Program-made: the position numbers and the translations under genes | The notes under the pieces: generated by a model | Databases searched by the model: none | Seen by the model: only the letters and a program-made list of their open reading frames with translations | What the model was told of the DNA's origin: nothing | Assembly (NCBI GenBank): GCA_001829185.1 | Contig: MIAR01000059.1 | Span: 1 to 64,000, forward strand | From: Spirochaetes bacterium GWB1_60_80 | GTDB taxonomy: Bacteria > Spirochaetota > Spirochaetia > Treponematales > UBA12059 | Length of the DNA: 64,000 nucleotides | Direction: 5' to 3' | Shown: in pieces, positions 1 to 64,000 of the stretch | How positions within the stretch are numbered: position 1 is the first letter of the stretch | Layout of the letters: the number at the start of each line of letters is the position of its first letter

Positions 1-1024
1 TGGGAGCGGTAAGGTCGCCAACAGCGAGGCCGGTAACCGGTTCGCTGAAGGTGATGGTCACCAAGCTACTTGGCCCGGCGACAGTCAGGCTGTCGTCGGC
101 GAAAACGATGGAGGCTACCGTCGGGGCGACGGTGTCAATACTGTATGTAGTGCTGTTAGCGTTACCACTATTGCCGACGGCATCGCTGTAGTCAGAGCCG
201 ACCTGGAAGCTGTTGCTGGCCGCTTCGGTATTGGCCGTGGCGGTAAAGGTGACGGTGTAGCTAGCGCCGGAACCACTGAAAGCACTGAGCGCGCCATTGG
301 GAGCGGAAATGTCGCCGACAGTGAAGCCAGTAACCGGCTCGCTGAAGGTGATGGTCACCAGGCTGCTTGGCCCGGCGACATTCAGGCTGTTATCGGTAAA
401 AACGATGGAGGCTACCGATGGGGTCTTGGTGTCTACACTGTAAGTGGAGCTGCCGACGCTGCCGCTATTGCCGGCGGCATCGATGTAAGCTGAGCCGACC
501 TGGAAGCTGTTGCTGGCCGCCTCGGTATTAGCACTGGCGGTAAAGGTGACGGTGTAGGTGGCGCCGGAACCACTGAAAGCACTGAGCGCGCCATTGGGAG
601 CGGAAATGTCGCCAACAGTGAAGCCAGTAACGTCTTGGCTGAAGATGATTGTTACCAAGCTGCTTGGCCCGGCGACATTCAGATTGCTGTCGTCGAAAAG
701 GACTGAGGTTACCGTCGGGGCTTTGGTGTCAATACTATAGGCGGCGCTGCCCACGCTGCCGCTATTGCCGGCGGCATCGATGTAAGCTGAGCCGACCTGG
801 AAGCCGTTGCTGGCCGCCTCAGTATTAGCACTGGCGGTAAAGGTGACGGTGTAGGTGGCGCCGGAACCAGCGAAAGTACTGAGCGTGCCATTGTCCACGG
901 CAAGATCCGCGATAGTAAAGCCAGTAACCGGCTCGCTGAAGGTGATGGTCACCAGGCTGCTTGGCCCGGCGACAGTCAGGCTGTCGTCGACAAAAACGAC
1001 CGAGGCTACGGTTGGGCCCACGAT
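1..1024 (-). repeat. 297-bp tandem repeat encoding 99-residue Ig modules
   Basis: The block containing GCGCCATTGGGAGCGG recurs at about 291 and 588 and in altered form at about 885, and a partial unit starts the window, giving an exact 297-bp period. Units differ by only a few percent, so they were probably copied or homogenised recently. The array continues past the left edge, so the copy number is unknown. It lies wholly within the Ig-repeat lipoprotein gene and keeps frame. Confidence 0.9.
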
Positions 1025-3040
1025 ATCCTTAGTGAAACTGGCGCTTGTGATTCCGATGTTGCCGGCATTGTCGGCACTCTGAATGTCAACAGTGAAGGTT
1101 TCGTCTTGAATAACGGCTGCCCAACCTTCGATAGTGTTTATGGCCGCGCCATCAGTGAAGCTGGAGAAGTCGGCTGGGCCGATTTTTGCTTGGAGGGTCG
1201 CTTCCTCTCCGTTAATGGTCATAGTCTGAGTACCATTAACCGGGATTCCGGTGGTGGAGCCTACAGAGATGATTGGCAGGGTTGCGTCAATACCGGGAGA
1301 GGCTGCCGCCGCTGGTGTAGTGGTGAATTCACTTGAGCTATTAAGGGCCAGGTCATTTAAAATAACGCTGATCGGAATTGTATCGGTTATAGTTCTGTTA
1401 GTATGCCCTTCTAATACAAGGTAGTCCACGAGGTATGTGTTGCCAGCACCAGAGCGGAAATTTGTAGCAGCCACGCCATTGATAGTGATGGTTCCGGCCG
1501 CCAGCCCGGGTTCGCCGGCATTTATGGTCATGGTTATTGTATCACCGATCTTTCTCCAGCCACTGCTCGGTTCGAAAGATACATTAGAGATGGTCGGAGG
1601 TATTGCGTCAATTGCTGGAGACGATGTTGCGGCTGGAGCTGTTGTAAAGGTTGGTGATGAATTGCCAAGTGCGTCTATCAATACTACACTGACAGGTATC
1701 TGTTGGGCTTCTGTAATGGTTGTGTTGCCAGAAGCTATGGTGTAGGTAACGGTGTAGGTTCCATCGCCAACATCGGTGAATCCAGTTGCCATTACGCCAT
1801 TTACTGTGATAACACCTGCAGACAAGCCTGCTTCACCGGTGTTGATAGTCACGGTGACAGTATCGCCAACTTTTTGCCAACCGCTGCTTGGGTTGAAGGA
1901 AACACCAGTGATGCTAGGCGGAGTAGTATCAAGATCTACAAAGACGGTATTGCTCGCATCTTCGACATCGACGCTAGACCAATTGCCGGTATTGTCTGCA
2001 ACCATTACCTGAATTTTACTCCATCCATCCACCGTACGCCGAATATAATTACTTTCCGGCAAATAATCGAGTATGTCTGAGGTTATAATTCCACCAGTTG
2101 CGCTTCCTGTGCCAAGTCCCGTGCTCCATGGTGTTTCTATGATTTTCATTTGGGTTACATCACCCAGATCATCCTCGGCTGTTATGGATATCGCCACGGT
2201 CGAATTATTTGTCCTCAGGCTGTTGGCTTGATCGTTGATCCTAAAGCTGGATATTTCCGGTGCAGTTTCGTCTTTTCCGTTGCCGGTTTCAAAGAACCAG
2301 GTAAAATCACCGGTCATTGTATTGCCGGCCAGATCGGTAAGCGTTGACGCGAGTGTTATTGAGATAGTGCTGAAAATATCGAGATATTCGCCTTCGAGCA
2401 GTTGCAATGTTAGAGAACTACCTATAACTGAAGCAGTGAAACGCGATTCTATATGCTGTGGTTCGGCAGTCGTTACGTTTGCGCTTTTTACGGTTGTAAT
2501 TTGTATTATTTTACCTTCACCTAGCTCAGTTGAAAGATCAATAATTGGCTCATTAAAGGTGGCGATAATTTTTTTATTGATGAGGTTTTGCGGTGACCCG
2601 GAATATGGTGTCCAGGTAGCCACATATGGTCGCCGGTCGAAGAGCGGTATAATCTGGAGGTCGTTTTTATCGACATTTATCATGACTTTCGTGCTGTTCT
2701 TTGCCGGATCCTCAAAAGTTATATCGCCGGGTTCGCCATCGTGCGTCCAACCCAAAAAAGAATAATCGGTACCTACCGTCGTGGATATATTGTAATTTAT
2801 GCCAATTTTCCAGGTTTGTTCCCCATAGGGGCTTGGTACACCCATGGAATCGTTGTACGCTTGCAGTTTTATCGTAACTGGAGGGGCGTTGGCCGCAATC
2901 ACATCCTGTCTGATAATATCTTTTATATCGTCACTGCCGAAAAAATCGTCACAGGTTGAGATTATCGAAACGCTTAGGACTAGGCATCCGAGGTGGATGA
3001 GCCGTTTGATGAGCTGTGATGCGTTTTTTCGTGCTTTCAT
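1..3040 (-). CDS. Large lipoprotein with tandem bacterial Ig-like repeats (3' end outside window)
   Basis: The minus strand is open without a stop from an ATG at 3040 to the window edge, so about 1013 residues are visible and the C-terminus is missing. A GGAGGAT ribosome site sits just upstream. Residues 1-30 are a basic start, a hydrophobic stretch and a relaxed lipobox ending in Cys30 followed by Asp-Asp, which suggests a lipoprotein. Around residues 135-240 there is an SbsA-like Ig domain (the TWTPYSG and TFNEPI motifs). Further Ig-like modules follow, two of them starting with PPSITGVSF or PPTISNVSF. From about residue 670 onward come near-identical 99-residue repeats with the FSEPVTGF and DAAGNSGS motifs, resembling the Big_12 family. 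It is probably a surface or periplasmic adhesin-like protein. Its partner or ligand cannot be told. Codon use is less G+C-rich in the N-terminal third than in neighbouring genes. Confidence 0.85.
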   Translation of the reverse strand, partial: MKARKNASQLIKRLIHLGCLVLSVSIISTCDDFFGSDDIKDIIRQDVIAANAPPVTIKLQAYNDSMGVPSPYGEQTWKIGINYNISTTVGTDYSFLGWTHDGEPGDITFEDPAKNSTKVMINVDKNDLQIIPLFDRRPYVATWTPYSGSPQNLINKKIIATFNEPIIDLSTELGEGKIIQITTVKSANVTTAEPQHIESRFTASVIGSSLTLQLLEGEYLDIFSTISITLASTLTDLAGNTMTGDFTWFFETGNGKDETAPEISSFRINDQANSLRTNNSTVAISITAEDDLGDVTQMKIIETPWSTGLGTGSATGGIITSDILDYLPESNYIRRTVDGWSKIQVMVADNTGNWSSVDVEDASNTVFVDLDTTPPSITGVSFNPSSGWQKVGDTVTVTINTGEAGLSAGVITVNGVMATGFTDVGDGTYTVTYTIASGNTTITEAQQIPVSVVLIDALGNSSPTFTTAPAATSSPAIDAIPPTISNVSFEPSSGWRKIGDTITMTINAGEPGLAAGTITINGVAATNFRSGAGNTYLVDYLVLEGHTNRTITDTIPISVILNDLALNSSSEFTTTPAAAASPGIDATLPIISVGSTTGIPVNGTQTMTINGEEATLQAKIGPADFSSFTDGAAINTIEGWAAVIQDETFTVDIQSADNAGNIGITSASFTKDIVGPTVASVVFVDDSLTVAGPSSLVTITFSEPVTGFTIADLAVDNGTLSTFAGSGATYTVTFTASANTEAASNGFQVGSAYIDAAGNSGSVGSAAYSIDTKAPTVTSVLFDDSNLNVAGPSSLVTIIFSQDVTGFTVGDISAPNGALSAFSGSGATYTVTFTASANTEAASNSFQVGSAYIDAAGNSGSVGSSTYSVDTKTPSVASIVFTDNSLNVAGPSSLVTITFSEPVTGFTVGDISAPNGALSAFSGSGASYTVTFTATANTEAASNSFQVGSDYSDAVGNSGNANSTTYSIDTVAPTVASIVFADDSLTVAGPSSLVTITFSEPVTGLAVGDLTAP

Positions 3041-3056
3041 AATTATCCTCCGTAAA

Positions 3057-6000
3057 CTATCTATTACTAATGGGCTGGATGCTGACATCCGAAAATTCCG
3101 CCCGGTTGATCGAGCGCAAGGCGGCATAGTCAAAGGACTGGGCGTTCCGTGGCAGACTGAAAGTCAGCCTGGAAATATCGTTGACAAATACCTGAATGTG
3201 GCCGGTGGCTGGGTCGTATTCGATGCGGATGCGGTTCGTCTGGAAGACCGATTCGGGAATAACCACCGACGTCAGCAACACCATCCGCACTTCGTCGAAG
3301 GAGCGGTAGATTTGCAGTCGGGTCGCCGTGTCCCCATGGTGTTCCGGGTCGCTGGTAAACCAGACCAGAAGGGAGTCGCCGCCGCCGTAGTTTTCGAGTC
3401 GCCAGGCGCCTTGTCCATGGATGTGCAGGCCAAAGCCTACCCAGTCGTTGCCCAGGGAGCGGGCGCTGAACTCGTAGGCAGTCGGACCGTCGAAGCCTGT
3501 TATTGGGATGAGGAGCTTGGCGGCCATGGCCAGGCTGTTCGTCATGACGGCGTCGCTGGCGGTAAGCCGCCAGATGCCGTTGGTGCGACGGATGGCAGGG
3601 CTGGTAAAGTCGACGCTGGTGAAGGTCATGGCAGGAGCGGTGTGCGGGCCGGGAATCAGCTCGGCGCCGTCGGCGCCGTCGCTTGGGGTGGTTATTGTTT
3701 CTTCGCTTGGCTGGCTTGGCGCCGTGACGATGGCCGTTTCGGGCTTTGCCTGGGCGTTTGGTTCGGCGACGGCCACTAATTCCGGCTCTTCGACCGCCGT
3801 TACGATACCGTCACGCATGTCCTCTGCACTGCTCTCCGGCTGCCAGCCGCGCGGCAGACGCGCAAAGGGGGCTGCCGCGAGTAGCGGGCGGGCGGGGGCC
3901 GCTGGCGGAGCGCTGGGCTGCTCGGCCAGGCGGATCGATTCCTCCGGCTGGGATTGAACCGCGATCGGCGCGGCTGGCGCAGGTTCGATGGCTAGCGGTG
4001 GCGTTTGGGTCGGTGTCGGAGCGGGCGTCGGTACCGGAACGGTCACCGCTACCGGCGTCGGTACAGGAACGGTCATCGCTACCGGCGACGGCACAGGAAC
4101 GGTCACCGCTACCGGCGACGGCACAGGAAGCGTAATCGGCGCCGGCGTGGCCTCTGGCGTCGCAGGTGTGATTACCGGAGCCGGCGTAGGTACTGGCAGC
4201 GCCACCGCTGCCGGCGGCGGCACAGGAAGCGAGATCGATGCCGGCGCGGCGGCAGGGGCTGGCGTCGTCATTGCGGCGGCTGGAACTGGCGCCGGGGCGG
4301 GCGTTGGCGCCGGCACGAGTATTTGGGCCGGCGCGACAATGGGTGCTGGCGGCGCCAGGCTTTGAGCGGCGGCAGGTACCGGCAGGCTAATCGGCGTTTG
4401 GGTTGGTACCGGTACCGGGGCGGCTGGAGTGTTGGCCACCGGCGCAGCTACAGCTGGCGCGGCAACAACCGGTGCAGCCTGGGTAGCCGCTACGGCTTGG
4501 GCTGTTGTCAGGCTGGTATCGCTTGGAGCGCTCTGGCCGACGGTCGGCGCGACGACGCGGGCGGCGGCAATGGTGGCGTCGACCGGTGCTTGCCTGACGA
4601 TGGCTGGCGGGGCGATGCGAACCGGTTCAGGAGCCGGGGGCGTGACTGGCACTGCGACAGGCACGGCTGGTGTCGGCGGAGCCAAGGCGATAGCGAGAGT
4701 CGCTGGAGTCGTTGGGGCAACAGGGATAGCCGGCGCCGGCGGGGTGGGTTCCGCAGTAGGTGTCGCTACGGGTACGGGTGCGGTAACTGGCTCAAGTGCC
4801 GGTGTAGGGGGAGGCGGAGTCGGAGCTGCCACCGCGACGGTCGGGCTTGTCGATTCAAGTGAGGTTGTCAAAGGCTCTGGCGCCATGATTGGCTCTATGA
4901 TTGGGGCTGCTTCAGCCATCGGTATGGCCGCGATACGGGGATTCTTTCCGGCGGCGGGCAGGGCGGTCGGACTTGTCGTCTCGTCGGTCTGCCCCGGCGG
5001 CGCCTCGACTAGGGTAACCGGTGAAGATTCGATTACAGCCACGGGCGCCGCATCGGCTACTTCTGCCGGCACTACTTCTGCTATATCCTCGGGTACTGAT
5101 TCGGCTACGTTCAATGGCAGTGCTTCGACTGCGGCAGCCAGCGTTTGCGGCTGGCTGGCCACTGTTTGGGTTGGGATGGTTTCAGGCGCGGTCACCGTTG
5201 GCGAGTTGTCGAGGGCTGGCTCCGCGACGCTGGCGGCGAGGGCTGTCGGTGCGGGGACGGGGATAGCGACTGGTTCAGTCGCCGTAGCCGGCGTCGCGGC
5301 AATGGGCTGGCTGGTCGGGTCGGCGGTCTGGCGGCGGGGCTGCGTGTCAAAGCTTAGGCCAGGACGGGACCAGATGGTGCCTTTCAGCCGGTCGGCCAGC
5401 GACCAGGCCCGGCCGGTGCCGCCGTATACCGAGGCCAGGTAACCAAAGCGGGCGGTCAGGTCAGGCGCGCCGCTGTCCAGCGCGTCGTGCAGTTCGCGCG
5501 ATTCGGCGTAACGGTCGAGCTCGTAGGCGCAGCGCGCCTTGCCGAGGGTGGCCAGCGGGTCGTCCGGTATCAGCGAGAGGGCCCAATCATAATAGGAATA
5601 GGCCAGCTCGTAATCCTGGCGGATAAAGGCGATGTTGGCCAGGTTGTTCCAGGCCCAGGTATAATCGGCCTCGGCGGCTTCGCTGAAGCGGCTCCAGGCC
5701 TCGTCGAGCAGGCCGGCCTGGGCCAGTACCACGCCGTACTCGTTGAGGGTTTGGCCATTGCGCCCCGTGGTCAGCTGAGTCTCGAATTGGCGCATGGCGG
5801 GGGTGAGTTCGCGGACGATGAAGCGGTTGACGGCGGTGTCGAAGGCCAGCATGGCTTCGGCCTCGTCGGGTAGGTCGAAGCGTGAGGCGTTTTGGATGCC
5901 GGTCGAGGGGTACTGCCGCCAATTTTCGTACATGGGGAAAAAGCCGGTGGCGCCGATCCGGTCGTTGTCCATCCATTGCTTGGCGCCGATGCGCCAGGCC

Positions 6001-7502
6001 TTGACGAAGCCGTCGCGCACCATGGTGATTTCCAGCGGCGCCCAAACCCGGCCGTCGCGCGCGAAGAGTAGGTCGGGGTCGAAGAATTGCTCGCGCGCCT
6101 CGGCTTCGCCGATGCCGGCGTCGAAAGCGATAAAAATATGCCCGGGTATGGTGATGAAGGCCGAGTCGATGCCAACCGATTCCATCAGCGAGCAGAAGAG
6201 GATGGACAAGTCGTCGCAATCGCCGCCGCGGTACATCAGCGATTCGCCCGGGTATTGCAGGTAGTCGACGGACAGCGCGTTTTCGGCCATGTCGGTGTAG
6301 GCGCTGTTGGGGTCGATGACGTAGTTGAGGCCGTAGAGTTGGAGTGCCTCGAAGATGCCGAGCGCGTATTGGACGTTGGCCGGCAGGTCGGCGCGCATGC
6401 GGTCGCGCACGATGCGCGAGGCGTAGCGCGCAAACCACAGGGCGGCCGGGTCGGTCGGCGAAACGAAGGCGGCGGCGCGGCGGTCGTCTTCCCAGGTCAT
6501 GGCGTTGCGGTGGTGCAGGCTCAGGTTGACGTTTTCGGCCTTGTGCTTGCGCGCGCCGAAGAACGAGTAATCGGCGGTGATCTCGGCCGAGGTGACGCTG
6601 TTCTGGGTAAGCTGCAGCACGCGCTCGTCGAAGATGGCGTTCAGGTTGACGCTGGCCGTCTCGCCCGGAGCCAGCCGCGGGATGGTGGCGCACAGCTGCG
6701 GGCTGCCCATGTACTCGGCAGCGAAGAAATAAATCTTTACGTTGGCGATGGGGCCGTCCTCGTCGTTGCGGACCTCCACGACGCCGAACGGTTCCTTGGC
6801 GTACCAGGAGCGCAGCACGGGAAAGACCGTGTCCAGTTGAACGCGCGAGAAGGTGAAGGCCGTCTGCGTATCGAACAGGTCTGACGGAACCATTCGCAGG
6901 CTGAGGCCGGCGCTGAGGGCGTCGATGAAGCTGTAGGCCGGGGTGGCCAGCCGTTGGTAGCCGACGTTGAAGCCGAGGTTAAGCGCGCCGGTCAGACGCA
7001 GGCTGGCTTCGGCCCTGGCGCCGACCTCGTACAGGCCGTAGCGTTGCGGGTCATCCGGATTGTTGGCGGTATCGGGAATCTCGCCGAGGCCGGCGAAGGC
7101 GCTCAGGTTGAGGGAAAAGTAGTCGGAGAGCTTGAGGCGGAAGCCGATGCCGGCAGCGCCGCCATAATAAATCATGTTAGTGCCTGCGGTCGGTTGAACC
7201 GAATTGAGGCTAACCCGACCCAATAAATCCAGTTGCGGCAGGATTGACCAGGCCAGTTGGAAGGTGCTGCCAAAGACCAGGCCGATATCGGAATCGCCCG
7301 CCAGCAGGGTCGGGAACCAAGCCTCGACACTCTGGGTGATGGCCAAGCGCGACGGCGGGGCGGCTTGCTGGGGCGTTATGGCGGATGCTGGGGCGGCTTG
7401 GAGAGGAGGGCTCGAGGCGATACCGTCTTGGCCAAACGCGAAGACCGCCCCCAGGCCGGCGAGAGTGGCGCATGTTAAGAACTTATTTAAGTTCGTACGC
7501 AT
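3057..7502 (-). CDS. Envelope protein: beta-barrel-like N-terminus, transglutaminase-like domain, TPRs, Pro/Ala/Val-rich linker, C-terminal sandwich-like domain
   Basis: This 1481-residue protein starts with a signal peptide (residues 1 to about 25, ending AFAFGQ). Residues 45-210 alternate short aromatic and hydrophobic strands, as in small outer-membrane barrels. A transglutaminase-like core follows, with a GGDCDDL motif (Cys429) and PGHIFIAFD (His455, Asp461), the spacing expected for a Cys-His-Asp triad. TPR-like helices run from about 590 to 720. A long Pro/Ala/Val/Thr-rich linker with 10-residue repeats covers roughly 750-1240. The last 200 residues look beta-rich, with WVGFGLHIHG and RIEYDPATGHIQVFVND, compatible with a concanavalin-like fold, but I cannot name the family. 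The gene downstream-paired at 7530 encodes a shorter paralogue. The protein probably acts in the periplasm or outer membrane. The substrate is unknown. Confidence 0.8.
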   Translation of the reverse strand: MRTNLNKFLTCATLAGLGAVFAFGQDGIASSPPLQAAPASAITPQQAAPPSRLAITQSVEAWFPTLLAGDSDIGLVFGSTFQLAWSILPQLDLLGRVSLNSVQPTAGTNMIYYGGAAGIGFRLKLSDYFSLNLSAFAGLGEIPDTANNPDDPQRYGLYEVGARAEASLRLTGALNLGFNVGYQRLATPAYSFIDALSAGLSLRMVPSDLFDTQTAFTFSRVQLDTVFPVLRSWYAKEPFGVVEVRNDEDGPIANVKIYFFAAEYMGSPQLCATIPRLAPGETASVNLNAIFDERVLQLTQNSVTSAEITADYSFFGARKHKAENVNLSLHHRNAMTWEDDRRAAAFVSPTDPAALWFARYASRIVRDRMRADLPANVQYALGIFEALQLYGLNYVIDPNSAYTDMAENALSVDYLQYPGESLMYRGGDCDDLSILFCSLMESVGIDSAFITIPGHIFIAFDAGIGEAEAREQFFDPDLLFARDGRVWAPLEITMVRDGFVKAWRIGAKQWMDNDRIGATGFFPMYENWRQYPSTGIQNASRFDLPDEAEAMLAFDTAVNRFIVRELTPAMRQFETQLTTGRNGQTLNEYGVVLAQAGLLDEAWSRFSEAAEADYTWAWNNLANIAFIRQDYELAYSYYDWALSLIPDDPLATLGKARCAYELDRYAESRELHDALDSGAPDLTARFGYLASVYGGTGRAWSLADRLKGTIWSRPGLSFDTQPRRQTADPTSQPIAATPATATEPVAIPVPAPTALAASVAEPALDNSPTVTAPETIPTQTVASQPQTLAAAVEALPLNVAESVPEDIAEVVPAEVADAAPVAVIESSPVTLVEAPPGQTDETTSPTALPAAGKNPRIAAIPMAEAAPIIEPIMAPEPLTTSLESTSPTVAVAAPTPPPPTPALEPVTAPVPVATPTAEPTPPAPAIPVAPTTPATLAIALAPPTPAVPVAVPVTPPAPEPVRIAPPAIVRQAPVDATIAAARVVAPTVGQSAPSDTSLTTAQAVAATQAAPVVAAPAVAAPVANTPAAPVPVPTQTPISLPVPAAAQSLAPPAPIVAPAQILVPAPTPAPAPVPAAAMTTPAPAAAPASISLPVPPPAAVALPVPTPAPVITPATPEATPAPITLPVPSPVAVTVPVPSPVAMTVPVPTPVAVTVPVPTPAPTPTQTPPLAIEPAPAAPIAVQSQPEESIRLAEQPSAPPAAPARPLLAAAPFARLPRGWQPESSAEDMRDGIVTAVEEPELVAVAEPNAQAKPETAIVTAPSQPSEETITTPSDGADGAELIPGPHTAPAMTFTSVDFTSPAIRRTNGIWRLTASDAVMTNSLAMAAKLLIPITGFDGPTAYEFSARSLGNDWVGFGLHIHGQGAWRLENYGGGDSLLVWFTSDPEHHGDTATRLQIYRSFDEVRMVLLTSVVIPESVFQTNRIRIEYDPATGHIQVFVNDISRLTFSLPRNAQSFDYAALRSINRAEFSDVSIQPISNR
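4025..4130 (-). repeat. 30-bp degenerate tandem repeat in the linker of the barrel/transglutaminase-like gene
   Basis: Units of the type GGAACGGTCACCGCTACCGG recur every 30 bp, encoding 10-residue VTVPVPTPVA-like units in the minus-strand protein. The wider region 3960-4450 is a looser version of the same repeat. It is likely to vary in length by slippage. Confidence 0.85.
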
Positions 7503-7529
7503 TTATAACTCTCTTCGAGCCGCCGCCGC

Positions 7530-9605
7530 TTATTCATCTTCCCATATCATGTCGCCAAGGCGATCCATGGCGGCCGAAGCGCGGGCGGTCGTGCCGGACA
7601 GGCGGGCGGACAGGTAGCCGTAGCGCTCGGCTAGCTCGGGCCGGAGGGCGGCGGCGCGGCGGAAGTATTCGTCGGCCTTGTCGTAAATATCCAGCTCGTA
7701 ATAGGAGCGGGCCAGGCCGATTAGCGGCGTGACATCGTCGGGCATGGTTTGCAGGGCGCTTTCGTACCAGGCGACGGCGGTCTCGAATTCGCCGAGCAGG
7801 AAGGCCACGTTGCCGATGTTGATGGCCGCCCGGCGTTCGCCGCGGGCCGCCGCTTCCTGGAAGGCGGCGAGGGCTTCGCGGTACATGCCGTAGCGGGCGT
7901 AGAGTATGCCTAGTGCGTTGTGTTGGCGGGCCGTGCCGCCGGAAGGACCGAAAGCGTTCCGCATGGCGGCGGCGCGCGGCTCGACCTCGCGGGAGATGAC
8001 CAGGCTGACGACGGCGTTGAAGGCCGTGCGGACCTGTTCCTCGGCCGGCTTGCGGGTTTGCGCCGAGACGCCGGGAACGCCGGCCGGCGGGAAATCGCCC
8101 CAGGCGTCGGCCAGCGCGAAGAAGCCGGTCGGGGCTCCTTCGGCGCCGGCCCGGTTGAGGGTCAGGACGGCCTCGCTCCAGGCCCGGAGGAAACCTTCGC
8201 GGATCAGGCTGACCTTGACGGGCACCCAGGCTTCGTCGTTGATGAAGATGAAGTTTTCTTGACTGGCGAACATGGTGCGCGTGATGGCGGTGGTCGAGCT
8301 CATGCGGAAGGCGACGAGTACCTCGTCGTCGAGGGCGATGAGGGCGGCTGGGACGCCGACCGACTCCAGGGCCGCGGCGTAGAGCACGGCCAGGTCGTCG
8401 GAGTCGCCGGAGCGGTAGGCGATGGTCTGGTGCGGGAACTGGACGTAATCGACGCTGTCGCTGTTGGCCCGGGTGGCGGCGTAAGGGGTTTGCGGGTCGG
8501 CCGCCCAGGCGATGCCGGATAGCCGGAAGCCCTCGAACAGTCCCAGCGCGTACTGGAGATTGTTATCGAGGTCCGCCTGAATATTGGACCGGACCACGCC
8601 GGCCAGGAATTTGGTGGTATCGAGCAAGGCGGGGTCGTTGGGACTGGCGAAGGCGGCCAGCACCCGCTCATCCTGCCAGGTGAGGGCATTGCGGTTCATG
8701 ATTGAAATGGAGGTTTCAGCGGTGGCGACGCGGCGCTCGCCGAGCAGTTCGTAGTTGACGATGATAGTGCCGTTGAGGCGCAGGGTCTCGGTGACGCCCA
8801 TGATCTGGTCGGAGAAGGCCGCCGTCAGCGGGACGGTGACGCTGGCCCCGCGCTGGATCTGGCGTAGCGAGGCGCAGAGCACCGGCGCGGAGGTGTAGGG
8901 GTCGGCCTGAAACCAGATTTCCACCTGCCTGATCTCGGCGCTCTCGGCGTTGCGGAGGCCGAGGCTACCGAAGGGTGACTCGAGGTAGTCGCCGGCCAGG
9001 GTCGGGAAGACCGGGGTGCTATCGGCGCCTTGAGCCACGACGCGGCCCTCGCTGTTTCGGGTATTCAGGCCGATGTCGGCCAGCAGGGAGACTGATAAGC
9101 CCTGGAAAAGGGATTCCTGGCGCATGCGAAAATCGATATACGAGGCCGAGGCCGAAACCGTCAGGCTGGGGGAGATGCGGAAGCCGGCCTCGACGCCGGC
9201 CCGCCAGTTAAGGTTGCCGGTGGGGATGGGTTCGCCGGACGCCTGCTGCCAGCTGCCGATATAGATGCCAGGACCGGCTGATAGGCCGAGTTTGACGCGC
9301 GGTAGTGGATAGAGGTAGAGCCCGAGGCCGGCACCGGCCGAGACCAGTGTCAGGGAAGACTGTAATTGGCTGGACTGTGGGCCGATGAAGATAAAATCAG
9401 CGCTGGCGTAAGGAGCTAGGAAGCCGAATAAATCGAAGGTCAGTAGGGCTCCGCCGCCAAAGCCGAGGCCGTAAACATCCGCTTCCGCCAGAGGCACCAT
9501 GATTACGGGCGAGACCTGCACCCGGACATCCTGGGCGAAGATCGGCAACGCCAGGCTGACGATAGCCAACAAGCACAAGACGTCGCGTACCGTTCTGCTT
9601 TTCAT
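7530..9605 (-). CDS. Paralogous envelope protein with degenerate transglutaminase-like domain and TPRs
   Basis: The 691-residue protein has a signal peptide (1-24, ending PIFAQ), a barrel-like N-terminal segment (about 30-190), a middle domain alignable with the neighbour at 3057-7502, and C-terminal TPRs (about 570-690). It ends where the neighbour's Pro-rich linker begins. At the transglutaminase-like motif the neighbour has GGDCDDL, but here it is SGDSDDL. Ser402 replaces the nucleophilic Cys, and Glu428 (in LDDEVLVAF) sits where the neighbour has its catalytic His. The fold is therefore probably kept but the enzyme is probably inactive, serving as a scaffold or binding partner. The start at ATG 9605 has a strong AGGAGG site. 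The stop is 28 bp before the neighbour's start, so the two genes are probably co-transcribed. Confidence 0.85.
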   Translation of the reverse strand: MKSRTVRDVLCLLAIVSLALPIFAQDVRVQVSPVIMVPLAEADVYGLGFGGGALLTFDLFGFLAPYASADFIFIGPQSSQLQSSLTLVSAGAGLGLYLYPLPRVKLGLSAGPGIYIGSWQQASGEPIPTGNLNWRAGVEAGFRISPSLTVSASASYIDFRMRQESLFQGLSVSLLADIGLNTRNSEGRVVAQGADSTPVFPTLAGDYLESPFGSLGLRNAESAEIRQVEIWFQADPYTSAPVLCASLRQIQRGASVTVPLTAAFSDQIMGVTETLRLNGTIIVNYELLGERRVATAETSISIMNRNALTWQDERVLAAFASPNDPALLDTTKFLAGVVRSNIQADLDNNLQYALGLFEGFRLSGIAWAADPQTPYAATRANSDSVDYVQFPHQTIAYRSGDSDDLAVLYAAALESVGVPAALIALDDEVLVAFRMSSTTAITRTMFASQENFIFINDEAWVPVKVSLIREGFLRAWSEAVLTLNRAGAEGAPTGFFALADAWGDFPPAGVPGVSAQTRKPAEEQVRTAFNAVVSLVISREVEPRAAAMRNAFGPSGGTARQHNALGILYARYGMYREALAAFQEAAARGERRAAINIGNVAFLLGEFETAVAWYESALQTMPDDVTPLIGLARSYYELDIYDKADEYFRRAAALRPELAERYGYLSARLSGTTARASAAMDRLGDMIWEDE

Positions 9606-9837
9606 GATGTCCTCCTGTAGCGATTTATTAATCCAATGTCTCCAGTATGCATAAAAAATAAATTAACCTGCGATCTGGAGAAAAGCCTTATACTGGCGAG
9701 TCTATCACATTGCGCCTCGAATTGCCAGATATATAGTCGTAGAATGTCGATTTTTTGCGCGCGGGTGCTGGTTTTTTTCGGGTAGTGGCTATATAATAGG
9801 ATCAAGCTTTCAGTATTCCGCCCAGGAGGAGTTGGTA

Positions 9838-10647
9838 ATGTTAAATCGAAAAAAATCTATGATGGTTCTGGCCTTGATGTTCGCTGTCGCCTTAATGGCT
9901 TGGGCTGTTCCCGTAACCGTCGATTTTGTCGACGGGACTGTGCAGGTTCAGGCTTCGTCAGGCTGGGTGGCGCTTGATTTCGGCGATGTTTTCGATTCCA
10001 GCCGCACTATTCGGCTAGCTGCGCGCTCCATCGTCGAGTTGTCGGCTCAGAATGGCACGAAGGTCGTCCTCAGCACCGCCGGCAATTATATAGTCGACAG
10101 TTTGCTGCAGGCCAGGCCGGTTTCCAATGTTATCACCAACCTGACCGATAAGCTCGAGCAGATGGCCAACCAGGCGACGGGATCCCAGGAATCGACGGTG
10201 GCCGGCGTCCGCGCTTCGGCGGCAGTCGAAGAGGAGGGGCAGATATGGGCTGGCCCCGCCCAAGATGCCCAGCACGCCATGAATGAAGGCTTGTTGGCCA
10301 TGGACGCCGAGGATCCGGCCAGCGCTTGGAACCATTTCAACTTGGCCCAAGAATACTTCATTGAGGCCGGTGATCCGATCGGCCAGGCTTCGGCCGCTTA
10401 CCACGCCGCCCAGGCCGGCTTGGCGATGGGTTCGCCCGCCCGGGCTCTGTTTGCCCTGCGCTCCGGCGATCCGGAAAACGCCGGCGAGTTCAGAGCCACC
10501 TATACGCTAATGCTGGCCACCCTGAACGCTCGTTATGGCGATCCGGCCGCCGCCAAGGCCTTGTTGACCAGGGCACTGGCCGCAGCCTGGTTTAGCAATG
10601 CCGACCAGACTACCGACGCCCGGGCCTTGCTGACCACCTTACCCTGA
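9838..10647 (+). CDS. FecR-like domain protein with TPR-like C-terminus, exported
   Basis: ATG 9838 is chosen because GGAGGA at 9825-9830 lies 7 bp upstream. A TTG at 9832 would be too close. The protein has 269 residues. Residues 1-22 are a signal peptide ending in WAVP. Residues 25-90 show the FecR pattern (VDFVDGTVQVQ, GWVALDFGDVF, IVELSAQNGTKVVL). The C-terminal half is Ala-rich helical and TPR-like. The family typically acts in the periplasm, either as an anti-sigma partner or as a structural envelope protein. No sigma factor gene is next to it, so the structural role is more likely. It is divergent from the minus-strand pair at 3057-9605. A TATAAT at 9792-9797 may be its -10 element, but no good -35 is seen. 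Confidence 0.75.
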   Translation: MLNRKKSMMVLALMFAVALMAWAVPVTVDFVDGTVQVQASSGWVALDFGDVFDSSRTIRLAARSIVELSAQNGTKVVLSTAGNYIVDSLLQARPVSNVITNLTDKLEQMANQATGSQESTVAGVRASAAVEEEGQIWAGPAQDAQHAMNEGLLAMDAEDPASAWNHFNLAQEYFIEAGDPIGQASAAYHAAQAGLAMGSPARALFALRSGDPENAGEFRATYTLMLATLNARYGDPAAAKALLTRALAAAWFSNADQTTDARALLTTLP

Positions 10648-10692
10648 TCCGGTCGACAGACTCCTAGCCGACCGTCTGATCCCCCAGACAAT

Positions 10693-10726
10693 AAAAAAGC
10701 AAGCGCATCGGCGCCTGCTTTTTTTT
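10693..10726 (+). terminator. Rho-independent terminator after the FecR-like gene
   Basis: AAAAAAGCAAGCG pairs imperfectly with CGCCTGCTTTTTTTT around a short loop, giving a hairpin with a T-run on the plus strand. The A-run before it could make it work on the other strand, but no minus-strand gene ends here. Confidence 0.8.
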
Positions 10727-10831
10727 GAGTGCGCCGGGTTTGAAGCTGGCGGGTGACCTCGGCGGCAGCCCAGCGCCTGGTTTCATGACCGGCGGCGGGT
10801 GTGTTATGATCCAGGCGGTGGAGGTGCCGGT

Positions 10832-12565
10832 GTGTCTAAGCGTTTTTCCGGCTTTCCGTTGATCAGGCTATGCCTGGCCGCGCTGTTTGGCTTGGTTGGC
10901 GCCGGCCTGGCGCTTGGTCAAACCAGCCGCGAGTCGGTCCTGGAGACGGTTGCCGCCCAGAGCGGTCCGCTGATCTACGAAGCGGCCGAGGTTCTGTTTC
11001 GCTTTCCGGCAGGTGGTCTTATCACCTACGGGCCGACGGCGGCTCAGGGTTTGCTCTGGTTTTTATCCGACAGTCGCGTCCTGCATATCGTGTCCGAAGA
11101 CGGGGTAGCCCTGGGGATGCGCAGTTTGCCCCAGCGTCAGCTGCCGTTTATCGTCTGCGATCCGTTTGGCCGGGCTCTGGTTATGGAAGGCCCCTCCCAG
11201 TTATCGCTGGTTAACCGGGCCGGCCAGGCAGTGTGGTCGGTTAATATCGGCCAGCCGTTGCAGCTGGAGCCGGTTGTCGATAGCGGGGGGCGCGTTTACC
11301 TGGTGGCCGGCGCGGTGGCCCAGGCCCGGCTGCCCAATGGCCGCCTGCTGTGGCAGCAGACCCTGTCGGCAGCGGCCGCCTTGGGGCCGGTGCTCGGCCC
11401 CGCTGACACGGTGTTATACACCCTAGCGGGAGGCGCATTGCAGCTGCGCTCGACAGCCGGCGAGTTGTTGGCCGCTCCGGCAGCGCTGGCCGCCGCCCCG
11501 ATGGTCGCCAGAGCTGGTCCGGATGGTTTTTATATAGCTCTGGCCGATGGCAACGTCGTTCGGCTGGACGCCCAGGGCCAACGCCTGGCTGAGCTTTCCG
11601 GTACCGGCCGGGCTTTGCTGGCTATGCAGCCGACCGCTAGTCGCCTGTACCTTCTGGATGCCTCCGGCCAGTTGTCGGCCCACAGCGCCAGCGGGGAGCT
11701 GTTGTGGGCTACCGCCACCGCCGTCCGCCAGGCTGCCCGCCTGCAGGTCTATCCTGACCGGATTGTGGCGCTGTCGGCCGCCGTGGCTGCCAGCTATAAC
11801 CTGGATGGGGAGTTGTTGCGCGAACTGCGCCTCAGCAATAGCGCGACGCCAGCCCTGGCCGGCCAGAGCGGCGCGGTGTTTTCCAGCGGCCGCGACTGGA
11901 TCCTGTATGCCTACCGTTTTGAGCGGCCCTTCGACGCACCGGCGGCAGAACGGCCCCGCCTGACGCTGGCGGCGGCAGCCCGGCTGCTCGATGAAGAGCT
12001 GTTCTGGGTGCCAGGCGGGCTGGCCAACGAAGATTCCTTGCGCAATCGACTGTTTGATATTGAAAAATCCGTAAAATCTGGTACTATTGGGGTAGAGCTG
12101 GAACGCTCTCTGCTGTTGGCTCTGGCTTTGGCGACTGGCGTGAGCGATTCTGGCGCCGGCAGTACCCGCTCTGGCTTGTCGCCACTCGGCTTGCCGACCC
12201 GGGTGCAGGCCTGTGCGGTCGTTGGCCTGTTCGCCGAGCCGGAAACGGTGGCCATCCTGGCGACCATCTTCCGGCAGGAACGCGATCCGGTGCTGTTGGC
12301 CGCCGTCGCCGACGCTATTGCGGCCATCGGCCTGGATCCGGCTGGCGCGGCCTTGGCGGCCTTCGCCGCGGTCGGTAGAGCCTACCTGGATAATCGGGTA
12401 GCCCTGGCCGTGATCGGCGCTATTGAGGCCGTCTACCGGGGCGGTGGCAATCTGGATCGGCCGGCTGGCGCCGCCGCGCTGGTGCGTTTTTTGGGACCGG
12501 CGTGGTCGCGGGTGGTTCGGCAACGGGCCGAGACCGCGCTCCGGAATATCAGTGCTGTCCGCTAA
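10832..12565 (+). CDS. Exported beta-propeller (PQQ-like) protein with C-terminal HEAT repeats
   Basis: GTG 10832 is preferred, with GGAGG at 10820-10824. An upstream GTG at 10799 has no ribosome site. The 577-residue product has a signal peptide ending in ALGQ. Residues 50-380 form repeated blades of the PQQ/WD type (LWFLSDSRVLHIVSEDG, LLWQQTLSAAA, FYIALADGNVVRLD). After a linker rich in charged residues, residues 455-570 look like HEAT repeats (VVGLFAEPETVAILATIF, VALAVIGAIEAVYRGG). This gene is followed after 12 bp by the P83/100 homologue, so they are one operon. I see no catalytic residues, and a scaffold role at the envelope is likely. Confidence 0.75.
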   Translation: MSKRFSGFPLIRLCLAALFGLVGAGLALGQTSRESVLETVAAQSGPLIYEAAEVLFRFPAGGLITYGPTAAQGLLWFLSDSRVLHIVSEDGVALGMRSLPQRQLPFIVCDPFGRALVMEGPSQLSLVNRAGQAVWSVNIGQPLQLEPVVDSGGRVYLVAGAVAQARLPNGRLLWQQTLSAAAALGPVLGPADTVLYTLAGGALQLRSTAGELLAAPAALAAAPMVARAGPDGFYIALADGNVVRLDAQGQRLAELSGTGRALLAMQPTASRLYLLDASGQLSAHSASGELLWATATAVRQAARLQVYPDRIVALSAAVAASYNLDGELLRELRLSNSATPALAGQSGAVFSSGRDWILYAYRFERPFDAPAAERPRLTLAAAARLLDEELFWVPGGLANEDSLRNRLFDIEKSVKSGTIGVELERSLLLALALATGVSDSGAGSTRSGLSPLGLPTRVQACAVVGLFAEPETVAILATIFRQERDPVLLAAVADAIAAIGLDPAGAALAAFAAVGRAYLDNRVALAVIGAIEAVYRGGGNLDRPAGAAALVRFLGPAWSRVVRQRAETALRNISAVR

Positions 12566-12577
12566 GGAGTACCTACT

Positions 12578-14173
12578 ATGATAAAAAGGCTTTGCCTCGC
12601 GCTAGCCGGATTGTTGCTGCTCACCGCAGGCGCCTGGACGCAGGACGTTGCGCAGGACGAGTTGCGCTCGGTCAGCGCTCAGACCATCGAGTTCATCAAC
12701 TATGTCGGGCCGCAATCGCAGGCCGTGGTCAGCACCATCGCCGACCTGCGCGATGTCGGCGGCAGCCTGGGCCGGGCCGTGGCCGCCGGCGCCCGCCAAA
12801 CCGGCGACCGTAACCGTTACTTTGTCATCCATGCCGTCGATCCGGCCACCCGGGAAGGCTTCGACGCCGACATCCTGTTTCTGGGGCCGGGTGTGACAGT
12901 TGACCATATCGCCAACCTGCGGCGTATCATTTCTGGCTACCTGGTCGGCGCCTATGGCTACAGCCAAGCCGACGCCGATACCCTGGCCGTCTTTATCACT
13001 ATCTACAATGCCGTCTACCGCTCGCGGATGGATTATTTCTCCGCCAACTATAAAGCGGTGGTCACCGCTGAGTTGACTGCCGCCAACGCCGGCCTGGCCC
13101 TGCGTTGGGACCAGTGGGCCGGCCGCTCGCGCATCGTCATCCCGCTGGGCCGGCGGGCCGGACCGGGCGTCATCGGCTCGGTGTCCACCACGCCCATCAC
13201 CGATCCGGCCGTCATCGAGAACCTGCGCCAGGAGACTGACGACCGGGCCATCGAGGATAGGCAGAACATCGTCGACATCATGGAACGCGACGTCGAGCAG
13301 GAACAAGCCGCCATCGACGCCGAACGGGCGCGCATCGCCGAGGAGCAGCGCCGCCTGGAGGAAGCCAACCGCGCCGCCCAGGAGGGCACGATCACACCGC
13401 CAGGCGACACCGCTCAGGTCGATACCACTGTCCAGACTACTACCGAGCCAGGCGATACCCAGACCGGCGGCATCGCCGAGACCGACGCGGCCCGCGCGGC
13501 GGATCAGGCGGCGCGCGACGCCGAGGCCGCCCGCCTGGCCGAGGAAGCGGCCGCCCTGGACGAGCGTCAGGCCGAGGTCGACGCCCAACAGGAGAATATC
13601 GCCGAGCAGCGCGACGAGATCGCCGACGACCAGCAAGCCGAGATCATCGAGCAGATCGAGGCCGCCGGCGGCGACGCCGAGAACGGTACCCTGTTGTTCG
13701 AGCTGATGAACCCGCTGATGCCGCTGTCCCGCCTGGTGCTGGTGGACATGACCACCGGCCTGCGCATCCGCCGCAGCGAGCTCAATACCATCTGGGCGGC
13801 CACGGCCATCGACACCGGCCAGGCCATCGTCGCCGTGGCCGGCATGGCTACCGCATCAGGCGGCGTCATCCGCCTGGTACGCGTCGACCGGGCCGATTTC
13901 TCGACCATTATCCAGGCCCAGGAGGAAGTCTTCGCCGATACCATGCTCTGGTATTACGACGAGGCGGTTTTCGCGGTCATCCGCCAGGACGGCAAGTGGG
14001 TCATCGGCCGCTACGATCCGGTTAGCCTGGAACTGCGGGCTTCCTCGGATGCCGTCAGCCAGTGGACCTTCCTGAGCCGGGCAGAAGGGCAGCTGGTGGC
14101 CCAGTCGCCCTCCGGGGCCTTCATCGTCATGGATGCCGTGACGTTAAAAACGGCCAAGGAACTGACACCGTGA
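12578..14173 (+). CDS. P83/100-family antigen homologue
   Basis: The 531-residue protein has an N-terminal signal peptide (ending AWTQD) and the N-terminal domain typical of Borrelia P83/100 and treponemal relatives (VSAQTIEFINYVG, FVIHAVDPATREGFDADILF). A long Glu/Ala/Arg-rich coiled coil follows from about residue 215 to 370, then a beta-rich C-terminal domain. The start has an AAGGAG site 10 bp upstream. In spirochaetes this family is a cell-envelope antigen of unknown function, often near a nucleotide cyclase gene. Here cyclases are 30 kb away. It is the best taxonomic marker in this window. Confidence 0.85.
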   Translation: MIKRLCLALAGLLLLTAGAWTQDVAQDELRSVSAQTIEFINYVGPQSQAVVSTIADLRDVGGSLGRAVAAGARQTGDRNRYFVIHAVDPATREGFDADILFLGPGVTVDHIANLRRIISGYLVGAYGYSQADADTLAVFITIYNAVYRSRMDYFSANYKAVVTAELTAANAGLALRWDQWAGRSRIVIPLGRRAGPGVIGSVSTTPITDPAVIENLRQETDDRAIEDRQNIVDIMERDVEQEQAAIDAERARIAEEQRRLEEANRAAQEGTITPPGDTAQVDTTVQTTTEPGDTQTGGIAETDAARAADQAARDAEAARLAEEAAALDERQAEVDAQQENIAEQRDEIADDQQAEIIEQIEAAGGDAENGTLLFELMNPLMPLSRLVLVDMTTGLRIRRSELNTIWAATAIDTGQAIVAVAGMATASGGVIRLVRVDRADFSTIIQAQEEVFADTMLWYYDEAVFAVIRQDGKWVIGRYDPVSLELRASSDAVSQWTFLSRAEGQLVAQSPSGAFIVMDAVTLKTAKELTP

Positions 14174-14177
14174 TTAC

Positions 14178-14215
14178 GGGGCGAAGGGGCAACAGGCCGC
14201 TTCGCCCTTTTTTTT
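14178..14215 (+). terminator. Terminator between P83/100 and pyrBI
   Basis: GGGCGAAG pairs with CTTCGCCC (14200-14207) and is followed by eight T residues. The ribosome site of pyrBI starts directly after the T-run, so pyrBI transcription depends on readthrough of this hairpin or on a promoter inside P83/100. Confidence 0.85.
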
Positions 14216-14228
14216 AGGAGGAGACACC

Positions 14229-15821
14229 ATGACCAGAAACGGACCGTTCAAGGGCAGGACCATCGCCGTGGTAAACGACCTGTCGGTGGATGAGCAGCGC
14301 TATCTGTACCGGCAGGCGCGCTCTCTCAAGGAAGAGTTGCGCTCAGGCGGACAGGCCGACCGCTTTCGCATCGCCGACGCCGACTTTTCGGCCTACTTGA
14401 TCTTCCTGGAAAACTCGACCCGTACCCGGGAATCGTTCCGCAACGCCGCCGAGTTCCACGGTTCGCGCGTCAACCTGTTTGACACGGCCACCTCGTCGTT
14501 CGCCAAGAACGAAAGCATCACCGATACCATCAAGATGCTGGTCGGCTACGCGGCCGAGTCGCTGTTCGTCATCCGCTCCAAGCAGGAGGGCGTCTGCCGC
14601 TGGCTGGCCGATTCGCTTGGGCCTTGGGCCGACCGCAACGGCTATCCCCGGCCGTCGTTCATCAACGCCGGCGACGGCAAGCACGAGCATCCGACCCAGG
14701 AGTTCCTGGACGAGTTCAGCTTCCTCGAGCAGCTGGACTGGAACGAGGACCGCATCCACCTGGCCCTGATCGGCGACCTGTACCATGGCCGGACGGTGCA
14801 CTCCAAGGCCGACGGCCTGCGAGTTTTCAAGCACGCCATCGTCGACCTGATCGCGCCGCCGGAATTGGGCATGCCTGAATTTTACATCGACAAGATGCGC
14901 CGCAACGGCTTCGAGGTGCGGATTTACGGTAGCCTGGACGAGTACTTGGCCGCGGGCAAGGTCTCGCCGATCTGGTACTTTACGCGCCTGCAGCTGGAGC
15001 GGATGGGCGAGAAGGTGCTGGACAAGGCGCCGGCCCTGCGCAAGGCGGTCACCTTCCGCAAGGACATGTTGGACAAAGTCGCCGCCGGCACCCGCTTCTA
15101 CCATCCCCTGCCGCGCGACCGCTTCAACCCGACCATCCCGACCTTTCTGGACGACACGCCGCTCAACGCCTGGGACCAGCAGTCGGCCAACGGCTACTAT
15201 ACCCGTATCGTCGAGATGGCGATGTGCGCCGGCGTCATCGGCCAGGATTTTACGGGGCAGGGGCTGACGCCGGCGTCGGCCGACGAGGAGTTCGTGCTGG
15301 AAGTGCCGGTGGCGCGGCACAACAAGCCGGAGTACAAGGTCGGCATCAAGCCGGTCGACATGGGCCTCGTTATCGACCACATCGCCTCCGGCCAGAGCCT
15401 GCAGGCCATCTGGGATCAGATCGACAAGATCCGCCGGGTGCTGGGATTGAACCTGCGTTCCTCGCACGGCGTCTATCATTCCAACCAGGGGCCGGAAGTC
15501 TTCAAGGGCCTCATCTCGGTGCCCGACGTGCTGTCGTTCGGCGAGAAGGACCTCAAGAAACTCGGCGCGGTATCGCCGGGCTGCACCCTGAACCTGATTA
15601 CCGGCCATGAGGTAATAAAAAAATATCGACTCGGCATGCCGCCGCGGATCTACCACTTCGACGAGATAGCCTGCCGCAACGAGAACTGCCTGTCCAACCC
15701 GGAACACGGCGAATCGATCGAGGCTTTCTTTATCCGCAAGACCGACGCGGCCGGTCGGCACAGCTTTGTCTGCCGTTGGTGCGAGAAGGAACACGAGTAC
15801 TCGGAAATCTGGAACTTCTAA
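14229..15821 (+). CDS. pyrB: Fused aspartate carbamoyltransferase catalytic and regulatory chains (PyrB-PyrI)
   Basis: The 530-residue protein catalyses carbamoyl phosphate plus aspartate to carbamoyl aspartate, the committed step of pyrimidine synthesis. The catalytic half shows the carbamoyl-phosphate loop STRTRESF (about residue 63), HPTQ within KHEHPTQEF, and FYHPLPRD. From about residue 375 the sequence matches PyrI (KVGIKPVDMGLVIDHIASG, the allosteric nucleotide domain). It ends in a zinc domain with two Cys pairs, CRNENC and CRWC. Such one-chain PyrBI fusions are known in Thermotoga and Treponema. The start has a strong AGGAGGAG. Feedback control by nucleotides is expected from the family but is not shown here. 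Confidence 0.95.
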   Translation: MTRNGPFKGRTIAVVNDLSVDEQRYLYRQARSLKEELRSGGQADRFRIADADFSAYLIFLENSTRTRESFRNAAEFHGSRVNLFDTATSSFAKNESITDTIKMLVGYAAESLFVIRSKQEGVCRWLADSLGPWADRNGYPRPSFINAGDGKHEHPTQEFLDEFSFLEQLDWNEDRIHLALIGDLYHGRTVHSKADGLRVFKHAIVDLIAPPELGMPEFYIDKMRRNGFEVRIYGSLDEYLAAGKVSPIWYFTRLQLERMGEKVLDKAPALRKAVTFRKDMLDKVAAGTRFYHPLPRDRFNPTIPTFLDDTPLNAWDQQSANGYYTRIVEMAMCAGVIGQDFTGQGLTPASADEEFVLEVPVARHNKPEYKVGIKPVDMGLVIDHIASGQSLQAIWDQIDKIRRVLGLNLRSSHGVYHSNQGPEVFKGLISVPDVLSFGEKDLKKLGAVSPGCTLNLITGHEVIKKYRLGMPPRIYHFDEIACRNENCLSNPEHGESIEAFFIRKTDAAGRHSFVCRWCEKEHEYSEIWNF

Positions 15822-15840
15822 TAAATAAATAACATGGCGC

Positions 15841-15893
15841 GTGCCGTCGCGTTGCGACGGCACCGGGCTATCCGCTGCAAGCCGTCGGCTTGC
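15841..15893. terminator. Two hairpins between converging genes
   Basis: GTGCCGTCGC/GCGACGGCAC (10-bp stem, 3-nt loop, 15841-15863) and GCAAGCC/GGCTTGC (7-bp stem, 15877-15893) lie between pyrBI and the converging DTW gene. There is no T-run, so terminator function is inferred from position. Confidence 0.5.
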
Positions 15894-15911
15894 GCCGCCG
15901 GTCTTTCCGCT

Positions 15912-16697
15912 CTATCCCTCGCGCGTTGCGTCCGCCGGCAGTCCGGTCGCGGCCTTGAGGCCAGCCGGGCTGCGGCTGTTGCGGCGCGGGTTGCGGCAGA
16001 CGGCGGCCGCCCGGATCTGCAGGTCCTGCATGGCGTGGAAGCTGGCCAGCAAGCGCTGCTTGTCCGGGTAGCTGTCCAGGCCGGCCCGTTCAAAAGCCAG
16101 CAGAATCTCGTGGACCGTTTCCAGGGTGGACAGGCAGAAGGGTTTGGGCTGGCGCTTGATGCGGTAGCGGCTGGGCTCCAGCGGCGTCAAGCGCAGTTGG
16201 GTTAGTTCCTTTAGGCGCGGGTTGTCGCGCAGCAGCTTGTGGGCCAGGCTCCAGGTGGCGTCGACCAGGAACAGCACCAGCCGCCGCTCCGGGTTGAAGC
16301 CGGGCAGCTGGCTGGCCGTGAAATCGGTGGCGCTGATGTCGATGGCGGCCGGCCCTGGATAGAGCACCAGGCAGTAGTTGGCCGGATCGTCGATCAGCGA
16401 CCGGACGCGGGGATGGTTGTCCATGTCCATGGCGAAAATATATTCACTGTTGGCCAGGTGGAGGCAGGTCAGGATGCCGGTGTTCGACTTCCGCTTCTTG
16501 AATTCGTGGGGATGCATCAACAGGACGACCCGGCAGCGTGTGGCCATGGCTGGCAGGGACGGGCAGAGGCAGTGCTCGAGCGGCCGCCGGCAACGCAGAC
16601 AGCTTGGCCGGAAGCTTTCCCCCGCCGAGGCGGACCCCTCGCTGTCGGCCGCCTGGCCGCTGCTGGTTGCCGGCTGACCGGGTCGACCCGTGATCAC
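15912..16697 (-). CDS. DTW-domain protein, tRNA-uridine aminocarboxypropyltransferase family
   Basis: The protein has 261 residues if it starts at GTG 16697, which overlaps the stop of the preceding lipoprotein gene by 4 bp (GTGA). A longer reading from ATG 16775 would run into that gene and adds only a low-complexity basic stretch. It shows the family's N-terminal Cys cluster CLRCRRPLEHCLC, MHPHEFKKRKSNTG and the VDATW signature. The family (TapT/Tuac) transfers the aminocarboxypropyl group of S-adenosylmethionine to a uridine of tRNA. Most of these proteins carry a DTW motif, read here as DATW. Coupling to a small lipoprotein has no obvious functional meaning. Confidence 0.8.
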   Translation of the reverse strand: MITGRPGQPATSSGQAADSEGSASAGESFRPSCLRCRRPLEHCLCPSLPAMATRCRVVLLMHPHEFKKRKSNTGILTCLHLANSEYIFAMDMDNHPRVRSLIDDPANYCLVLYPGPAAIDISATDFTASQLPGFNPERRLVLFLVDATWSLAHKLLRDNPRLKELTQLRLTPLEPSRYRIKRQPKPFCLSTLETVHEILLAFERAGLDSYPDKQRLLASFHAMQDLQIRAAAVCRNPRRNSRSPAGLKAATGLPADATREG

Positions 16698-16981
16698 CTT
16701 CGGCTGCGCCGGGCCGCCGCGCCGCCGCCGCCGCCCAAGCCCGCGATGGCCAAGAAGAAGCCGAGGTCGTACCACCAGCCGGAGTTGGCCGTCTCGTAGA
16801 TGCGGATGTGGGGTTGGAAGAGGCCGCGGATCAGGGAGACGATGGCGATTAGGCCATGCCAGAAGCCGGTGAAGAAGCCAGCCGGGTTGGCGGCCGTGTT
16901 CTTGCCGTCGCCGGGCATGCAGCCGGACAGGCTGGCGGCCAAGAGTAGCAGGAACAAGGCGATAAAGAGGGTTCTTTTCAT
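16694..16981 (-). CDS. Small lipoprotein/membrane protein
   Basis: ATG 16981 with AAAGGACA upstream gives 95 residues. Residues 1-21 are a lipoprotein signal (LLLLAASLSGC). The rest has GFWHGLIAIVSLI, an acidic/aromatic loop with IRIYETANSGWWYDLG, and a final hydrophobic Gly-rich segment, so it is anchored and probably spans the membrane. Similar small proteins with the FWHG and IYE...WYDLGF pattern are widespread and uncharacterised. A TGC-TATACT extended -10 at 17012-17017 may be its promoter. The stop overlaps the DTW gene start. Confidence 0.75.
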   Translation of the reverse strand: MKRTLFIALFLLLLAASLSGCMPGDGKNTAANPAGFFTGFWHGLIAIVSLIRGLFQPHIRIYETANSGWWYDLGFFLAIAGLGGGGGAAARRSRR

Positions 16982-17102
16982 CAGGTTGTCCTTTCGTGGA
17001 TAGCGTGGCTCAGTATAGCATGCGCCGCTAGGTCCGGCCAGCGGGCCGGTGGGCCAGCGAACCGGGCTGGCTGGGTGCGCCCCCAAGCCGCCGGCTTTTG
17101 AC

Positions 17103-18476
17103 TCAAACCAGCGCGGTGGCGATGCTCTCTCCCCAGACCAGCAATTCTTCATCGCTGCCGAAGGCGGTGGCCAGTTGCAGCCCCAGCGGCAGGCCGTTGG
17201 CGGCGAAGCCGGCCGGGATGACCAGACTAGGCAGGCCGGCGTGGGTCCAGGGCAGGTTCAAGAGCGGGCTGCCGGTGGCCTGGATACCGGCTGGGGCCGG
17301 ACCGGGGGCGGCCGGGCTGAGCCAGCAGTCGGCGTCGTTGACCGCCAGCAGGCGCTGCAGCTCGCCGCGCAGCTCCAGTTGGCCGGTCAGGTCGTCGCGC
17401 AGTTGAACCGCGCTGATGGCCAGGCCCTTCTCGATCAACTCGGCGGTGGTAGCCGAGTACAGGCTGCGGTGGGCCGGATACCAGTCGCGGTGGGTGATGG
17501 CCAGCTCGGCGGCGGCGATGCGGCGGTGGCGCTCGTTGATGGCGGCGATGTCCGGCATGGCCGCCAGCCGCTTGATCGGGTAGCCGGCGTTGGCCAGCCA
17601 GGCCAGGCTGGCTTCGAAGGCGGCCAGGGCGGCCGGCTCGGTCTGCTCCAGGTAGGGGCCGGTCGGGATGGCCAAGACCGGCAAGCCGGCCATCGGTTGG
17701 CCGTCATGGACCTTGGCCAGGGTGGAGCGGCTGCCCAGAACGGCTTCCGGTCGCCAGTTGGCGGCCACCAGGCTGGCGGCCAGGGTCAGGCCGGCCACGT
17801 CGGCGGCGAACAGGCCGACGTGGTCCAGCGACGGGCTGAAGGGCACCAGGCCGGCGGCGGCGGTGCGGCCGTAGCTGGGCTTCCAGCCGCAGACGCCGCA
17901 GAAGGCGGCCGGCCGGCCGATGCTGCCGATGGTCTGGGTGCCGAGGGCCAGCGAGCACAGGCCGGCGGCGATGCTCGCGGCCGAGCCGGAGCTGGAACCG
18001 CCGGGGGTATGCTCTATCTGGTGCGGATTGCGCGTCGGCCCGGGCGAGAAATAGGCGAACTCGGTGGTCACGGTTTTGCCGAGCACCAGGGCGCCGGCCG
18101 CCTGGAGGGCGGTCACTACCGGGCTTTGCGCCATGGCGAACAGCGCCGGCGGTAGGTTGGAACCGGCCCGGGTCTCGAAGCCGTCGACCGCGAACAGGTC
18201 CTTGACGCCCAAGAGCACGCCGTAGAGCGGCGGCCGGCCGGCCGGGTTCGGCCACCGGCTCTCTAGCGCGGCGGCTTCGGCCAGCAGGCGTTCCCGCCGG
18301 CCGCTTTCCGGCAGCAGGCAATGCAGCCGCGGCTCCACTAGGTCCAGGCGCTCCAGGCTGTCCTCGATATAGCGACGCAGCGGCAGCTGTCCGGAACGCA
18401 GCTCGGCGGCCAGAGGGGCCAACGGGCGCGGCGCGACTAGCTGCGGGGACTCGCCAGTGTGTGATGTTTTTATCAT
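17103..18476 (-). CDS. Amidase-signature hydrolase
   Basis: The 457-residue protein has the amidase-signature Ser-cisSer-Lys triad. Lys92 is in GVLLGVKDLF, Ser161 in TPGGSSSGSAAS and the nucleophile Ser185 in GTQTIGSIGRPA. Such enzymes hydrolyse small amides. The specificity cannot be read from sequence. It is the last gene of the purine-catabolism operon, 8 bp after the CoA-transferase, and its GAAGG ribosome site lies inside that gene's end. Context suggests the substrate may be oxamate or a related ureide or amide formed by the FdrA/YlbE/YlbF enzyme. It could instead act on allophanate or an unrelated amide. The family call is firm and the substrate is inference. Confidence 0.85.
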   Translation of the reverse strand: MIKTSHTGESPQLVAPRPLAPLAAELRSGQLPLRRYIEDSLERLDLVEPRLHCLLPESGRRERLLAEAAALESRWPNPAGRPPLYGVLLGVKDLFAVDGFETRAGSNLPPALFAMAQSPVVTALQAAGALVLGKTVTTEFAYFSPGPTRNPHQIEHTPGGSSSGSAASIAAGLCSLALGTQTIGSIGRPAAFCGVCGWKPSYGRTAAAGLVPFSPSLDHVGLFAADVAGLTLAASLVAANWRPEAVLGSRSTLAKVHDGQPMAGLPVLAIPTGPYLEQTEPAALAAFEASLAWLANAGYPIKRLAAMPDIAAINERHRRIAAAELAITHRDWYPAHRSLYSATTAELIEKGLAISAVQLRDDLTGQLELRGELQRLLAVNDADCWLSPAAPGPAPAGIQATGSPLLNLPWTHAGLPSLVIPAGFAANGLPLGLQLATAFGSDEELLVWGESIATALV

Positions 18477-18484
18477 GTAGGCCT

Positions 18485-19711
18485 TCAGGTTTCGTCGATG
18501 GCATAGCCGGTTGCGGCGGAGGCGACGACGCCTTCAAGCTTGAGGCCGGCGATTGTGCTCGCGTCCAAGCCCAGGATTTCGGCTAGTACCCGGTCGGTAT
18601 GTTGGCCGATGGCCGGCGCGCTCGCTCTAGTGTCGCATTCCGGGACGCTTTCCATCTTGATCGGGTTGCCGGGAATGGTGACGGTGCCGGCGCGCTCGTC
18701 CTCGACGGTCACGAACATGTGGCGGGCGGCCAGCTGTGGCTCCTGCATGACATGCTCGATATCGTTGACCGGCGCGGCCGGGATGCCGTTGGCTTCCATC
18801 AACTCCAGCCAGTGGCGGCTGGGCTGGGCGATAAATATTTTTTCCAGCTGCGGGACTAGGTCGGCGTAATGTTTGGTGCGCTCGCCATTGGTGGCATAAT
18901 CTAGGTTGCCGGCCAGGTCGGGACGCTGCAGCGCGGCGCAGAAACTCTTCCACAGGGCGTCGTTGCCGACCGCCACCACGAACCAGGCATCACTGCCCTT
19001 GAAGGCCTGGAAGGGCGTAATGGTGGGGTGTCGGGTGCCCAGGGGCTCAGGCGAGTGCCCGTCCACCTGGTAGCGCACCAGGGCGTTTTCCAGGATGGAT
19101 AGCTGGCAGTCGAGCATGGCTACGTCGATTTTCTGGCCCAGGCCAGTGCGCTCGCGTTGGTAGAGGGCGGTGGCGATGCCGGTGGCGCCGAAGACGGCGG
19201 CGGTGATGTCGCCCATCGACAGGCCGACGCGGGTCGGCGGCGCGTCCGGCCAGCCGGTGATGCTCATGACGCCGCCCATGGCCTGCACCAGGATGTCGTA
19301 GGCCGGGCGGCCGGAAGCCGGGCCGGTGTGCCCGAAGCCGGAGATGGCGGCGTAGATCAGGCGCGGATTGACAGCCTTGAGCCGGTCCCAGCCCAGGCCG
19401 AGTTTTTCCATGGTGCCGGGGCGGAAATTTTCCACCAGGATATCCGACTTGGTCACCAGGTCCTCGAGCAGTTTCTTGCCGCGCTCGGACTTGAGGTTGA
19501 TGGCGATGCTTTCCTTGCCGCGGTTGATGGTGACGAAGTACAGGCTCTGGCCGTTCCTGAACGGGCCGAAGGCCCGCGAGTCGTCGCCTGAGCCAGGGAC
19601 TTCGACCTTGATAACCTCGGCGCCCAGGTCGGACAGCATCATGGTGCAGAAGGGGCCGGCCAGCACCCGGGTCAGGTCGAGGACGCGCAGGCCCTCCAGC
19701 GGTTTGTTCAT
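18485..19711 (-). CDS. Family III (CaiB/BaiF/Frc) CoA-transferase
   Basis: ATG 19711 with AGGAG gives 408 residues. A longer frame from 19873 is not needed, because the family N-terminus LEGLRVLDLTRVLAGPF begins 4 residues after this start. Family marks are GAEVIKVE, NRGKESI, ENFRPG and the catalytic Asp in GRPAYDILVQA (Asp139). Family III enzymes move CoA between carboxylic acids, and formyl-CoA:oxalate CoA-transferase is a member. In this operon an oxalate or oxamate-derived acid is a reasonable acceptor, but no oxalyl-CoA decarboxylase lies in the window. Carnitine- or succinate-type transfer cannot be excluded. Confidence 0.85.
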   Translation of the reverse strand: MNKPLEGLRVLDLTRVLAGPFCTMMLSDLGAEVIKVEVPGSGDDSRAFGPFRNGQSLYFVTINRGKESIAINLKSERGKKLLEDLVTKSDILVENFRPGTMEKLGLGWDRLKAVNPRLIYAAISGFGHTGPASGRPAYDILVQAMGGVMSITGWPDAPPTRVGLSMGDITAAVFGATGIATALYQRERTGLGQKIDVAMLDCQLSILENALVRYQVDGHSPEPLGTRHPTITPFQAFKGSDAWFVVAVGNDALWKSFCAALQRPDLAGNLDYATNGERTKHYADLVPQLEKIFIAQPSRHWLELMEANGIPAAPVNDIEHVMQEPQLAARHMFVTVEDERAGTVTIPGNPIKMESVPECDTRASAPAIGQHTDRVLAEILGLDASTIAGLKLEGVVASAATGYAIDET

Positions 19712-19761
19712 GTTTGTCTCCTGTGGCGCGGCCGGACTCAGCGCGGCCGCGCGCTCCAAAA

Positions 19762-20670
19762 CTACTCGACTTGTTTGCCCATGGCCGGGGCGGGGGCCGG
19801 ATGCTTGCCCGCTTCCTGGTGCAGCCAGGCGGCCTTGGCGCCGGCGATGTCGCCGAACTTGGTCAGCTCGCACTTGGCCTTCTTGGCTATCAGTTTTTCA
19901 TAACGGTCGTCCTCGACCATGGCCACGATGCGCGCCACCGACGATTCGCCGTCCACCAGGCGCCAGGGGAAGCAGCCGATCAGGGCCCGCTGGTTGAGCA
20001 AGAGGTCGATGTCGCCGCCCATGCACTCGGCGTGGATGATGTGCTCGTGGAACATCTCCAGATGCATCAGCTGGTACTTGTCCTCGCTGAAGACCTCGTC
20101 GAGGCTCTTGCCGTACTTGGCCTTGAAGTGGCGGTCGCATTCGGCGGCCTGCTTAGGCATCCAGTCGCGGATCTTGGTGTTCATCGGGTGGTCGGCGCTG
20201 CCGCAGTCGACGCCGATCCAGCGCAGTTTCTTGCGCTTGGCCCACTCGGCGAACTCGCGGTCCGGGCCGGGATGCTTGATCATGTAGCGGATCTCGTCGC
20301 CGGTCGGCTGGTCCCAGCCGTAGTGGTGGAAGCCGGTATGGATGATTAAAATGTCACCAGGCTTGACCTCGACGCGGTCTTCGACCATCTTGGAGGTGTA
20401 GACGTCGTACTCGCCGGCGCAGTCCGACAGGTCGACTATCGCGCCCTCGTGGACCAGGAAGTCCATGTCCAGGCTGGCGATGTCCTTGCCGGGGGTGTAG
20501 AAGTGGATCTCGCCGTCCAGGTGGGTGCCGATGTGGTTGGAATGGGTCAGGATCTGGCCGTTGGCGCCGTTGGGCGCCAGGCGCTTGAAGTACTTCATCT
20601 CGAGCGGCTCATAGGTCGGCCAGGGCGGGGTGCCGATGCCCAGGGGAATGGTCAGGTCGATCATCTTCAT
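19762..20670 (-). CDS. Cyclase-family (kynurenine formamidase-like) metal-dependent hydrolase
   Basis: The 302-residue protein starts at ATG 20670 behind GGAGG. Its N-terminus MIDLTIPLG and the metal-binding motif HIGTHLDGEIHF place it in the putative cyclase family (PF04199), which includes kynurenine formamidase and isatin hydrolase. HTGFHHYGWD and FPWRLVDGESS are also typical of the family. These Mn/Zn enzymes open cyclic or N-acyl amides. Placed after ylbE and before the CoA-transferase, it may hydrolyse an amide or imide intermediate of purine breakdown. The 129-bp element A lies directly upstream and may affect its expression from the operon. Confidence 0.85.
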   Translation of the reverse strand: MKMIDLTIPLGIGTPPWPTYEPLEMKYFKRLAPNGANGQILTHSNHIGTHLDGEIHFYTPGKDIASLDMDFLVHEGAIVDLSDCAGEYDVYTSKMVEDRVEVKPGDILIIHTGFHHYGWDQPTGDEIRYMIKHPGPDREFAEWAKRKKLRWIGVDCGSADHPMNTKIRDWMPKQAAECDRHFKAKYGKSLDEVFSEDKYQLMHLEMFHEHIIHAECMGGDIDLLLNQRALIGCFPWRLVDGESSVARIVAMVEDDRYEKLIAKKAKCELTKFGDIAGAKAAWLHQEAGKHPAPAPAMGKQVE

Positions 20671-20746
20671 GCTACTACCTCCAAAGTTAGGTGCGCGGCC
20701 CAGGGCCGCGGCGCAATAATAAAATCATCACGAGGCGCGGCGCCGC

Positions 20747-20883
20747 TTAGCAGGTTGTTGAAAAAGCCGGTTGCTTTCCCAACAACCTTAACAATTCCTC
20801 GCATAGCTTGCGCTATGCTGCGTAATTGTACTAGTTATTGAAGTGTTGAAAAGCCGCATTCGCGTTTTTCAACACCCTGTTAG
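20747..20883. mobile_element. 129-bp miniature inverted-repeat element, copy A, with TTAG target duplications
   Basis: The element body is 20751-20879, flanked on both sides by TTAG. The ends are inverted repeats CAGGTTGTTGAAAAA and TTTTTCAACACCCTG. It contains three stem-loops, at the left end (GTTGTTGA/TCCCAACAAC, imperfect), in the centre (GCATAGC/GCTATGC) and at the right end (GTGTTGAAAA/TTTTCAACAC). It differs from the other copies at several bases, so it is the oldest insertion. It lies between the DUF1116 remnant and the cyclase gene and breaks no gene. It encodes no transposase. Confidence 0.9.
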
Positions 20884-20900
20884 GCGCGTCGCCAGGATCG

Positions 20901-21055
20901 TCATTTCGCGTACTTTTCAGAAAAGGCCACCAGGGCGTCGCGGAAGGCGTTCTCCGGCAGGCTTGCCGTCGTCCGTGACGATGCGGAGACAAGCTCCGCA
21001 GGCTTTTCGCGCGCGCCTCCATGCGCGCCAAGCCGCCGGAAACATTATCCGTCAT
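20901..21055 (-). pseudogene. Remnant of a second DUF1116 (ylbE-like) gene
   Basis: Positions 20901-20963 read on the minus strand give SLPENAFRDALVAFSEKYAK and a stop, nearly the same as the C-terminus of the intact ylbE (PPENAFRDALIAFAEKYAR). An ATG at 21055 overlaps the ylbE stop as ATGA, as would be expected for a following gene, but its frame does not reach the C-terminal remnant. The likely history is a tandem ylbE paralogue that lost almost all of its middle. The surviving piece is too short to code for anything useful. Confidence 0.7.
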
Positions 21056-22482
21056 CGGGCGTATTTCTCCGCGAAAGCGATCAGGGCGTCCCTAAAGGCG
21101 TTCTCCGGCGGCTTGACCAACCCGGCGCCGACCATGCCGATGCCGGGGGTCTTGTGGGCGATGCCGGTGTTGATGGCCGGCAGGATGCCGGTCTCGACCA
21201 CCTTGCGCACGTCGATGCCGGTGGGGGTGCCGCGGAAATCGAGCACCGGAATCTGGTAGACGTTGTTCTCGCCGACGCAGATCTCGTACATCCGCTTGGT
21301 GATGTCGATGGCGTCCTGGGGCGATCCGCCGACGAACTTGACGATGGCCGGGGCGGCCGCCATGGCGAAGCCGCCGATGCCGGAGGTCTCGGTGATGACC
21401 GAGTCGCCGATGTCGCGGGCGGCGTCGGCGGCGCCGAAGCCGGGCAGGTAGAGGCCGTCGACCACGCCGGCCGGCCCGGTGAACCAGCGACCGCTCAGGC
21501 CGGACAGGCGGATGCCGAACTCGGTGCCGTTGCGGGCCATGGTGGTGATCAGGCTGCAACCCTCGATGCCGGCGGCGGCGTCGACGGTGCACTTGGCGCT
21601 GGGCATGGTCAGGTTGAGGAAGAAGTGGTCGTTGGCGTTCAGGAAGCTGAGCACCTTGGCGATTTTTTCCTTCGGGTAATCGAGCATCACCAGGTAGGGC
21701 GCCAGTTCGCGGATGATGAGCGAGGTGCCGGCCCGGTTGCGGTTGTGGCCCTCGTCGCCCATCTGCAGTACCTGGGCGATGATCGACTTCATGTCGATCG
21801 GGCCCTTGGCCTGGAGCGCGTCGGATAGGATGGGGGCCAGGTCGGAGGCCATCCAGCGCAGCCGCTCCAACACCTCCTCGGAGTAGGCACCGTAGCGCAG
21901 CACTTTGCCCAAGCCCTCGTTGAGGGTGCAGTAGGCGCGGTTGCCGAAGGTCTGGTTCTCGATGATCCAGACCGGCATGCTGGCGGTCATGACGCCGGCC
22001 ATCGGTCCGACCGCGTCGTGGTGGTGGCAGGGGTCGAAGCGGATCTGGCCCGAGGCGGCCAAGGCTTCAGCTTCGGCCGGGGTCTTAGCCAGGCCTTCGT
22101 AGATCAGGCCGCCGATGACCGCGCCGCGCAGCGGGCCGCACATCTTTTCCCAGCTGACCGGCGGGCCGGCGTGCAGAATGAGATCCTGGGCCATGCCGGG
22201 CACCACGTCGCGGGCCAGGCCGATGCCGACGATGGTCGGCTTGGCGGCCAGGATGCGGCGCAGGCCTTCGGCGTTGGCCGCCTCGATGTCGACCTTCGCG
22301 CCGGCCGCCAGCTTGTCGAGGGCGGCCACGGCGCGCTGGTCGCCGCCGGCCGGCAGGCGCCAGTCGACCTGGACGGCGCTGGCGCCCGAAGCGGCCGCGT
22401 TGGCCGCGAAGTTTTCGAGGCCAAGGTTGATGATGCGGCTGTCGGAGCCGAATAGGCCGTGCAGTGCTGTCTGGTCGCTCAT
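21052..22482 (-). CDS. ylbE: DUF1116 protein YlbE (AllG), oxamate carbamoyltransferase subunit
   Basis: The 476-residue protein starts at ATG 22482 with AGGAGG, overlapping the fdrA stop by 4 bp. It matches the YlbE/DUF1116 family (DPCHHHDAVGPMAGVMTAS, GDEGHNRNRAGTSL, SGLSGRWFTGPAGV). In Escherichia coli the FdrA, YlbE and YlbF products (renamed AllF, AllG, AllH) together form the oxamate carbamoyltransferase that splits oxalurate with phosphate into oxamate and carbamoyl phosphate. All three are present here in one operon. The length is normal for the family. The upstream gene order suggests translational coupling. Confidence 0.9.
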   Translation of the reverse strand: MSDQTALHGLFGSDSRIINLGLENFAANAAASGASAVQVDWRLPAGGDQRAVAALDKLAAGAKVDIEAANAEGLRRILAAKPTIVGIGLARDVVPGMAQDLILHAGPPVSWEKMCGPLRGAVIGGLIYEGLAKTPAEAEALAASGQIRFDPCHHHDAVGPMAGVMTASMPVWIIENQTFGNRAYCTLNEGLGKVLRYGAYSEEVLERLRWMASDLAPILSDALQAKGPIDMKSIIAQVLQMGDEGHNRNRAGTSLIIRELAPYLVMLDYPKEKIAKVLSFLNANDHFFLNLTMPSAKCTVDAAAGIEGCSLITTMARNGTEFGIRLSGLSGRWFTGPAGVVDGLYLPGFGAADAARDIGDSVITETSGIGGFAMAAAPAIVKFVGGSPQDAIDITKRMYEICVGENNVYQIPVLDFRGTPTGIDVRKVVETGILPAINTGIAHKTPGIGMVGAGLVKPPENAFRDALIAFAEKYAR

Positions 22483-24095
22483 GCTGTCCTCCTGGCGTGG
22501 GCGGCCGCCTGGATGATGGCGATGGCCAGGCGGGCGGCGCGGTAATTCGACGGCATGACGATGACGCCGGCCGCTTCCAGCGTGCGCACTTGCTGGCCGA
22601 AATCCTGCGGGTCGTTGCGGGTGCCGGTCACCGAGGCCACTACCGGCAGGTAGCCGCCGCGTTTGGCCGCGGCCGCCTTGGCCGTCTGGATGGCTTCGAC
22701 GCAGGCGCCGGCCGGGTCAGCGTGCGAGCCGTAGCCGAGCACCACGTCCAGGAGCAGCACGGCGCAGGCCGGGTCGGCCCCTTCCTGCGCGATGCGGTCG
22801 GCGCGGGCGGCCGGATCGATCATGGGGTGCGGCTTGCCGACCGTGAAGATATCGTCACCCAGGTCGACAATCGTGTGGCCGACGGATTTGAGCGGGTCGG
22901 CCAGTTGCCAGGCCGGGTCGGTCTGGTTGTTGGAGCGGGCGCCGCCGAGGGCGGCATGGGCCAGGAAGAGCGTCTCGTCGGCCAGGGTGCCGCCGGTGTA
23001 GAGGCCGCGCAGGTATTTCTGCTGCGGGCTCAGGCGGGCGGCTTCAGCGGCCGCCAAAGTGTCGATGCGCTGAAGGCTCGGGCGGCGGAAGCGGTCGTCG
23101 CCGGGGCCTTCCGCTAGGGCTGCGCGGGCGGCGCGCAGGTCGTGGCGGCCGTCGGCCAGGAGCGTGGCCAGCACGGCGCACTCTTCTAGGTTGGCGGCGA
23201 AGGCCACGTTGCCTTCGTCCGGAGAGGGGGGCAGGCCGAGGAAGTGGGCCACGGCCGGCTTGCCGGAGGCGCGCAGGGCGGCCACCACTCGTTTGGCCAC
23301 GTCTGGGGCCGGCGGCTTGCTGACCACCACGATAACGGACGTATCCGGGTCTAGTGCCAGGGCCTTGATGGCCAGAAGGCTGGTCATGCCGCCGACGGCG
23401 GCGTTCTTGAGGTCGCGGCCGCCGGTGCCGATGGCCTGGCTGATGCCCGCGCCGTAGTCGTCGATCAGGCAGCTGACTTCCTGCAGGCCGGTGCCTGAGG
23501 CGGCCACCAGGCCGATGGCGCCGCGCTGCACCCGGTTGGCGAAGCAGAGCGGGATGCCGTTGATGATGGCGGTGCCGCAGTCCGGCCCCATCAGCAACAG
23601 GTCTTTGGAGACGGCGTACTTCTTGAGGGCGATCTCGTCCTCCAGGCTGACGTTATCGGAAAAAACAAGCGTGTGCAGGCCGGCCTCGAGGCATTTACGG
23701 GCCTCGCGCGCCGCCCAGGCGCCCGGTACCGACACCAGGGCCAGGTTGGCGTCTGGCAGCAGGCGGCGGGCGGCACCTAGGCTGGGGACGCGCGGCAGGC
23801 CGTTGCCCTGGGCCGTGTCGGCCTTCTTGCGGTTCAGGCCGGCCAGGGCTTCCTGGGCGGCGGCCGTGGCCTGCGCTTCGTCGTCGGCGTCGATGGCCAC
23901 GATCAGGTCGTTGGGCGTCAACCCGGCCAGGCTGGCGGGGTCGAAGCCCAGGTCGCCCAAAAGGTCGAGGTTCATCGGCGTGGCCATGGCCACGATGGCC
24001 TCGGTCACGCCCGGCAGCTTCTGGACGCCGCGCGAGGCCAGCATCAGGAAGACCGAGTCGTAGTAACTGTCCTTGCGGACCTGGACAAGTTTCAT
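22479..24095 (-). CDS. fdrA: FdrA (AllF), acyl-CoA-synthetase-like subunit of oxamate carbamoyltransferase
   Basis: ATG 24095 has GGGAGGAAAC upstream and overlaps the ylbF stop as ATGA, so the TTG at 24110 is rejected. The protein has 538 residues. It carries a succinyl-CoA-synthetase-like core (GPDCGTAIINGIPLCFAN, GLVAASGTGLQEV, GAGISQAIGTGGRDL) and the family C-terminus with LYTGGTLADET and ASVTGTRNDPQ. FdrA proteins lack true acyl-CoA ligase activity in known cases and work with YlbE and YlbF on oxalurate. Carbamoyl phosphate from this reaction would feed a carbamate kinase, which is not in this window. Confidence 0.9.
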   Translation of the reverse strand: MKLVQVRKDSYYDSVFLMLASRGVQKLPGVTEAIVAMATPMNLDLLGDLGFDPASLAGLTPNDLIVAIDADDEAQATAAAQEALAGLNRKKADTAQGNGLPRVPSLGAARRLLPDANLALVSVPGAWAAREARKCLEAGLHTLVFSDNVSLEDEIALKKYAVSKDLLLMGPDCGTAIINGIPLCFANRVQRGAIGLVAASGTGLQEVSCLIDDYGAGISQAIGTGGRDLKNAAVGGMTSLLAIKALALDPDTSVIVVVSKPPAPDVAKRVVAALRASGKPAVAHFLGLPPSPDEGNVAFAANLEECAVLATLLADGRHDLRAARAALAEGPGDDRFRRPSLQRIDTLAAAEAARLSPQQKYLRGLYTGGTLADETLFLAHAALGGARSNNQTDPAWQLADPLKSVGHTIVDLGDDIFTVGKPHPMIDPAARADRIAQEGADPACAVLLLDVVLGYGSHADPAGACVEAIQTAKAAAAKRGGYLPVVASVTGTRNDPQDFGQQVRTLEAAGVIVMPSNYRAARLAIAIIQAAAHARRTA

Positions 24096-25054
24096 GTTTC
24101 CTCCCGGCAAGCGATGCCGGCCAGCAGACCCTGGACGGTATCCTCACCCGAGGTGGCACCGTGAGCCAGCGCCACCTGCAATGTTTCTAAAAGATTCCGG
24201 CGCGCGGCCTCCAGCGCCGCCATCGCCGCCGCCGGCTCAGCCGGCGGCGGCCAAGTGGATGCGTTGCCGCTACCAGCCGCCAGGGCGACTGACTCGGCCA
24301 GTCCGGCCAAGGCACCAACCAGGCCGGTCAGCCAGGCGGCGGGTTGGCCAGCTAGGCTGCCGAGCAACAGAGTGCGGCCGGCCGGGCTGGTATCAAGCAG
24401 CCTGGCCCGTATATCGTTACGCAGGTCGACAGCGTATTTTCTGCCGCCAGCCGCGTTCATCTCCAAGCTAACAAGAAAACCGGCCAGCCAATCGTCGCCG
24501 GCCGGGGTGCTGCCCGGCCCGAAGCCGACCAGGCCGGCCGGCCAGTCGGGCCGGGCCATCAGCCGCCGGAACTGGCGGTTCCAGACCGTGTCGCCATGTA
24601 GGCCCTCGTAGGGCCGGCCGGCGGCATGGCTATCGTTCACGGCGGCGCGCAGGGCGGCGCTGGCGCCGTGGCGAGCGGCAGCGCCGGCCGCCTGCCAGCG
24701 TACGGCCGCCGCAGCGATGGCCGCGCGGCTGTCAGTAGTGTGCCCGGTTTGGGGTCGGATGGTCAACAGCGGACCGCCCACCGACGCCAACAGCCAGCTG
24801 CGTGCCTGGCGGGTCAGGAAAACCGGGCCGCCTTTGGCCGCCGCGGCCACCAGGCGGCTGACTATCGGCCAGATATCGGGAAAGTATAGCGCCCGGGCTT
24901 CGTGGTCGGCTTCGTCGCGCAGCCACGAAACCAGGGCGCCGTCGGGATGCAGGAAGGCCAGCGCCCGGCCGAATTGCCCCGACAGGGGCGCCGTCCAGGG
25001 CGCGGCCGGCACCAGCGGGCCACACAGGCAGCCCGCCGGATTCAGGTTATTCAA
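24092..25054 (-). CDS. ylbF: DUF2877 protein YlbF (AllH)
   Basis: The 320-residue protein probably starts with TTG 25054, which overlaps the permease stop as TTGA. No strong ribosome site is seen, so translation is likely coupled to the permease gene. It has the DUF2877 signature GLVGFGPGSTPAGDDWLAGFL and a C-terminal GATSGEDTVQGLLAGI. DUF2877 proteins are the third component of the FdrA/YlbE/YlbF oxamate carbamoyltransferase. Order here is ylbF-fdrA-ylbE with 4-bp overlaps throughout, supporting a stoichiometric complex. Confidence 0.85.
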   Translation of the reverse strand: MNNLNPAGCLCGPLVPAAPWTAPLSGQFGRALAFLHPDGALVSWLRDEADHEARALYFPDIWPIVSRLVAAAAKGGPVFLTRQARSWLLASVGGPLLTIRPQTGHTTDSRAAIAAAAVRWQAAGAAARHGASAALRAAVNDSHAAGRPYEGLHGDTVWNRQFRRLMARPDWPAGLVGFGPGSTPAGDDWLAGFLVSLEMNAAGGRKYAVDLRNDIRARLLDTSPAGRTLLLGSLAGQPAAWLTGLVGALAGLAESVALAAGSGNASTWPPPAEPAAAMAALEAARRNLLETLQVALAHGATSGEDTVQGLLAGIACREET

Positions 25055-26310
25055 TCGTTGGTGTCAGTGGTCTTCGGGCGCAGGATGACGTTCAGGACGA
25101 TGCCGAAGATGGCGGCCAGGCCAAGGCCGGACAGGTTGATGTTGCCGAACTTGAAGGCCGCGCCGCCCAGGCCGAGTACTAGCATGGCGGCGGTGATGAT
25201 CAGGATCTTCGGGTTGCCGAGGTTGACCTTGGCGTCGACCATGTTCTTGACGCCGATGGATGAGATCATGCCGAACAGCAGGATGGAGATGCCGCCGATA
25301 ACCGGGCCGGGAATGGTGCCGATGATGGCGGTAAACTTCGGGATCATGGCCAGGACGATGGCGAAACAGGCCGCGATACGCATGATCCAGGGATTGAAGG
25401 CCCCAGTCAAGGCCACGGCGCCGGTGTTCTCGGAGTAGGTGGTGTTGGCCGGGCCGCCGATCAGGGCGGACAGGGAGGTGGCGAGGCCGTCGCCGATTAG
25501 GGTGCGGTGGATGCCCGGATCCTTGATGAAGTCGCGGTTGACGACGTTGCCGATGGCCAGGACGTCGCCGAAGTGCTCGACCATGGTGACGATGGCGATC
25601 GGCACCATCACGGTGATGGCTTCCAGCGAGAACTTGGGCAGGGTGAAGTGGGGAATGCCGATCCAGGCGGCTTCGCGCACGGCGGTGAAGTCGACCAGGC
25701 CGAGGGCGATAGCCAGGGCGTAGCCGGCCACCAGGGAGATCAGGACGGGCAGGTTGGACAGGAATTTCCAGCCGAATTTCTTGAAGGCGATCTTGACGAA
25801 GATGCCGACGGCGAAGGTGAAGAGGGCCAGGCCCCAGCAGCCGTTGACGCCGATGGCTTCGACCAGCGGGGCCGAGTAGGTGCCGTTGGCGTTCTGGATG
25901 GCGACCGGCGCCAGGATCAGGCCGATCAAGATGATCATCGGTCCGGTGACGTGGGTGGGCAGGATCTTGTGCAGGTTTTCATAGGAAATGAACTTGAAAA
26001 TGATGGCGACCACGACGTAGAGGAGGCCGGCCACCACGATGCCGCCCAGGGCATAGGGCAGGCCCTGGCTGGCGCCTACGGCCACCAGGCCCGGGATGAA
26101 GGCGAAGGAACTGCCCAGGAAGACCGGTACCTTGAACTTGGTGATGATGTGGAACAGCCAGGTGCCGATACCGGCCGCGAACAGCGTGACGCTGATGTCC
26201 AGTCCGGTCAGGATTGGCACCAGCACGGTGGCACCGAACATCACGAAGGTGTGTTGCAGTCCGAGCACGACAGTTTTGCCGTTGATCGGTTCGTTCAGGG
26301 ATTCAGCCAT
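25051..26310 (-). CDS. NCS2-family purine/uracil permease
   Basis: ATG 26310 behind GAGGAGG gives 419 residues. Upstream codons to 26553 are non-homologous and overlap the xdhA end. The protein shows about 12-14 membrane segments typical of NCS2, with LGLQHTFVMFGATVLVP at the N-terminus, SSFAFIPGL and the substrate motif TTYSENTGAVALTG, which is closer to UraA than to the QN-type xanthine carriers. Xanthine or uracil uptake with protons is expected. In this operon, directly after xanthine dehydrogenase, import of xanthine, hypoxanthine or urate is most likely. Confidence 0.9.
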   Translation of the reverse strand: MAESLNEPINGKTVVLGLQHTFVMFGATVLVPILTGLDISVTLFAAGIGTWLFHIITKFKVPVFLGSSFAFIPGLVAVGASQGLPYALGGIVVAGLLYVVVAIIFKFISYENLHKILPTHVTGPMIILIGLILAPVAIQNANGTYSAPLVEAIGVNGCWGLALFTFAVGIFVKIAFKKFGWKFLSNLPVLISLVAGYALAIALGLVDFTAVREAAWIGIPHFTLPKFSLEAITVMVPIAIVTMVEHFGDVLAIGNVVNRDFIKDPGIHRTLIGDGLATSLSALIGGPANTTYSENTGAVALTGAFNPWIMRIAACFAIVLAMIPKFTAIIGTIPGPVIGGISILLFGMISSIGVKNMVDAKVNLGNPKILIITAAMLVLGLGGAAFKFGNINLSGLGLAAIFGIVLNVILRPKTTDTND

Positions 26311-26443
26311 GTAAGCCTCCTCGAAGCGCTGGGCTGCCCGGTCAAAAGCCGGGCGGCCCTCTCTATCATTTGCCGGACACAGGATCCGGTCCATGAACAA
26401 TTCCAGCCGCGGGCCGGCCAGGCGGCCAGTCCACTGGTGTCTG

Positions 26444-28885
26444 TCAACGGCCGCCGCCCGGGCGGGCCTCCGGCGCCGAACGGCAGGAGCCGATGGGCGA
26501 TTTGGTGATCCAGTTGTCGATCGGTTCCTTGTGGTTGAGGGCGCGCCAGACATCCTCGCTGCGCATCGGCATGTGCATCAGCTCGGCGCCGGTGGCTTTC
26601 TGGATGGCGTTGCCCAGGGCCGGCGCCACCGAGATCATGGAATGCTCGCCGACGCCGCGGGCGCCGTAGGGGCCGTCGACCTGCGGCGTCTCCACCACGT
26701 AGCACTCGATCTCCAGCGGCAGGTCCTTGGCGGTGGGTATCTTGTTGTCGGTGAAGCTGGGGTTCAAGAGGCGGCCCTGCTGGTCGTAGATGTAACCCTC
26801 GCAGATGGCCGTGCCCAGGCCCTGCAGCATGCCGCCGATGGCCTGGCCGCGCACGATATCCGGGTGGATGGCCCGGCCGACGTCGTAGACGCTGGCGATT
26901 TTGAGGACGTGGTACTCGCCAGTTTCTTCATTGACCTCGACGATGATGCCGTGGGCGCCGAAGGTCCAGTCGATGGCCGGGAAGCCCTCGCCGTTGTCCT
27001 TGTTCAGGTTGGTCAGGCCCTGGGCGATGTAGCGGCCGACGCCGATCAGCGGGCCGCCGATGCCGTTGCCGTTGGGCAGGGCCAGGCCAACCGCCATGCT
27101 CGAGAAGTTGACCGATTTTTTGGGGTGGTGCTTCAGGAAGACCTTGTCGCCATCGTGCCCCAGGTCGCAGGGGTTGGCGTGCAGGGCCTCGGCGGCCACG
27201 GCGTAGGCCTTGTGCAGCAAGTCCTCGGCGGCCAGGATAGCGGCGTTGCCGGACAAGAGCAGGCCCTTGGAAGCCACCGTCTGCCAGTCGTAGGGGTCGC
27301 GGTCGGTGTCGCTTTCAAAAGCCACCTTGATCTTGTGCAGCGGGAAGCCGAGGCGCTCGGCCACGATCTGGCGGATGGAGGTGTAGGTGCCCTGGCCATA
27401 GTCGGTCAGGGCCAGGTTGACCAGGACGGAGCCGTCCTCGTTCATCTTGAGTATCACCGAGGTGGCGGTGAAGGGCGGCATGGCCGGCGCCTTCTGCAGG
27501 GCGGCGACACCCTTGCCGATTTTCCAGCCGGTGGCGGCCTGGCGCGCCTTCTCTTCGTTGGTCAGGTCGCCGTAATGGATGGCGCCGGCGGCCGTTTCCA
27601 GGCACTTGAGGACGTTGCCGGAGTGCGCGGTGATTTCCTCGCCGGTCATGGTTAGGCTGCCGGGGCGCAGGGCGTTGCGCAGGCGGAACAGGAAGGGGTC
27701 CATGCCGATGGCCTCGGCCACCAGTTCCATGTGGCGCTCCACCGCCCAGTGGAATTCGACGTGGCCGAAGCCGCGGTAGGCGGTGCCGTACGGCTTGTTG
27801 GTATAGATGGTGTAGGCGTCCAGCCAGGCGTTGGGAATCTCGTAGGGACCGCTGGCCGAGAAGCCGGAGGCCCGCGTCACGTTGACGGCGTAGTCGGCGT
27901 AGGCGCCGGAATCCCAGTACATGGTCATGTGCTGGCCGACGATCTTGCCGGCGGCGTCGACGCCGGTCTTGATGCGGTAGGTGAGCGCCGAGCGGCAGGG
28001 CAGCAGGCTGAACTCTTCCTCGCGGCTGGCCTGGAACTTGACGGCCCGGCCGCCGGCCTGGCGCGACAGCACGGCGCAGAGCGGCTCGATGCCGATGCCG
28101 GCCTTGCCGCCGAAGCCGCCGCCGACGTAGGGAATCTGGACCCGCACCTGGTTGTGCGACAGGCCGAAGGCGTGGCAGAACAGGTTGCGCACCGTGAAGG
28201 GCGACTGGGCGGACGACCAGATGCTGACCTTGTCGCCCTTGCCCCATTCGACGATGGCCACGTGGGTTTCCAGCGGCACATGCTGCACCGACGGGCAGGA
28301 ATATTCGCGTTCCACCACCCATTCCGCTTCGGCGAAGGCCTTTTCGACGTCGCCTTTGCGCAGTTTGGTGTGGTTGGCGATATTGGTGCCGGGCTGGGGC
28401 GTGAAGGCCGCGGCCATGTAACTGTAGCTGCCCAGGTCGGGGTGCACCAGCGGCGCGTCCGGCTGGAGGGCATCCATGTGGTGCAGGACGGGTTTCAGGA
28501 CTTCGTACTGGACGTCGATGGCCTCGACGGCGGCCCGGGCTTGCTCGATGGTATCGGCCGCCACCGCCACCACGGCCTCGCCGTAATGGCGCACCTCGTC
28601 GCGGGCCAGGATGCGCTTGTCGACCACGTACAGGCCCAGCCGGTAGTCCAGCTCGTCGCCGGTGACGATGGCCCGGACGCCGGGCAGGGCCGCGGCCCGG
28701 CTGGTATCGATGGCCACGATGCGGGCCCGGGCATGCGGGCTTTTTTTGAGCTGGGCGTGCAGCAGGCCCGGGAAGGTCATGTCGGAAACGTAGGTGGCCT
28801 CGCCGGTCAGCTTCTCGAGGCTGTCATCGCGCTTGCCGTTGTGGCCGACCTGGGACAGCTGGCTGCTTGGAACGTCGTCAAACAT
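26444..28885 (-). CDS. xdhA: Xanthine dehydrogenase-type molybdenum-binding subunit
   Basis: The 813-residue protein starts at ATG 28885 with GGGGAG and overlaps the iron-sulfur subunit gene by 8 bp. It is a full-length molybdopterin hydroxylase large chain (VGGGFGGKAG, FQASREEEFSLLPCRS, GTAYRGFGHVE, and a C-terminal GARGVGEHSM with the catalytic Glu of the GVGE motif). The separate FAD and [2Fe-2S] chains precede it, as in E. coli XdhABC. Clade marks for xanthine against other heterocycles cannot be read by eye. The operon context with purine genes supports xanthine or hypoxanthine. Confidence 0.9.
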   Translation of the reverse strand: MFDDVPSSQLSQVGHNGKRDDSLEKLTGEATYVSDMTFPGLLHAQLKKSPHARARIVAIDTSRAAALPGVRAIVTGDELDYRLGLYVVDKRILARDEVRHYGEAVVAVAADTIEQARAAVEAIDVQYEVLKPVLHHMDALQPDAPLVHPDLGSYSYMAAAFTPQPGTNIANHTKLRKGDVEKAFAEAEWVVEREYSCPSVQHVPLETHVAIVEWGKGDKVSIWSSAQSPFTVRNLFCHAFGLSHNQVRVQIPYVGGGFGGKAGIGIEPLCAVLSRQAGGRAVKFQASREEEFSLLPCRSALTYRIKTGVDAAGKIVGQHMTMYWDSGAYADYAVNVTRASGFSASGPYEIPNAWLDAYTIYTNKPYGTAYRGFGHVEFHWAVERHMELVAEAIGMDPFLFRLRNALRPGSLTMTGEEITAHSGNVLKCLETAAGAIHYGDLTNEEKARQAATGWKIGKGVAALQKAPAMPPFTATSVILKMNEDGSVLVNLALTDYGQGTYTSIRQIVAERLGFPLHKIKVAFESDTDRDPYDWQTVASKGLLLSGNAAILAAEDLLHKAYAVAAEALHANPCDLGHDGDKVFLKHHPKKSVNFSSMAVGLALPNGNGIGGPLIGVGRYIAQGLTNLNKDNGEGFPAIDWTFGAHGIIVEVNEETGEYHVLKIASVYDVGRAIHPDIVRGQAIGGMLQGLGTAICEGYIYDQQGRLLNPSFTDNKIPTAKDLPLEIECYVVETPQVDGPYGARGVGEHSMISVAPALGNAIQKATGAELMHMPMRSEDVWRALNHKEPIDNWITKSPIGSCRSAPEARPGGGR

Positions 28886-29363
28886 GCTTGAGCTCCCCTT
28901 TCTCGGCCGAACGGCCGGTCAAGTCGAGGATGGCTTCGATGATCTGGACATAGCCGGTGCAGCGGCAAAAATTACCCTCGATGGCTTCCTTCATCTCGTC
29001 GATGGTGGGTTTGGGCTTGTCGCGCAGTAATTCCTTGATGGACATGACCATGCCAGGCGTGCAGAAGCCGCACTGCGCCGAATTGTTGCGCTCCAGGGCG
29101 GTCTGGATCTCGGACAGGCCGGGGCCGGTGGCTTCGCCCTCGATGGTTTCGATGGTGGCGCCATTGGCCTCGACGGCCAGGATCATGCAGGCGTTGACCA
29201 CCCGGCCGTTGAAGATGATGGTGCAGGCGCCGCACTCGCCCATGCCGCAGCCTTCCTTGGTGCCGGTCAGGCCGAGGTCTTCGCGCAGGCAGCGCAGCAA
29301 GGTTTTATGTTCGGCCACGTCTACCGTGTAGCGCTGGCCGTTGACGGTCAGGGATATTCTCAT
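28878..29363 (-). CDS. xdhC: Xanthine dehydrogenase-type [2Fe-2S] subunit
   Basis: The 161-residue protein has the two expected iron-sulfur sites, GCGMGECGACTI with a later Cys in VVNACM for the plant-type cluster, and CGFCTPG plus NFCRCTGY for the helical cluster. The length is normal. The start at ATG 29363 has GGAGGTG and lies 1 bp after the FAD-subunit stop. It passes electrons from the molybdenum site to FAD. Confidence 0.93.
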   Translation of the reverse strand: MRISLTVNGQRYTVDVAEHKTLLRCLREDLGLTGTKEGCGMGECGACTIIFNGRVVNACMILAVEANGATIETIEGEATGPGLSEIQTALERNNSAQCGFCTPGMVMSIKELLRDKPKPTIDEMKEAIEGNFCRCTGYVQIIEAILDLTGRSAEKGELKHV

Positions 29364-29364
29364 G

Positions 29365-30180
29365 TCAGCGCACCTCCTGGAGCAGTTGCCGCGCGTAGAC
29401 GGCGATCATGTGGCGGCGGTATTCCTGGCTGGCCCGCACGTCGCTGATGGGCGACACGGCTGCCAGCACCCGGCGTTCGACGTCTTCGGGGCCGTCACCG
29501 GCGCTGAAACCGTCGACCAGCACCGGGGTGGGCGCGGCCGAGCTGACCGCATAACGGCGGCGCCCCTGGTGCAGGGTGCACAGCACGCCGACGATGCCCA
29601 GGTCGTGCCCGGCGATGCGCTTCAGCTTGAGATAGCGGCCGCTGGCGTTGCTACTAGCCGCCGGCACGATGATCTTTTCCAGGAATTCACCCGGCAAGAG
29701 GGCGGTTTTCTTGACGCCGGTGAAGAATTGGCTGAAAGGCAGCTGGCGCTGGCCGGCGGCGGAGCGGATCACCGCCACCGCGTCCAGGCAGAGCAGGGCC
29801 GGCGCCATGTCCGAACAGGGCGAGGCGTTGACGACGTTGCCGGCCACGGTGGCCCGGTTGCGGATCTGGTGACTGGCCAGCTGGTGGGCGCAGTCGCATA
29901 GTACCGGATAGAGGCGGCGGACGCTGCGCTGGCGCAAGAGGTCGTTGATGGTCACGGCCGGTCCAATAATCAAGCCATCAACCTGGCTGTACTGCAGCTT
30001 GGCGGCGCCGGGCAGCAGTTTAAGATCAATAACGTAATCCGGCTTGAAGACGCCGTTGCGGATATTGGGTAGAAGATCAGTACCGCCGGCCAGGAGCTTG
30101 GCCGCGCCCGCGTGCTCGGTCAGGGCGGCGCAAAGCCTGCCGACGCTCTTGGGAGCCAGGTAGCGGAATTCGTAAACCAT
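29365..30180 (-). CDS. xdhB: Xanthine dehydrogenase-type FAD-binding subunit
   Basis: The 271-residue protein has the CO-dehydrogenase flavoprotein motifs AKLLAGGTDLLP, IGPAVTINDLL and QIRNRATVAGNVVNASPCSD. It is the first gene of the 13-kb purine operon. The start at ATG 30180 has AAGGCGG. About 95 nt of leader separate it from the promoter at 30282-30309. The leader has a GC-rich inverted repeat (about 30218-30246) whose role is unknown. Confidence 0.92.
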   Translation of the reverse strand: MVYEFRYLAPKSVGRLCAALTEHAGAAKLLAGGTDLLPNIRNGVFKPDYVIDLKLLPGAAKLQYSQVDGLIIGPAVTINDLLRQRSVRRLYPVLCDCAHQLASHQIRNRATVAGNVVNASPCSDMAPALLCLDAVAVIRSAAGQRQLPFSQFFTGVKKTALLPGEFLEKIIVPAASSNASGRYLKLKRIAGHDLGIVGVLCTLHQGRRRYAVSSAAPTPVLVDGFSAGDGPEDVERRVLAAVSPISDVRASQEYRRHMIAVYARQLLQEVR

Positions 30181-30281
30181 GTATCAACCGCCTTTCACAG
30201 GTGCGAGTATCATTTGAATCGGCCGGCTTGAAGACTGGCGGCCGACCGGAGCATACAACATTGCCAAGAGGCAGGTCTATC

Positions 30282-30309
30282 ATTATAAATCAGATATTTT
30301 TTTTGGCAA
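30282..30309 (-). promoter_or_regulatory. Promoter of the xanthine/oxamate operon
   Basis: On the minus strand TTGCCA (30304-30309) and a perfect TATAAT (30282-30287) are 16 bp apart, with an A/T-rich spacer containing a run of A. Transcription would start near 30275. No purine riboswitch was recognised in the leader. Confidence 0.75.
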
Positions 30310-30310
30310 G

Positions 30311-30345
30311 AAAAAACGGACGCCCGCGCCGGTGATATCCGTCCG
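30311..30345 (-). terminator. Minus-strand hairpin with T-run directly upstream of the xdh promoter
   Basis: CGGACG pairs with CGTCCG and on the minus strand is followed by six T. It sits 1 bp upstream of the xdh -35. No minus-strand gene is known above it, so it would stop transcripts coming antisense to the mgtE leader and insulate the xdh promoter. Confidence 0.55.
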
Positions 30346-30363
30346 CCTGGATCAAAAAACCGG

Positions 30364-30392
30364 TTGACCTGCCCATCGCCCCTGATTATAAT
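30364..30392 (+). promoter_or_regulatory. mgtE: Promoter of mgtE
   Basis: TTGACC (30364-30369) and TATAAT (30387-30392) are separated by 17 bp, close to the sigma-70 consensus. Transcription should start near 30399, giving a leader of about 230 nt before mgtE. Confidence 0.8.
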
Positions 30393-30398
30393 CTTCTC

Positions 30399-30630
30399 TG
30401 GACGTCGTCCGCCAGCGAATTTCCCGATATTTCGCTGCGCTCCAACCCGTAGTCAGGAGAAACCGCGCATGCCACATTCCGACGTTGACTCAAGTCAGCC
30501 TCCGGAACCTCACCCACCGAGTTTCGGTTGGCGCGCCAAACGGCGCGACTGGCGCGGGACCGGGCGGCGACACGCTCCGTAACGGGAGTCGGGCAGCCCC
30601 TGCGACCGCGCCCCCTTTGCAGGAGGTCCT
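30399..30630 (+). promoter_or_regulatory. Long GC-rich leader of mgtE, possible ion-sensing RNA
   Basis: The leader has several inverted repeats, including TTGACT/AGTCAG near 30484-30499, TTGGCGCGCCAA near 30529, and CCTGC (30599-30603) that could pair with GCAGG (30617-30621) at the AGGAGG ribosome site of mgtE. Magnesium transporters are often controlled by M-box riboswitches. I could not match the conserved M-box core here, so the RNA class is open. Confidence 0.4.
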
Positions 30631-32010
30631 ATGCTCGACCGATTGATCGCTCCCGACATCAAAGCCGCCATCGATTCAGGCGACCTGAGCCAGATTCTCG
30701 ATTTTTTCCGCGCCGCCCACGCCGCCGATGCCGCCGAGATCCTGGCCGGTCTGGCGGTCGACGACGACCTGGCCATCCTCAAGCTGCTGGAACCCGAGCT
30801 GGTAGCCGACATTTTTAGCGAATTGCCCGATACCCTCCAGACCGAGCTGGCCGGCTTGCTGACGCCGGCCGAGCTGACCGGCCTGGCCTCCGACCTGTCG
30901 CCCGATGACCGGGTCGACTTGCTCAAGACCATGCCCGAAGAGCGCATGGCCGAGGTCATGCAGGGCCTGGACAAGCCGGAGCGCGACGAGGTTAAGGCGC
31001 TCGTGCTCTGGCCGGAAGGCACGGCCGGCTCGCTGATGACCACCGAATTCATCGCCCTGCCGGCCAGCCTGACCGTCACCCAGGCCATGGCGCGTATCCG
31101 TAAGGAGGCGGTCGACAAGGAGTCGGTCTACAACTCGTACGTGGTGGACGCGGCCGGCCGGCCCTTGGGCGTGGTCAACCTGCGCGACCTGATCCTGGCC
31201 GAGCCGGAAGCCACGCTGCGCCAGATCATGGACGACCAGTTGCCCACGGTGGCCGCCTCGGCCGACGACGAGGAGTCGACCTGGAAGCTGGCCCGCTACG
31301 ACCTGGTCGACCTGGCGGTGGTGGACGAGGCCGGCGTCCTGGTCGGCCTGGTCACCCACGACGACGCCATGGACAACATGGAGCGCGAGCACACCGAGGA
31401 CATGGAACGCTTCATGGGCATCACCGGCACGGCCGACGATACCAGCTACCTGCGCACCCCGGTCTGGACGCATTTCCGGCACCGCGTTGGCTGGCTGGTG
31501 GTACTAACCGTGCTCGGCCTGGTTTCCGGCCTGATCCTGGAGGGCTTCGAGGACTTGCTGACCGGCCTGATGGTGCTGGCCTTTTACATGCCGATGCTGG
31601 TGGCCACCGGCGGCAATACCGGCAGCCAGGCCGCCACCATGGTGGTGCGTTCGCTGGCCTTGAAGGAGTTGGCGCCGCGCGATGCCCTACGGGTGCTCTG
31701 GAAGGAACTGCGCATCGCCCTGCTCTTGTGCCTGGTGCTCGGCGCTCTGGCCTTCGGCCGTGTCTGGCTGTTTACCGGCGCGGGCGACCTGCCGGCCGGC
31801 ATCACGGTGGTTTCGGTCGGGCTGACCATCACCCTGGCCTTGGTGGTGCAGGTCATCTCGGCCGGCCTGATTGGCGCCCTGCTGCCCCTGACCGTGGCCC
31901 GCTTCGGCCTGGACCCGGCGCTGGTGGCCAGCCCGGCCTTGGCCACGGTGGTGGACATTACCGGCTTGCTGATATATTTTAGCATCGCCCGGCTGGTGCT
32001 GGGCTTATAG
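30631..32010 (+). CDS. mgtE: Magnesium transporter MgtE
   Basis: The 459-residue protein has the full MgtE layout. An N domain of acidic helices spans about residues 20-130 (LSPDDRVDLLKTMPEERM). A CBS pair spans about 135-265 (YNSYVVDAAGRPLGVVNLRDL, LVGLVTHDDAMD). Five membrane helices span about 285-459, with the pore motif GGNTGSQAATMVVRSLA. Homodimers move Mg2+ into the cell and close when cytosolic Mg2+ binds the N and CBS domains. The start has AGGAGGT. A long leader suggests RNA-level control. Confidence 0.95.
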   Translation: MLDRLIAPDIKAAIDSGDLSQILDFFRAAHAADAAEILAGLAVDDDLAILKLLEPELVADIFSELPDTLQTELAGLLTPAELTGLASDLSPDDRVDLLKTMPEERMAEVMQGLDKPERDEVKALVLWPEGTAGSLMTTEFIALPASLTVTQAMARIRKEAVDKESVYNSYVVDAAGRPLGVVNLRDLILAEPEATLRQIMDDQLPTVAASADDEESTWKLARYDLVDLAVVDEAGVLVGLVTHDDAMDNMEREHTEDMERFMGITGTADDTSYLRTPVWTHFRHRVGWLVVLTVLGLVSGLILEGFEDLLTGLMVLAFYMPMLVATGGNTGSQAATMVVRSLALKELAPRDALRVLWKELRIALLLCLVLGALAFGRVWLFTGAGDLPAGITVVSVGLTITLALVVQVISAGLIGALLPLTVARFGLDPALVASPALATVVDITGLLIYFSIARLVLGL

Positions 32011-32036
32011 CTGGAACTTTATTATGGAGGAGAAGT

Positions 32037-32444
32037 ATGACCAAGCGGATTTCCCTGGTCCTGGTGCGTTTCAGCCTAGGCGCTTTTTTCGTGATTCTCG
32101 GCCTCTATGGCATCCTGCCGAGCCTTGAGGAAAGCATTTTCACCTTTCCCGGCAATTACCGGACCCTGGAAGTAGTCTTCGGCATCGCCGAGCTGCTGTG
32201 CGGTATTTACATTCTGTCGGGCGTCTTCATCCGCATCAAGCAGAACACTACCTTCATCGCCACCTTGGCGGTCTTGTTGGTCTGGCTGGCGCGCATCGCC
32301 TTGACCAAGGTGGTCTGGGGCATCGTCATCAATGATTCAGGCGTCTTTTTCCGGCCGTCGTTCTCGATCTGGCTGCTCGGCCTGGCTTGCGAGCTGGTCA
32401 TTGTCAGCGCCGTCCATGCCCTCATGAAGGCCTACGACAAGTAA
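32037..32444 (+). CDS. Small four-helix membrane protein of unknown function
   Basis: ATG 32037 with GGAGGAG, 26 bp after mgtE, gives 135 residues. Hydrophobic segments lie at about 8-27, 43-62, 71-90 and 105-127. The size and pattern recall DoxX-like four-helix proteins, but I cannot assign a family. It is probably co-transcribed with mgtE. Confidence 0.75.
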   Translation: MTKRISLVLVRFSLGAFFVILGLYGILPSLEESIFTFPGNYRTLEVVFGIAELLCGIYILSGVFIRIKQNTTFIATLAVLLVWLARIALTKVVWGIVINDSGVFFRPSFSIWLLGLACELVIVSAVHALMKAYDK

Positions 32445-32479
32445 TAAAAAATTCTTGGTTGTGGCCAGGGATTCGGCGA

Positions 32480-32512
32480 CCGCACTGTCTGTGCGGCGCG
32501 GCCGCTTTATTT
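32480..32512 (+). terminator. Hairpin between the mgtE unit and the converging kinase pseudogene
   Basis: CCGCAC (32480-32485) pairs with GTGCGG (32491-32496), and a TTTATTT follows at 32506-32512. It is a weak plus-strand terminator. Confidence 0.5.
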
Positions 32513-32859
32513 CCCGGCGGCCAGTTCGGTCTTGCTGATGGCTTCCAGAATCTCCCATTCAGCCTGCAGGGCAGCCGGCCGGCGACGTACCCGAACCGGC
32601 TAGCGGCGCGGCGTCCGCCTCCGCCGGTCGGGCAAACTCGATGGTAAAGGAAGTGCCGCCGCTACCAGTTACCGACAGGCGGGCGCCGAGCTGGTTGCAC
32701 AGCATGCGCACCAGCATCAGGCCGAAGCCCGTGGTCGTTTCCGGGTTAAAATCGGACGGCAGCCCGACTCCATTGTCGCAGACCCGGAGAACCAGACGGC
32801 CGGAGTGTTCGGTGAGTTTCAGCTCGAGGCGGCCGCCCGGCTGGTCGGCAAAGGCATGC

Positions 32860-32996
32860 TTAACAGGTTGTTGAAAAAGCCGGTTGCTTTCTCAACAACC
32901 TTAACAATTCCTCGCATAGCTTGCGCTATGCTGCGTAATTGTACCGGCTTTTGAAGTGTTGAAAAGCCGCATCCGCGTTTTTCAACACCCTGTTAA
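32860..32996. mobile_element. 129-bp inverted-repeat element, copy B, with TTAA target duplications
   Basis: The body is 32864-32992 and TTAA flanks both ends. The body looks identical to copies C and E, so the insertion is recent. It interrupts the HATPase domain of the sensor kinase. One reading frame from the ORF side runs out of the kinase into the element and ends there, replacing the C-terminal ATPase half. Confidence 0.95.
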
Positions 32997-34493
32997 GGAC
33001 GTTGGTCATCAGTTCGTTGATGATGCTACCCAGCGGAAAAAGCTGTTTGGCTCCCAGCTCCACCGGGTCAAATTCCATGACCAGCTCCACCCGGCCGCTG
33101 GCGCCGAAGAGCTGCAGCACGGCGTTGGCCAAGTCACTGAGGTAGTCGCCGGCCTTAAGGAAACGCATGTCATCGGCTACCATCATTTTCTTGTACAATT
33201 CCTGCATACTGGCCAGGCGCGAGAGGGCTTGCTGGAGGGCGGCGCTGACCGCCGGGTCGTCCGAGTCGCCGGCCTGCAGCGACAGCAGGCTGCCGATAGT
33301 GGCGATATTGTTCTTGATGCGGTGGTGTGTCTCCTTGAGTAGGATGGTTTTCTCCTGTAGTTGCCGCTCCAGGCCGGCCTCGTACAGCCGGCGTTGGCTG
33401 AAGTCCTCGATGGTGACCATGACCAGTTCCAGTCGCCCGGCCGGTGGGTCCGGGGCGTGGTCGTCGGCCTGCATCGGGAAGGCGTTGATGTTGATCCAGC
33501 GGTATTCGTTGCGTCCCGGATCGAGTACCCCCATCACGGCGTTGCGTACTGGCTGGCCAGTTTGCAATACCAGCATTGCCGGGTGGGTGTTGCCGGGGTA
33601 GGGGCTGCCGTCTTCATGGATGGACTGCCAACGCGGATCCAGGGAAGTCGTGCCGTAGAGTTGTTCGAGGCTCAGGCCCAGAATGGCGGCTGCGGCCGGG
33701 TTGGCGTAGACGATTTTACCGTCCCGTCCGTGATAGACGACGCCTTGGCTCATGTGGTCGAGCAGGAAGCGTTGACGGGACTCGCTGCTCCGCAACGCCT
33801 GCTCGGCCAGCTTGCGGTCGGTGATGTCCTCGCCTGAGCAGAAGCAGCCCGTGATGTGCCCTTGCTGGTCACGCAGGACGTTATTGTGCCAAGCGATGGT
33901 ACGGAGATCGCCGCAGGTAGTTCGAATTTGGTTTTCGTGGAATTCGGCTGGATCCAGCTCCCCGCTGTGGATGCGGCGCAACACGGCGCGCACCGCGTCA
34001 GCCTGGTCGGCCGGCACGTAGCTGTCCACCCAATTTTGGCCGAGGGCCGTGGCCTGGTCGATGCCGAGGATGGCGCAGCCGCGTTGGTTAATCAGGCTGA
34101 TGCGGCCGTCCATATCCAAGGCCAACAAGATGACGCCGGCCATGTCCAGGTAGAATTGGGCGCGATCAACCGCGCCAGCGGCGTGCTGGGCGCTGAACAA
34201 GCGCCAGGCCAGCTGGAGGGAGGCTTGGATAATGGCGTCGCTGGAACCTTTTGGGATAAAGCCGTAGGCTGGAAGCTGGGCGCCGCGGGCGAAGATGTCC
34301 GGTTCGGTATGCGCCGAAATGAAGACCACCGGCAACTCCCGGCTGGCCAGAATGCGGCGGGCGGTTTCGGCGCCATCGATACCCGCTCCCAGATCGATAT
34401 CCATCAGCACCAGGTCGAACAATGTTTCGCTTTGGGCCACGGCGATGGCCGCTGGGCCGTCTTTGGCCATCAGAACGCGGTAGCCGTAGCCCT

Positions 34494-34630
34494 CTAGCAG
34501 GTTGTTGAAAAAGCCGGTTGCTTTCTCAACAACCTTAACAATTCCTCGCATAGCTTGCGCTATGCTGCGTAATTGTACCGGCTTTTGAAGTGTTGAAAAG
34601 CCGCATCCGCGTTTTTCAACACCCTGCTAG
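34494..34630. mobile_element. 129-bp inverted-repeat element, copy C, with CTAG target duplications
   Basis: The body is 34498-34626 with CTAG on both sides. It interrupts the receiver domain of the sensor kinase after about 26 codons. On the minus strand the element's internal ATG (34551) opens a frame MRGIVKVVEKATG that continues in frame into the rest of the kinase. Confidence 0.95.
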
Positions 34631-34853
34631 GCTTCGCTTCCCGGCCAAGGCGACGAGTACGTCGTCTTCGACGAGGAGTATAGTCTGACCAATCGCGTTC
34701 GCCATGTGTCGCTCTAGTGGGCGGAGGCGTCGTGAGCGGTCCGCGACTGGCACCCCGTCCAATGATAGTGGATGGGGTGGCTGTTTACAAGACGCGCCAG
34801 GTTTTTAGGTCGGCCGGCGCGAATGGCGTCAGCGCGGCGCTGAGCGATCCGGT

Positions 34854-36929
34854 TTATACCAGCTTGAAGCGCTCGGTCTCGTCGGCGATCATCCGGAACT
34901 GGTCCGCGAAGCGGCTGTTCATGTCGCGCAATAATTGCATGGCGTCGCGGATTTCGCTGGTGCCCTGGGCAATCTCGGTGATACCGTTGTTGATTTCACC
35001 GGACAGGGTGGCGATGGTGTCGAATTCGCGGTGGACGCTGTGGCCGCCGTCGGTCAGGGCGGTGGCGGCGGCGCGCACCTCGCCGGTGAAGGAATTCAGC
35101 CGGTTCATGGCCACCATGATATGGTCGCCGCCGATGGCGATCTCGCCGAGCGCGCCTACCATCTCGCTGAAGGTCTGGCCGACGCTGGTTACCTCGCCGT
35201 CGATGGCGCTGAAGGCCTCCATGGTGCCGTGGACGCTGCCGGATGTCTTGTCGATTCCCTTCTGCATGCCGCCGATGATGTTCGAGATGTTGGCGGCATT
35301 CTCGGCGGTGGCCTCGGCCAGGCGGCGGATTTCCTCGGCTACCACGGCGAAGCCCTTGCCTGAGTCGCCGGCGTGGGCGGCCTCGATGGCGGCGTTCATG
35401 GCCAGCAGGTTGGTCTGGGAAGCGACCTGGGCCACGATCTGGTTCATCTCGATGATGGAGTTCATCTTGTCGGCGATTTCCTTGCTGAAGATCGTCTCGG
35501 TCTCCTCAAGGGAGCGGCCGCCGTCCTTGGAGATGCTGTTCAGGTTCTGGACCAGGATCATGCGCTTTTGGGCCATCTCCGAAATGTTGACCAGCGAAGC
35601 CTTCATTTCAACGATGGCGGCGGTCGATTCCTCCACCATGCCGGCCTGTTCGTCGATACGCCCGTCCAGCACGTCGATGGCGCCGAACATGGTCCGGAAA
35701 GTGTCCTCGGAGCGTTTGACCACCGCATCGAGGGCGTTAACCTGATGGCTGATCGAGTCGATATTGGCCGAGATTTCGGTTACCGCGGCGCTCGATTCCT
35801 GCGACGAAGACACCAGTTCCAGGTTCAGGCCCATACTGCGGTCAATGGCCTCCTTCACCTTGCTGATGATCTGGCGCAGGTTGCCGATGAACAGGTTGAA
35901 ATCTTTTGAAACGGCGCCCACCTCGTCGTGGCCTTCGTCCAGGCAGGCGGTCAAGTCGCCCTCGCCGCAGGCGATGCCGGAGAAAGCCACGCTCATGTGC
36001 TTGAGGGAGCCCAGGGCCGCCCGCACGATGAAAATGCTGGCAAGGCCGATGCCCAGGCTGAATACCAGGGTGAAGATAATGGAACGCCCGCCGATGTCCC
36101 AGAAGGACGGCACGAAGTCGGCTATCCTGGCGCGCAGGATAATCTGGTAGTCGGTGGTCCAGACCGGCATGGTGGTGGTCAGGTACAGCTCGCCGCCGCT
36201 GGAGAATTGTCGCAGGCTAGTGTCGGGCAGGAGGCTGGCGTCAGCCGGAATATACAGGCCGATGTCGTTGGCGTTGGCCGCGGCGTCGGACGAGACCAGC
36301 ACCTTGCCGGCCGGATCAATCAGGTAGAGGTCGCTGCCGGCGCTTGGCTTGGCGGCGATGAAGTCCTCGATAACCTGGTCGATGGAAATGCCAATGCCGG
36401 CCACGCCGATGACCCGCGCGTCGGCGAACACCAGGGCATTGAACCAGAGGTTCGTTTCCTGCGAAGAAGCGTTGTAGTCCAGGTTGAGCTGCAGCTCCTG
36501 GCTACTCTGGAGCGTCCCGAAGAACCAGCCGTCGTCCGGGTCGGTGGTGGCCAGGGTGTCCATCAGGGTGTGCCCCACCCAGTAATGGTTGGTGTAAGAA
36601 TTGGCCGCGAAGGATGTCTTGAAGCCGGTACGTCCGGCCAACTCGACCATCGTGTCCTTGAGCTTGATGCCGAGCTCTTCGTCGGCTTCGCCGCCGGTAA
36701 ACCAATCGATCAGGCCGAAGTGCCGGGCCAGGCTGAGCGAAGCTTCCCAGCCGCGGGCGATCTCCACCTCGACGCCGCCCTTGGCGGCCGTCAGGATGTC
36801 CTCTACCTCGGTGAAGAAGCGTTGTTGCATATAGCTGCGTAGCGGTATGATGCCGAGTAGCAGGGAGGCGCTGACGCCAACCAGGATGGCCACAAATATC
36901 AGAAGGGAAAAAGAAGTACGCAGTTTCAT
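34854..36929 (-). CDS. Methyl-accepting chemotaxis protein with periplasmic dCache-like sensor
   Basis: ATG 36929 is chosen because GGAGGA lies 7 bp upstream; a TTG two codons earlier is too close. The protein has 691 residues. The first membrane helix is at about 7-29. A large periplasmic sensor (about 35-280) has the dCache-like [20 protein letters not shown] second helix lies at about 284-306, then HAMP, and a signalling domain ending near residue 690. The conserved hairpin tip is present ([32 protein letters not shown]). The ligand is unknown. It has no CheR-binding pentapeptide that I can see. The broken kinase gene lies downstream on the same strand. Confidence 0.93.
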
Positions 36930-37044
36930 CGACAATTCCTCCGGTCTACGATCATTCCTGGCTGAGCGCCATCACATTAAAATGCACTCAGGTAATAGTA
37001 ATGGAGAAATCAGTTATTTGACAGCGTTTTTTTGAATGATGTTA

Positions 37045-37278
37045 GGAGCCTGTCGGGCTTTGGAACGCGAAGAATGATTATCAGGAAAAATTGGGAGATA
37101 AATCTGATGAATCCAGTATCTCGGGAGATTTTTCACGCTTTTTGGCCGATCTCAGCGCCCCACGGCGTAAAATCGGTTCGTCAATCGGGCTATACAGGAA
37201 GTATGACCCTCAATCCTCACCAATTTTCCACTCGTGGCTCGCTTTCGCTGGGCCAAAATCCAAAGCCCGACAGACTCC
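37045..37278. mobile_element. 234-bp inverted-repeat element (second family), full-length copy
   Basis: The ends are 20-bp inverted repeats, GGAGCCTGTCGGGCTTTGGA at 37045-37064 and its near complement TCCAAAGCCCGACAGACTCC at 37259-37278, one mismatch. The inside is A/T-richer than the genome and codes for nothing convincing. The left flank is TTA and the right flank CAG, so a target duplication is unclear. It lies in a 416-bp gap between the chemoreceptor and the FAD oxidoreductase operon, and the rest of that gap holds only the terminator at 37292. Confidence 0.8.
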
Positions 37279-37291
37279 CAGTTGTATTATG

Positions 37292-37325
37292 AAAAAAAGA
37301 CCGTCGCGCGCCAGGCGTGACGGTC
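37292..37325 (-). terminator. Terminator of the FAD oxidoreductase operon
   Basis: On the minus strand GACCGTC pairs with GACGGTC and seven T follow, 20 bp after the stop codon at 37346. Confidence 0.85.
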
Positions 37326-37345
37326 GTGGAGCGGCCTGTGACGGC

Positions 37346-38494
37346 TTACTTGAGTAGCTCCATACCCTCGAATTTTCGATACAGGGTGAACTCGTCCAGC
37401 AGATCCTGGTGTTCCGTCCCGCGGCCGGCCAGGCGTTCGGCCAACAGCTTGCCCAGACCCGGGCCAAGCATGAAACCCTGGCCGCACATCCCCACCGCCA
37501 ACACCAGGTTGGAGATTTCCTGCGGTTCGGCGATGATCGGCAGGCCGTCTGGCGTCATCGGATAGAGGCCGCGCCAGCTGCGGCGTACCTTGAGGTTGCG
37601 CAGGCGCGGGTAGAGGGCCGTCATGCGCTTCAGCACCAGCGGCAGGAAGCTGGAGGTGTTGTCGGTGTCGACGCTCCAGATTTGCGGCTTGGGCGTGATG
37701 CAGAATACCACCTGGCCGGTGACGGCCTGGTAGAAGTAGTAGTTGCCGGAATGCTCGTCCGGGCAGATGTCCACTAGCATCGGCTCCATGAAGCGGGCCA
37801 CCGGGTCGGTGACGCCGGCTTCGTGGGCGTCCGGGTGGACTGGAATCTCCAGGTTGACCAGGCTGGCCAGCTCGGCGCTACTGGCGCCGGCGGCGTTGAC
37901 CACCCGCCCGGCCGCGTAGTCGCCCTGGGTGGTCTGGACGCTGGCGATGTGGCCGCCGTCCAGCCGCATCGCCTGGACGGTCTCGTTAAAACGGAAGTCG
38001 GCGCCAGCCTGCCAGGCCAGGCGGTGGAAGGCGGTGCTGGTCATCATCGGCGAGCAGTAGCCGTCCTCCGGGCTGTAGGTGCCGCCGCGCAGGCCATCAA
38101 GCCGGATGCCGGGCGACAGCTGCCGCACCCGCTCCGGGCTGATCCAGTCGATGTTCAGGCCGGCCGCCTTTTGGGTTTGCAGCAACTGGCGGAAGGCCGA
38201 CTCGCGGGCCTCGTCGTAGGCTACGAACAGGTAGCCGCCGGAGCGCCATTCCACGTCCAGGCCGTGGTCGCGCTCCAGGCCGGACAGGATGCGGATCGAC
38301 TCCTGGCAGATCTTGATCTTGCCGGGGTCGGAGTGGGTGGCGCGGACGCCGCCGATGGCGGCCCGGTTCTGGCCGCGGCCCCAGGAAGCCTCTTGCTCGA
38401 TGACGATGGTTTTCAGGCCGGCCTGGGCGCAGTAGTAGGCCAGCGGCAGGCCGATGGAGCCGGCGCCGAGGATCAGGACGTCGCAGCTGGTCAT
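37346..38494 (-). CDS. FAD-dependent amine oxidoreductase, small subunit (DAO family)
   Basis: The 382-residue protein has an N-terminal FAD fold (VLILGAGSIGLPLAYYCAQ) and the DAO-family features RAAIGGVRATHSDPGK, RVVNAAGASSAEL and YPMTPDGLPIIAEP. It starts with an ATGA overlap behind GGGAGG at the end of the large-subunit gene. This pairing resembles opine oxidase, hydrogen cyanide synthase HcnBC and D-hydroxyproline dehydrogenase. The substrate is probably a secondary amine such as hydroxyproline, sarcosine or an opine. Which one cannot be told. Confidence 0.85.
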   Translation of the reverse strand: MTSCDVLILGAGSIGLPLAYYCAQAGLKTIVIEQEASWGRGQNRAAIGGVRATHSDPGKIKICQESIRILSGLERDHGLDVEWRSGGYLFVAYDEARESAFRQLLQTQKAAGLNIDWISPERVRQLSPGIRLDGLRGGTYSPEDGYCSPMMTSTAFHRLAWQAGADFRFNETVQAMRLDGGHIASVQTTQGDYAAGRVVNAAGASSAELASLVNLEIPVHPDAHEAGVTDPVARFMEPMLVDICPDEHSGNYYFYQAVTGQVVFCITPKPQIWSVDTDNTSSFLPLVLKRMTALYPRLRNLKVRRSWRGLYPMTPDGLPIIAEPQEISNLVLAVGMCGQGFMLGPGLGKLLAERLAGRGTEHQDLLDEFTLYRKFEGMELLK

Positions 38495-40623
38495 TTCAGG
38501 CCTCCCTTGCTGGTGGTGGTAGCGCTGGCGGCGGTAGCGGTGCCGGCGGCGGCGCCGCCGGAGCCGGCCAGGATTTCACCCAAGCCCACTTCCAGCATCA
38601 GCGGCCGGATGGTGCCGGCCGTTACGGTGGCCGGGTCGACTCCGGCCTTGCGGAAAATTTGGGGCAGTAGCACCGCGCAGGTCTTGGAGCCGCAAGCGCC
38701 CATGCCGACGCGCAGGCTCTTCAGCTGATTAACGTCGGTGACGGCGTTTTCTTGGATAAAGCGGACGATCTGGCCGACGCTGACCCGTTCGCAGCGGCAG
38801 ACGATGGCCTCGTCCGGTAGGTACTCGAAGCGGGCCGCGGCCAGAGGAGCGGTGGCCGTTGGCTGCTGGATGCGCACGCCGATGACCCGAGTCGCCAGGT
38901 TCAGACTGACTTTGCAGGTCAGGATCCAGGTACGGTATTTCTTGTTGTGGAATTTCTTGACCAGCGGCGCGTCCTCCAGGAACTGGCCGTACTGGTCTAA
39001 TAGCGGCAGGCGGTCGCCGATGGCGAAGCGGTCGGCCGGGTACTCGAAGGGTATTTGTACCTCGGCGAAGTCCTCGTCCAGAGCGCGCACCAGCGACACG
39101 GCCAGTCCGGGGCAGGCCGCTACGCAGGCCGAGCAGCCGCGGCAGTCGTGGCCCTCGAAGTAGGGCAGGTCCATGATCGAGCCCAGCTTGGGCTTCAGTT
39201 TGATGCTGTGCGTCGGGCAGACGGTAGTGCAGGGGTTGCAGGGGATTTCCTCGTCGCAGAAGAAAATTGGCTGCCAGCTTGTACTCGGCTGTATCGGCAG
39301 ACGCGGAATGATCGCCCCTGGCTTGGATTTGAGCACCTCGCGCTTATCCAGCCAGGCCTGGTCGATAGACACGTTGCGGCCCATCACCTTGGCCAGCGAC
39401 AGGGCGGCGATGCGGCCGCCAAAGATGGCGCTGGAGGCTTCGGCGATCTCCTCGGCGTCGCCGGCCCGGACGGCTGTGAAGCCGAACTTGACGGCCTGCT
39501 TGTAGAATTCGTCACAAGGCGACAAGCCGGCCGCCACCAGCACCGTGTCGACCTCAAAGCTGCGCGCCGTATCCAGCAACGGTTGCCAGTTCTTGTCCAC
39601 CTCGGCGATGGTGACGCGTTCCACCTTGCCGTTGCCCTCCACCGCCACGACGGTGGTGTTCAGGTAGACCGGCACGCCCATGCGGATGATCTTGTCGGCG
39701 TGCACCTTGTAGCCGTTGATCTTGGGCAGAATCTCGCAGATGCCCACCACCGCGATGCCGGCCTGCAGGGCGTGGTAGGAGCCGATCAGGCCGACGTTGC
39801 CGGAGCCGATGACGAAGACGCGCTGGGCGGCCTTGACCAGGTCGCGGTTGACCAAAGTCTGAAAGGCGCCGGCGCCGTAGACGCCGGGCAGGTCGTTGCC
39901 CTTGAACAGGATGGAGCGCTCGCGGGCGCCTGAGGCCACCACGATGGCCTCGAAATCGACCAGCTGGTAGCTGGCGTAGTCGACATAGACGGCCGCCTTC
40001 TTGTCCTTGTAGAGGCCGCAGACCGGCGAGTTGGCCAGGATGGCGGCGTTGGGAAAGGCGCGCAGCTTGGCTTCCAGCTTTTTGGCGATATCGTAGCCAC
40101 GGGTGCCGGCGTAGCAATCGGCCTCGGAACCGAAGAACTTGTGTGTCTGCAGCACCAGCTTGCCGCCCAGCTCGGCCTTGTCGTCCACCAGTAGCACCTT
40201 AAAATCGCGCTCGGCCAGCTCCACCGCGGCGGCCAGGCCGGACGGTCCGCCGCCGATGACCAATACTTCGCATGACAGGCTTTGGGGTGGCTGGGCGGTG
40301 AAGGCCTGGTCTTCGGCCGGCAGCTCGGGCAGGCCGTGGATGGTGCGCACGTCCAGGCCCGCCGCCAGTGGCGTGACGCAGGATTTGCGCGTCACCCCAT
40401 CGATCAGCACCGAGCACTGGCTGCATTGGCCGTTGGCGCAGAAGATACCCTGGGGCGCGTCGTCCTTGGGGTGGGCCGAAAAAGTCCTGATGCCGTTGGC
40501 GAACAGGGCGGTGGAGACGGCCTCGCCAGCCAAGCCGCGCAGGCTCTGGCCGTCGAAGGTAAAACTGACTTCGGGTTTGGCGGGCCGTTGGTCGGCCACC
40601 GGGTGTTCGCTGATACGCTGCAC
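38491..40623 (-). CDS. FAD/NAD(P)-binding iron-sulfur oxidoreductase, large subunit (HcnA/B-like)
   Basis: The start is taken as GTG 40623, with TGGAG 6 bp upstream. An ATG at 40686 lies within the predicted promoter. The protein has 710 residues. The N-terminal ferredoxin-like domain has a Cys cluster (CANGQCSQCSVLIDG). A pyridine-nucleotide-disulfide-type FAD fold follows (VLVIGGGPSGLAAAVELA, then VIGSGNVGLIG). A dicluster region has CNPCTTVCP and CRGCSACVAACPG. A C-terminal BFD-like [2Fe-2S] site has CRCERV and GACGSKTCAVLL. Most relatives split the N-terminal ferredoxin or lack the dicluster, so this is a highly fused form. Confidence 0.85.
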   Translation of the reverse strand: MQRISEHPVADQRPAKPEVSFTFDGQSLRGLAGEAVSTALFANGIRTFSAHPKDDAPQGIFCANGQCSQCSVLIDGVTRKSCVTPLAAGLDVRTIHGLPELPAEDQAFTAQPPQSLSCEVLVIGGGPSGLAAAVELAERDFKVLLVDDKAELGGKLVLQTHKFFGSEADCYAGTRGYDIAKKLEAKLRAFPNAAILANSPVCGLYKDKKAAVYVDYASYQLVDFEAIVVASGARERSILFKGNDLPGVYGAGAFQTLVNRDLVKAAQRVFVIGSGNVGLIGSYHALQAGIAVVGICEILPKINGYKVHADKIIRMGVPVYLNTTVVAVEGNGKVERVTIAEVDKNWQPLLDTARSFEVDTVLVAAGLSPCDEFYKQAVKFGFTAVRAGDAEEIAEASSAIFGGRIAALSLAKVMGRNVSIDQAWLDKREVLKSKPGAIIPRLPIQPSTSWQPIFFCDEEIPCNPCTTVCPTHSIKLKPKLGSIMDLPYFEGHDCRGCSACVAACPGLAVSLVRALDEDFAEVQIPFEYPADRFAIGDRLPLLDQYGQFLEDAPLVKKFHNKKYRTWILTCKVSLNLATRVIGVRIQQPTATAPLAAARFEYLPDEAIVCRCERVSVGQIVRFIQENAVTDVNQLKSLRVGMGACGSKTCAVLLPQIFRKAGVDPATVTAGTIRPLMLEVGLGEILAGSGGAAAGTATAASATTTSKGGLK

Positions 40624-40676
40624 ACTGGACTCCAGGAAGACGGATGGCTCCGCGGGCGGAGCACGATATATCCAAT

Positions 40677-40718
40677 ATATAAGCATACCTTTGGTGTGAT
40701 GTCAAGCTGATATATCAG
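40677..40718 (-). promoter_or_regulatory. Promoter and palindromic operator of the FAD oxidoreductase operon
   Basis: TTGACA (40700-40705) and TTATAT (40677-40682) are 17 bp apart on the minus strand. A perfect 12-bp palindrome CTGATATATCAG (40707-40718) abuts the -35, and GATATATC recurs near the -10. This fits a dimeric regulator, possibly responding to the amine substrate. The 364-bp gap 40624-40987 holds this promoter, the opposing one at 40953 and, between them (40719-40950), no gene I can support. Confidence 0.65.
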
Positions 40719-40952
40719 TTGCGTTTCAGCAATTACGCTGGCCGATGCTTGTTTGGCGTATTTGCTTGACAAACGGTGGCGCCTATACTATTCGCGTCAA
40801 TGACGCGGACGGCAATTACCGGTAGTCTGATTCGGATACTTACACCATGGATGAGCGTGGCAAGGCCTACGGCATCACGCTGTATAACCCTTGCCTGCCC
40901 TGTAGTGATTGAACCGGCCGGAGCATTATAACGATTTAATTCCATTTCCGGC

Positions 40953-40987
40953 TTGAAGATATGGTATATCATGGCTATAATGACCTC
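40953..40987 (+). promoter_or_regulatory. Promoter giving a leaderless transcript
   Basis: TTGAAG (40953-40958) and a perfect TATAAT (40976-40981) are 17 bp apart. Only six bases separate the -10 from ATG 40988, where transcription should start, and no ribosome site is present. Confidence 0.7.
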
Positions 40988-42244
40988 ATGAAAGACTTGA
41001 AAGTTGGCATCGGTTTCGTTACCGGACGCCGCGGTTTCCGTCATTTATTCCGCACCTACGTCAATAATTGGACCGAGTTCGGCTTCGTGGCCGACCCAAG
41101 CACCCAGCTGCGCCTCTTCGTGGCCTATGACCTGTCTTACTTCGGGACCCACCCCTCGGACTTTAAAAAGGTCGATCCGTTGCTGGCCGGCAAGCTCGAC
41201 GGGCTATGCTGGTTTGGCACGACCCGCATCGCCCAGGAAAAGCAGCAACTGGTACGCGAAGGGGTGGTCGGCAAGGCCGAGGCCGAGCTGTTGTTCGGCG
41301 ACGGTTATGGCCGTAAGCGCAACGCCGTGGTCTGGTTCGCGCTGCGCGCCGGCATGGATCGCTTGCTGTTCATCGACGACGACGAGTACCCGCTGGCCGT
41401 GCAGCGCGGTCAACCGCCCCTGTGGTGCGGCCAATCGATACTGGGCCGGCATCTGGCCGCTTCGGCCGAGGCCGACATCACCCACGGCCGGCATTGTGGC
41501 TACATCTCTCCCATCCCGCGGCTGGACTTTACGGCTGACTTGCCCGAGGCCGACTTTGCCGCCTTTATCGACGCCCTGTCCAACGATATCGTTTCCTGGG
41601 ACACCATTCGCCGGGTGGTCATTGGCGACGGCGGTGTCACCTACGCCGACCCGGACATACTAAGCCACAATCAGCCGGTCGAGGTGCCAGCCGTCAAGGG
41701 CATGAAGTTTATCAGCGGCGCCAACCTTTGCCTGAATCTGGAGCGTGGTGGCGCTGACGCTCCTTTCTTCAATCCGCCGGGGGCGCGCGGTGAGGATACC
41801 TTCCTGTCCACCTGCCTCTTGGAGCGGCGCGTGCTGCGGGTCAGCGCGTATACCTTTCATGACGCCTTCCTGCGCTACAAGGCGCTTTTGCATGGCGTGC
41901 TGCCGCGCCGCCTGGAAGCGGTCGAGGCCACCGATGCGGCGGTGGCGCAACGCTTCGCCAAGGCGGCCGTCGGCTGGGTGCGCTACAAGCCGCTGTTAAC
42001 CTACATTACCGACCGCTCGGCCTACCAGGCTACTATCGAGTCGATGTCTGCCACCTTCCGGCGCTTGGGACCTAGCCTGCAGCGCTATTTCAAGGCCGCC
42101 GAATTCCTGAGTCTGGGACAGGAGTTGAAACGCTACGACCGGCAGGTGGTTGAGCATTATGATATGTTCGAACGTACCAAGCTAGCCTGGCGGAAAGCCC
42201 TGCCCTGGGCACGGGCCAATTCCAACCGGGAACGGCCGGCATGA
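40988..42244 (+). CDS. Glycosyltransferase-like protein
   Basis: ATG 40988 is chosen because it coincides with the expected transcript start; an ATG at 40961 lies inside the promoter. The protein has 418 residues. It has a DxD-like acidic motif in RLLFIDDDEYPLAV and a pattern of beta-alpha units like GT-A enzymes, plus GANLCLNLERGG. I cannot place it in a named family, and the donor and acceptor are unknown. Its stop overlaps the next gene by 4 bp, so a membrane or envelope role is possible. Confidence 0.6.
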   Translation: MKDLKVGIGFVTGRRGFRHLFRTYVNNWTEFGFVADPSTQLRLFVAYDLSYFGTHPSDFKKVDPLLAGKLDGLCWFGTTRIAQEKQQLVREGVVGKAEAELLFGDGYGRKRNAVVWFALRAGMDRLLFIDDDEYPLAVQRGQPPLWCGQSILGRHLAASAEADITHGRHCGYISPIPRLDFTADLPEADFAAFIDALSNDIVSWDTIRRVVIGDGGVTYADPDILSHNQPVEVPAVKGMKFISGANLCLNLERGGADAPFFNPPGARGEDTFLSTCLLERRVLRVSAYTFHDAFLRYKALLHGVLPRRLEAVEATDAAVAQRFAKAAVGWVRYKPLLTYITDRSAYQATIESMSATFRRLGPSLQRYFKAAEFLSLGQELKRYDRQVVEHYDMFERTKLAWRKALPWARANSNRERPA

Positions 42245-42786
42245 GTGCGCCTACGGTGCGGGACTGGCTGGCTAGTGGTCGCCATGAATTTACCCAGAAT
42301 CTCACTTCGGCCCGTTTTCGGGCTTATTTGATTAAATCGGCCTTAGGGGTAGCTTTTTGTTATGGAATGCGCCTGCTGATACCCAATCGGGAGACCCTGT
42401 GGAGCATCGTCTCGGTGGTGTTGGTGCTGGCGCCGGACGACAAGGATGCCATCAAGCTAGCCTTTGACCGCATGAAGGCCAACTGGACTGGGGCCCTGAT
42501 CGGCTGGCTGGCGGCGCTGACCGGTTGGCCGGGCTTGGTCGCGCTGCCGCTGGCCGTGCCGCTGGCCATCCTGGTCTGTCTGTGGCTGCGGCTGGGAACG
42601 GCCACGCGTAGCGCCCTGGCCGGTTTGGTCATCGTCTACGTGCGCGATCCCGGCATGGCGGCCGGGGCGGCGGCCTTCGACCGCGCTTTCTTTGTGATGC
42701 TCGGTTGCCTGGTTGGCCTGCTCATTACCATCGGCGCTCGTGGCCTGGCGGCTTTGGGCACCTGGCTGGGCCGGCGGCGAAAATGA
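42241..42786 (+). CDS. Aromatic-acid-exporter/FUSC-like membrane protein
   Basis: The 181-residue protein starts as ATGA overlapping the glycosyltransferase-like gene. It has about five hydrophobic segments and the early pattern YLIKSALGVAFCYGMR, LWSIVSVVLVLAPDDKDAIK, as in the short ArAE/FUSC-2 proteins. The family is linked to export of aromatic acids. Here the partner may be the upstream enzyme. Element D follows 8 bp after the stop. Confidence 0.65.
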   Translation: MSAPTVRDWLASGRHEFTQNLTSARFRAYLIKSALGVAFCYGMRLLIPNRETLWSIVSVVLVLAPDDKDAIKLAFDRMKANWTGALIGWLAALTGWPGLVALPLAVPLAILVCLWLRLGTATRSALAGLVIVYVRDPGMAAGAAAFDRAFFVMLGCLVGLLITIGARGLAALGTWLGRRRK

Positions 42787-42793
42787 ACTGCGC

Positions 42794-42894
42794 TTAGCAG
42801 GGTGTTGAAAAACGCGGATGCGGCTTTTCAACACTTCAAAAGCCGGTACAATTACGCAGCATAGCGCAAGCTATGCGAGGAATTGTTAAGGTTG
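42794..42894. mobile_element. 129-bp element, copy D, inverted and truncated
   Basis: TTAG then CAGGGTGTTGAAAAA begins the element in the opposite orientation to copies A-C and E. It matches to GTTAAGGTTG at 42894 and then stops, so the last 30 bp or so and the second target duplication are missing. The break suggests deletion by recombination. Confidence 0.9.
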
Positions 42895-43037
42895 CTGCCG
42901 CACATGGTCAATAGGGTGATAGCCGCGAAGTTCCGAAGATTCATCAGGTGAGCACTCCTGCAGAGTCGGGGAGTCAAGCATAGTATACGTCTGGTGACAA
43001 TCGAATTGCCAGAAGGGGGATCGGGTAACCCTCTGCC

Positions 43038-43220
43038 GGCTCAGCCGGCGGCCGCTATTCTGCCCGCCCGGACTGCGCGTCCGGGCGACCGGCTGCACCT
43101 GGTTGCCTTACAGGCTCAGCCAGAGGCCGCTATTCTGCCCGCCCGGACTGCGCGTCCGGGCGACCGGCTGCACCTGGTCGCCTTATAGGATCAGCCAGAG
43201 GCCGCTATTCTGTCCGCCCG
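43038..43220. repeat. 75-bp tandem repeat copying the 3' end of the QueG-like gene
   Basis: Units start at 43038, 43113 and 43188 (the last partial), with the core GCCGCTATTCTGCCCGCCCG. The third unit contains the stop codon of the gene at 43205, so the two outer units are duplicated gene-end sequence. The 418-bp gap 42787-43204 otherwise holds only element D and about 140 bp without any recognisable feature. Confidence 0.85.
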
Positions 43221-43942
43221 GACGCGATAAAGTCGGCCAGGTTGCGGCGCAGTCGAGGATGCCAGAGCTGGAGTTCGGCCGCGTCGTCCTGGTTGACGAT
43301 ACGGGCCAAGAGGGCGCGAACCTGGTCGTTCCATACGTCGCCCAGGAGCAGCGCGGTTTCCGCCTCGGTCAGGGGGGCCAGGGGCAGCGGCTTGGCCCAG
43401 GCGACGGCGTTGATCGGGCACTGCCGCTGGCACAGGACACAGCCCATCAGGGCATTGGCCGCCGTGGCCGGAATGTCGGCCGGCAGGTCGCGGTCGGTTT
43501 CATTCCATAACGGCAGGCAGCGCTCCACCTTGATTTGGCCGAAGGGGTCGGGAATCGCTCTGGTTGGACAGGCCGCCAGGCAGCGTCGGCAGATCTGGCA
43601 GGCTGCGTGCAAAGCCGGTCCGGGATAGGCCGCTTGGTGTAGGGGCGCGGTGGCGTCTGCCGTCGGGACCGCCGCCGGCTGGAGTATGGAACGGGTTTTT
43701 CCCTGCCAGACAAAGGGCAGGCGGCGCGGCGGGAAGGCGGTGGCCGCCACGACTATGGATTGAGCCCAGGCCTGTCCGGTCGGTACGGCCAGGCTATGTT
43801 CCTTGATATAGCCGCGGAAGGTGGCGTCTGGCGAGGCGCGGTCGCGGTTATCCTCCCGCCAGCCCGTCAGCTTGGTTAAAGCCGCGGTCGGTAGCGTCGT
43901 CCAGACAGCGTCGCGATCCTCAATATTCATTTGGTTTAGCAT
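43205..43942 (-). CDS. QueG-like 4Fe-4S double-cluster protein, upstream region replaced by element E
   Basis: From ATG 43942 the protein has 245 residues. The clusters are CQICRRCLAACPTRA (about residue 120) and a second set with RCLPLW, then MGCVLCQRQCPINA, the arrangement of epoxyqueuosine reductase and related ferredoxins. The N-terminal part QSIVVAATAFPPRRLP suggests a short version of the corrin-binding half. Element E begins 3 bp upstream of the start, so the natural promoter and ribosome site are gone. The element offers an in-frame ATG at 44002 that would add 20 residues. Function uncertain, possibly an electron-transfer paralogue. Confidence 0.65.
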   Translation of the reverse strand: MLNQMNIEDRDAVWTTLPTAALTKLTGWREDNRDRASPDATFRGYIKEHSLAVPTGQAWAQSIVVAATAFPPRRLPFVWQGKTRSILQPAAVPTADATAPLHQAAYPGPALHAACQICRRCLAACPTRAIPDPFGQIKVERCLPLWNETDRDLPADIPATAANALMGCVLCQRQCPINAVAWAKPLPLAPLTEAETALLLGDVWNDQVRALLARIVNQDDAAELQLWHPRLRRNLADFIASGRTE

Positions 43943-43944
43943 CG

Positions 43945-44081
43945 TTAACAGGTTGTTGAAAAAGCCGGTTGCTTTCTCAACAACCTTAACAATTCCTCGC
44001 ATAGCTTGCGCTATGCTGCGTAATTGTACCGGCTTTTGAAGTGTTGAAAAGCCGCATCCGCGTTTTTCAACACCCTGTTAG
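43945..44081. mobile_element. 129-bp element, copy E, with unmatched flanks TTAA/TTAG
   Basis: The body 43949-44077 looks identical to copies B and C. Left flank TTAA and right flank TTAG differ, unlike the perfect duplications at A, B and C. The right flank overlaps the end of the second element (44081). Mismatched flanks suggest recombination between two copies rather than simple insertion. Confidence 0.9.
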
Positions 44082-44182
44082 GAGTCTATCGGGCCATACA
44101 GGAAGTATGACCCTCAATCCTCACCAATTTTCCACTCGTGGCTCGCTTTCGCTGGGTCAAAATCCAAAGCCCGACAGACTCC
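44081..44182. mobile_element. 102-bp deletion derivative of the 234-bp element
   Basis: The left end GGAGTCTATCGGG is joined to the internal CCATACAGGAAGTATGACC and the right half of the element at 37045-37278. The junction falls in the shared TCGGGC, consistent with deletion between short repeats. TTAG and CTAG flank it. Confidence 0.85.
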
Positions 44183-44477
44183 TAGCCTCCTGTTTGCGCA
44201 GCTGTGCTTTTAAGTTATTGATCACCTGGTCCAGTAGGCTTACCAGGGTATTGCGGTCTTCGTCGGGCATGTCGCCCCAGGTCGCCTCCAGCAGGCGGCC
44301 GGAAATGTTGTCGAAAGCCGGCCGTAGATGCCAGGCTTTGTCGGTCAGAACCAGTATGACGCCGCGGGCATCGGCCGGATCGTTTTCGCGGTTCAGATAA
44401 CCGCGCTTGGTCAGGGCGTTGGCCATTTCGGTCAGGGTAGACTTGCGCTTGCCCGAGGCCGCCACCAGCTCTTTCAT
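44157..44477 (-). pseudogene. MarR-family regulator fragment lacking its N-terminus
   Basis: The fragment has the winged-helix half of MarR (MKELVAASGKRKSTLTEMAN, DPADARGVILVLTDKA) and the last helix, but the first 50 or so residues are missing. Upstream it meets the end of the cyclase gene within 16 bp. Its last 8 codons and stop lie inside the 102-bp element. It has no ribosome site. It is probably non-functional, although the DNA-binding part is intact. Confidence 0.75.
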
Positions 44478-44492
44478 GCTGGCCCGGTCGAT

Positions 44493-46901
44493 TTACTTGA
44501 CCGTCATGCGGAAGACGCCGTCCCAGTCGGCGGCCGGCGGTTGGGCCTGGAAGTGGGCGATGCGATCCAGGTAGACGCGCGCCGCCTCGTCCTTGAACTG
44601 GCCTGCCAGTTTCTGGAAGGCTTTTCCGGCCACCTCCCATTTGCGCTGGCGGTAGGCGGCGATGGCTTTCTCGAAGTACTGGCAGAACTTCTCGGCATCG
44701 CCATCGGCCTTGACGCCGCCGGGGGCATCAAGCTGGCCGCGTTCGCGCATGATCTCGTAGATGCGTACCGGCTGGCTTTTGCCTTTGACGGTCATCAGAT
44801 CAATCTCGCGGCAGATGAAGTGCTCTTTGACTCGTTCCCACACGGCCTCGGAGATCAGCGAACGCGTGCCGTAGGCCTTGTTGGCGCCTTCCAGGCGGGC
44901 AGCCAGGTTCACGGTGTCGCCGATGGAGGTGAAGTCCATGCGGTCGCGGGCGCCGACCGAGCCGAAAACCACGCTGCCTGAATTGACGCCGATGCCGATG
45001 TTGACTATCGGCTGGCCGGCGGCGGTGCGCGTCTCGGCCTCGGCCGTCATGGCCTTGACTAGCTGCATGGCGGCCCGGCAGGCGTTCAGTTCGCGTTCCG
45101 GCCCTTCAAAGAAGGCCATCAGCTCGTCGCCGACGAACTTGTCGATGTCGCCGTGGTTGTTAAGAATTATTTCGGTCTCTAGATCGAGGTAGCGGTTGAG
45201 TACCGAGACCACTTCCTCGGCGGCCAGGCCTTCGCAGAGCGTGGTGAAGCCCCGGATGTCGGTGAACAGGAAGGCCAACTCCTTCTTGACGCTCGAGGTG
45301 CTGCCCTTCTCGGCCTGCTTGAGGGTGGAGGCGGAGATGTAGGGGATGATGCCCTTGATGACGGTGACCATCTCGCCGATCTCGCCGGACAGCTGCTTGA
45401 TCTCGTCGCGGCTCTTGACGTGGTCGACATAGACCAGCGAGGCGCTGGAGACCCGGCTCTGGCCGCGGATCATGGTGGTTAGGCTATCCGAGATCTTGCG
45501 CACGTTCATGCGCAGGAATAGTAGGGGATTGACGATGTAGTTGCCCACCAGGTAGGTCAGGATGACCGACAGGTAAAGGAATAATAATGTAAAGGCGATG
45601 ACGGTGTTGCGCGTCATGAAGTAAGGCCGCATGATGATGTCGGCGTCGAAGGTCATGACGGCCAGGCCCAGCAGGCGCTCGCGGCGGATGCGGTCGTCGC
45701 CGCTGCGGATGGTGTCGATCTTGATGATCGGGGCGCTGAAGCCGATGGTGCCAGCGTCGGCGTTTTCCTGGCGGATGATGCGCTCGCCTGAGGCCAGGCG
45801 CGGCAGCAGGGCGGCGACGGCTTCGGCCGCCAATGCTGGCTGGCCGGGATAGCGCTCGTTAGGCGCTTGGGTGGAGAATTCGGCGGCGTAGGCCACTACG
45901 TCCGGCTCAAGCTCGTCCAGGTAAAGCTCCTCACGCAGGTGGCTGTAAATGGTCAAAGACTCCCAGGGGAAACCGGCGCGCGCGTTCATCTCCAGTTGGC
46001 GGTTCATGTACTCATGGATGGCGATGACGTCGCCCAGATTGACGCGGTAGATGGCGGCCGCCTGTTCCACCTGGCTGGAGGCGCCGTCGGTGACGGCGTC
46101 CATGATGGTCTGCCGGTAATTGTTCAGTAACAGACCGCTGAGGGTCAGCAGGATGAAGGCGATGATGCCGACGAAGGCCAGGAACAGCTTGGTGCGGATG
46201 CGCAGCAGGAAATCGACCAGCACCGGCAGGGCGGTGCTGGTCGCGCGGCGTTCTTCGCCGCTGTAGACGGGCTTGGGCACCAGCTTGCGCGCCCGTCGCT
46301 CGACGCCGGGCCGAGTAGATAGCCCCTTGTATTCCTTGTACTCGCGCCAGGCCGGGTTGAGCTGGTTGAGCTGGTTGAGAAAGAAGATGACCGACAGGAC
46401 ATGCATAATCAGGATGAGCGGCAGGCCAACCAGGAAGAAAACCGGCAGCTGGGCAAACCAGGCCGGCCGATCGGCTAGGGCCAGCAGTGGCAGCACCGCG
46501 GCCAGGCCGGCCGCCACGGTGATGGCGATGCGCAAGGTGGCCGCCTGCCAGCCGGCCGGTTGGCCGAAGCCGCGCAACTTGTCGCCCAGGAAGATGGTCA
46601 GCAGTTTCCACAGGAAGTAGAGCGGCACCAGGTAGACACCGAAGAGCAGGATGGCAGTCAGGCTGCCGGGAAAGGCCAGGCGATAGAGCCAGGGCAGGCG
46701 GAACGGCTGGACGGCGGCTGCCGCTGCATCGGTACTCGTGGTGTCGTCAGTTACAGCGCCATCGGCTGCGACGGCGGGCGCTGGCGCGGCCGCGACGTCT
46801 GTCAGCCCAACCGAAGGCAGCTGCGGTGACAGGAACCAGGCCAGCAGTAGGGCCGCAAACAAGCAGTCCAGAATGCGCTGAACCTTGATGGAAAGTGTCA
46901 T
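44493..46901 (-). CDS. Membrane adenylate/guanylate cyclase (class III)
   Basis: The 802-residue protein has membrane segments near 10-27, 73-100, 120-140 and 150-175, then one at about 240-262, an extracytoplasmic sensor (about 265-440) and another helix near 445-468. It ends in a class III catalytic domain from about 545. Metal-binding Asp residues are in FTDIRGFT and DKFVGDELMAFF. The purine-contact region reads DFTSIGDTVNLAARL. The protein makes a cyclic nucleotide, most likely cAMP, but substrate choice is not certain. The start has GGGAGG. An 80-residue tail with TPR-like helices follows the catalytic domain. Confidence 0.9.
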   Translation of the reverse strand: MTLSIKVQRILDCLFAALLLAWFLSPQLPSVGLTDVAAAPAPAVAADGAVTDDTTSTDAAAAAVQPFRLPWLYRLAFPGSLTAILLFGVYLVPLYFLWKLLTIFLGDKLRGFGQPAGWQAATLRIAITVAAGLAAVLPLLALADRPAWFAQLPVFFLVGLPLILIMHVLSVIFFLNQLNQLNPAWREYKEYKGLSTRPGVERRARKLVPKPVYSGEERRATSTALPVLVDFLLRIRTKLFLAFVGIIAFILLTLSGLLLNNYRQTIMDAVTDGASSQVEQAAAIYRVNLGDVIAIHEYMNRQLEMNARAGFPWESLTIYSHLREELYLDELEPDVVAYAAEFSTQAPNERYPGQPALAAEAVAALLPRLASGERIIRQENADAGTIGFSAPIIKIDTIRSGDDRIRRERLLGLAVMTFDADIIMRPYFMTRNTVIAFTLLFLYLSVILTYLVGNYIVNPLLFLRMNVRKISDSLTTMIRGQSRVSSASLVYVDHVKSRDEIKQLSGEIGEMVTVIKGIIPYISASTLKQAEKGSTSSVKKELAFLFTDIRGFTTLCEGLAAEEVVSVLNRYLDLETEIILNNHGDIDKFVGDELMAFFEGPERELNACRAAMQLVKAMTAEAETRTAAGQPIVNIGIGVNSGSVVFGSVGARDRMDFTSIGDTVNLAARLEGANKAYGTRSLISEAVWERVKEHFICREIDLMTVKGKSQPVRIYEIMRERGQLDAPGGVKADGDAEKFCQYFEKAIAAYRQRKWEVAGKAFQKLAGQFKDEAARVYLDRIAHFQAQPPAADWDGVFRMTVK

Positions 46902-46935
46902 GGAAATCCTCCCCTAGTATATGTTATTTATTGAA

Positions 46936-46960
46936 CGGCCAGGCGTTTGCCGCCTGGCCG
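46936..46960. other. Perfect 10-bp hairpin between two minus-strand genes
   Basis: CGGCCAGGCG and CGCCTGGCCG enclose a 5-nt loop between the repeat lipoprotein stop and the cyclase start. Without a T-run it may stabilise or partly terminate the upstream transcript. Confidence 0.5.
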
Positions 46961-46971
46961 TCCGCCGCCGC

Positions 46972-48234
46972 TCAACCGCCGCTCAGCGCGCGCAGCTTGT
47001 CATTCAAGCGGTCTAGATAGGCCTGGGCTTGCTCGTAATCCGGGGCGATGCGCACCACGATGAGCAGCTTGGCGCGGGCCGCCTCGTAATCCTCTTCGTT
47101 GTATAGCGCCAAGCCTTCCTGGTAAATGACGCGCAGCCGTTCCATAATGACAGGCTGTTTAGCGCGCAGCCGATCGCGGTTGGCCTGGACTCGCAGGCGT
47201 GGCAAATTGGCCTGGATGGTTTCCCAGGCATTGGTCAGGTTGCCGCGGTTGATCAGCGAGTCCACTGAAGCCAGGATATCGTTGATTTCAGCGTCATAGT
47301 CGCGGGTGGCGGCAGCCTGGGCGATGCGGTTTTTGAGGTTTTGGGCTTCGGTGGTCTGGCGGATGGCCAGCGCCAGGTTGACTTTCTCGGTGGCTAGCTG
47401 GTAGCGCCGGGCGGTCAGGGCCTCATTGGCCCAGGCGATGTACAGGCGGTATTTGAGGTCATCGATAGTCTGGTTCCGTTCGCGGGTGATGGCGGCGACG
47501 GTCCGTTCGGCGGCCAGGAGGATGGCTTCGGCGTCGGCGAAGCGCTTGGCCTCGATAGCGGTCTGGGCGCTGGCGATATCGGCGCTAACCAAACCGGCCA
47601 CGTGGCCATCCAGGCTGTGGCGGCTATCTCGCACTACCCGGTTGCGCGGATCGATGGCCGTCAACTCGGCCAGCACGCCATTGATGGTAGCCAGGGGGCG
47701 TACCAGGCGCTGGCGGTTGGTTTCGGCCAGCACGGCCGGCTGCAGCTCGCGGATACGGGTCTCACGCAGGATGATTTGTTCCTTACGGATGTCGCCAGTA
47801 CCTAGGCTGAGTATAATGACCGCCGGGTGGAAGGCATTGATGTCGGCCGCTAGCTTGATGTTTAGCACCAGACGGTAATCCTCGGCGCTGGTACGGGTTT
47901 CCTTGGCCTTCAAGTCCTGGGCCGCCTTCAGGTAGCCGTCGAAGCGGCGTTGCACTAGGGTAGTCATCTCTTCGAGGTACTGTCCGGCTCGGGGGTGGCC
48001 GGGATCGAGCGTCAGGGCATCCTGGAAGCGGGCTCGGATGGCTGGAATGGCCTGCAGGTTGTTGTTCTGTATCAATTCTACATTATACATGGCCAAGCCA
48101 TCGCGGAAAAGCAACTCGGCCTTCTCTTCATTGGAAAAGCTTTCGACCAGCAGTTGGTTGGCATTGAAGGTGGCGCAGCCGCCCAGCAGAAAGCTAACGC
48201 ACACCAGGCCCAGGATATTTCTGAATATCGTCAT
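46972..48234 (-). CDS. TPR-like lipoprotein
   Basis: The 420-residue protein has a lipobox FLLGGC at the end of the signal. The body is almost all helical with TPR-like units, including FQDALTLDPGHPRAGQYLEEM near the N-terminus and LALYNEEDYEAARAKLLIVV at the C-terminus. It starts at ATG 48234 behind CGGAGG. The cyclase gene follows 70 bp later on the same strand, so it may be a membrane-anchored partner of that enzyme. No catalytic motif is seen. Confidence 0.75.
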   Translation of the reverse strand: MTIFRNILGLVCVSFLLGGCATFNANQLLVESFSNEEKAELLFRDGLAMYNVELIQNNNLQAIPAIRARFQDALTLDPGHPRAGQYLEEMTTLVQRRFDGYLKAAQDLKAKETRTSAEDYRLVLNIKLAADINAFHPAVIILSLGTGDIRKEQIILRETRIRELQPAVLAETNRQRLVRPLATINGVLAELTAIDPRNRVVRDSRHSLDGHVAGLVSADIASAQTAIEAKRFADAEAILLAAERTVAAITRERNQTIDDLKYRLYIAWANEALTARRYQLATEKVNLALAIRQTTEAQNLKNRIAQAAATRDYDAEINDILASVDSLINRGNLTNAWETIQANLPRLRVQANRDRLRAKQPVIMERLRVIYQEGLALYNEEDYEAARAKLLIVVRIAPDYEQAQAYLDRLNDKLRALSGG

Positions 48235-48416
48235 GCGAACCTCCGCGAATTACGTTTGATGCTCGGAATAATATACTACTTTTTAGCAAGATTTTCAGCC
48301 ATCCGCCGCCGTATCAAATTGGGAATCGGGGAGCTTGTCGCTGACGGGAGAAGTGGCAAGGGCCAGCCGCGATAGGCCGGCTTGACGCCAGCCGGCTGGG
48401 AAGCGAGACTGGATGC

Positions 48417-49805
48417 ATGAAGCTCAAGACGAAAATTTGGCTGTCCTTCGCGGCCGCCTTCACCGTTTTCGTGGTCGTACTCTATTTTGGCCTGGTTGGG
48501 GTGCTTGACGCCGTTTCCGGCAAGCTGATGCGCAAGCAAGCCGAGGATATTACCATGCTGCTCGAGCATCAGATTGCCGATTCGGCTTCAGCCGGCGGCC
48601 AGCTGGATCTGGCGGCGGTCACGGCCATCCTCGGTCAGGTCAAGCATGTGGCCGACCAGGGGGCGTCGTTCGACATTGCTAAGATACTGCTCATCGACCA
48701 GGCCTATCGGGCAGTGGCGGCCTTTCCAGAATCGGAAACCGGCGTCGATTACTCGGCCCACGCCGATATCCGCGAGGCCATGCTGGGCCAGACGCGCCTA
48801 GTGGCTATCGAAGAGGCTTCGACGGTTACCGGCGTCAGCCGGCGCGAGATTGACGTGGTGTCCTGGTTCCAGACAGCGGCCGGCGAGGCCTACGCCGTCG
48901 AGTTGAAGCTCGATTTCGCGCGCAGCACCATGCTGCTGGAGGACCAATACCGCTTCATCGAGACCTCTGCCGTGGCTATCGCCTTTGTGCTGTTGGCTGC
49001 CCTCTTGCTGGCTTTGCTGGTGCTGGTCAGCCGGTCGGCCATCCGCCCGGTAGCCGAAGTGACCAAGGCGATGCAGCGGGTTGGCGGGGGCGACCTGTCG
49101 GTTTCCCTGGACCGGGTCGGCCTTGACGAATTCGGACTGATGGCCGTTCGCTTCAACGAGATGGTGCGCGGGCTCAAAGAGCGGTCCAAGTTGTCGCAAT
49201 ACGTGTCACGCAGCACGGTTGCGGCCGTGCAGGACGCGGTCGGCAGCGGCAGTTCCAGCCACCAGGTAGAACGGCGGCACTTAACCATGTTTTTTTCGGA
49301 TATCCGCGGCTTTACGCCGTATTCTGAGAGCCGCGACCCGGGCCAGGTGGTCACCACCCTCAATACGGTGTTGTCCCTGCAGGCCGAGATAATCCGGCAG
49401 GCTGGCGGAGACGTCGATAAATTTATAGGCGACGAGGTCATGGCCGTCTTCCCGGATGTTTTGCCGGCGGTCGAGGCGGCTTTCTCCATTCAGAAAGCCA
49501 TGTCCGCCCGGCGCGGCGAAGTGGACGGCTTGGGCTTGGGTATCGGCATCCACGACGGCGACGTCGTACAGGGTGATGTCGGCTCGCAGGATATCCGCAA
49601 TTACACGGTCATCGGCGACGCCGTCAACACGGCGGCCCGCCTCGAGGCCATCGCCCGTCCCGGCGAGATTCTGCTGTCGGAGAGCGCCAATGGCGCCGCC
49701 GGGGTGCAGTCCCACTTCGCTGTCGTCATGCGTGGCGAACTCAAGCTCAAGGGCAAGGAAATTCCCATCCGGACCTATTCAGTCCAGGGGCGCCACCGGG
49801 TTTGA
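48417..49805 (+). CDS. Membrane adenylate/guanylate cyclase (class III) with HAMP
   Basis: The 462-residue protein has helices near 8-28 and 182-205, a periplasmic sensor between them, HAMP (RPVAEVTKAMQRVGGGD) and a catalytic domain from about 285. Metal residues are in FSDIRGFTPYS and DKFIGDEVMAVF. NYTVIGDAVNTAARLE follows. It is shorter than the cyclase at 44493-46901 and not a close paralogue. Start is ATG 48417 with only a weak upstream GGA, so it is less sure than others. It is divergent from the repeat lipoprotein gene. Confidence 0.88.
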   Translation: MKLKTKIWLSFAAAFTVFVVVLYFGLVGVLDAVSGKLMRKQAEDITMLLEHQIADSASAGGQLDLAAVTAILGQVKHVADQGASFDIAKILLIDQAYRAVAAFPESETGVDYSAHADIREAMLGQTRLVAIEEASTVTGVSRREIDVVSWFQTAAGEAYAVELKLDFARSTMLLEDQYRFIETSAVAIAFVLLAALLLALLVLVSRSAIRPVAEVTKAMQRVGGGDLSVSLDRVGLDEFGLMAVRFNEMVRGLKERSKLSQYVSRSTVAAVQDAVGSGSSSHQVERRHLTMFFSDIRGFTPYSESRDPGQVVTTLNTVLSLQAEIIRQAGGDVDKFIGDEVMAVFPDVLPAVEAAFSIQKAMSARRGEVDGLGLGIGIHDGDVVQGDVGSQDIRNYTVIGDAVNTAARLEAIARPGEILLSESANGAAGVQSHFAVVMRGELKLKGKEIPIRTYSVQGRHRV

Positions 49806-49834
49806 GGCCGTCGCCACCGGCCGGCGAGAGCTTT

Positions 49835-51100
49835 CTATCGGGCAGGCGCCTGGTTATTCGGCGCGCGCCGTTTTCCCAGCCAGAAAATCCAGAACAGGAC
49901 GCTGGACAAGGCGTACAGGATGGCCGTCAGGGTAAAGCTGGGCGCAAAGCCGTGGGTGGCGATGATCCAGCCGGAAATCTTGGCCGAGACCATCCAGGAG
50001 CCGGTCCAGTTGAGCATCTTGCAGGCATTCATGAAGTGTTGCTGACTCGGTGGCACCTGCTCCAGCGAGAAGGTGTCGGAGATGGGGCTGCTCAGGTTCA
50101 TCAGGGCCTGGCGGACCAGGAAGGCTAGCACCACCAGTGGCAGCCACCGTAGGTAGGTTAATACCAGGATGAAGGGCACCGAAATGGCCTGGGTAAAGAA
50201 AATGGCCATCGGTTTACCCAGACGCTTGGCGATGGGCGGGCCGGAAACCATGCCCAGGAAGGTGACTACCTGCCCGAGGGCGAAAATGACGCCGATCAGG
50301 CTGTCGCCCAGGCCGAATTCGTTCTTGAAGTACAGGTTCAAGTAGGGGATAGTCAGGCCGGCGCCCATGCCCACAAAGAATCCGGGCAGCAAAAGCTTGA
50401 TGAATAGGCCGACGTCGATTCGACCCAGGGCGACGCTCGGCTGGCGGGCCGGGCGGCCGGTAAGGCGGCCCGGGTTGGCGTCGCCGTCGCCGATGCCGGA
50501 AAAGGGTAGCAAGGCGGCCAGCACGAAGGCCGCGCCCAGGATCAAGGCCAAGCGGTAGGCCAGTATTTCGTCGGCGCTGACTTGGAAGACCAGTTCCTTG
50601 AAGCCGCCGCCAAACAGCGAACCCAGCACGCCGGTGCCCATACCCAGGGCGCCGTTCAGGCTGAACAGGTGCACCCGTTCCTTGGCACCGGAGTTTTTCA
50701 TGAAGAAGGGCCCGGCGGCCACCTGGTAGAGGCTGGCGAAGGCCCCGGAAAAGAAGACGCTGCTGGCTAGTGGGCCGAAGCTGGTAAACAGGCCCTGGCC
50801 GATGAAGCCGGCAGTGGTCAAAACGGTAGCGGCCATCAAAAGCAGGCGAGAGTTGAGGCGAGCCACCACGAAGCTGGCCGGCAGGGCTATCAGGAAGGAA
50901 CCAAAGGCCCGCAAGGCCAGCACGGTGCCGATGTCGTTTTCGCCAATGCCCAATTTTTGCATGTACAAATTTAGAAGCAACTGCACCAGGTTGGCGCCGA
51001 TACCCAGCAGGAAATTGCCCAACAGGAAGAGGCGGGCGTTGCGGGAAAAGGATTTGAAGGCATCCTGGTACTCGGCGGCCAGCCGGCCGAAAAAGCTCAT
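49835..51100 (-). CDS. Major facilitator superfamily transporter
   Basis: The 421-residue protein has about 12 hydrophobic helices and an MFS-like start (FLLGNFLLGIGANLVQLLLN, then TVLALRAFGSFLIALPASF). The loop LNSRLLLMA after helix 2 resembles the GXXXDRXGRR-type motif only loosely. The substrate cannot be told. It is 43 bp downstream of uridine kinase on the same strand, which may hint at a nucleoside but is weak evidence. Confidence 0.8.
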   Translation of the reverse strand: MSFFGRLAAEYQDAFKSFSRNARLFLLGNFLLGIGANLVQLLLNLYMQKLGIGENDIGTVLALRAFGSFLIALPASFVVARLNSRLLLMAATVLTTAGFIGQGLFTSFGPLASSVFFSGAFASLYQVAAGPFFMKNSGAKERVHLFSLNGALGMGTGVLGSLFGGGFKELVFQVSADEILAYRLALILGAAFVLAALLPFSGIGDGDANPGRLTGRPARQPSVALGRIDVGLFIKLLLPGFFVGMGAGLTIPYLNLYFKNEFGLGDSLIGVIFALGQVVTFLGMVSGPPIAKRLGKPMAIFFTQAISVPFILVLTYLRWLPLVVLAFLVRQALMNLSSPISDTFSLEQVPPSQQHFMNACKMLNWTGSWMVSAKISGWIIATHGFAPSFTLTAILYALSSVLFWIFWLGKRRAPNNQAPAR

Positions 51101-51143
51101 ATTTTTAGTTCCTTCTGGCGTCCGGAGCCGTCCGGCGGCCGCC

Positions 51144-51764
51144 TCAGAGCTCGTTGTTCAGGATGGTCTTGATGAAGGAGACCAGCATGTTGAGCGAATT
51201 CTCGTTGACGCCGCCCTCGGGGATGATAATGTCGGCGAAATTCTTGGTCGGCTCGGTGAACTGGAAGTGTCCGGGGCGGACCACCTTCAGGTACTGCTCG
51301 ATGACCGAGTCGACCGTCCGGCCGCGTTCCTTGATATCGCGCGACAGGCGGCGAATAAAGCGGATGTCGTCCGGCGTGTCCACGTAGATTTTTAAGTCGA
51401 TCAGGTCGCGGATGGCCGGGTCGGTGAAGATCATGATGCCTTCGAAGATGATCAGCTTGCGCGGCTTGACCTTGATGGACTGCTCGGCCCGGCGGTGGTG
51501 CACGAAGTCGTAGGTGGGCATCTCGATGGGCTGCATGTGCTTGAGGGCGTGCAGCTGTTCGTGCATCAGCTCGTTGTCGAAGGCCTCGGGGTGGTCGAAG
51601 TTGAAGGCCGTGATGTTGGCGTTGGACAGGTATTCGGCCGACTTGTAGTAGTTGTCCTGGGGGATGAACACGAAGTCGGATACCAGTTCCGATATCTTGC
51701 GGACGATGGTCGTCTTGCCTGAGCCAGAGCCGCCGGTGATGCCGATGATGCGCGCTGTTTCCAT
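51144..51764 (-). CDS. udk: Uridine kinase family protein
   Basis: ATG 51764 gives 206 residues. A GTG at 51782 is rejected because it lies inside the -10 spacer. The Walker A is GGSGSGKTT, and family marks are FIPQDNYYKS, NFDHPEAFD, PTYDFVHHRR and IIFEGIMIFTD. It phosphorylates uridine or cytidine with ATP or GTP in pyrimidine salvage. The protein may equally be a phosphoribulokinase-like relative, but length and motifs fit Udk best. No ribosome site is present. Confidence 0.85.
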   Translation of the reverse strand: METARIIGITGGSGSGKTTIVRKISELVSDFVFIPQDNYYKSAEYLSNANITAFNFDHPEAFDNELMHEQLHALKHMQPIEMPTYDFVHHRRAEQSIKVKPRKLIIFEGIMIFTDPAIRDLIDLKIYVDTPDDIRFIRRLSRDIKERGRTVDSVIEQYLKVVRPGHFQFTEPTKNFADIIIPEGGVNENSLNMLVSFIKTILNNEL

Positions 51765-51772
51765 GGAAACGC

Positions 51773-51801
51773 AGCATAGCACGGCTGGGGATGGACGACA
51801 A
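51773..51801 (-). promoter_or_regulatory. Promoter of uridine kinase gene, nearly leaderless
   Basis: TTGTCG (51796-51801) and TATGCT (51773-51778) are 17 bp apart on the minus strand. The start codon lies 8 bp beyond the -10, so the transcript should begin at or within 2 nt of ATG 51764. Confidence 0.55.
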
Positions 51802-51838
51802 GTGTCGCGCCGGGGCCAAGCCGGCGCTGGCCGGCCGC

Positions 51839-52402
51839 TCAGGTTTGCCAGGCCGCCGGCCAGGCCTCAAAGGCGACTGTCGTATCAACCGGCCGCCGTT
51901 CGCGCTGGCCGCTTTCAGCCGCCCGCTGCCAATCGGTCAGGCTATTCGATTCGCCGCGTCGGCCCAGGATAATCAGGTTGATCAGGACATAGTCCTTGGG
52001 TATACCCAGGGCTTTTTTGGCCTTGGCCGGGCTGTAGCCGGCGATGGGGTGGGCGACCAGGCCCAGGGCGGTGGCTTGGAGTATCATGTTCATGGCGCAC
52101 AGGCCGGCGTCGTAGAAGGCGTAGTCGCGGCCGTCTTCCAGGCGGCAGTCGTCGCAAGCCCGTACCGCCATAGCGATGATGGCCGGCGCGACTTGGGCCC
52201 AGGCATTGCCTTCGGCCAGGCTGGTCTTGAGGGCCGTCAGGCGCTCGCCCCGCGCCACAATGATGCGCCAGGGTTGGTTGTTGTAACAGGACGGCGCCAG
52301 ACAGCCAGCCTGGGTAATTTCGGTCAGCACTTCGTCGGCGATGGGTTCGGCGCTGAGGGCGCGGAAGGCGTGACGTTGAGTAATGGTCTCGAGCACTGGC
52401 AT
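51839..52402 (-). CDS. Nitroreductase-family FMN protein
   Basis: ATG 52402 is preferred because AGGAGG lies 7 bp upstream; the ATG at 52408 is 1 bp away. The protein has 187 residues and the nitroreductase pattern (APSCYNNQPWRIIV, DAGLCAMNMILQATALGL, YSPAKAKKALGIPKDY). The substrate is unknown. Enzymes of this family reduce nitroaromatics, quinones or flavins with NAD(P)H. Confidence 0.85.
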   Translation of the reverse strand: MPVLETITQRHAFRALSAEPIADEVLTEITQAGCLAPSCYNNQPWRIIVARGERLTALKTSLAEGNAWAQVAPAIIAMAVRACDDCRLEDGRDYAFYDAGLCAMNMILQATALGLVAHPIAGYSPAKAKKALGIPKDYVLINLIILGRRGESNSLTDWQRAAESGQRERRPVDTTVAFEAWPAAWQT

Positions 52403-52477
52403 GTTCATACCTCCTGGTATAGCGGACGCTTAGAATATAGTCTTTCCGCGCCATGACGGCAAATCCGGCTGCCCTGG

Positions 52478-52506
52478 TTGCGTCACGCCAGGTTATTGCC
52501 TACAAT
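52478..52506 (+). promoter_or_regulatory. Candidate promoter of the methionine operon
   Basis: TTGCGT (52478-52483) and TACAAT (52501-52506) are 17 bp apart, with the DUF39 start at 52553. No S-adenosylmethionine riboswitch fits in the 40-nt leader. Confidence 0.6.
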
Positions 52507-52552
52507 TCGGGACGGCAGACGCTCCGGTCGCGTCGCGGGGAAAGGACCAAGC

Positions 52553-53998
52553 ATGAGTTTTACCAGGACCTATGAAGATATCAACCGCCGCCTGGCCGCC
52601 GGCGAGGCGGTGGTGTTTACGGCCGACCAGTTCAAGGCCCTGGCCGATACCGAGCCGTCCGACGAGGCCCTGGCCCGCCGGGTGGACGTGGTGACGGTGG
52701 CCACCTACGCGCCGATGTGCTCCAGCGGGGTGTTCATCAATTTCGGGCACGGCGCCCCGCCCATCCGCCTGGAGACGCTGACTTTGAACGGCGTGCCGGC
52801 CTACGGCGGCGTGGCGGCGGTCGACGCCTATCTGGGAGCCACCGCCGAGCTGCCGGGCGACCCGTCTTACGGCGGCGCGCATGTTATAGAAGATTTAGTG
52901 GCTGGCCGCTCGGTGCTGCTGGAGGCCGAGGGCAAGGGCACCGACTGCTATCCGGGGCGCCGGGTGCGTACCTGGCTGTCCAAGGCCGACCTGAATGATT
53001 TCTGGTTCTTCAATCCGCGCAACGCCTACCAGAACTACGGCGCGGCCGTCAATTCCGGCGCGAACCGCCTGCGCACCTATCTGGGCGTGCTCGAACCGCG
53101 CGGCGCTTCCGTTTCCTACGCCACCGCAGGGGAACTGAGCCCCTTGCTCAATGACCCAGAGCTGCGCAGTATCGGTATTGGCACGCCGGTGCTGCTGGGC
53201 GGCGCTCCCGGTTACGTGGCGCGCGCCGGCACCCAGCATAACCCCGGCGTGAAGCGCAACCCGGCCGGCCTGCCGGTAAACGGCTCGCGCACCCTGGCGC
53301 TCTACGCCGACGCCAAGTTGGCCAGTCCCGACCAGGTGGCCGCCGCCCGGGTGGACGGCTACGGCGTCTCGATATTCCTGGGCGTGGCCTTCGCGCTGCC
53401 GGTGCTCGATGCGGAAATGGCGCGCGCCTTGCGCATCCGCGACCGCGATATCACGGTTCAGGTAAAGGATTACGGCCGGCCGGAGCGTCCGATTGTATTG
53501 GAGACCAATTACGGCGCCTTGCGCTCTGGCCGGGTGGAATTGCCGGCGCTCTGGTCGGGGGAGGGCGCGGCGCCGCTGTCCGCGCCGACGGCGGTCTCCT
53601 CGTCGCTGGCTGCCGCCCGCCGCATCTGCGCTGACCTGCGCGGCCGGGTGCTGGGCGGAACTTTCCGGCTGCGGCCCTTCATTGAAGCCCTGCCATCCGC
53701 GGCGGCGGTGCGCCCCCTAGCGCGGCATACCGAACCGGCGCCGGAAGCGCCGGCGACTTCTGGTCTGCCGCCAACGTTGCGACGTGGCCAGGCCGGTTAC
53801 GCCCGCGCCCTGTGCGTCGATTGCGGGGCCTGTGCGGCGCATTGCCCGTCCGGGGCCTTGGGCATCGGCGCGCCCGACTGGCTGCTGCATTACGATGACG
53901 CGTTGTGCACCGGCTGCGGCCAGTGCCAAGCGGCCTGTTTGCGGCAGGCTTTGGCGCCGGTAGCTGCGACCACCCAGGCGGCGGTACATGGCCGCTAG
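52553..53998 (+). CDS. Homocysteine biosynthesis protein (DUF39/HcyBio) fused to a two-cluster ferredoxin
   Basis: ATG 52553 with AAAGGA gives 481 residues; the reading from 52478 starts inside the promoter. Residues 1-365 match DUF39 (TYAPMCSSGVFINFGH, YPGRRVRTWLSKADLNDFWFFNPRN, SYATAGELSPLL). The last 70 residues are a bacterial-type 2[4Fe-4S] ferredoxin with CVDCGACAAHCP and CTGCGQCQAACL. In Methanosarcina acetivorans, DUF39 (MA1821) and a separate ferredoxin (MA1822) convert aspartate semialdehyde plus sulfide to homocysteine, with UPF0280 linked to the pathway. Here the two are one chain, and UPF0280, metF, metH and asd follow in the same operon. Confidence 0.9.
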   Translation: MSFTRTYEDINRRLAAGEAVVFTADQFKALADTEPSDEALARRVDVVTVATYAPMCSSGVFINFGHGAPPIRLETLTLNGVPAYGGVAAVDAYLGATAELPGDPSYGGAHVIEDLVAGRSVLLEAEGKGTDCYPGRRVRTWLSKADLNDFWFFNPRNAYQNYGAAVNSGANRLRTYLGVLEPRGASVSYATAGELSPLLNDPELRSIGIGTPVLLGGAPGYVARAGTQHNPGVKRNPAGLPVNGSRTLALYADAKLASPDQVAAARVDGYGVSIFLGVAFALPVLDAEMARALRIRDRDITVQVKDYGRPERPIVLETNYGALRSGRVELPALWSGEGAAPLSAPTAVSSSLAAARRICADLRGRVLGGTFRLRPFIEALPSAAAVRPLARHTEPAPEAPATSGLPPTLRRGQAGYARALCVDCGACAAHCPSGALGIGAPDWLLHYDDALCTGCGQCQAACLRQALAPVAATTQAAVHGR

Positions 53999-54782
53999 CA
54001 TGGCGCCGGCCGTCGCCAAGAGCTATCGGCGGCTGGTGAACGACGAGCGCTTCCGCTTGTTCGAGCTGAACCACCGCGAGACCAACCTGCTAGTCGGCGT
54101 CGACCAGGCTAGCTGGCAGGCGGCCATTGCCGTGGCGGCCGGCGCTGAGTTGGTCAGATTGCGCGCCGGACTGGACGACTATATCGGCCGGCAGCCGGCC
54201 TTTGCCAGCAGCTGGGAACCGCTCCGGCTGCTGGCGGACGCGCCGCCGCTGGCGGTGGCCATGGCGGCGGCCGCCCGGCTGGCCGGCGTCGGGCCGATGG
54301 CCGCGGTAGCCGGCGCCTTCGCGGCCGCCCTGCGCGACTTCATCGCCAGCCGCTTTACGGTGGTTGAACTGTTCGTGGAGAACGGCGGCGACTGCGCCTT
54401 GCTGCTGGAGCGGGAACTGGTGGTGGGCATCGTGGCCGGCGACTCGGCCTTTTCCGGCCGCCACGGCTTCCGGCTGCCGCCTGGCCGTTGGGGCGTGGCC
54501 AGCTCGGCCGGGCGGCTGGGCCATTCGCGCAGCCTGGGCCAGGCCGACGTCTGCGCGGTGGCGGCGGTCGACCCGGCGGTGGCCGACGCGCTGGCAACGG
54601 CGGTGGGCAATCGCGTCGGCGGCGCCCATGACGTGGCCGCCGTTCTTGAACACTACCGGGCGCAACCGGAAATACTGGGCCTGTATATCGCCGCCGGCAA
54701 GGTGGCCGGTTGCCGCGGCCGCCTGCCGCTCTGCCCGCTGGCCAGAGCCGGCTGCGAACCGCGGAACGTGAATATTCGATGA
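53988..54782 (+). CDS. UPF0280-family protein, linked to homocysteine biosynthesis
   Basis: The 264-residue protein overlaps the end of the DUF39 gene by 11 bp. A start at ATG 54000 would make it 4 residues shorter. UPF0280 motifs are FELNHRETNLLVGVD, MAAVAGAFAAALRDFI, VVELFVENGGDCALLL and LGHSRSLGQADV. The family resembles ApbE flavin transferases and is genetically tied to DUF39-type homocysteine synthesis in archaea and sulfate reducers. Its exact reaction is not known. Confidence 0.88.
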   Translation: MAASMAPAVAKSYRRLVNDERFRLFELNHRETNLLVGVDQASWQAAIAVAAGAELVRLRAGLDDYIGRQPAFASSWEPLRLLADAPPLAVAMAAAARLAGVGPMAAVAGAFAAALRDFIASRFTVVELFVENGGDCALLLERELVVGIVAGDSAFSGRHGFRLPPGRWGVASSAGRLGHSRSLGQADVCAVAAVDPAVADALATAVGNRVGGAHDVAAVLEHYRAQPEILGLYIAAGKVAGCRGRLPLCPLARAGCEPRNVNIR

Positions 54783-54798
54783 CAAGGAGCCGATTGAT

Positions 54799-55836
54799 AT
54801 GAATACCGTACTGGAAACCTTGCGCAGCCGCAATCAGCCTTTTTCGATAGAAGTAGTGCCGCCTTCGCGCGGCGGCGACCACAACGACGTCCTGGTCAGC
54901 GTCGACAGCCTGATGCCCTGGCAGCCGGCCTTCGTCAGCGTTACCGACCACCCCTCAGGCCGCGTCTGGACCGAGCACGCCGGCCAGCCGGTTCAGGTGC
55001 CGCTGCGCAGCAAGCCCGGCACGCTGGGCCTGTGCGTCGCCTTGCGCGCCGAACTGGGTTTGTGGGTGGTGCCGCACCTGGTCTGCATTGGCAACAACAG
55101 CTTTCGGGCCGAAGACGAGTTGATCGACCTGCGCTATTCAGGTTTCAGCGACGTCTTCGTTATCCGGGGCGACGAGCGCTTCGTGCCGGCCGCCATTGGT
55201 GGCGCTCCTTCCGGCGACGGCCAGGCGTCCAGCGCCAGCCAAGGGCTAGTCCAGTCGGCGGTCCGCAACGACCGCCTGGGCTGCGCCGCCGATATGGTGC
55301 GCCTGGTGATGGGCATGAACCGCGGCCAGTACGCCGGCGGCACGCTGCAGGGCGCCCCGGCCGGTTTCACCGTCGGCGTGGCGGCCTATCCGGAGAAGCA
55401 CCCGGCGGCCATCAACCCGGACTACGACCTCTTGGAACTCAAGCGCAAGGTAGACCTGGGCGCCTCGTGGATCATCACCCAGATGCTGTTTGACGCCACG
55501 GTTTACCGGCGCTTCGTGGAGCGCGCCCGGGAGGTCGGCATCGCCGTGCCCATCATACCCGGCATCAAGCCAATAGTCAGGAAAAAATCACTGCGCGCCG
55601 TGCCTGGATCGTTCTTTATCGACGTGCCGCAGTCACTGGCTAAGGCAATGGACGAGGCGGCCAGCCCGGCCGAGGAACGCCTGGTGGGTATCAAATTCGC
55701 CGCCAAGCTGATGAGTGATTTGTACGACGTCGGCGCGCCCTGCGTCCATCTTTTTACCATGGGCAAGGCCCGCGATACGCTGGAGACTTTATCGGCGGTG
55801 TTTGGCGGCGGCGGCCGGCAGGAGGCGGGAGTATGA
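54799..55836 (+). CDS. metF: Methylenetetrahydrofolate reductase
   Basis: The 345-residue protein starts at ATG 54799 with AAGGAG. It shows the MetF TIM-barrel pattern (PFSIEVVPPSRGGDHN with the active-site Glu, VTDHPSGR, AAYPEKHPAAI, GASWIITQMLFDATVYRRF, IPIIPGIKP-like VPIIPGIKPI). It reduces methylene-THF to methyl-THF for MetH. Its stop overlaps the metH start (ATGA), so the two are coupled. No C-terminal regulatory extension is present. Confidence 0.93.
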   Translation: MNTVLETLRSRNQPFSIEVVPPSRGGDHNDVLVSVDSLMPWQPAFVSVTDHPSGRVWTEHAGQPVQVPLRSKPGTLGLCVALRAELGLWVVPHLVCIGNNSFRAEDELIDLRYSGFSDVFVIRGDERFVPAAIGGAPSGDGQASSASQGLVQSAVRNDRLGCAADMVRLVMGMNRGQYAGGTLQGAPAGFTVGVAAYPEKHPAAINPDYDLLELKRKVDLGASWIITQMLFDATVYRRFVERAREVGIAVPIIPGIKPIVRKKSLRAVPGSFFIDVPQSLAKAMDEAASPAEERLVGIKFAAKLMSDLYDVGAPCVHLFTMGKARDTLETLSAVFGGGGRQEAGV

Positions 55837-58800
55837 GCGGACGAACAAATATCCGGGAAGTTTTCGGGACGCGGCTGCTGGTGTCCGACGGCGCCACCGG
55901 CACCGTGCTGGACGGGCTGCTGGCGCTTGAACCAGCCGGAGCCGCCTCGGCCATAGCGACCACCGACGGCGGCGGCTTGGTGCGCGAGTTCCTGCCCCTC
56001 ACCCGGCCGGATTTGATCGGGCAGGTTCATGCCGACTACCTGGCGGCCGGCGTCGACCTCGTTAAGACGGCTACCTTCAACGCCAACTGCCTCAGCCTGG
56101 CCGAGCTGCCGGGCACCTTGGTCGCCTGCGGCGCGGCCACTATCCAGGACGCCGCTATTAAACTGAACCGCGCCGCCGCCAGCCTGGCCCGGCGAGCCGC
56201 CGACCGCGCCGCCAGTGGCGGCGCGGTACCGCGCTGGGTGGCTGGCTCGGTTGGCCCGGGCACCAAAGCACCCAGCCTCGGCGCCATCCATTACCGCGAT
56301 TTGGTGGCCGCCTATCTGCCGCAGATGCTCGGCCTGATCGACGGCGGCGCCGACCTGGTGCTGGTGGAGACGGTGCAGGATGCCCTGCAGGCCAAGGCGG
56401 CCATCGAGGCCCTGGCCGAGGCCAACCGCCGGCGCGGCGCCGACCTGCCGTTCATCGTCAGCGCCACGGTCGACGGCAGCGGCCGCCTGCTGACCGGCAG
56501 CAGCATCGAAGCCTTCGCTGGCGCGCTGGAGCCCTTCCGGCCACTGGCTATCGGCCTGAATTGCTCGGGCGGTCCGGTCGAGCTGGCAGCCGCCTTCCGG
56601 CGGCTGGCGGCGGTCTGCGCCGCGCCCCTGTCCATCATGCCCAACGCCGGCCTGCCGGTAGTGGTTGACGGCGGCATCAGTTGGCCGCTGGCGGCGGCCG
56701 AGTTTGCCCGCTTGACGGCTGGCATGGCCCTGGAAAACGGCGCTGCCCTAGCCGGCGGCTGTTGCGGCACCAATCCTGGTATTATCGCCAGCCTGATCGC
56801 CGCGCTGCGGGCGGACGCTAGGTCGGCTCGCGTACCAGCCAGGCCAGCCCGCTGCCTGGTGCTGTGCTCAGCCTTCAATCGTTTCCAGGCCGCGGTACCG
56901 GCGCTGGCTAGCGGCAGCCCAGCGGCCCAGCTCGATGCCGGCCTGCTGATTATCGACGAGCGTTCCAACGCCTCCGGCAGCGTTAAGTTCCGTAAACTGC
57001 TCAAGGAGCGGGGCTTGCCGGCGGCGATGGATTTTATCCGCGAGCGTTCGGCCCGCCCGGCCGCCGGCCGCCCGGTGGCTGGCGTCGATATTTGCGTCGC
57101 CGGCAGCGTTGTTGATGAGCCGGCGGCCTTCGAGGCCATCGCCCGCGAGCTGGCCACCCTGCTGCCGTCGGCTATCTCGTTGGATAGCCTGGACAACGAC
57201 AGCCTGGCGCGCGCCTTGCCCTACATCGGCGGCCGGCCCCTGATCAATTCGGTCAACCTGGAGAAGCCGGCTGAAGCGGGCCGGCGCTTTGCCTTGGCCC
57301 GGCAGTACGGCGCGGCCGTGGTCTGCCTCTGTCTCGACGAGCGCGGCCCGGCCCGCACGGCGGCCGACAAGCTGGGCATCGCCGGCCGCCTCTACGCCAT
57401 GGCGCTGGCCGCCGGCCTGGCGGCCGAGGATCTGTTCTTCGACCCCTGCACCTTTCCGGTGGCCACCGGCAACGCCGAATTCGCCGATTCGGCTCAGGAA
57501 ACCCTGAAGGCGATTAGCCGGTTGCCGGAAGTCTGCCCCGGCAGCGGCAGCATCCTGGGCGTCGGCAACGTTTCCTTCGGCCTGCCCAAGGAGCTGCGGC
57601 CGGCCTTTACGCTCTGTTTCCTGGAAAAGGCGCGCGCCGCCGGCTTGAGCGCGGCCATCGTCGACCCGCTCGTCCTGGAGCAGCGGCCGGACGCGGCCTT
57701 CCGCGCCTTGGCGGCGGCAGTGATAGAAAATTCAGCCGTCGTTTCCGGATCGACCGCCGCGCTGGATCGGCTGCTGCTGTCCGGCCAAGCCGCCGGCGGG
57801 GCTGGTGGCGCCGGCGGCGGCGATGCCGGCGGTAGCCCGTCAACGTCCCTGGATAGTTTGAGGCCGGAGGACGCGCTGACGGCGGCGGTGGTCGGCGGCT
57901 TGCGCCAGGCGGTCCAACCACAGTTGGAGCGGGCCTTGGCGGCCGGACTCGATGCCGCCAGCCTGTCGGCGGTTTTGGCGACAGCCATGAACGAGGTCGG
58001 CCGGCGCTACGATGCCGGCGAGTGTCCCCTGCCGCTGGTGCTGCGTTCGGCGGACTGCGCCCGCGCTGCCTTCGCCAGCCTGCGCAGCCTGAGGCCGACG
58101 GCGGCAGCCGGCCAGAGCGAAGACCATCGCGCCGTCATCGTGTTGGCCACCGTGCGGGGCGACCTGCACGATATCGGCAAGAACCTGGTGGGCATGGTGC
58201 TTGAGTCGGCCGGTTATGAGGTGGTCGACCTGGGTACCGATGTTGACGCGCCCCGGATCGTGGCCGCCGCCCGGCAGCATGGCGCGCCGGTGGTGGCGGT
58301 GTCCGGGTTGCTGACCAAGTCATTGCAGGAAATGGCCGCCGTGGCCGCCGCCCTGGAGGCGGCCGGATTAAACAGCTACCTGTTGTGCGGCGGCGCCGCC
58401 GTCCAGGCCGCTTACGTCCGCGACCAGGTGGCGGTCTGCCATCAGGGCCTGGCTGGTTACGCCCGCGATCCCTTCCAGGCCCTGCAGGTGCTCAAGGGCT
58501 TGTCCGGCGCGAGCACGGCCGACCCAGTCACCTCGGACGCTGCCTCTGTCCCGGTCGCCGAGACGCCTGCCTTGGCCGGCGCCACCGCCAGCCGAGGCAG
58601 GCGCTCCCCAGTCCTGCCCACCGAGCCGGCCTTCACGCCGCCCTTTAGTGGCAGCCGCGACCTGCCCCCGCTCAGCCTCGCGGAGCTGCTGCCCCAGCTT
58701 GATACCGCCAGCCTGTTGCACGTTCGCTGGGGCTACCGGCGCGACCAGCAGCGGGAAGCCCAAGCCGCCCTGTCGGTGGCCGTCGAGCGCCTGAGCGCGG

Positions 58801-59330
58801 CTGGCGGCGTCGAGGCGAACGGCCGCTATGGCTTCTGGCCGGTGCGCCGGCCAGATGGCTCAGGTATATTTTTCGTCACGCCCGGCGGCGAGCGATACCT
58901 GCCCCTGCCGCGGCAAGCCGGCCCGGGCGGGCTTTCCTTGGCCGATTACTACGCAGCGCTCGATCAGGCCGCCTTGCTGGCCCTCACCCTCGGACCGGGG
59001 GCGGTCAACTACCTGCGGGCGGCGCATGCCGCCGGCGACTCGGCCGCCTACCTGCGCGCCCACGGCCTGCTGGCCGCTCTGACCGAAGCGGCCGCCGAAC
59101 TCGGCCACCGTCGGGTTCTGGCCGAGCTCGGCGCGTCGCTACCGGCCGGCAAGCGCTATTCCTTTGGCTTCCCCGGCTGTCCGGGCGTGGAATACAACCA
59201 GCTGGTGCTAGGCCTGCTCGATACCGGCCGCATCGGGTTACGCGCCACCGCCACCCATCAGCTGGATCCGGAATTCAGTATTACCGCCCTGTTGGTGCCG
59301 CGCGCCGGCGCCGTCTATTTTAGCGTCTGA
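55833..59330 (+). CDS. metH: Cobalamin-dependent methionine synthase
   Basis: The 1165-residue protein has all four MetH modules. The homocysteine domain (1 to about 315) has the zinc site with Cys in NCSGGPVE and the pair in GGCCGTNPG (about 309-311). The pterin domain spans about 340-600 (IIDERSNASGSVKFRKLL). The B12 cap and binding domain spans about 670-890, with DLHDIGKN (777-784), His779 the lower axial ligand, followed by GYEVVDLGTDVDAP. The activation domain spans about 950-1165, with SFGFPGCPGVEYNQL and LDPEFSITALLVPRAGAVYF. The short linker at about 890-950 is low-complexity. It is slightly shorter than the E. coli enzyme. Confidence 0.95.
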   Translation: MSGRTNIREVFGTRLLVSDGATGTVLDGLLALEPAGAASAIATTDGGGLVREFLPLTRPDLIGQVHADYLAAGVDLVKTATFNANCLSLAELPGTLVACGAATIQDAAIKLNRAAASLARRAADRAASGGAVPRWVAGSVGPGTKAPSLGAIHYRDLVAAYLPQMLGLIDGGADLVLVETVQDALQAKAAIEALAEANRRRGADLPFIVSATVDGSGRLLTGSSIEAFAGALEPFRPLAIGLNCSGGPVELAAAFRRLAAVCAAPLSIMPNAGLPVVVDGGISWPLAAAEFARLTAGMALENGAALAGGCCGTNPGIIASLIAALRADARSARVPARPARCLVLCSAFNRFQAAVPALASGSPAAQLDAGLLIIDERSNASGSVKFRKLLKERGLPAAMDFIRERSARPAAGRPVAGVDICVAGSVVDEPAAFEAIARELATLLPSAISLDSLDNDSLARALPYIGGRPLINSVNLEKPAEAGRRFALARQYGAAVVCLCLDERGPARTAADKLGIAGRLYAMALAAGLAAEDLFFDPCTFPVATGNAEFADSAQETLKAISRLPEVCPGSGSILGVGNVSFGLPKELRPAFTLCFLEKARAAGLSAAIVDPLVLEQRPDAAFRALAAAVIENSAVVSGSTAALDRLLLSGQAAGGAGGAGGGDAGGSPSTSLDSLRPEDALTAAVVGGLRQAVQPQLERALAAGLDAASLSAVLATAMNEVGRRYDAGECPLPLVLRSADCARAAFASLRSLRPTAAAGQSEDHRAVIVLATVRGDLHDIGKNLVGMVLESAGYEVVDLGTDVDAPRIVAAARQHGAPVVAVSGLLTKSLQEMAAVAAALEAAGLNSYLLCGGAAVQAAYVRDQVAVCHQGLAGYARDPFQALQVLKGLSGASTADPVTSDAASVPVAETPALAGATASRGRRSPVLPTEPAFTPPFSGSRDLPPLSLAELLPQLDTASLLHVRWGYRRDQQREAQAALSVAVERLSAAGGVEANGRYGFWPVRRPDGSGIFFVTPGGERYLPLPRQAGPGGLSLADYYAALDQAALLALTLGPGAVNYLRAAHAAGDSAAYLRAHGLLAALTEAAAELGHRRVLAELGASLPAGKRYSFGFPGCPGVEYNQLVLGLLDTGRIGLRATATHQLDPEFSITALLVPRAGAVYFSV

Positions 59331-59357
59331 GGCCGTGAATTAAAAAGAGAGGAAAAT

Positions 59358-60422
59358 ATGATCAGCAAGATACCCGTCGCCATCCTGGGCTCCACCGGCG
59401 CGGTTGGCCAGCGCCTCGTCTCCCTGCTCTTCGACCACCCCTGGTTCGAGCCGGTGCTGTTGTGCGCCTCGGAACGCTCGGCGGGACGCAGCTATGCGGA
59501 GGCCGCCGACTGGTTCCTGCCCGAGACGTTGCCGGCTAAGGCCGCGGCCATGACGGTGGCCGGGTGCACGCCGGACCTGCGCGTGCCGCTGGTGTTCTCG
59601 GCCCTGGACGCCGACGCGGCCGCCAAGGCCGAGGCCGAGTGGGCCCGCGCCGGCATACTGGTGGTGTCGAATACCCGCTGCTACCGGATGGACGCCACCG
59701 TGCCCCTGGTCATCCCCGAGGTCAATGGCGACCATCTGGCGCTGCTGCGCAATCGAGTCTGGCCTGGTCGGGGCGGCATCGTCACCAATCCCAACTGCTC
59801 AACCATCGGCCTAGTCCTGGCGCTCAAGCCGCTGTTCGACGCCTTCGGCATCCAGGCGGTACAGGCGGTAACTATGCAGGCCGCCAGCGGCGCCGGCTAC
59901 CCGGGGGTGCCAGCAATCGACCTGATCGACAATATCGTGCCGTACATTGGCGGCGAGGAAGACAAGCTGGAGACCGAGCCCCTTAAGATACTGGGCCGCT
60001 ATCAGGCTGGCGCCAGCGGCGAGCCAGGCAGTATTCAGCCGGCCAGCCTGCCGATCAGCGCCAGCTGCTATCGGGTGCCGGTGCTGGACGGGCACAGCCT
60101 GGCGGTGTCGCTGCGCCTGGGCCGCAAGGCTAAGCCTGAAGACATCATCGCCGCCTGGCAGGAATTCCGCGGGCAGACCGCCGGGCTGGACCTGCCATCG
60201 GCGCCACAGCGGCCGCTGCTTTACCTCTCGGCCCCGAATCGGCCTCAGCCGCGGCTCGACCGGCTAACCGGCGGCGGCATGACAGTATGCATCGGCCGCC
60301 TGCGACCTTGCCCGGTATTGGACTGGAAATTCGCCGTGCTCAGCCACAACACCATCCGCGGCGCGGCCGGCGGCACCATCCTGCTGGCCGAGCTCTGCGT
60401 GCGACAGGGGTATCTAAAATAA
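59358..60422 (+). CDS. asd: Aspartate-semialdehyde dehydrogenase
   Basis: The 354-residue protein starts at ATG 59358 with AGAGAGGAAA. It has the NADP-binding GSTGAVGQRLV, the active-site Cys in TNPNCSTIGL and YRVPVLDGHSLAVS. The layout fits the archaeal/fungal-like branch of Asd. In this operon its product, aspartate semialdehyde, is the direct carbon skeleton for DUF39-dependent homocysteine synthesis, as well as for threonine and lysine. Confidence 0.94.
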   Translation: MISKIPVAILGSTGAVGQRLVSLLFDHPWFEPVLLCASERSAGRSYAEAADWFLPETLPAKAAAMTVAGCTPDLRVPLVFSALDADAAAKAEAEWARAGILVVSNTRCYRMDATVPLVIPEVNGDHLALLRNRVWPGRGGIVTNPNCSTIGLVLALKPLFDAFGIQAVQAVTMQAASGAGYPGVPAIDLIDNIVPYIGGEEDKLETEPLKILGRYQAGASGEPGSIQPASLPISASCYRVPVLDGHSLAVSLRLGRKAKPEDIIAAWQEFRGQTAGLDLPSAPQRPLLYLSAPNRPQPRLDRLTGGGMTVCIGRLRPCPVLDWKFAVLSHNTIRGAAGGTILLAELCVRQGYLK

Positions 60423-60458
60423 GCGCCTCCGGGTGGCAGTTGTCGCCCGGAGGCGCTT
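60421..60458. terminator. 13-bp stem between asd and the converging adenylate kinase gene
   Basis: AAGCGCCTCCGGG (60421-60433) pairs perfectly with CCCGGAGGCGCTT (60446-60458), and starts within the asd stop codon. There is no T-run, so it is a likely two-way stop or transcript stabiliser for both genes. Confidence 0.6.
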
Positions 60459-60497
60459 GGTCGAATTGGCCATTGCCGTTGTAGCGGCGGCGGTCAC

Positions 60498-61670
60498 TCA
60501 ATCCTGCTGGATGTTGAAGATTTTTTCCAGGGCCGTGGCGGTGCGCTCGAAGACTTCCTCGAAGCTTCCCATGCCGTTGATCTTCACCACGCCGTGCAGC
60601 TGGTTGTATTTTTCGATAACCGGCACGGTCTTCTTCTCGTGGTCGGCCAGGCGCTGCACGATGCGCTCGGTGGTCTTGTCGTACGGCATGCACTGGTCGG
60701 TCATGCGCCGCTTGTCGAGCCGCCGGATCAGTTCCAGCATCGGCACTTCGATCTCGACGACCTTGGAGATGAACGAGCCGTGCTTCTTGAGCATGCCGTC
60801 GAGGATGTAGGATTGCACCAGGGTGCGCGGAAAGCCCTTGAAGATGAAGCCTCGGACGCCCTTTGAATGCTCGAGTTTTTTCTCGATCAGCTGGACGACG
60901 ATTTCGTCGGGCACCAGTTGGCCGCTTTCGTATAGTTCCTTGATGGCTTTGCCGAGCTGCTGGTTGTCGCGGATTTCCTCGTCCAGCATGGCGCCGGTGG
61001 AGACGTATTCCAGCCCGAAGCGCTCGGCCAGGGCATGTCCCTGCGAGCCGCGGCCCGAGCCGGGGTAGCCGAACATAACGATGTTTACCAGGTGCTTGCT
61101 GAGCTCCTTCTGGACGATGGCCTTGACGTCGCGCATGACGGACTCGATGCTCTGTAGGCCGTCGACGTGGTGGTAGATGCCCTTCTCGCGGTAGAAATCC
61201 AGCACCGGCAGGGTTTTTTCCTGGTACTCGCGCAAGCGGTTGCGGATGACGGTTTCGTTGTCGTCGGAGCGGCCGGAGGTTTTGGCGCGTTCCAGCAAGC
61301 GCTTGACGGCCTCTTCTTCTTCCAGCTCCAGGCTGATCAGGCAGTTCAGCGAGGTGTTCAGCTTGATCATCAGGCCTTCCAAGATGTACGACTGGATATA
61401 GGTGCGTGGGAAGCCGTCAAACAGGAAACCATTGGCTTCCGGGTGTTCGGTGATGGTTTTTTCGATGATCTGGACGATGATCTCGTCGGAGACCAGGCCG
61501 CCGGCGGCGATGATATCCTGCGCTTCAAGGCCTAGCCGGCTTTTTTCGGCGATTTCCTGGCGCAGCAGGTCGCCGGTCGAGATGTAGCACAGGTTGTATT
61601 CCTTGACCAGGAATTCCGATTGCGTACCCTTGCCTGCGCCAGGAGGGCCGAATAATGCGATGTTCAGCAT
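60498..61670 (-). CDS. adk: Tandem adenylate kinase (two Adk units in one chain), second unit degenerate
   Basis: ATG 61670 behind AAGGAG gives 390 residues; upstream codons to 61754 are not homologous. Residues 1-190 form a complete Adk with GPPGAGKGTQ, GDLLRQEI, DGFPRT and RSDDNETV (short-type lid). Residues 194-390 repeat the fold with GYPGSGRGSQ, where Arg207 replaces the P-loop Lys, STGAMLDEEI, KGFPRT and CMPYDKTTERI. The first unit should make ADP from AMP and ATP. The second probably does not catalyse, but may bind nucleotide or stabilise the dimer-like form. This is not a normal bacterial Adk length. Confidence 0.9.
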   Translation of the reverse strand: MLNIALFGPPGAGKGTQSEFLVKEYNLCYISTGDLLRQEIAEKSRLGLEAQDIIAAGGLVSDEIIVQIIEKTITEHPEANGFLFDGFPRTYIQSYILEGLMIKLNTSLNCLISLELEEEEAVKRLLERAKTSGRSDDNETVIRNRLREYQEKTLPVLDFYREKGIYHHVDGLQSIESVMRDVKAIVQKELSKHLVNIVMFGYPGSGRGSQGHALAERFGLEYVSTGAMLDEEIRDNQQLGKAIKELYESGQLVPDEIVVQLIEKKLEHSKGVRGFIFKGFPRTLVQSYILDGMLKKHGSFISKVVEIEVPMLELIRRLDKRRMTDQCMPYDKTTERIVQRLADHEKKTVPVIEKYNQLHGVVKINGMGSFEEVFERTATALEKIFNIQQD

Positions 61671-61757
61671 GCCGCTGCTCCTTGTGCCGTTTTTCAAACC
61701 GTATGGAGGCGGTTCGACCAGTCTGAATTCTACCGGTATTGCCGGTTTAGTCAAGCC

Positions 61758-61846
61758 GCAAACGGCGTTTTGTCAAACGGCGTTTTGTCAAACGGCGTTT
61801 TGTCAAACGGCGTTTTGTCAAACGGCGTTTTGTCAAACGGCGTTTT
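61758..61846. repeat. Six 15-bp tandem palindromic units upstream of the pseudouridine synthase gene
   Basis: AAACGGCGTTTT recurs at 61760, 61775, 61790, 61805, 61820 and 61835, each followed by GTC or CCG. Each unit is a near-perfect palindrome AAACG-G-CGTTT. The array ends 5 bp before the -35 of the rluA-like gene and lies between two divergent genes. It could be a stack of binding sites, or a slippage-prone spacing element. Confidence 0.9.
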
Positions 61847-61850
61847 CCGG

Positions 61851-61879
61851 TTGTGCGGCCGGCCGCTTCAGGCTACAAT
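61851..61879 (+). promoter_or_regulatory. Promoter of the pseudouridine synthase gene, leaderless
   Basis: TTGTGC (61851-61856) and TACAAT (61874-61879) are 17 bp apart. ATG 61885 follows after five bases and there is no ribosome site, so the transcript should start at the initiation codon. Confidence 0.7.
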
Positions 61880-61884
61880 CGGGC

Positions 61885-62892
61885 ATGGCCTTGCTCACGT
61901 CCCTGATGGCGGTTCCGCCCGGACCGCCCTGTCGGCTTGACGATTTCTTGCTGGCGCAACTCACCATCGAACTGGCGGCGCATTGCGACGTCAGCCGCTT
62001 GTCTAAAGGCAAGCTCCGCCGCCTGATACTGGCCGGCGCTGTCCAGGTGGATGGTCGGCCGTTCACCGTGCCGACCCGGACCCTGAAGGCCGGCCAGCGC
62101 CTAGTGGTGCGCATCGATACGTACAAGCTGCTGGAAGAGAAGGCGGTGGCCGATACCGCCTTCGAGTCGGGCGGTGGCATCGTCTACGCCGACCGCTGGC
62201 TGTTGGTGGCCAACAAGCCGGCCGGCCTGCCTTCCGACCGCACCGTCGTAGCCGGGCGCGACAACCTGCTGGCCGCCGTGTCGCGCTATCTGGCCGCCGA
62301 TAGCGCCGGCGGTGTTCAGAATGACGGTGGCGACGGTGGCGGACTCTGGTTGGCTCACCGGCTGGACCGCGAGACTTCCGGCCTGGTGCTTTTTTCAAGA
62401 CAAGCAGAGGTAAATAAATATTTCCACGAATTGTTCCGCCAGCGGCGGATTGACAAGGAGTATGAGGCTCTGACTGGCCTGCCGCCTCAACCCGTACCGC
62501 GGAGCTTCCGGGTCGAAAACCGGCTTGATCGGGTCAGCGCCGCCGGCGCGGCCGCCCGTTGGGGCAGCGTCGGCGAGGGCGGGCAGATAGCGGCCACCAG
62601 CTTTAGCCTGCTGCGCCGGCTGGAACGGGGGCTGTGCCTGGTGGCGCGACCGGAAACCGGCCGAACCCACCAGATTCGCGTCCATCTGGCCGAGGCCGGC
62701 TTGCCCATACTCGGCGACAGCCTCTACGGCGGCGCGGTCCGCGTGGCCGGCCAGGCGGTCGGCCGGGTCATGCTGCATGCCGCCAGGCTGCGTTTCAAGC
62801 ATCCGGCTGACGGTCGGGAACTGTTTTTTGAACAGGCGCCCCCGGAGGATTTTCAGCGCTGCCTTGGTTTGCTGGGCGCGACGCAACCTTGA
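61885..62892 (+). CDS. RluA-family 23S rRNA/tRNA pseudouridine synthase
   Basis: From ATG 61885 the protein has 335 residues; the frame open further upstream only reads the tandem palindromes. An S4-like RNA-binding segment comes first (LSKGKLRRLILAGAVQVDGR). The catalytic region has VANKPAGLPSDR and HRLDRETSGLVLFS with the conserved Asp, then GRTHQIRVHLAEAGLPILGD. It isomerises uridine to pseudouridine in rRNA. The exact target is not readable. Confidence 0.9.
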   Translation: MALLTSLMAVPPGPPCRLDDFLLAQLTIELAAHCDVSRLSKGKLRRLILAGAVQVDGRPFTVPTRTLKAGQRLVVRIDTYKLLEEKAVADTAFESGGGIVYADRWLLVANKPAGLPSDRTVVAGRDNLLAAVSRYLAADSAGGVQNDGGDGGGLWLAHRLDRETSGLVLFSRQAEVNKYFHELFRQRRIDKEYEALTGLPPQPVPRSFRVENRLDRVSAAGAAARWGSVGEGGQIAATSFSLLRRLERGLCLVARPETGRTHQIRVHLAEAGLPILGDSLYGGAVRVAGQAVGRVMLHAARLRFKHPADGRELFFEQAPPEDFQRCLGLLGATQP

Positions 62893-63110
62893 ACCCCCGC
62901 CCCGTGGTGCCGCCGATACCATGTTTTTGCTTTTCGCCACTTGCGTATTCTTGAATTTGCCTTTATTATGGACTTGCCGTGATCCGGCGCTTCCGCGGCG
63001 CGCACCCAGCGCACTTGGCCGGCTCCGGCAGGGATTCCTGGTCGTTGATCGCCGTGGCGCGATGGCTGGGGATGCTAAGAAAAACTATACTTGTTGCGAA
63101 AGGATCGTTC

Positions 63111-63620
63111 ATGGCTACACCCAAGAAACCAGCCGACAAACCGGCTCCAGCCAAGACTGCCACCACCGTGAAGAAAGATGTCGCCGCCAAGACGACCACC
63201 AAAGCGGCGGCTAAGCCGGCGGCTAAGCCAGCCGCCAAAGCCGCAACCAAAGCGGCGGCGAAACCGGCCGCCAAGCCGGTGGCCACGGTAAAGCCCGCCT
63301 ACCCGGAAAAGTTCACCCTGACCAGCATGTCGGCCTACATCGCCGATTATCAGGGCGTCAGCCGCAAGGATGGCCGCGAAATCCTGGACCGCGTCTTCGA
63401 GCTGATCGAAGCCGGCGTCATGCAGGGCGAGCGCGTTCCGGTTGGCACCCTGGGCAAGGTTCACGTCAAGATCCGGCCGGCTACCAAGCCGCGTATGGGA
63501 CGTAATCCGCTGACCGGCGAGGCCATCAAGATTGCCGCCAAGAAGGCTACCAAAGTGCCACGCTTTACCTTCAGCAAGAATTTCAAGGAAACGGTACTCA
63601 AGGCCAAGACCGCCAAATAA
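63111..63620 (+). CDS. HU/IHF-family DNA-binding protein with Lys/Ala/Pro tail
   Basis: ATG 63111 with AAAGGA gives 169 residues. Residues 2-60 are a Lys-Ala-Pro-Thr-rich disordered tail with AAKPAAK units, like histone H1 or the HU tails of some actinobacteria. Residues 65-160 form an HU-like domain (VSRKDGREILDRVFELIE, VPVGTLGKVHVKIRPATK, MGRNPLTGEAIKIAAKKA). It bends and compacts DNA. A T-run terminator follows at 63661-63709. Confidence 0.9.
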   Translation: MATPKKPADKPAPAKTATTVKKDVAAKTTTKAAAKPAAKPAAKAATKAAAKPAAKPVATVKPAYPEKFTLTSMSAYIADYQGVSRKDGREILDRVFELIEAGVMQGERVPVGTLGKVHVKIRPATKPRMGRNPLTGEAIKIAAKKATKVPRFTFSKNFKETVLKAKTAK

Positions 63621-63660
63621 GCCGTCGGACCGGGCGCGACCGTACCCGGTGCCGTGACGA

Positions 63661-63709
63661 CCTCCGTTGACTGTCGCGCCATGGCGTGCGGTCGGCGGAG
63701 GCTTTTTTT
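63661..63709 (+). terminator. Terminator of the HU-like gene
   Basis: CCTCCG (63661-63666) pairs with CGGAGG (63696-63701) around a long GC-rich loop, followed by a T-run at 63703-63709. Confidence 0.75.
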
Positions 63710-63808
63710 CGTCGGCCGCGCTTGCATTCGGCTTGGCTGGCCCCTAGTATTCGAGATGGGCCGCCGTCGCATCCTCCAGCCGGTCTGGGTCTATGAGGAG
63801 TCAGTACA

Positions 63809-64000
63809 ATGATCAGAATACGTAGCCGGGCGGCCCTGTTGCTGACCCTGATTACCGGTAGCGCCGCTTACTTGATGCAGGCTTTCCTGGGCATATTCTA
63901 TGAACGCGACCTCATTTCCGTCTTCAGTCGCCTGCGGGTTTTCAATGTCATCGTCGTGACCCTCGTCCTGGGATCTAATATCCTGTTCTGGCTGGCGCTG
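63809..64000 (+). CDS. Membrane protein, 5' end only
   Basis: ATG 63809 with GAGGAG opens a frame of 64 codons to the window edge. It begins MIRIRSRAALLLTLITGSAA, with a second hydrophobic stretch VFNVIVVTLVLGSNILFW. The protein clearly enters the membrane. No family can be assigned from this piece. Confidence 0.7.
   Translation, partial: MIRIRSRAALLLTLITGSAAYLMQAFLGIFYERDLISVFSRLRVFNVIVVTLVLGSNILFWLAL

Follow-up and report, generated by a model that had tools for sequence, protein, structure and literature searches.

Bacterial miniature inverted-repeat elements (MITEs) are usually viewed as decayed insertion sequences of which the ends alone are important, and two of them, ERIC and NEMIS, duplicate TA. 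ERIC, YPAL, NEMIS and Nezha are listed among the bacterial MITEs, and examples with strong secondary structure are already known (PMC3733652), as are REPINs with compensatory changes (PMC3116915). The sequence YTAR is the conserved duplication motif of the IS5 family (PMC10359306). The repeat described here was located in a 64,000-nucleotide stretch of DNA from Spirochaetes bacterium GWB1_60_80 (the window), and it contrasts with the usual view of MITEs in that its ends change while its fold stays, across at least 46 genera.

Copies, target duplications and insertion sites

The five copies in the window and the domains of one of them are listed in Table 1. A sequence-only reading of the window had reported the positions and the exact 129-bp length of copies A, B, C and E, perfect 4-bp flanks around A, B and C, the identity of B, C and E and the truncation of D, and all of these points were borne out by re-reading, the four full copies lying on the plus strand. 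Copy A differs from B at six positions. Two open frames on the minus strand, one for a PAS-histidine kinase (window 32926-34551) and one for a 4Fe-4S protein (window 43205-44002), have starts which extend into copies C and E, respectively, so that both may have gained their start region from the element.

Table 1. Element copies in the window and predicted domains of copy B
Feature	Position	Strand	Description	Flanks	Basis
Copy A	20751..20879	+	129 bp	TTAG/TTAG	
Copy B	32864..32992	+	129 bp	TTAA/TTAA	
Copy C	34498..34626	+	129 bp, identical to B	CTAG/CTAG	
Copy D	42798..42894	-	Truncated; 97 bp equal to the reverse complement of B, one terminal hairpin lost		
Copy E	43949..44077	+	129 bp, identical to B	TTAA/TTAG (one mismatch)	
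Terminal hairpin 1 of copy B	32865..32901	+	Model helix 4 on the minus strand		Covariation
Core domain of copy B	32904..32942	+			Covariation; loops
Terminal hairpin 2 of copy B	32956..32988	+	Model helix 1 on the minus strand		Covariation

The host assembly is a draft of 3.6 Mb in 59 contigs and is 96% complete. A whole-genome scan with a pattern combining the end and YTAR (YTARCAGGNTGTTGAAAAA) gave 163 + 149 matches, compared with none for the reversed control pattern, which corresponds to approximately 150 copies of the element; the repeat first noted as five copies is thus real, its number having been understated. The length was exactly 129 bp in 37 of the 38 fully read copies, and the flanking 4-mers were identical on both sides in 34 of the 38 (copy E being among the four exceptions), against 9.8 expected from the marginals and a maximum of 22 in 100,000 shuffles. 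Because all four YTAR variants are present among the flanks of the host copies, YTAR is a real duplication and not a fixed sequence, in agreement with the target duplication originally proposed. Two sequence variants account for 29 of the 38 copies, which indicates that the expansion is recent, as had been suggested from the identity of B, C and E. Several of the truncated host copies are due to a gap (N) in the assembly or to the end of a contig, and others stop at the foot of a terminal hairpin, with truncation being seen at either end of the element. With its inverted ends, lack of coding capacity, short fixed length, target duplications and high copy number, the repeat has the features of a MITE that the sequence-only reading had ascribed to it, and the duplications and the copy number demonstrate its mobility.

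Some variant forms were also observed. At G000:C11:23551-24531 (L045) three copies stand in a row with a spacing of 422 bp (the 129-bp element and a further 293 bp), a tandem duplication which includes the element. Forms of 48 bp (CTAG-CAGGGTGTTG...TTCAAAAGCCG-CTAG), consisting of one terminal hairpin and linker with CTAG on both sides, occur at L043:2642 and L045:3674 and share the same junction; they may reflect a cryptic inner end or repeated deletions. Solo hairpins of ~37-56 bp with YTAR flanks (L265, L264, L106:810-859, L148:4406-4458 and L169:6239-6283) are found in the host genome as well as in unrelated bacteria, and may represent the minimal form in which these ends can transpose. 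A host subfamily (L261:1500-1620 and L044:5748-5909) has an enlarged centre hairpin containing CCAGAGTACTGGCGC. Another host copy (L274, G000:C35:128373-128502) belongs to an older, diverged subfamily and is close to the copies of other genera, which implies that several lineages of the element coexist in the host.

None of 37 copies was located inside a coding-like frame. Nine of the 33 copies with two called neighbours lie exactly at the stop codon of a gene, with the TAR of YTAR forming the stop. The corresponding proportions in the window are 1.7% for YTAR sites overall and 6.8% for those in non-coding DNA; the excess over the latter has a p-value of 0.0003, the gene calls being approximate. 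As YTAR is duplicated, the stop codon stays intact. The fixed length, the ~150 recent copies and a 4-bp target which is often a stop codon make this a well-defined system in which to study low-harm insertion.

Covarying fold and variety of ends within the order

The element is laid out as a terminal hairpin, a linker (consensus CTWCCTTAATGT on the minus strand), a core and a second terminal hairpin. The core of copy B has an outer stem (ACAATT/AATTGT) and an inner stem (GCATAGC/GCTATGC), with an asymmetric internal loop GCA/GA and an apical loop GCAA on the minus strand. Throughout the family the outer and inner stems of the core are separated by an asymmetric internal loop, with GYA facing GA, and the inner stem is capped by a loop which is mostly of GNRA type. 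Related elements of other genera are 129-131 bp long, with YTAR flanks and compensated changes in the stems.

Covariation was assessed at 45 base pairs in a sequence-only alignment (MAFFT) of 45 elements. Two-sided changes were found at 34 of the 45 pairs, compared with 18.0 +/- 1.9 in shuffles; the structure was drawn from the same sequences, so that the percentage of paired positions is biased, a bias which does not explain the two-sided changes. The covariation score of 0.246 (0.086 in shuffles) was reached by 0 of 500 shuffles, and in slid controls, where partners were moved by 1-3 columns, the score was at most 0.083, such that the covarying base pairs exceed both kinds of control. A wider alignment, which was fitted to the structure by the model and in which arms of different types share little or no sequence, gave two-sided changes at 44 of the 45 pairs and a score of 0.657 vs. 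0.173. The internal loop and the linker are conserved in a strand-specific manner across genera. For 56 of 58 elements the minus strand was predicted to form a more stable RNA fold than the plus strand, a difference which held for the mean of each sampled genome, although this is suggestive only because related sequences are not independent. The fold would act as RNA or as single-stranded DNA, and its candidate roles may be recognition by a transposase or host factor, folding of single-stranded DNA at replication, or a transcribed RNA.

A covariance model was built from related elements and matches were accepted at E <= 1e-4, the E-values being rough owing to a short calibration; eight candidates were scored per genome, so that copy numbers in the relatives are lower bounds. 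Matches were obtained in 71 of the 394 genomes and 46 of the 92 genera of the order, whereas G001, a genome of the same genus as the host, is without copies. The terminal arms of these elements are of at least five unrelated types, most of them with 4-bp duplications, while the fold and the strand-specific linker persist. Arms of type GGAAGCRCTGA have CTAG or CTAA duplications (5 of 10), type GTGTCTGTCC has 4-bp duplications in 4 of 8, and type GAGGCTCTTTCAAAAG / GAGGYTCTTTCAAAAG has them at other targets in 10 of 15, with two of the GAGGYTCTTTCAAAAG-type duplications appearing to be one orthologous insertion and 4 bp being the best length. Target duplication was not found in six copies with arms of type GGGGCTGTCC. 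These GGGGCTGTCC..AAG arms match the order's IS1182 insertion sequences at each end (e.g., GGGGCTGTCCTGGAAGTT and GGGGCTGTCCAAAAAG), one of which was identified as IS1182 with 442 bits against a cut-off of 270.

Elements with the same ends outside the spirochaetes match the covariance model weakly (best 40 bits), so the core seems to be specific to the order among the sampled genomes. With the long right end as the search pattern, genome contigs other than those of the host gave no match, and a plasmid search gave matches at chance level only. In the relatives it is structure and not sequence that is conserved, a point which could not be seen from the window by itself, and a covariance model can detect such elements when searches by sequence do not. 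Two species (L358, G095:C59 and L360, G044:C16) carry the same insertion with identical flanks, an old orthologous insertion which is usable for dating.

Search for the transposase

The 4-bp pattern had initially been attributed to mobilization by IS701-type transposases. This was not supported: their domain PF13546 (DDE_5) was absent from the host genome, and just two of 99 relatives have it, neither being an element carrier. An IS701 derivative was rejected on these grounds. Proteins with PF05598, PF01609, PF13546 or PF01797 were not detected in the host genome (draft, 96% complete), nor were IS5, IS1182, IS701 or Y1 transposases. Neither PF05598 nor PF01609 was found in a good-quality carrier genome (G014), and PF05598 and the element are unassociated in the 394 genomes of the order (20 with both vs. 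19.5 expected). The insertion-sequence ends checked in carrier genomes gave no match to the element ends there; no IS5 or IS1182 partner was identified in the host or the carrier genomes, and an autonomous element containing the complete structured core was likewise not found. A search of the host for single ends which could belong to a full-length insertion sequence gave six matches: four were solo hairpins, a fifth was a copy which is truncated and has a larger centre, and the sixth (L262) has neither a recognizable partner end nor an adjoining transposase.

The end together with YTAR has at least 88 matches in public genomes from many phyla, compared with an estimated ~2 expected. Among other bacteria, insertion sequences of 1.5 kb which share the CAGGNTGTTGAAAAA ends and are flanked by YTAR encode a DUF772 + DDE_Tnp_1 transposase, which matches the NCBIfam IS5-family model NF033581 at 264 bits against a cut-off of 140. 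An IS5-type transposase adjoins such an end at 11 loci, and in most of these it starts ~80 bp inside the end. Approximately 30 other short elements of other lengths, from other phyla, have the same ends, and their flanks were identical in 23 of 33 pairs. Since IS5-family insertion sequences share these ends and YTAR is the motif of that family, the ends of the element are of IS5 type, both ends and target being common to it and IS5-family insertion sequences. An insertion sequence with the same terminal repeats, as sought after the sequence-only reading, thus exists in other bacteria but was not found in the host; the proposed mobilization in trans would depend on an enzyme which may have been lost, may be unassembled or may be of another family. 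In Methyloversatilis, an open frame similar to group II intron reverse transcriptases that have an HNH end lies between two 99-bp elements (L144:146-252 and 1810-1916), which carry these ends in inverted orientation.

Origin of the element and comparison with known systems

The element is probably a non-autonomous DNA transposon, i.e., a MITE belonging to a structure-conserved family of this spirochaete order, which is moved by a DDE transposase of the IS5/IS1182 superfamily and whose ends are exchanged or imitate those of others. At the sequence level, two of the end types match IS5- and IS1182-family insertion sequences, and the duplications together with the end types point to transposases of this superfamily, acting in trans, as the putative mobilizing enzymes. 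Under this reading, two terminal hairpins, of which the outer arms would be the transposon ends, lie on either side of a core stem-loop, in which the asymmetric internal loop is fixed, and of a linker which is strand-specific; a transposase provided in trans would most likely cleave the ends, and insertion would take place at a 4-bp YTAR target which becomes duplicated. Because the arms differ between lineages while the core stays, the core would have been combined with different transposon ends, or the ends would have evolved to imitate them, and the ends appear to have been swapped rather than to have drifted step by step.

Palindromes are prone to self-correction, and this could create compensated stems. 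A plain IS5-derived MITE, with hairpins that are by-products of the inverted ends and are corrected by template switching with no selection on structure, would agree with the IS5-type ends and with the existence of YTAR-flanked solo hairpins. It is nonetheless considered unlikely, as correction leads to perfect palindromes, yet the unpaired GYA/GA loop, the GNRA-type loop and the single-stranded linker are kept on one strand across genera, and the core layout stays while the arms change entirely. Movement as single-stranded DNA by a RAYT (Y1 HUH) transposase, as for a REPIN-like element with YTAR in place of GTAG, would account for the inverted hairpin pair and for the tetranucleotide at the outer base of either hairpin; REPINs are described as having compensatory changes (PMC3116915), and several carrier genomes contain Y1 genes. 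Against this, the 4-mers on the two sides vary together as a duplication (34 of 38), which the Y1 mechanism does not produce, and this explanation is very improbable. Membership in the REPIN/RAYT systems is disfavoured, no Y1 gene having been found in the host, the Y1 genes of relatives having no element beside them and target duplications being present. Least probable of all is a SINE-like retroelement, its minus-strand RNA reverse-transcribed and inserted at 4-bp staggered cuts, as the strand-specific motifs, GNRA-type loops, more stable minus-strand RNA and truncated copies which it would explain are set against truncations at either end, rather than at the 5' end only, and ends which are inverted repeats common to DNA transposons.

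Beyond the preferred reading of a MITE moved by IS5/IS1182-superfamily transposases, it is conceivable, if somewhat doubtful, that a structured module (probably minus-strand RNA or single-stranded DNA) persists throughout the order by repeatedly acquiring transposase-imitating arms, the invariant being the fold and not the sequence. If the structure is required, it may be asked what part a folded strand plays in the life of a DDE transposon, and by what route non-autonomous elements pass from one transposase to another.

The repeat had not been recognized as a described family, and this still stands: comparison with Rfam gave no match to a known RNA at the gathering score, and no description was found in the open-access literature. 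To our knowledge, based on open-access papers, the pairing of an invariant core with exchangeable ends throughout a bacterial order has not been described. IS1182-family insertion sequences have ends (GGGGCTGTCC..AAG) which constitute one terminal type of the element family in the same order; in contrast to them, elements of the GGGGCTGTCC type lack target duplication in six copies, and no IS1182 was found in the host genome. IS5-family MITEs (ends CAGGNTGTTGAAAAA, YTAR target) share the terminal sequence, the 4-bp YTAR duplication, the non-coding nature and the high copy number, whereas the present element has a covarying three-domain fold and relatives with unrelated ends, and a search of its host gave no partner insertion sequence. 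REPINs and BIMEs, which are mobilized by RAYTs, likewise have two inverted hairpins with a tetranucleotide at their feet, an intergenic location and compensatory changes; the element differs in its true target duplications, in YTAR rather than GTAG, in a host without Y1 and in its length of ~129 bp with a separate core stem-loop. ERIC, YPAL, NEMIS and Nezha are also palindromic, non-coding intergenic repeats with strong secondary structure, and are similar in size to the element. The target of the element is a 4-bp YTAR, where ERIC and NEMIS duplicate TA; the element probably also differs from all four in sequence, and it has ends which vary between genera on a constant core fold.
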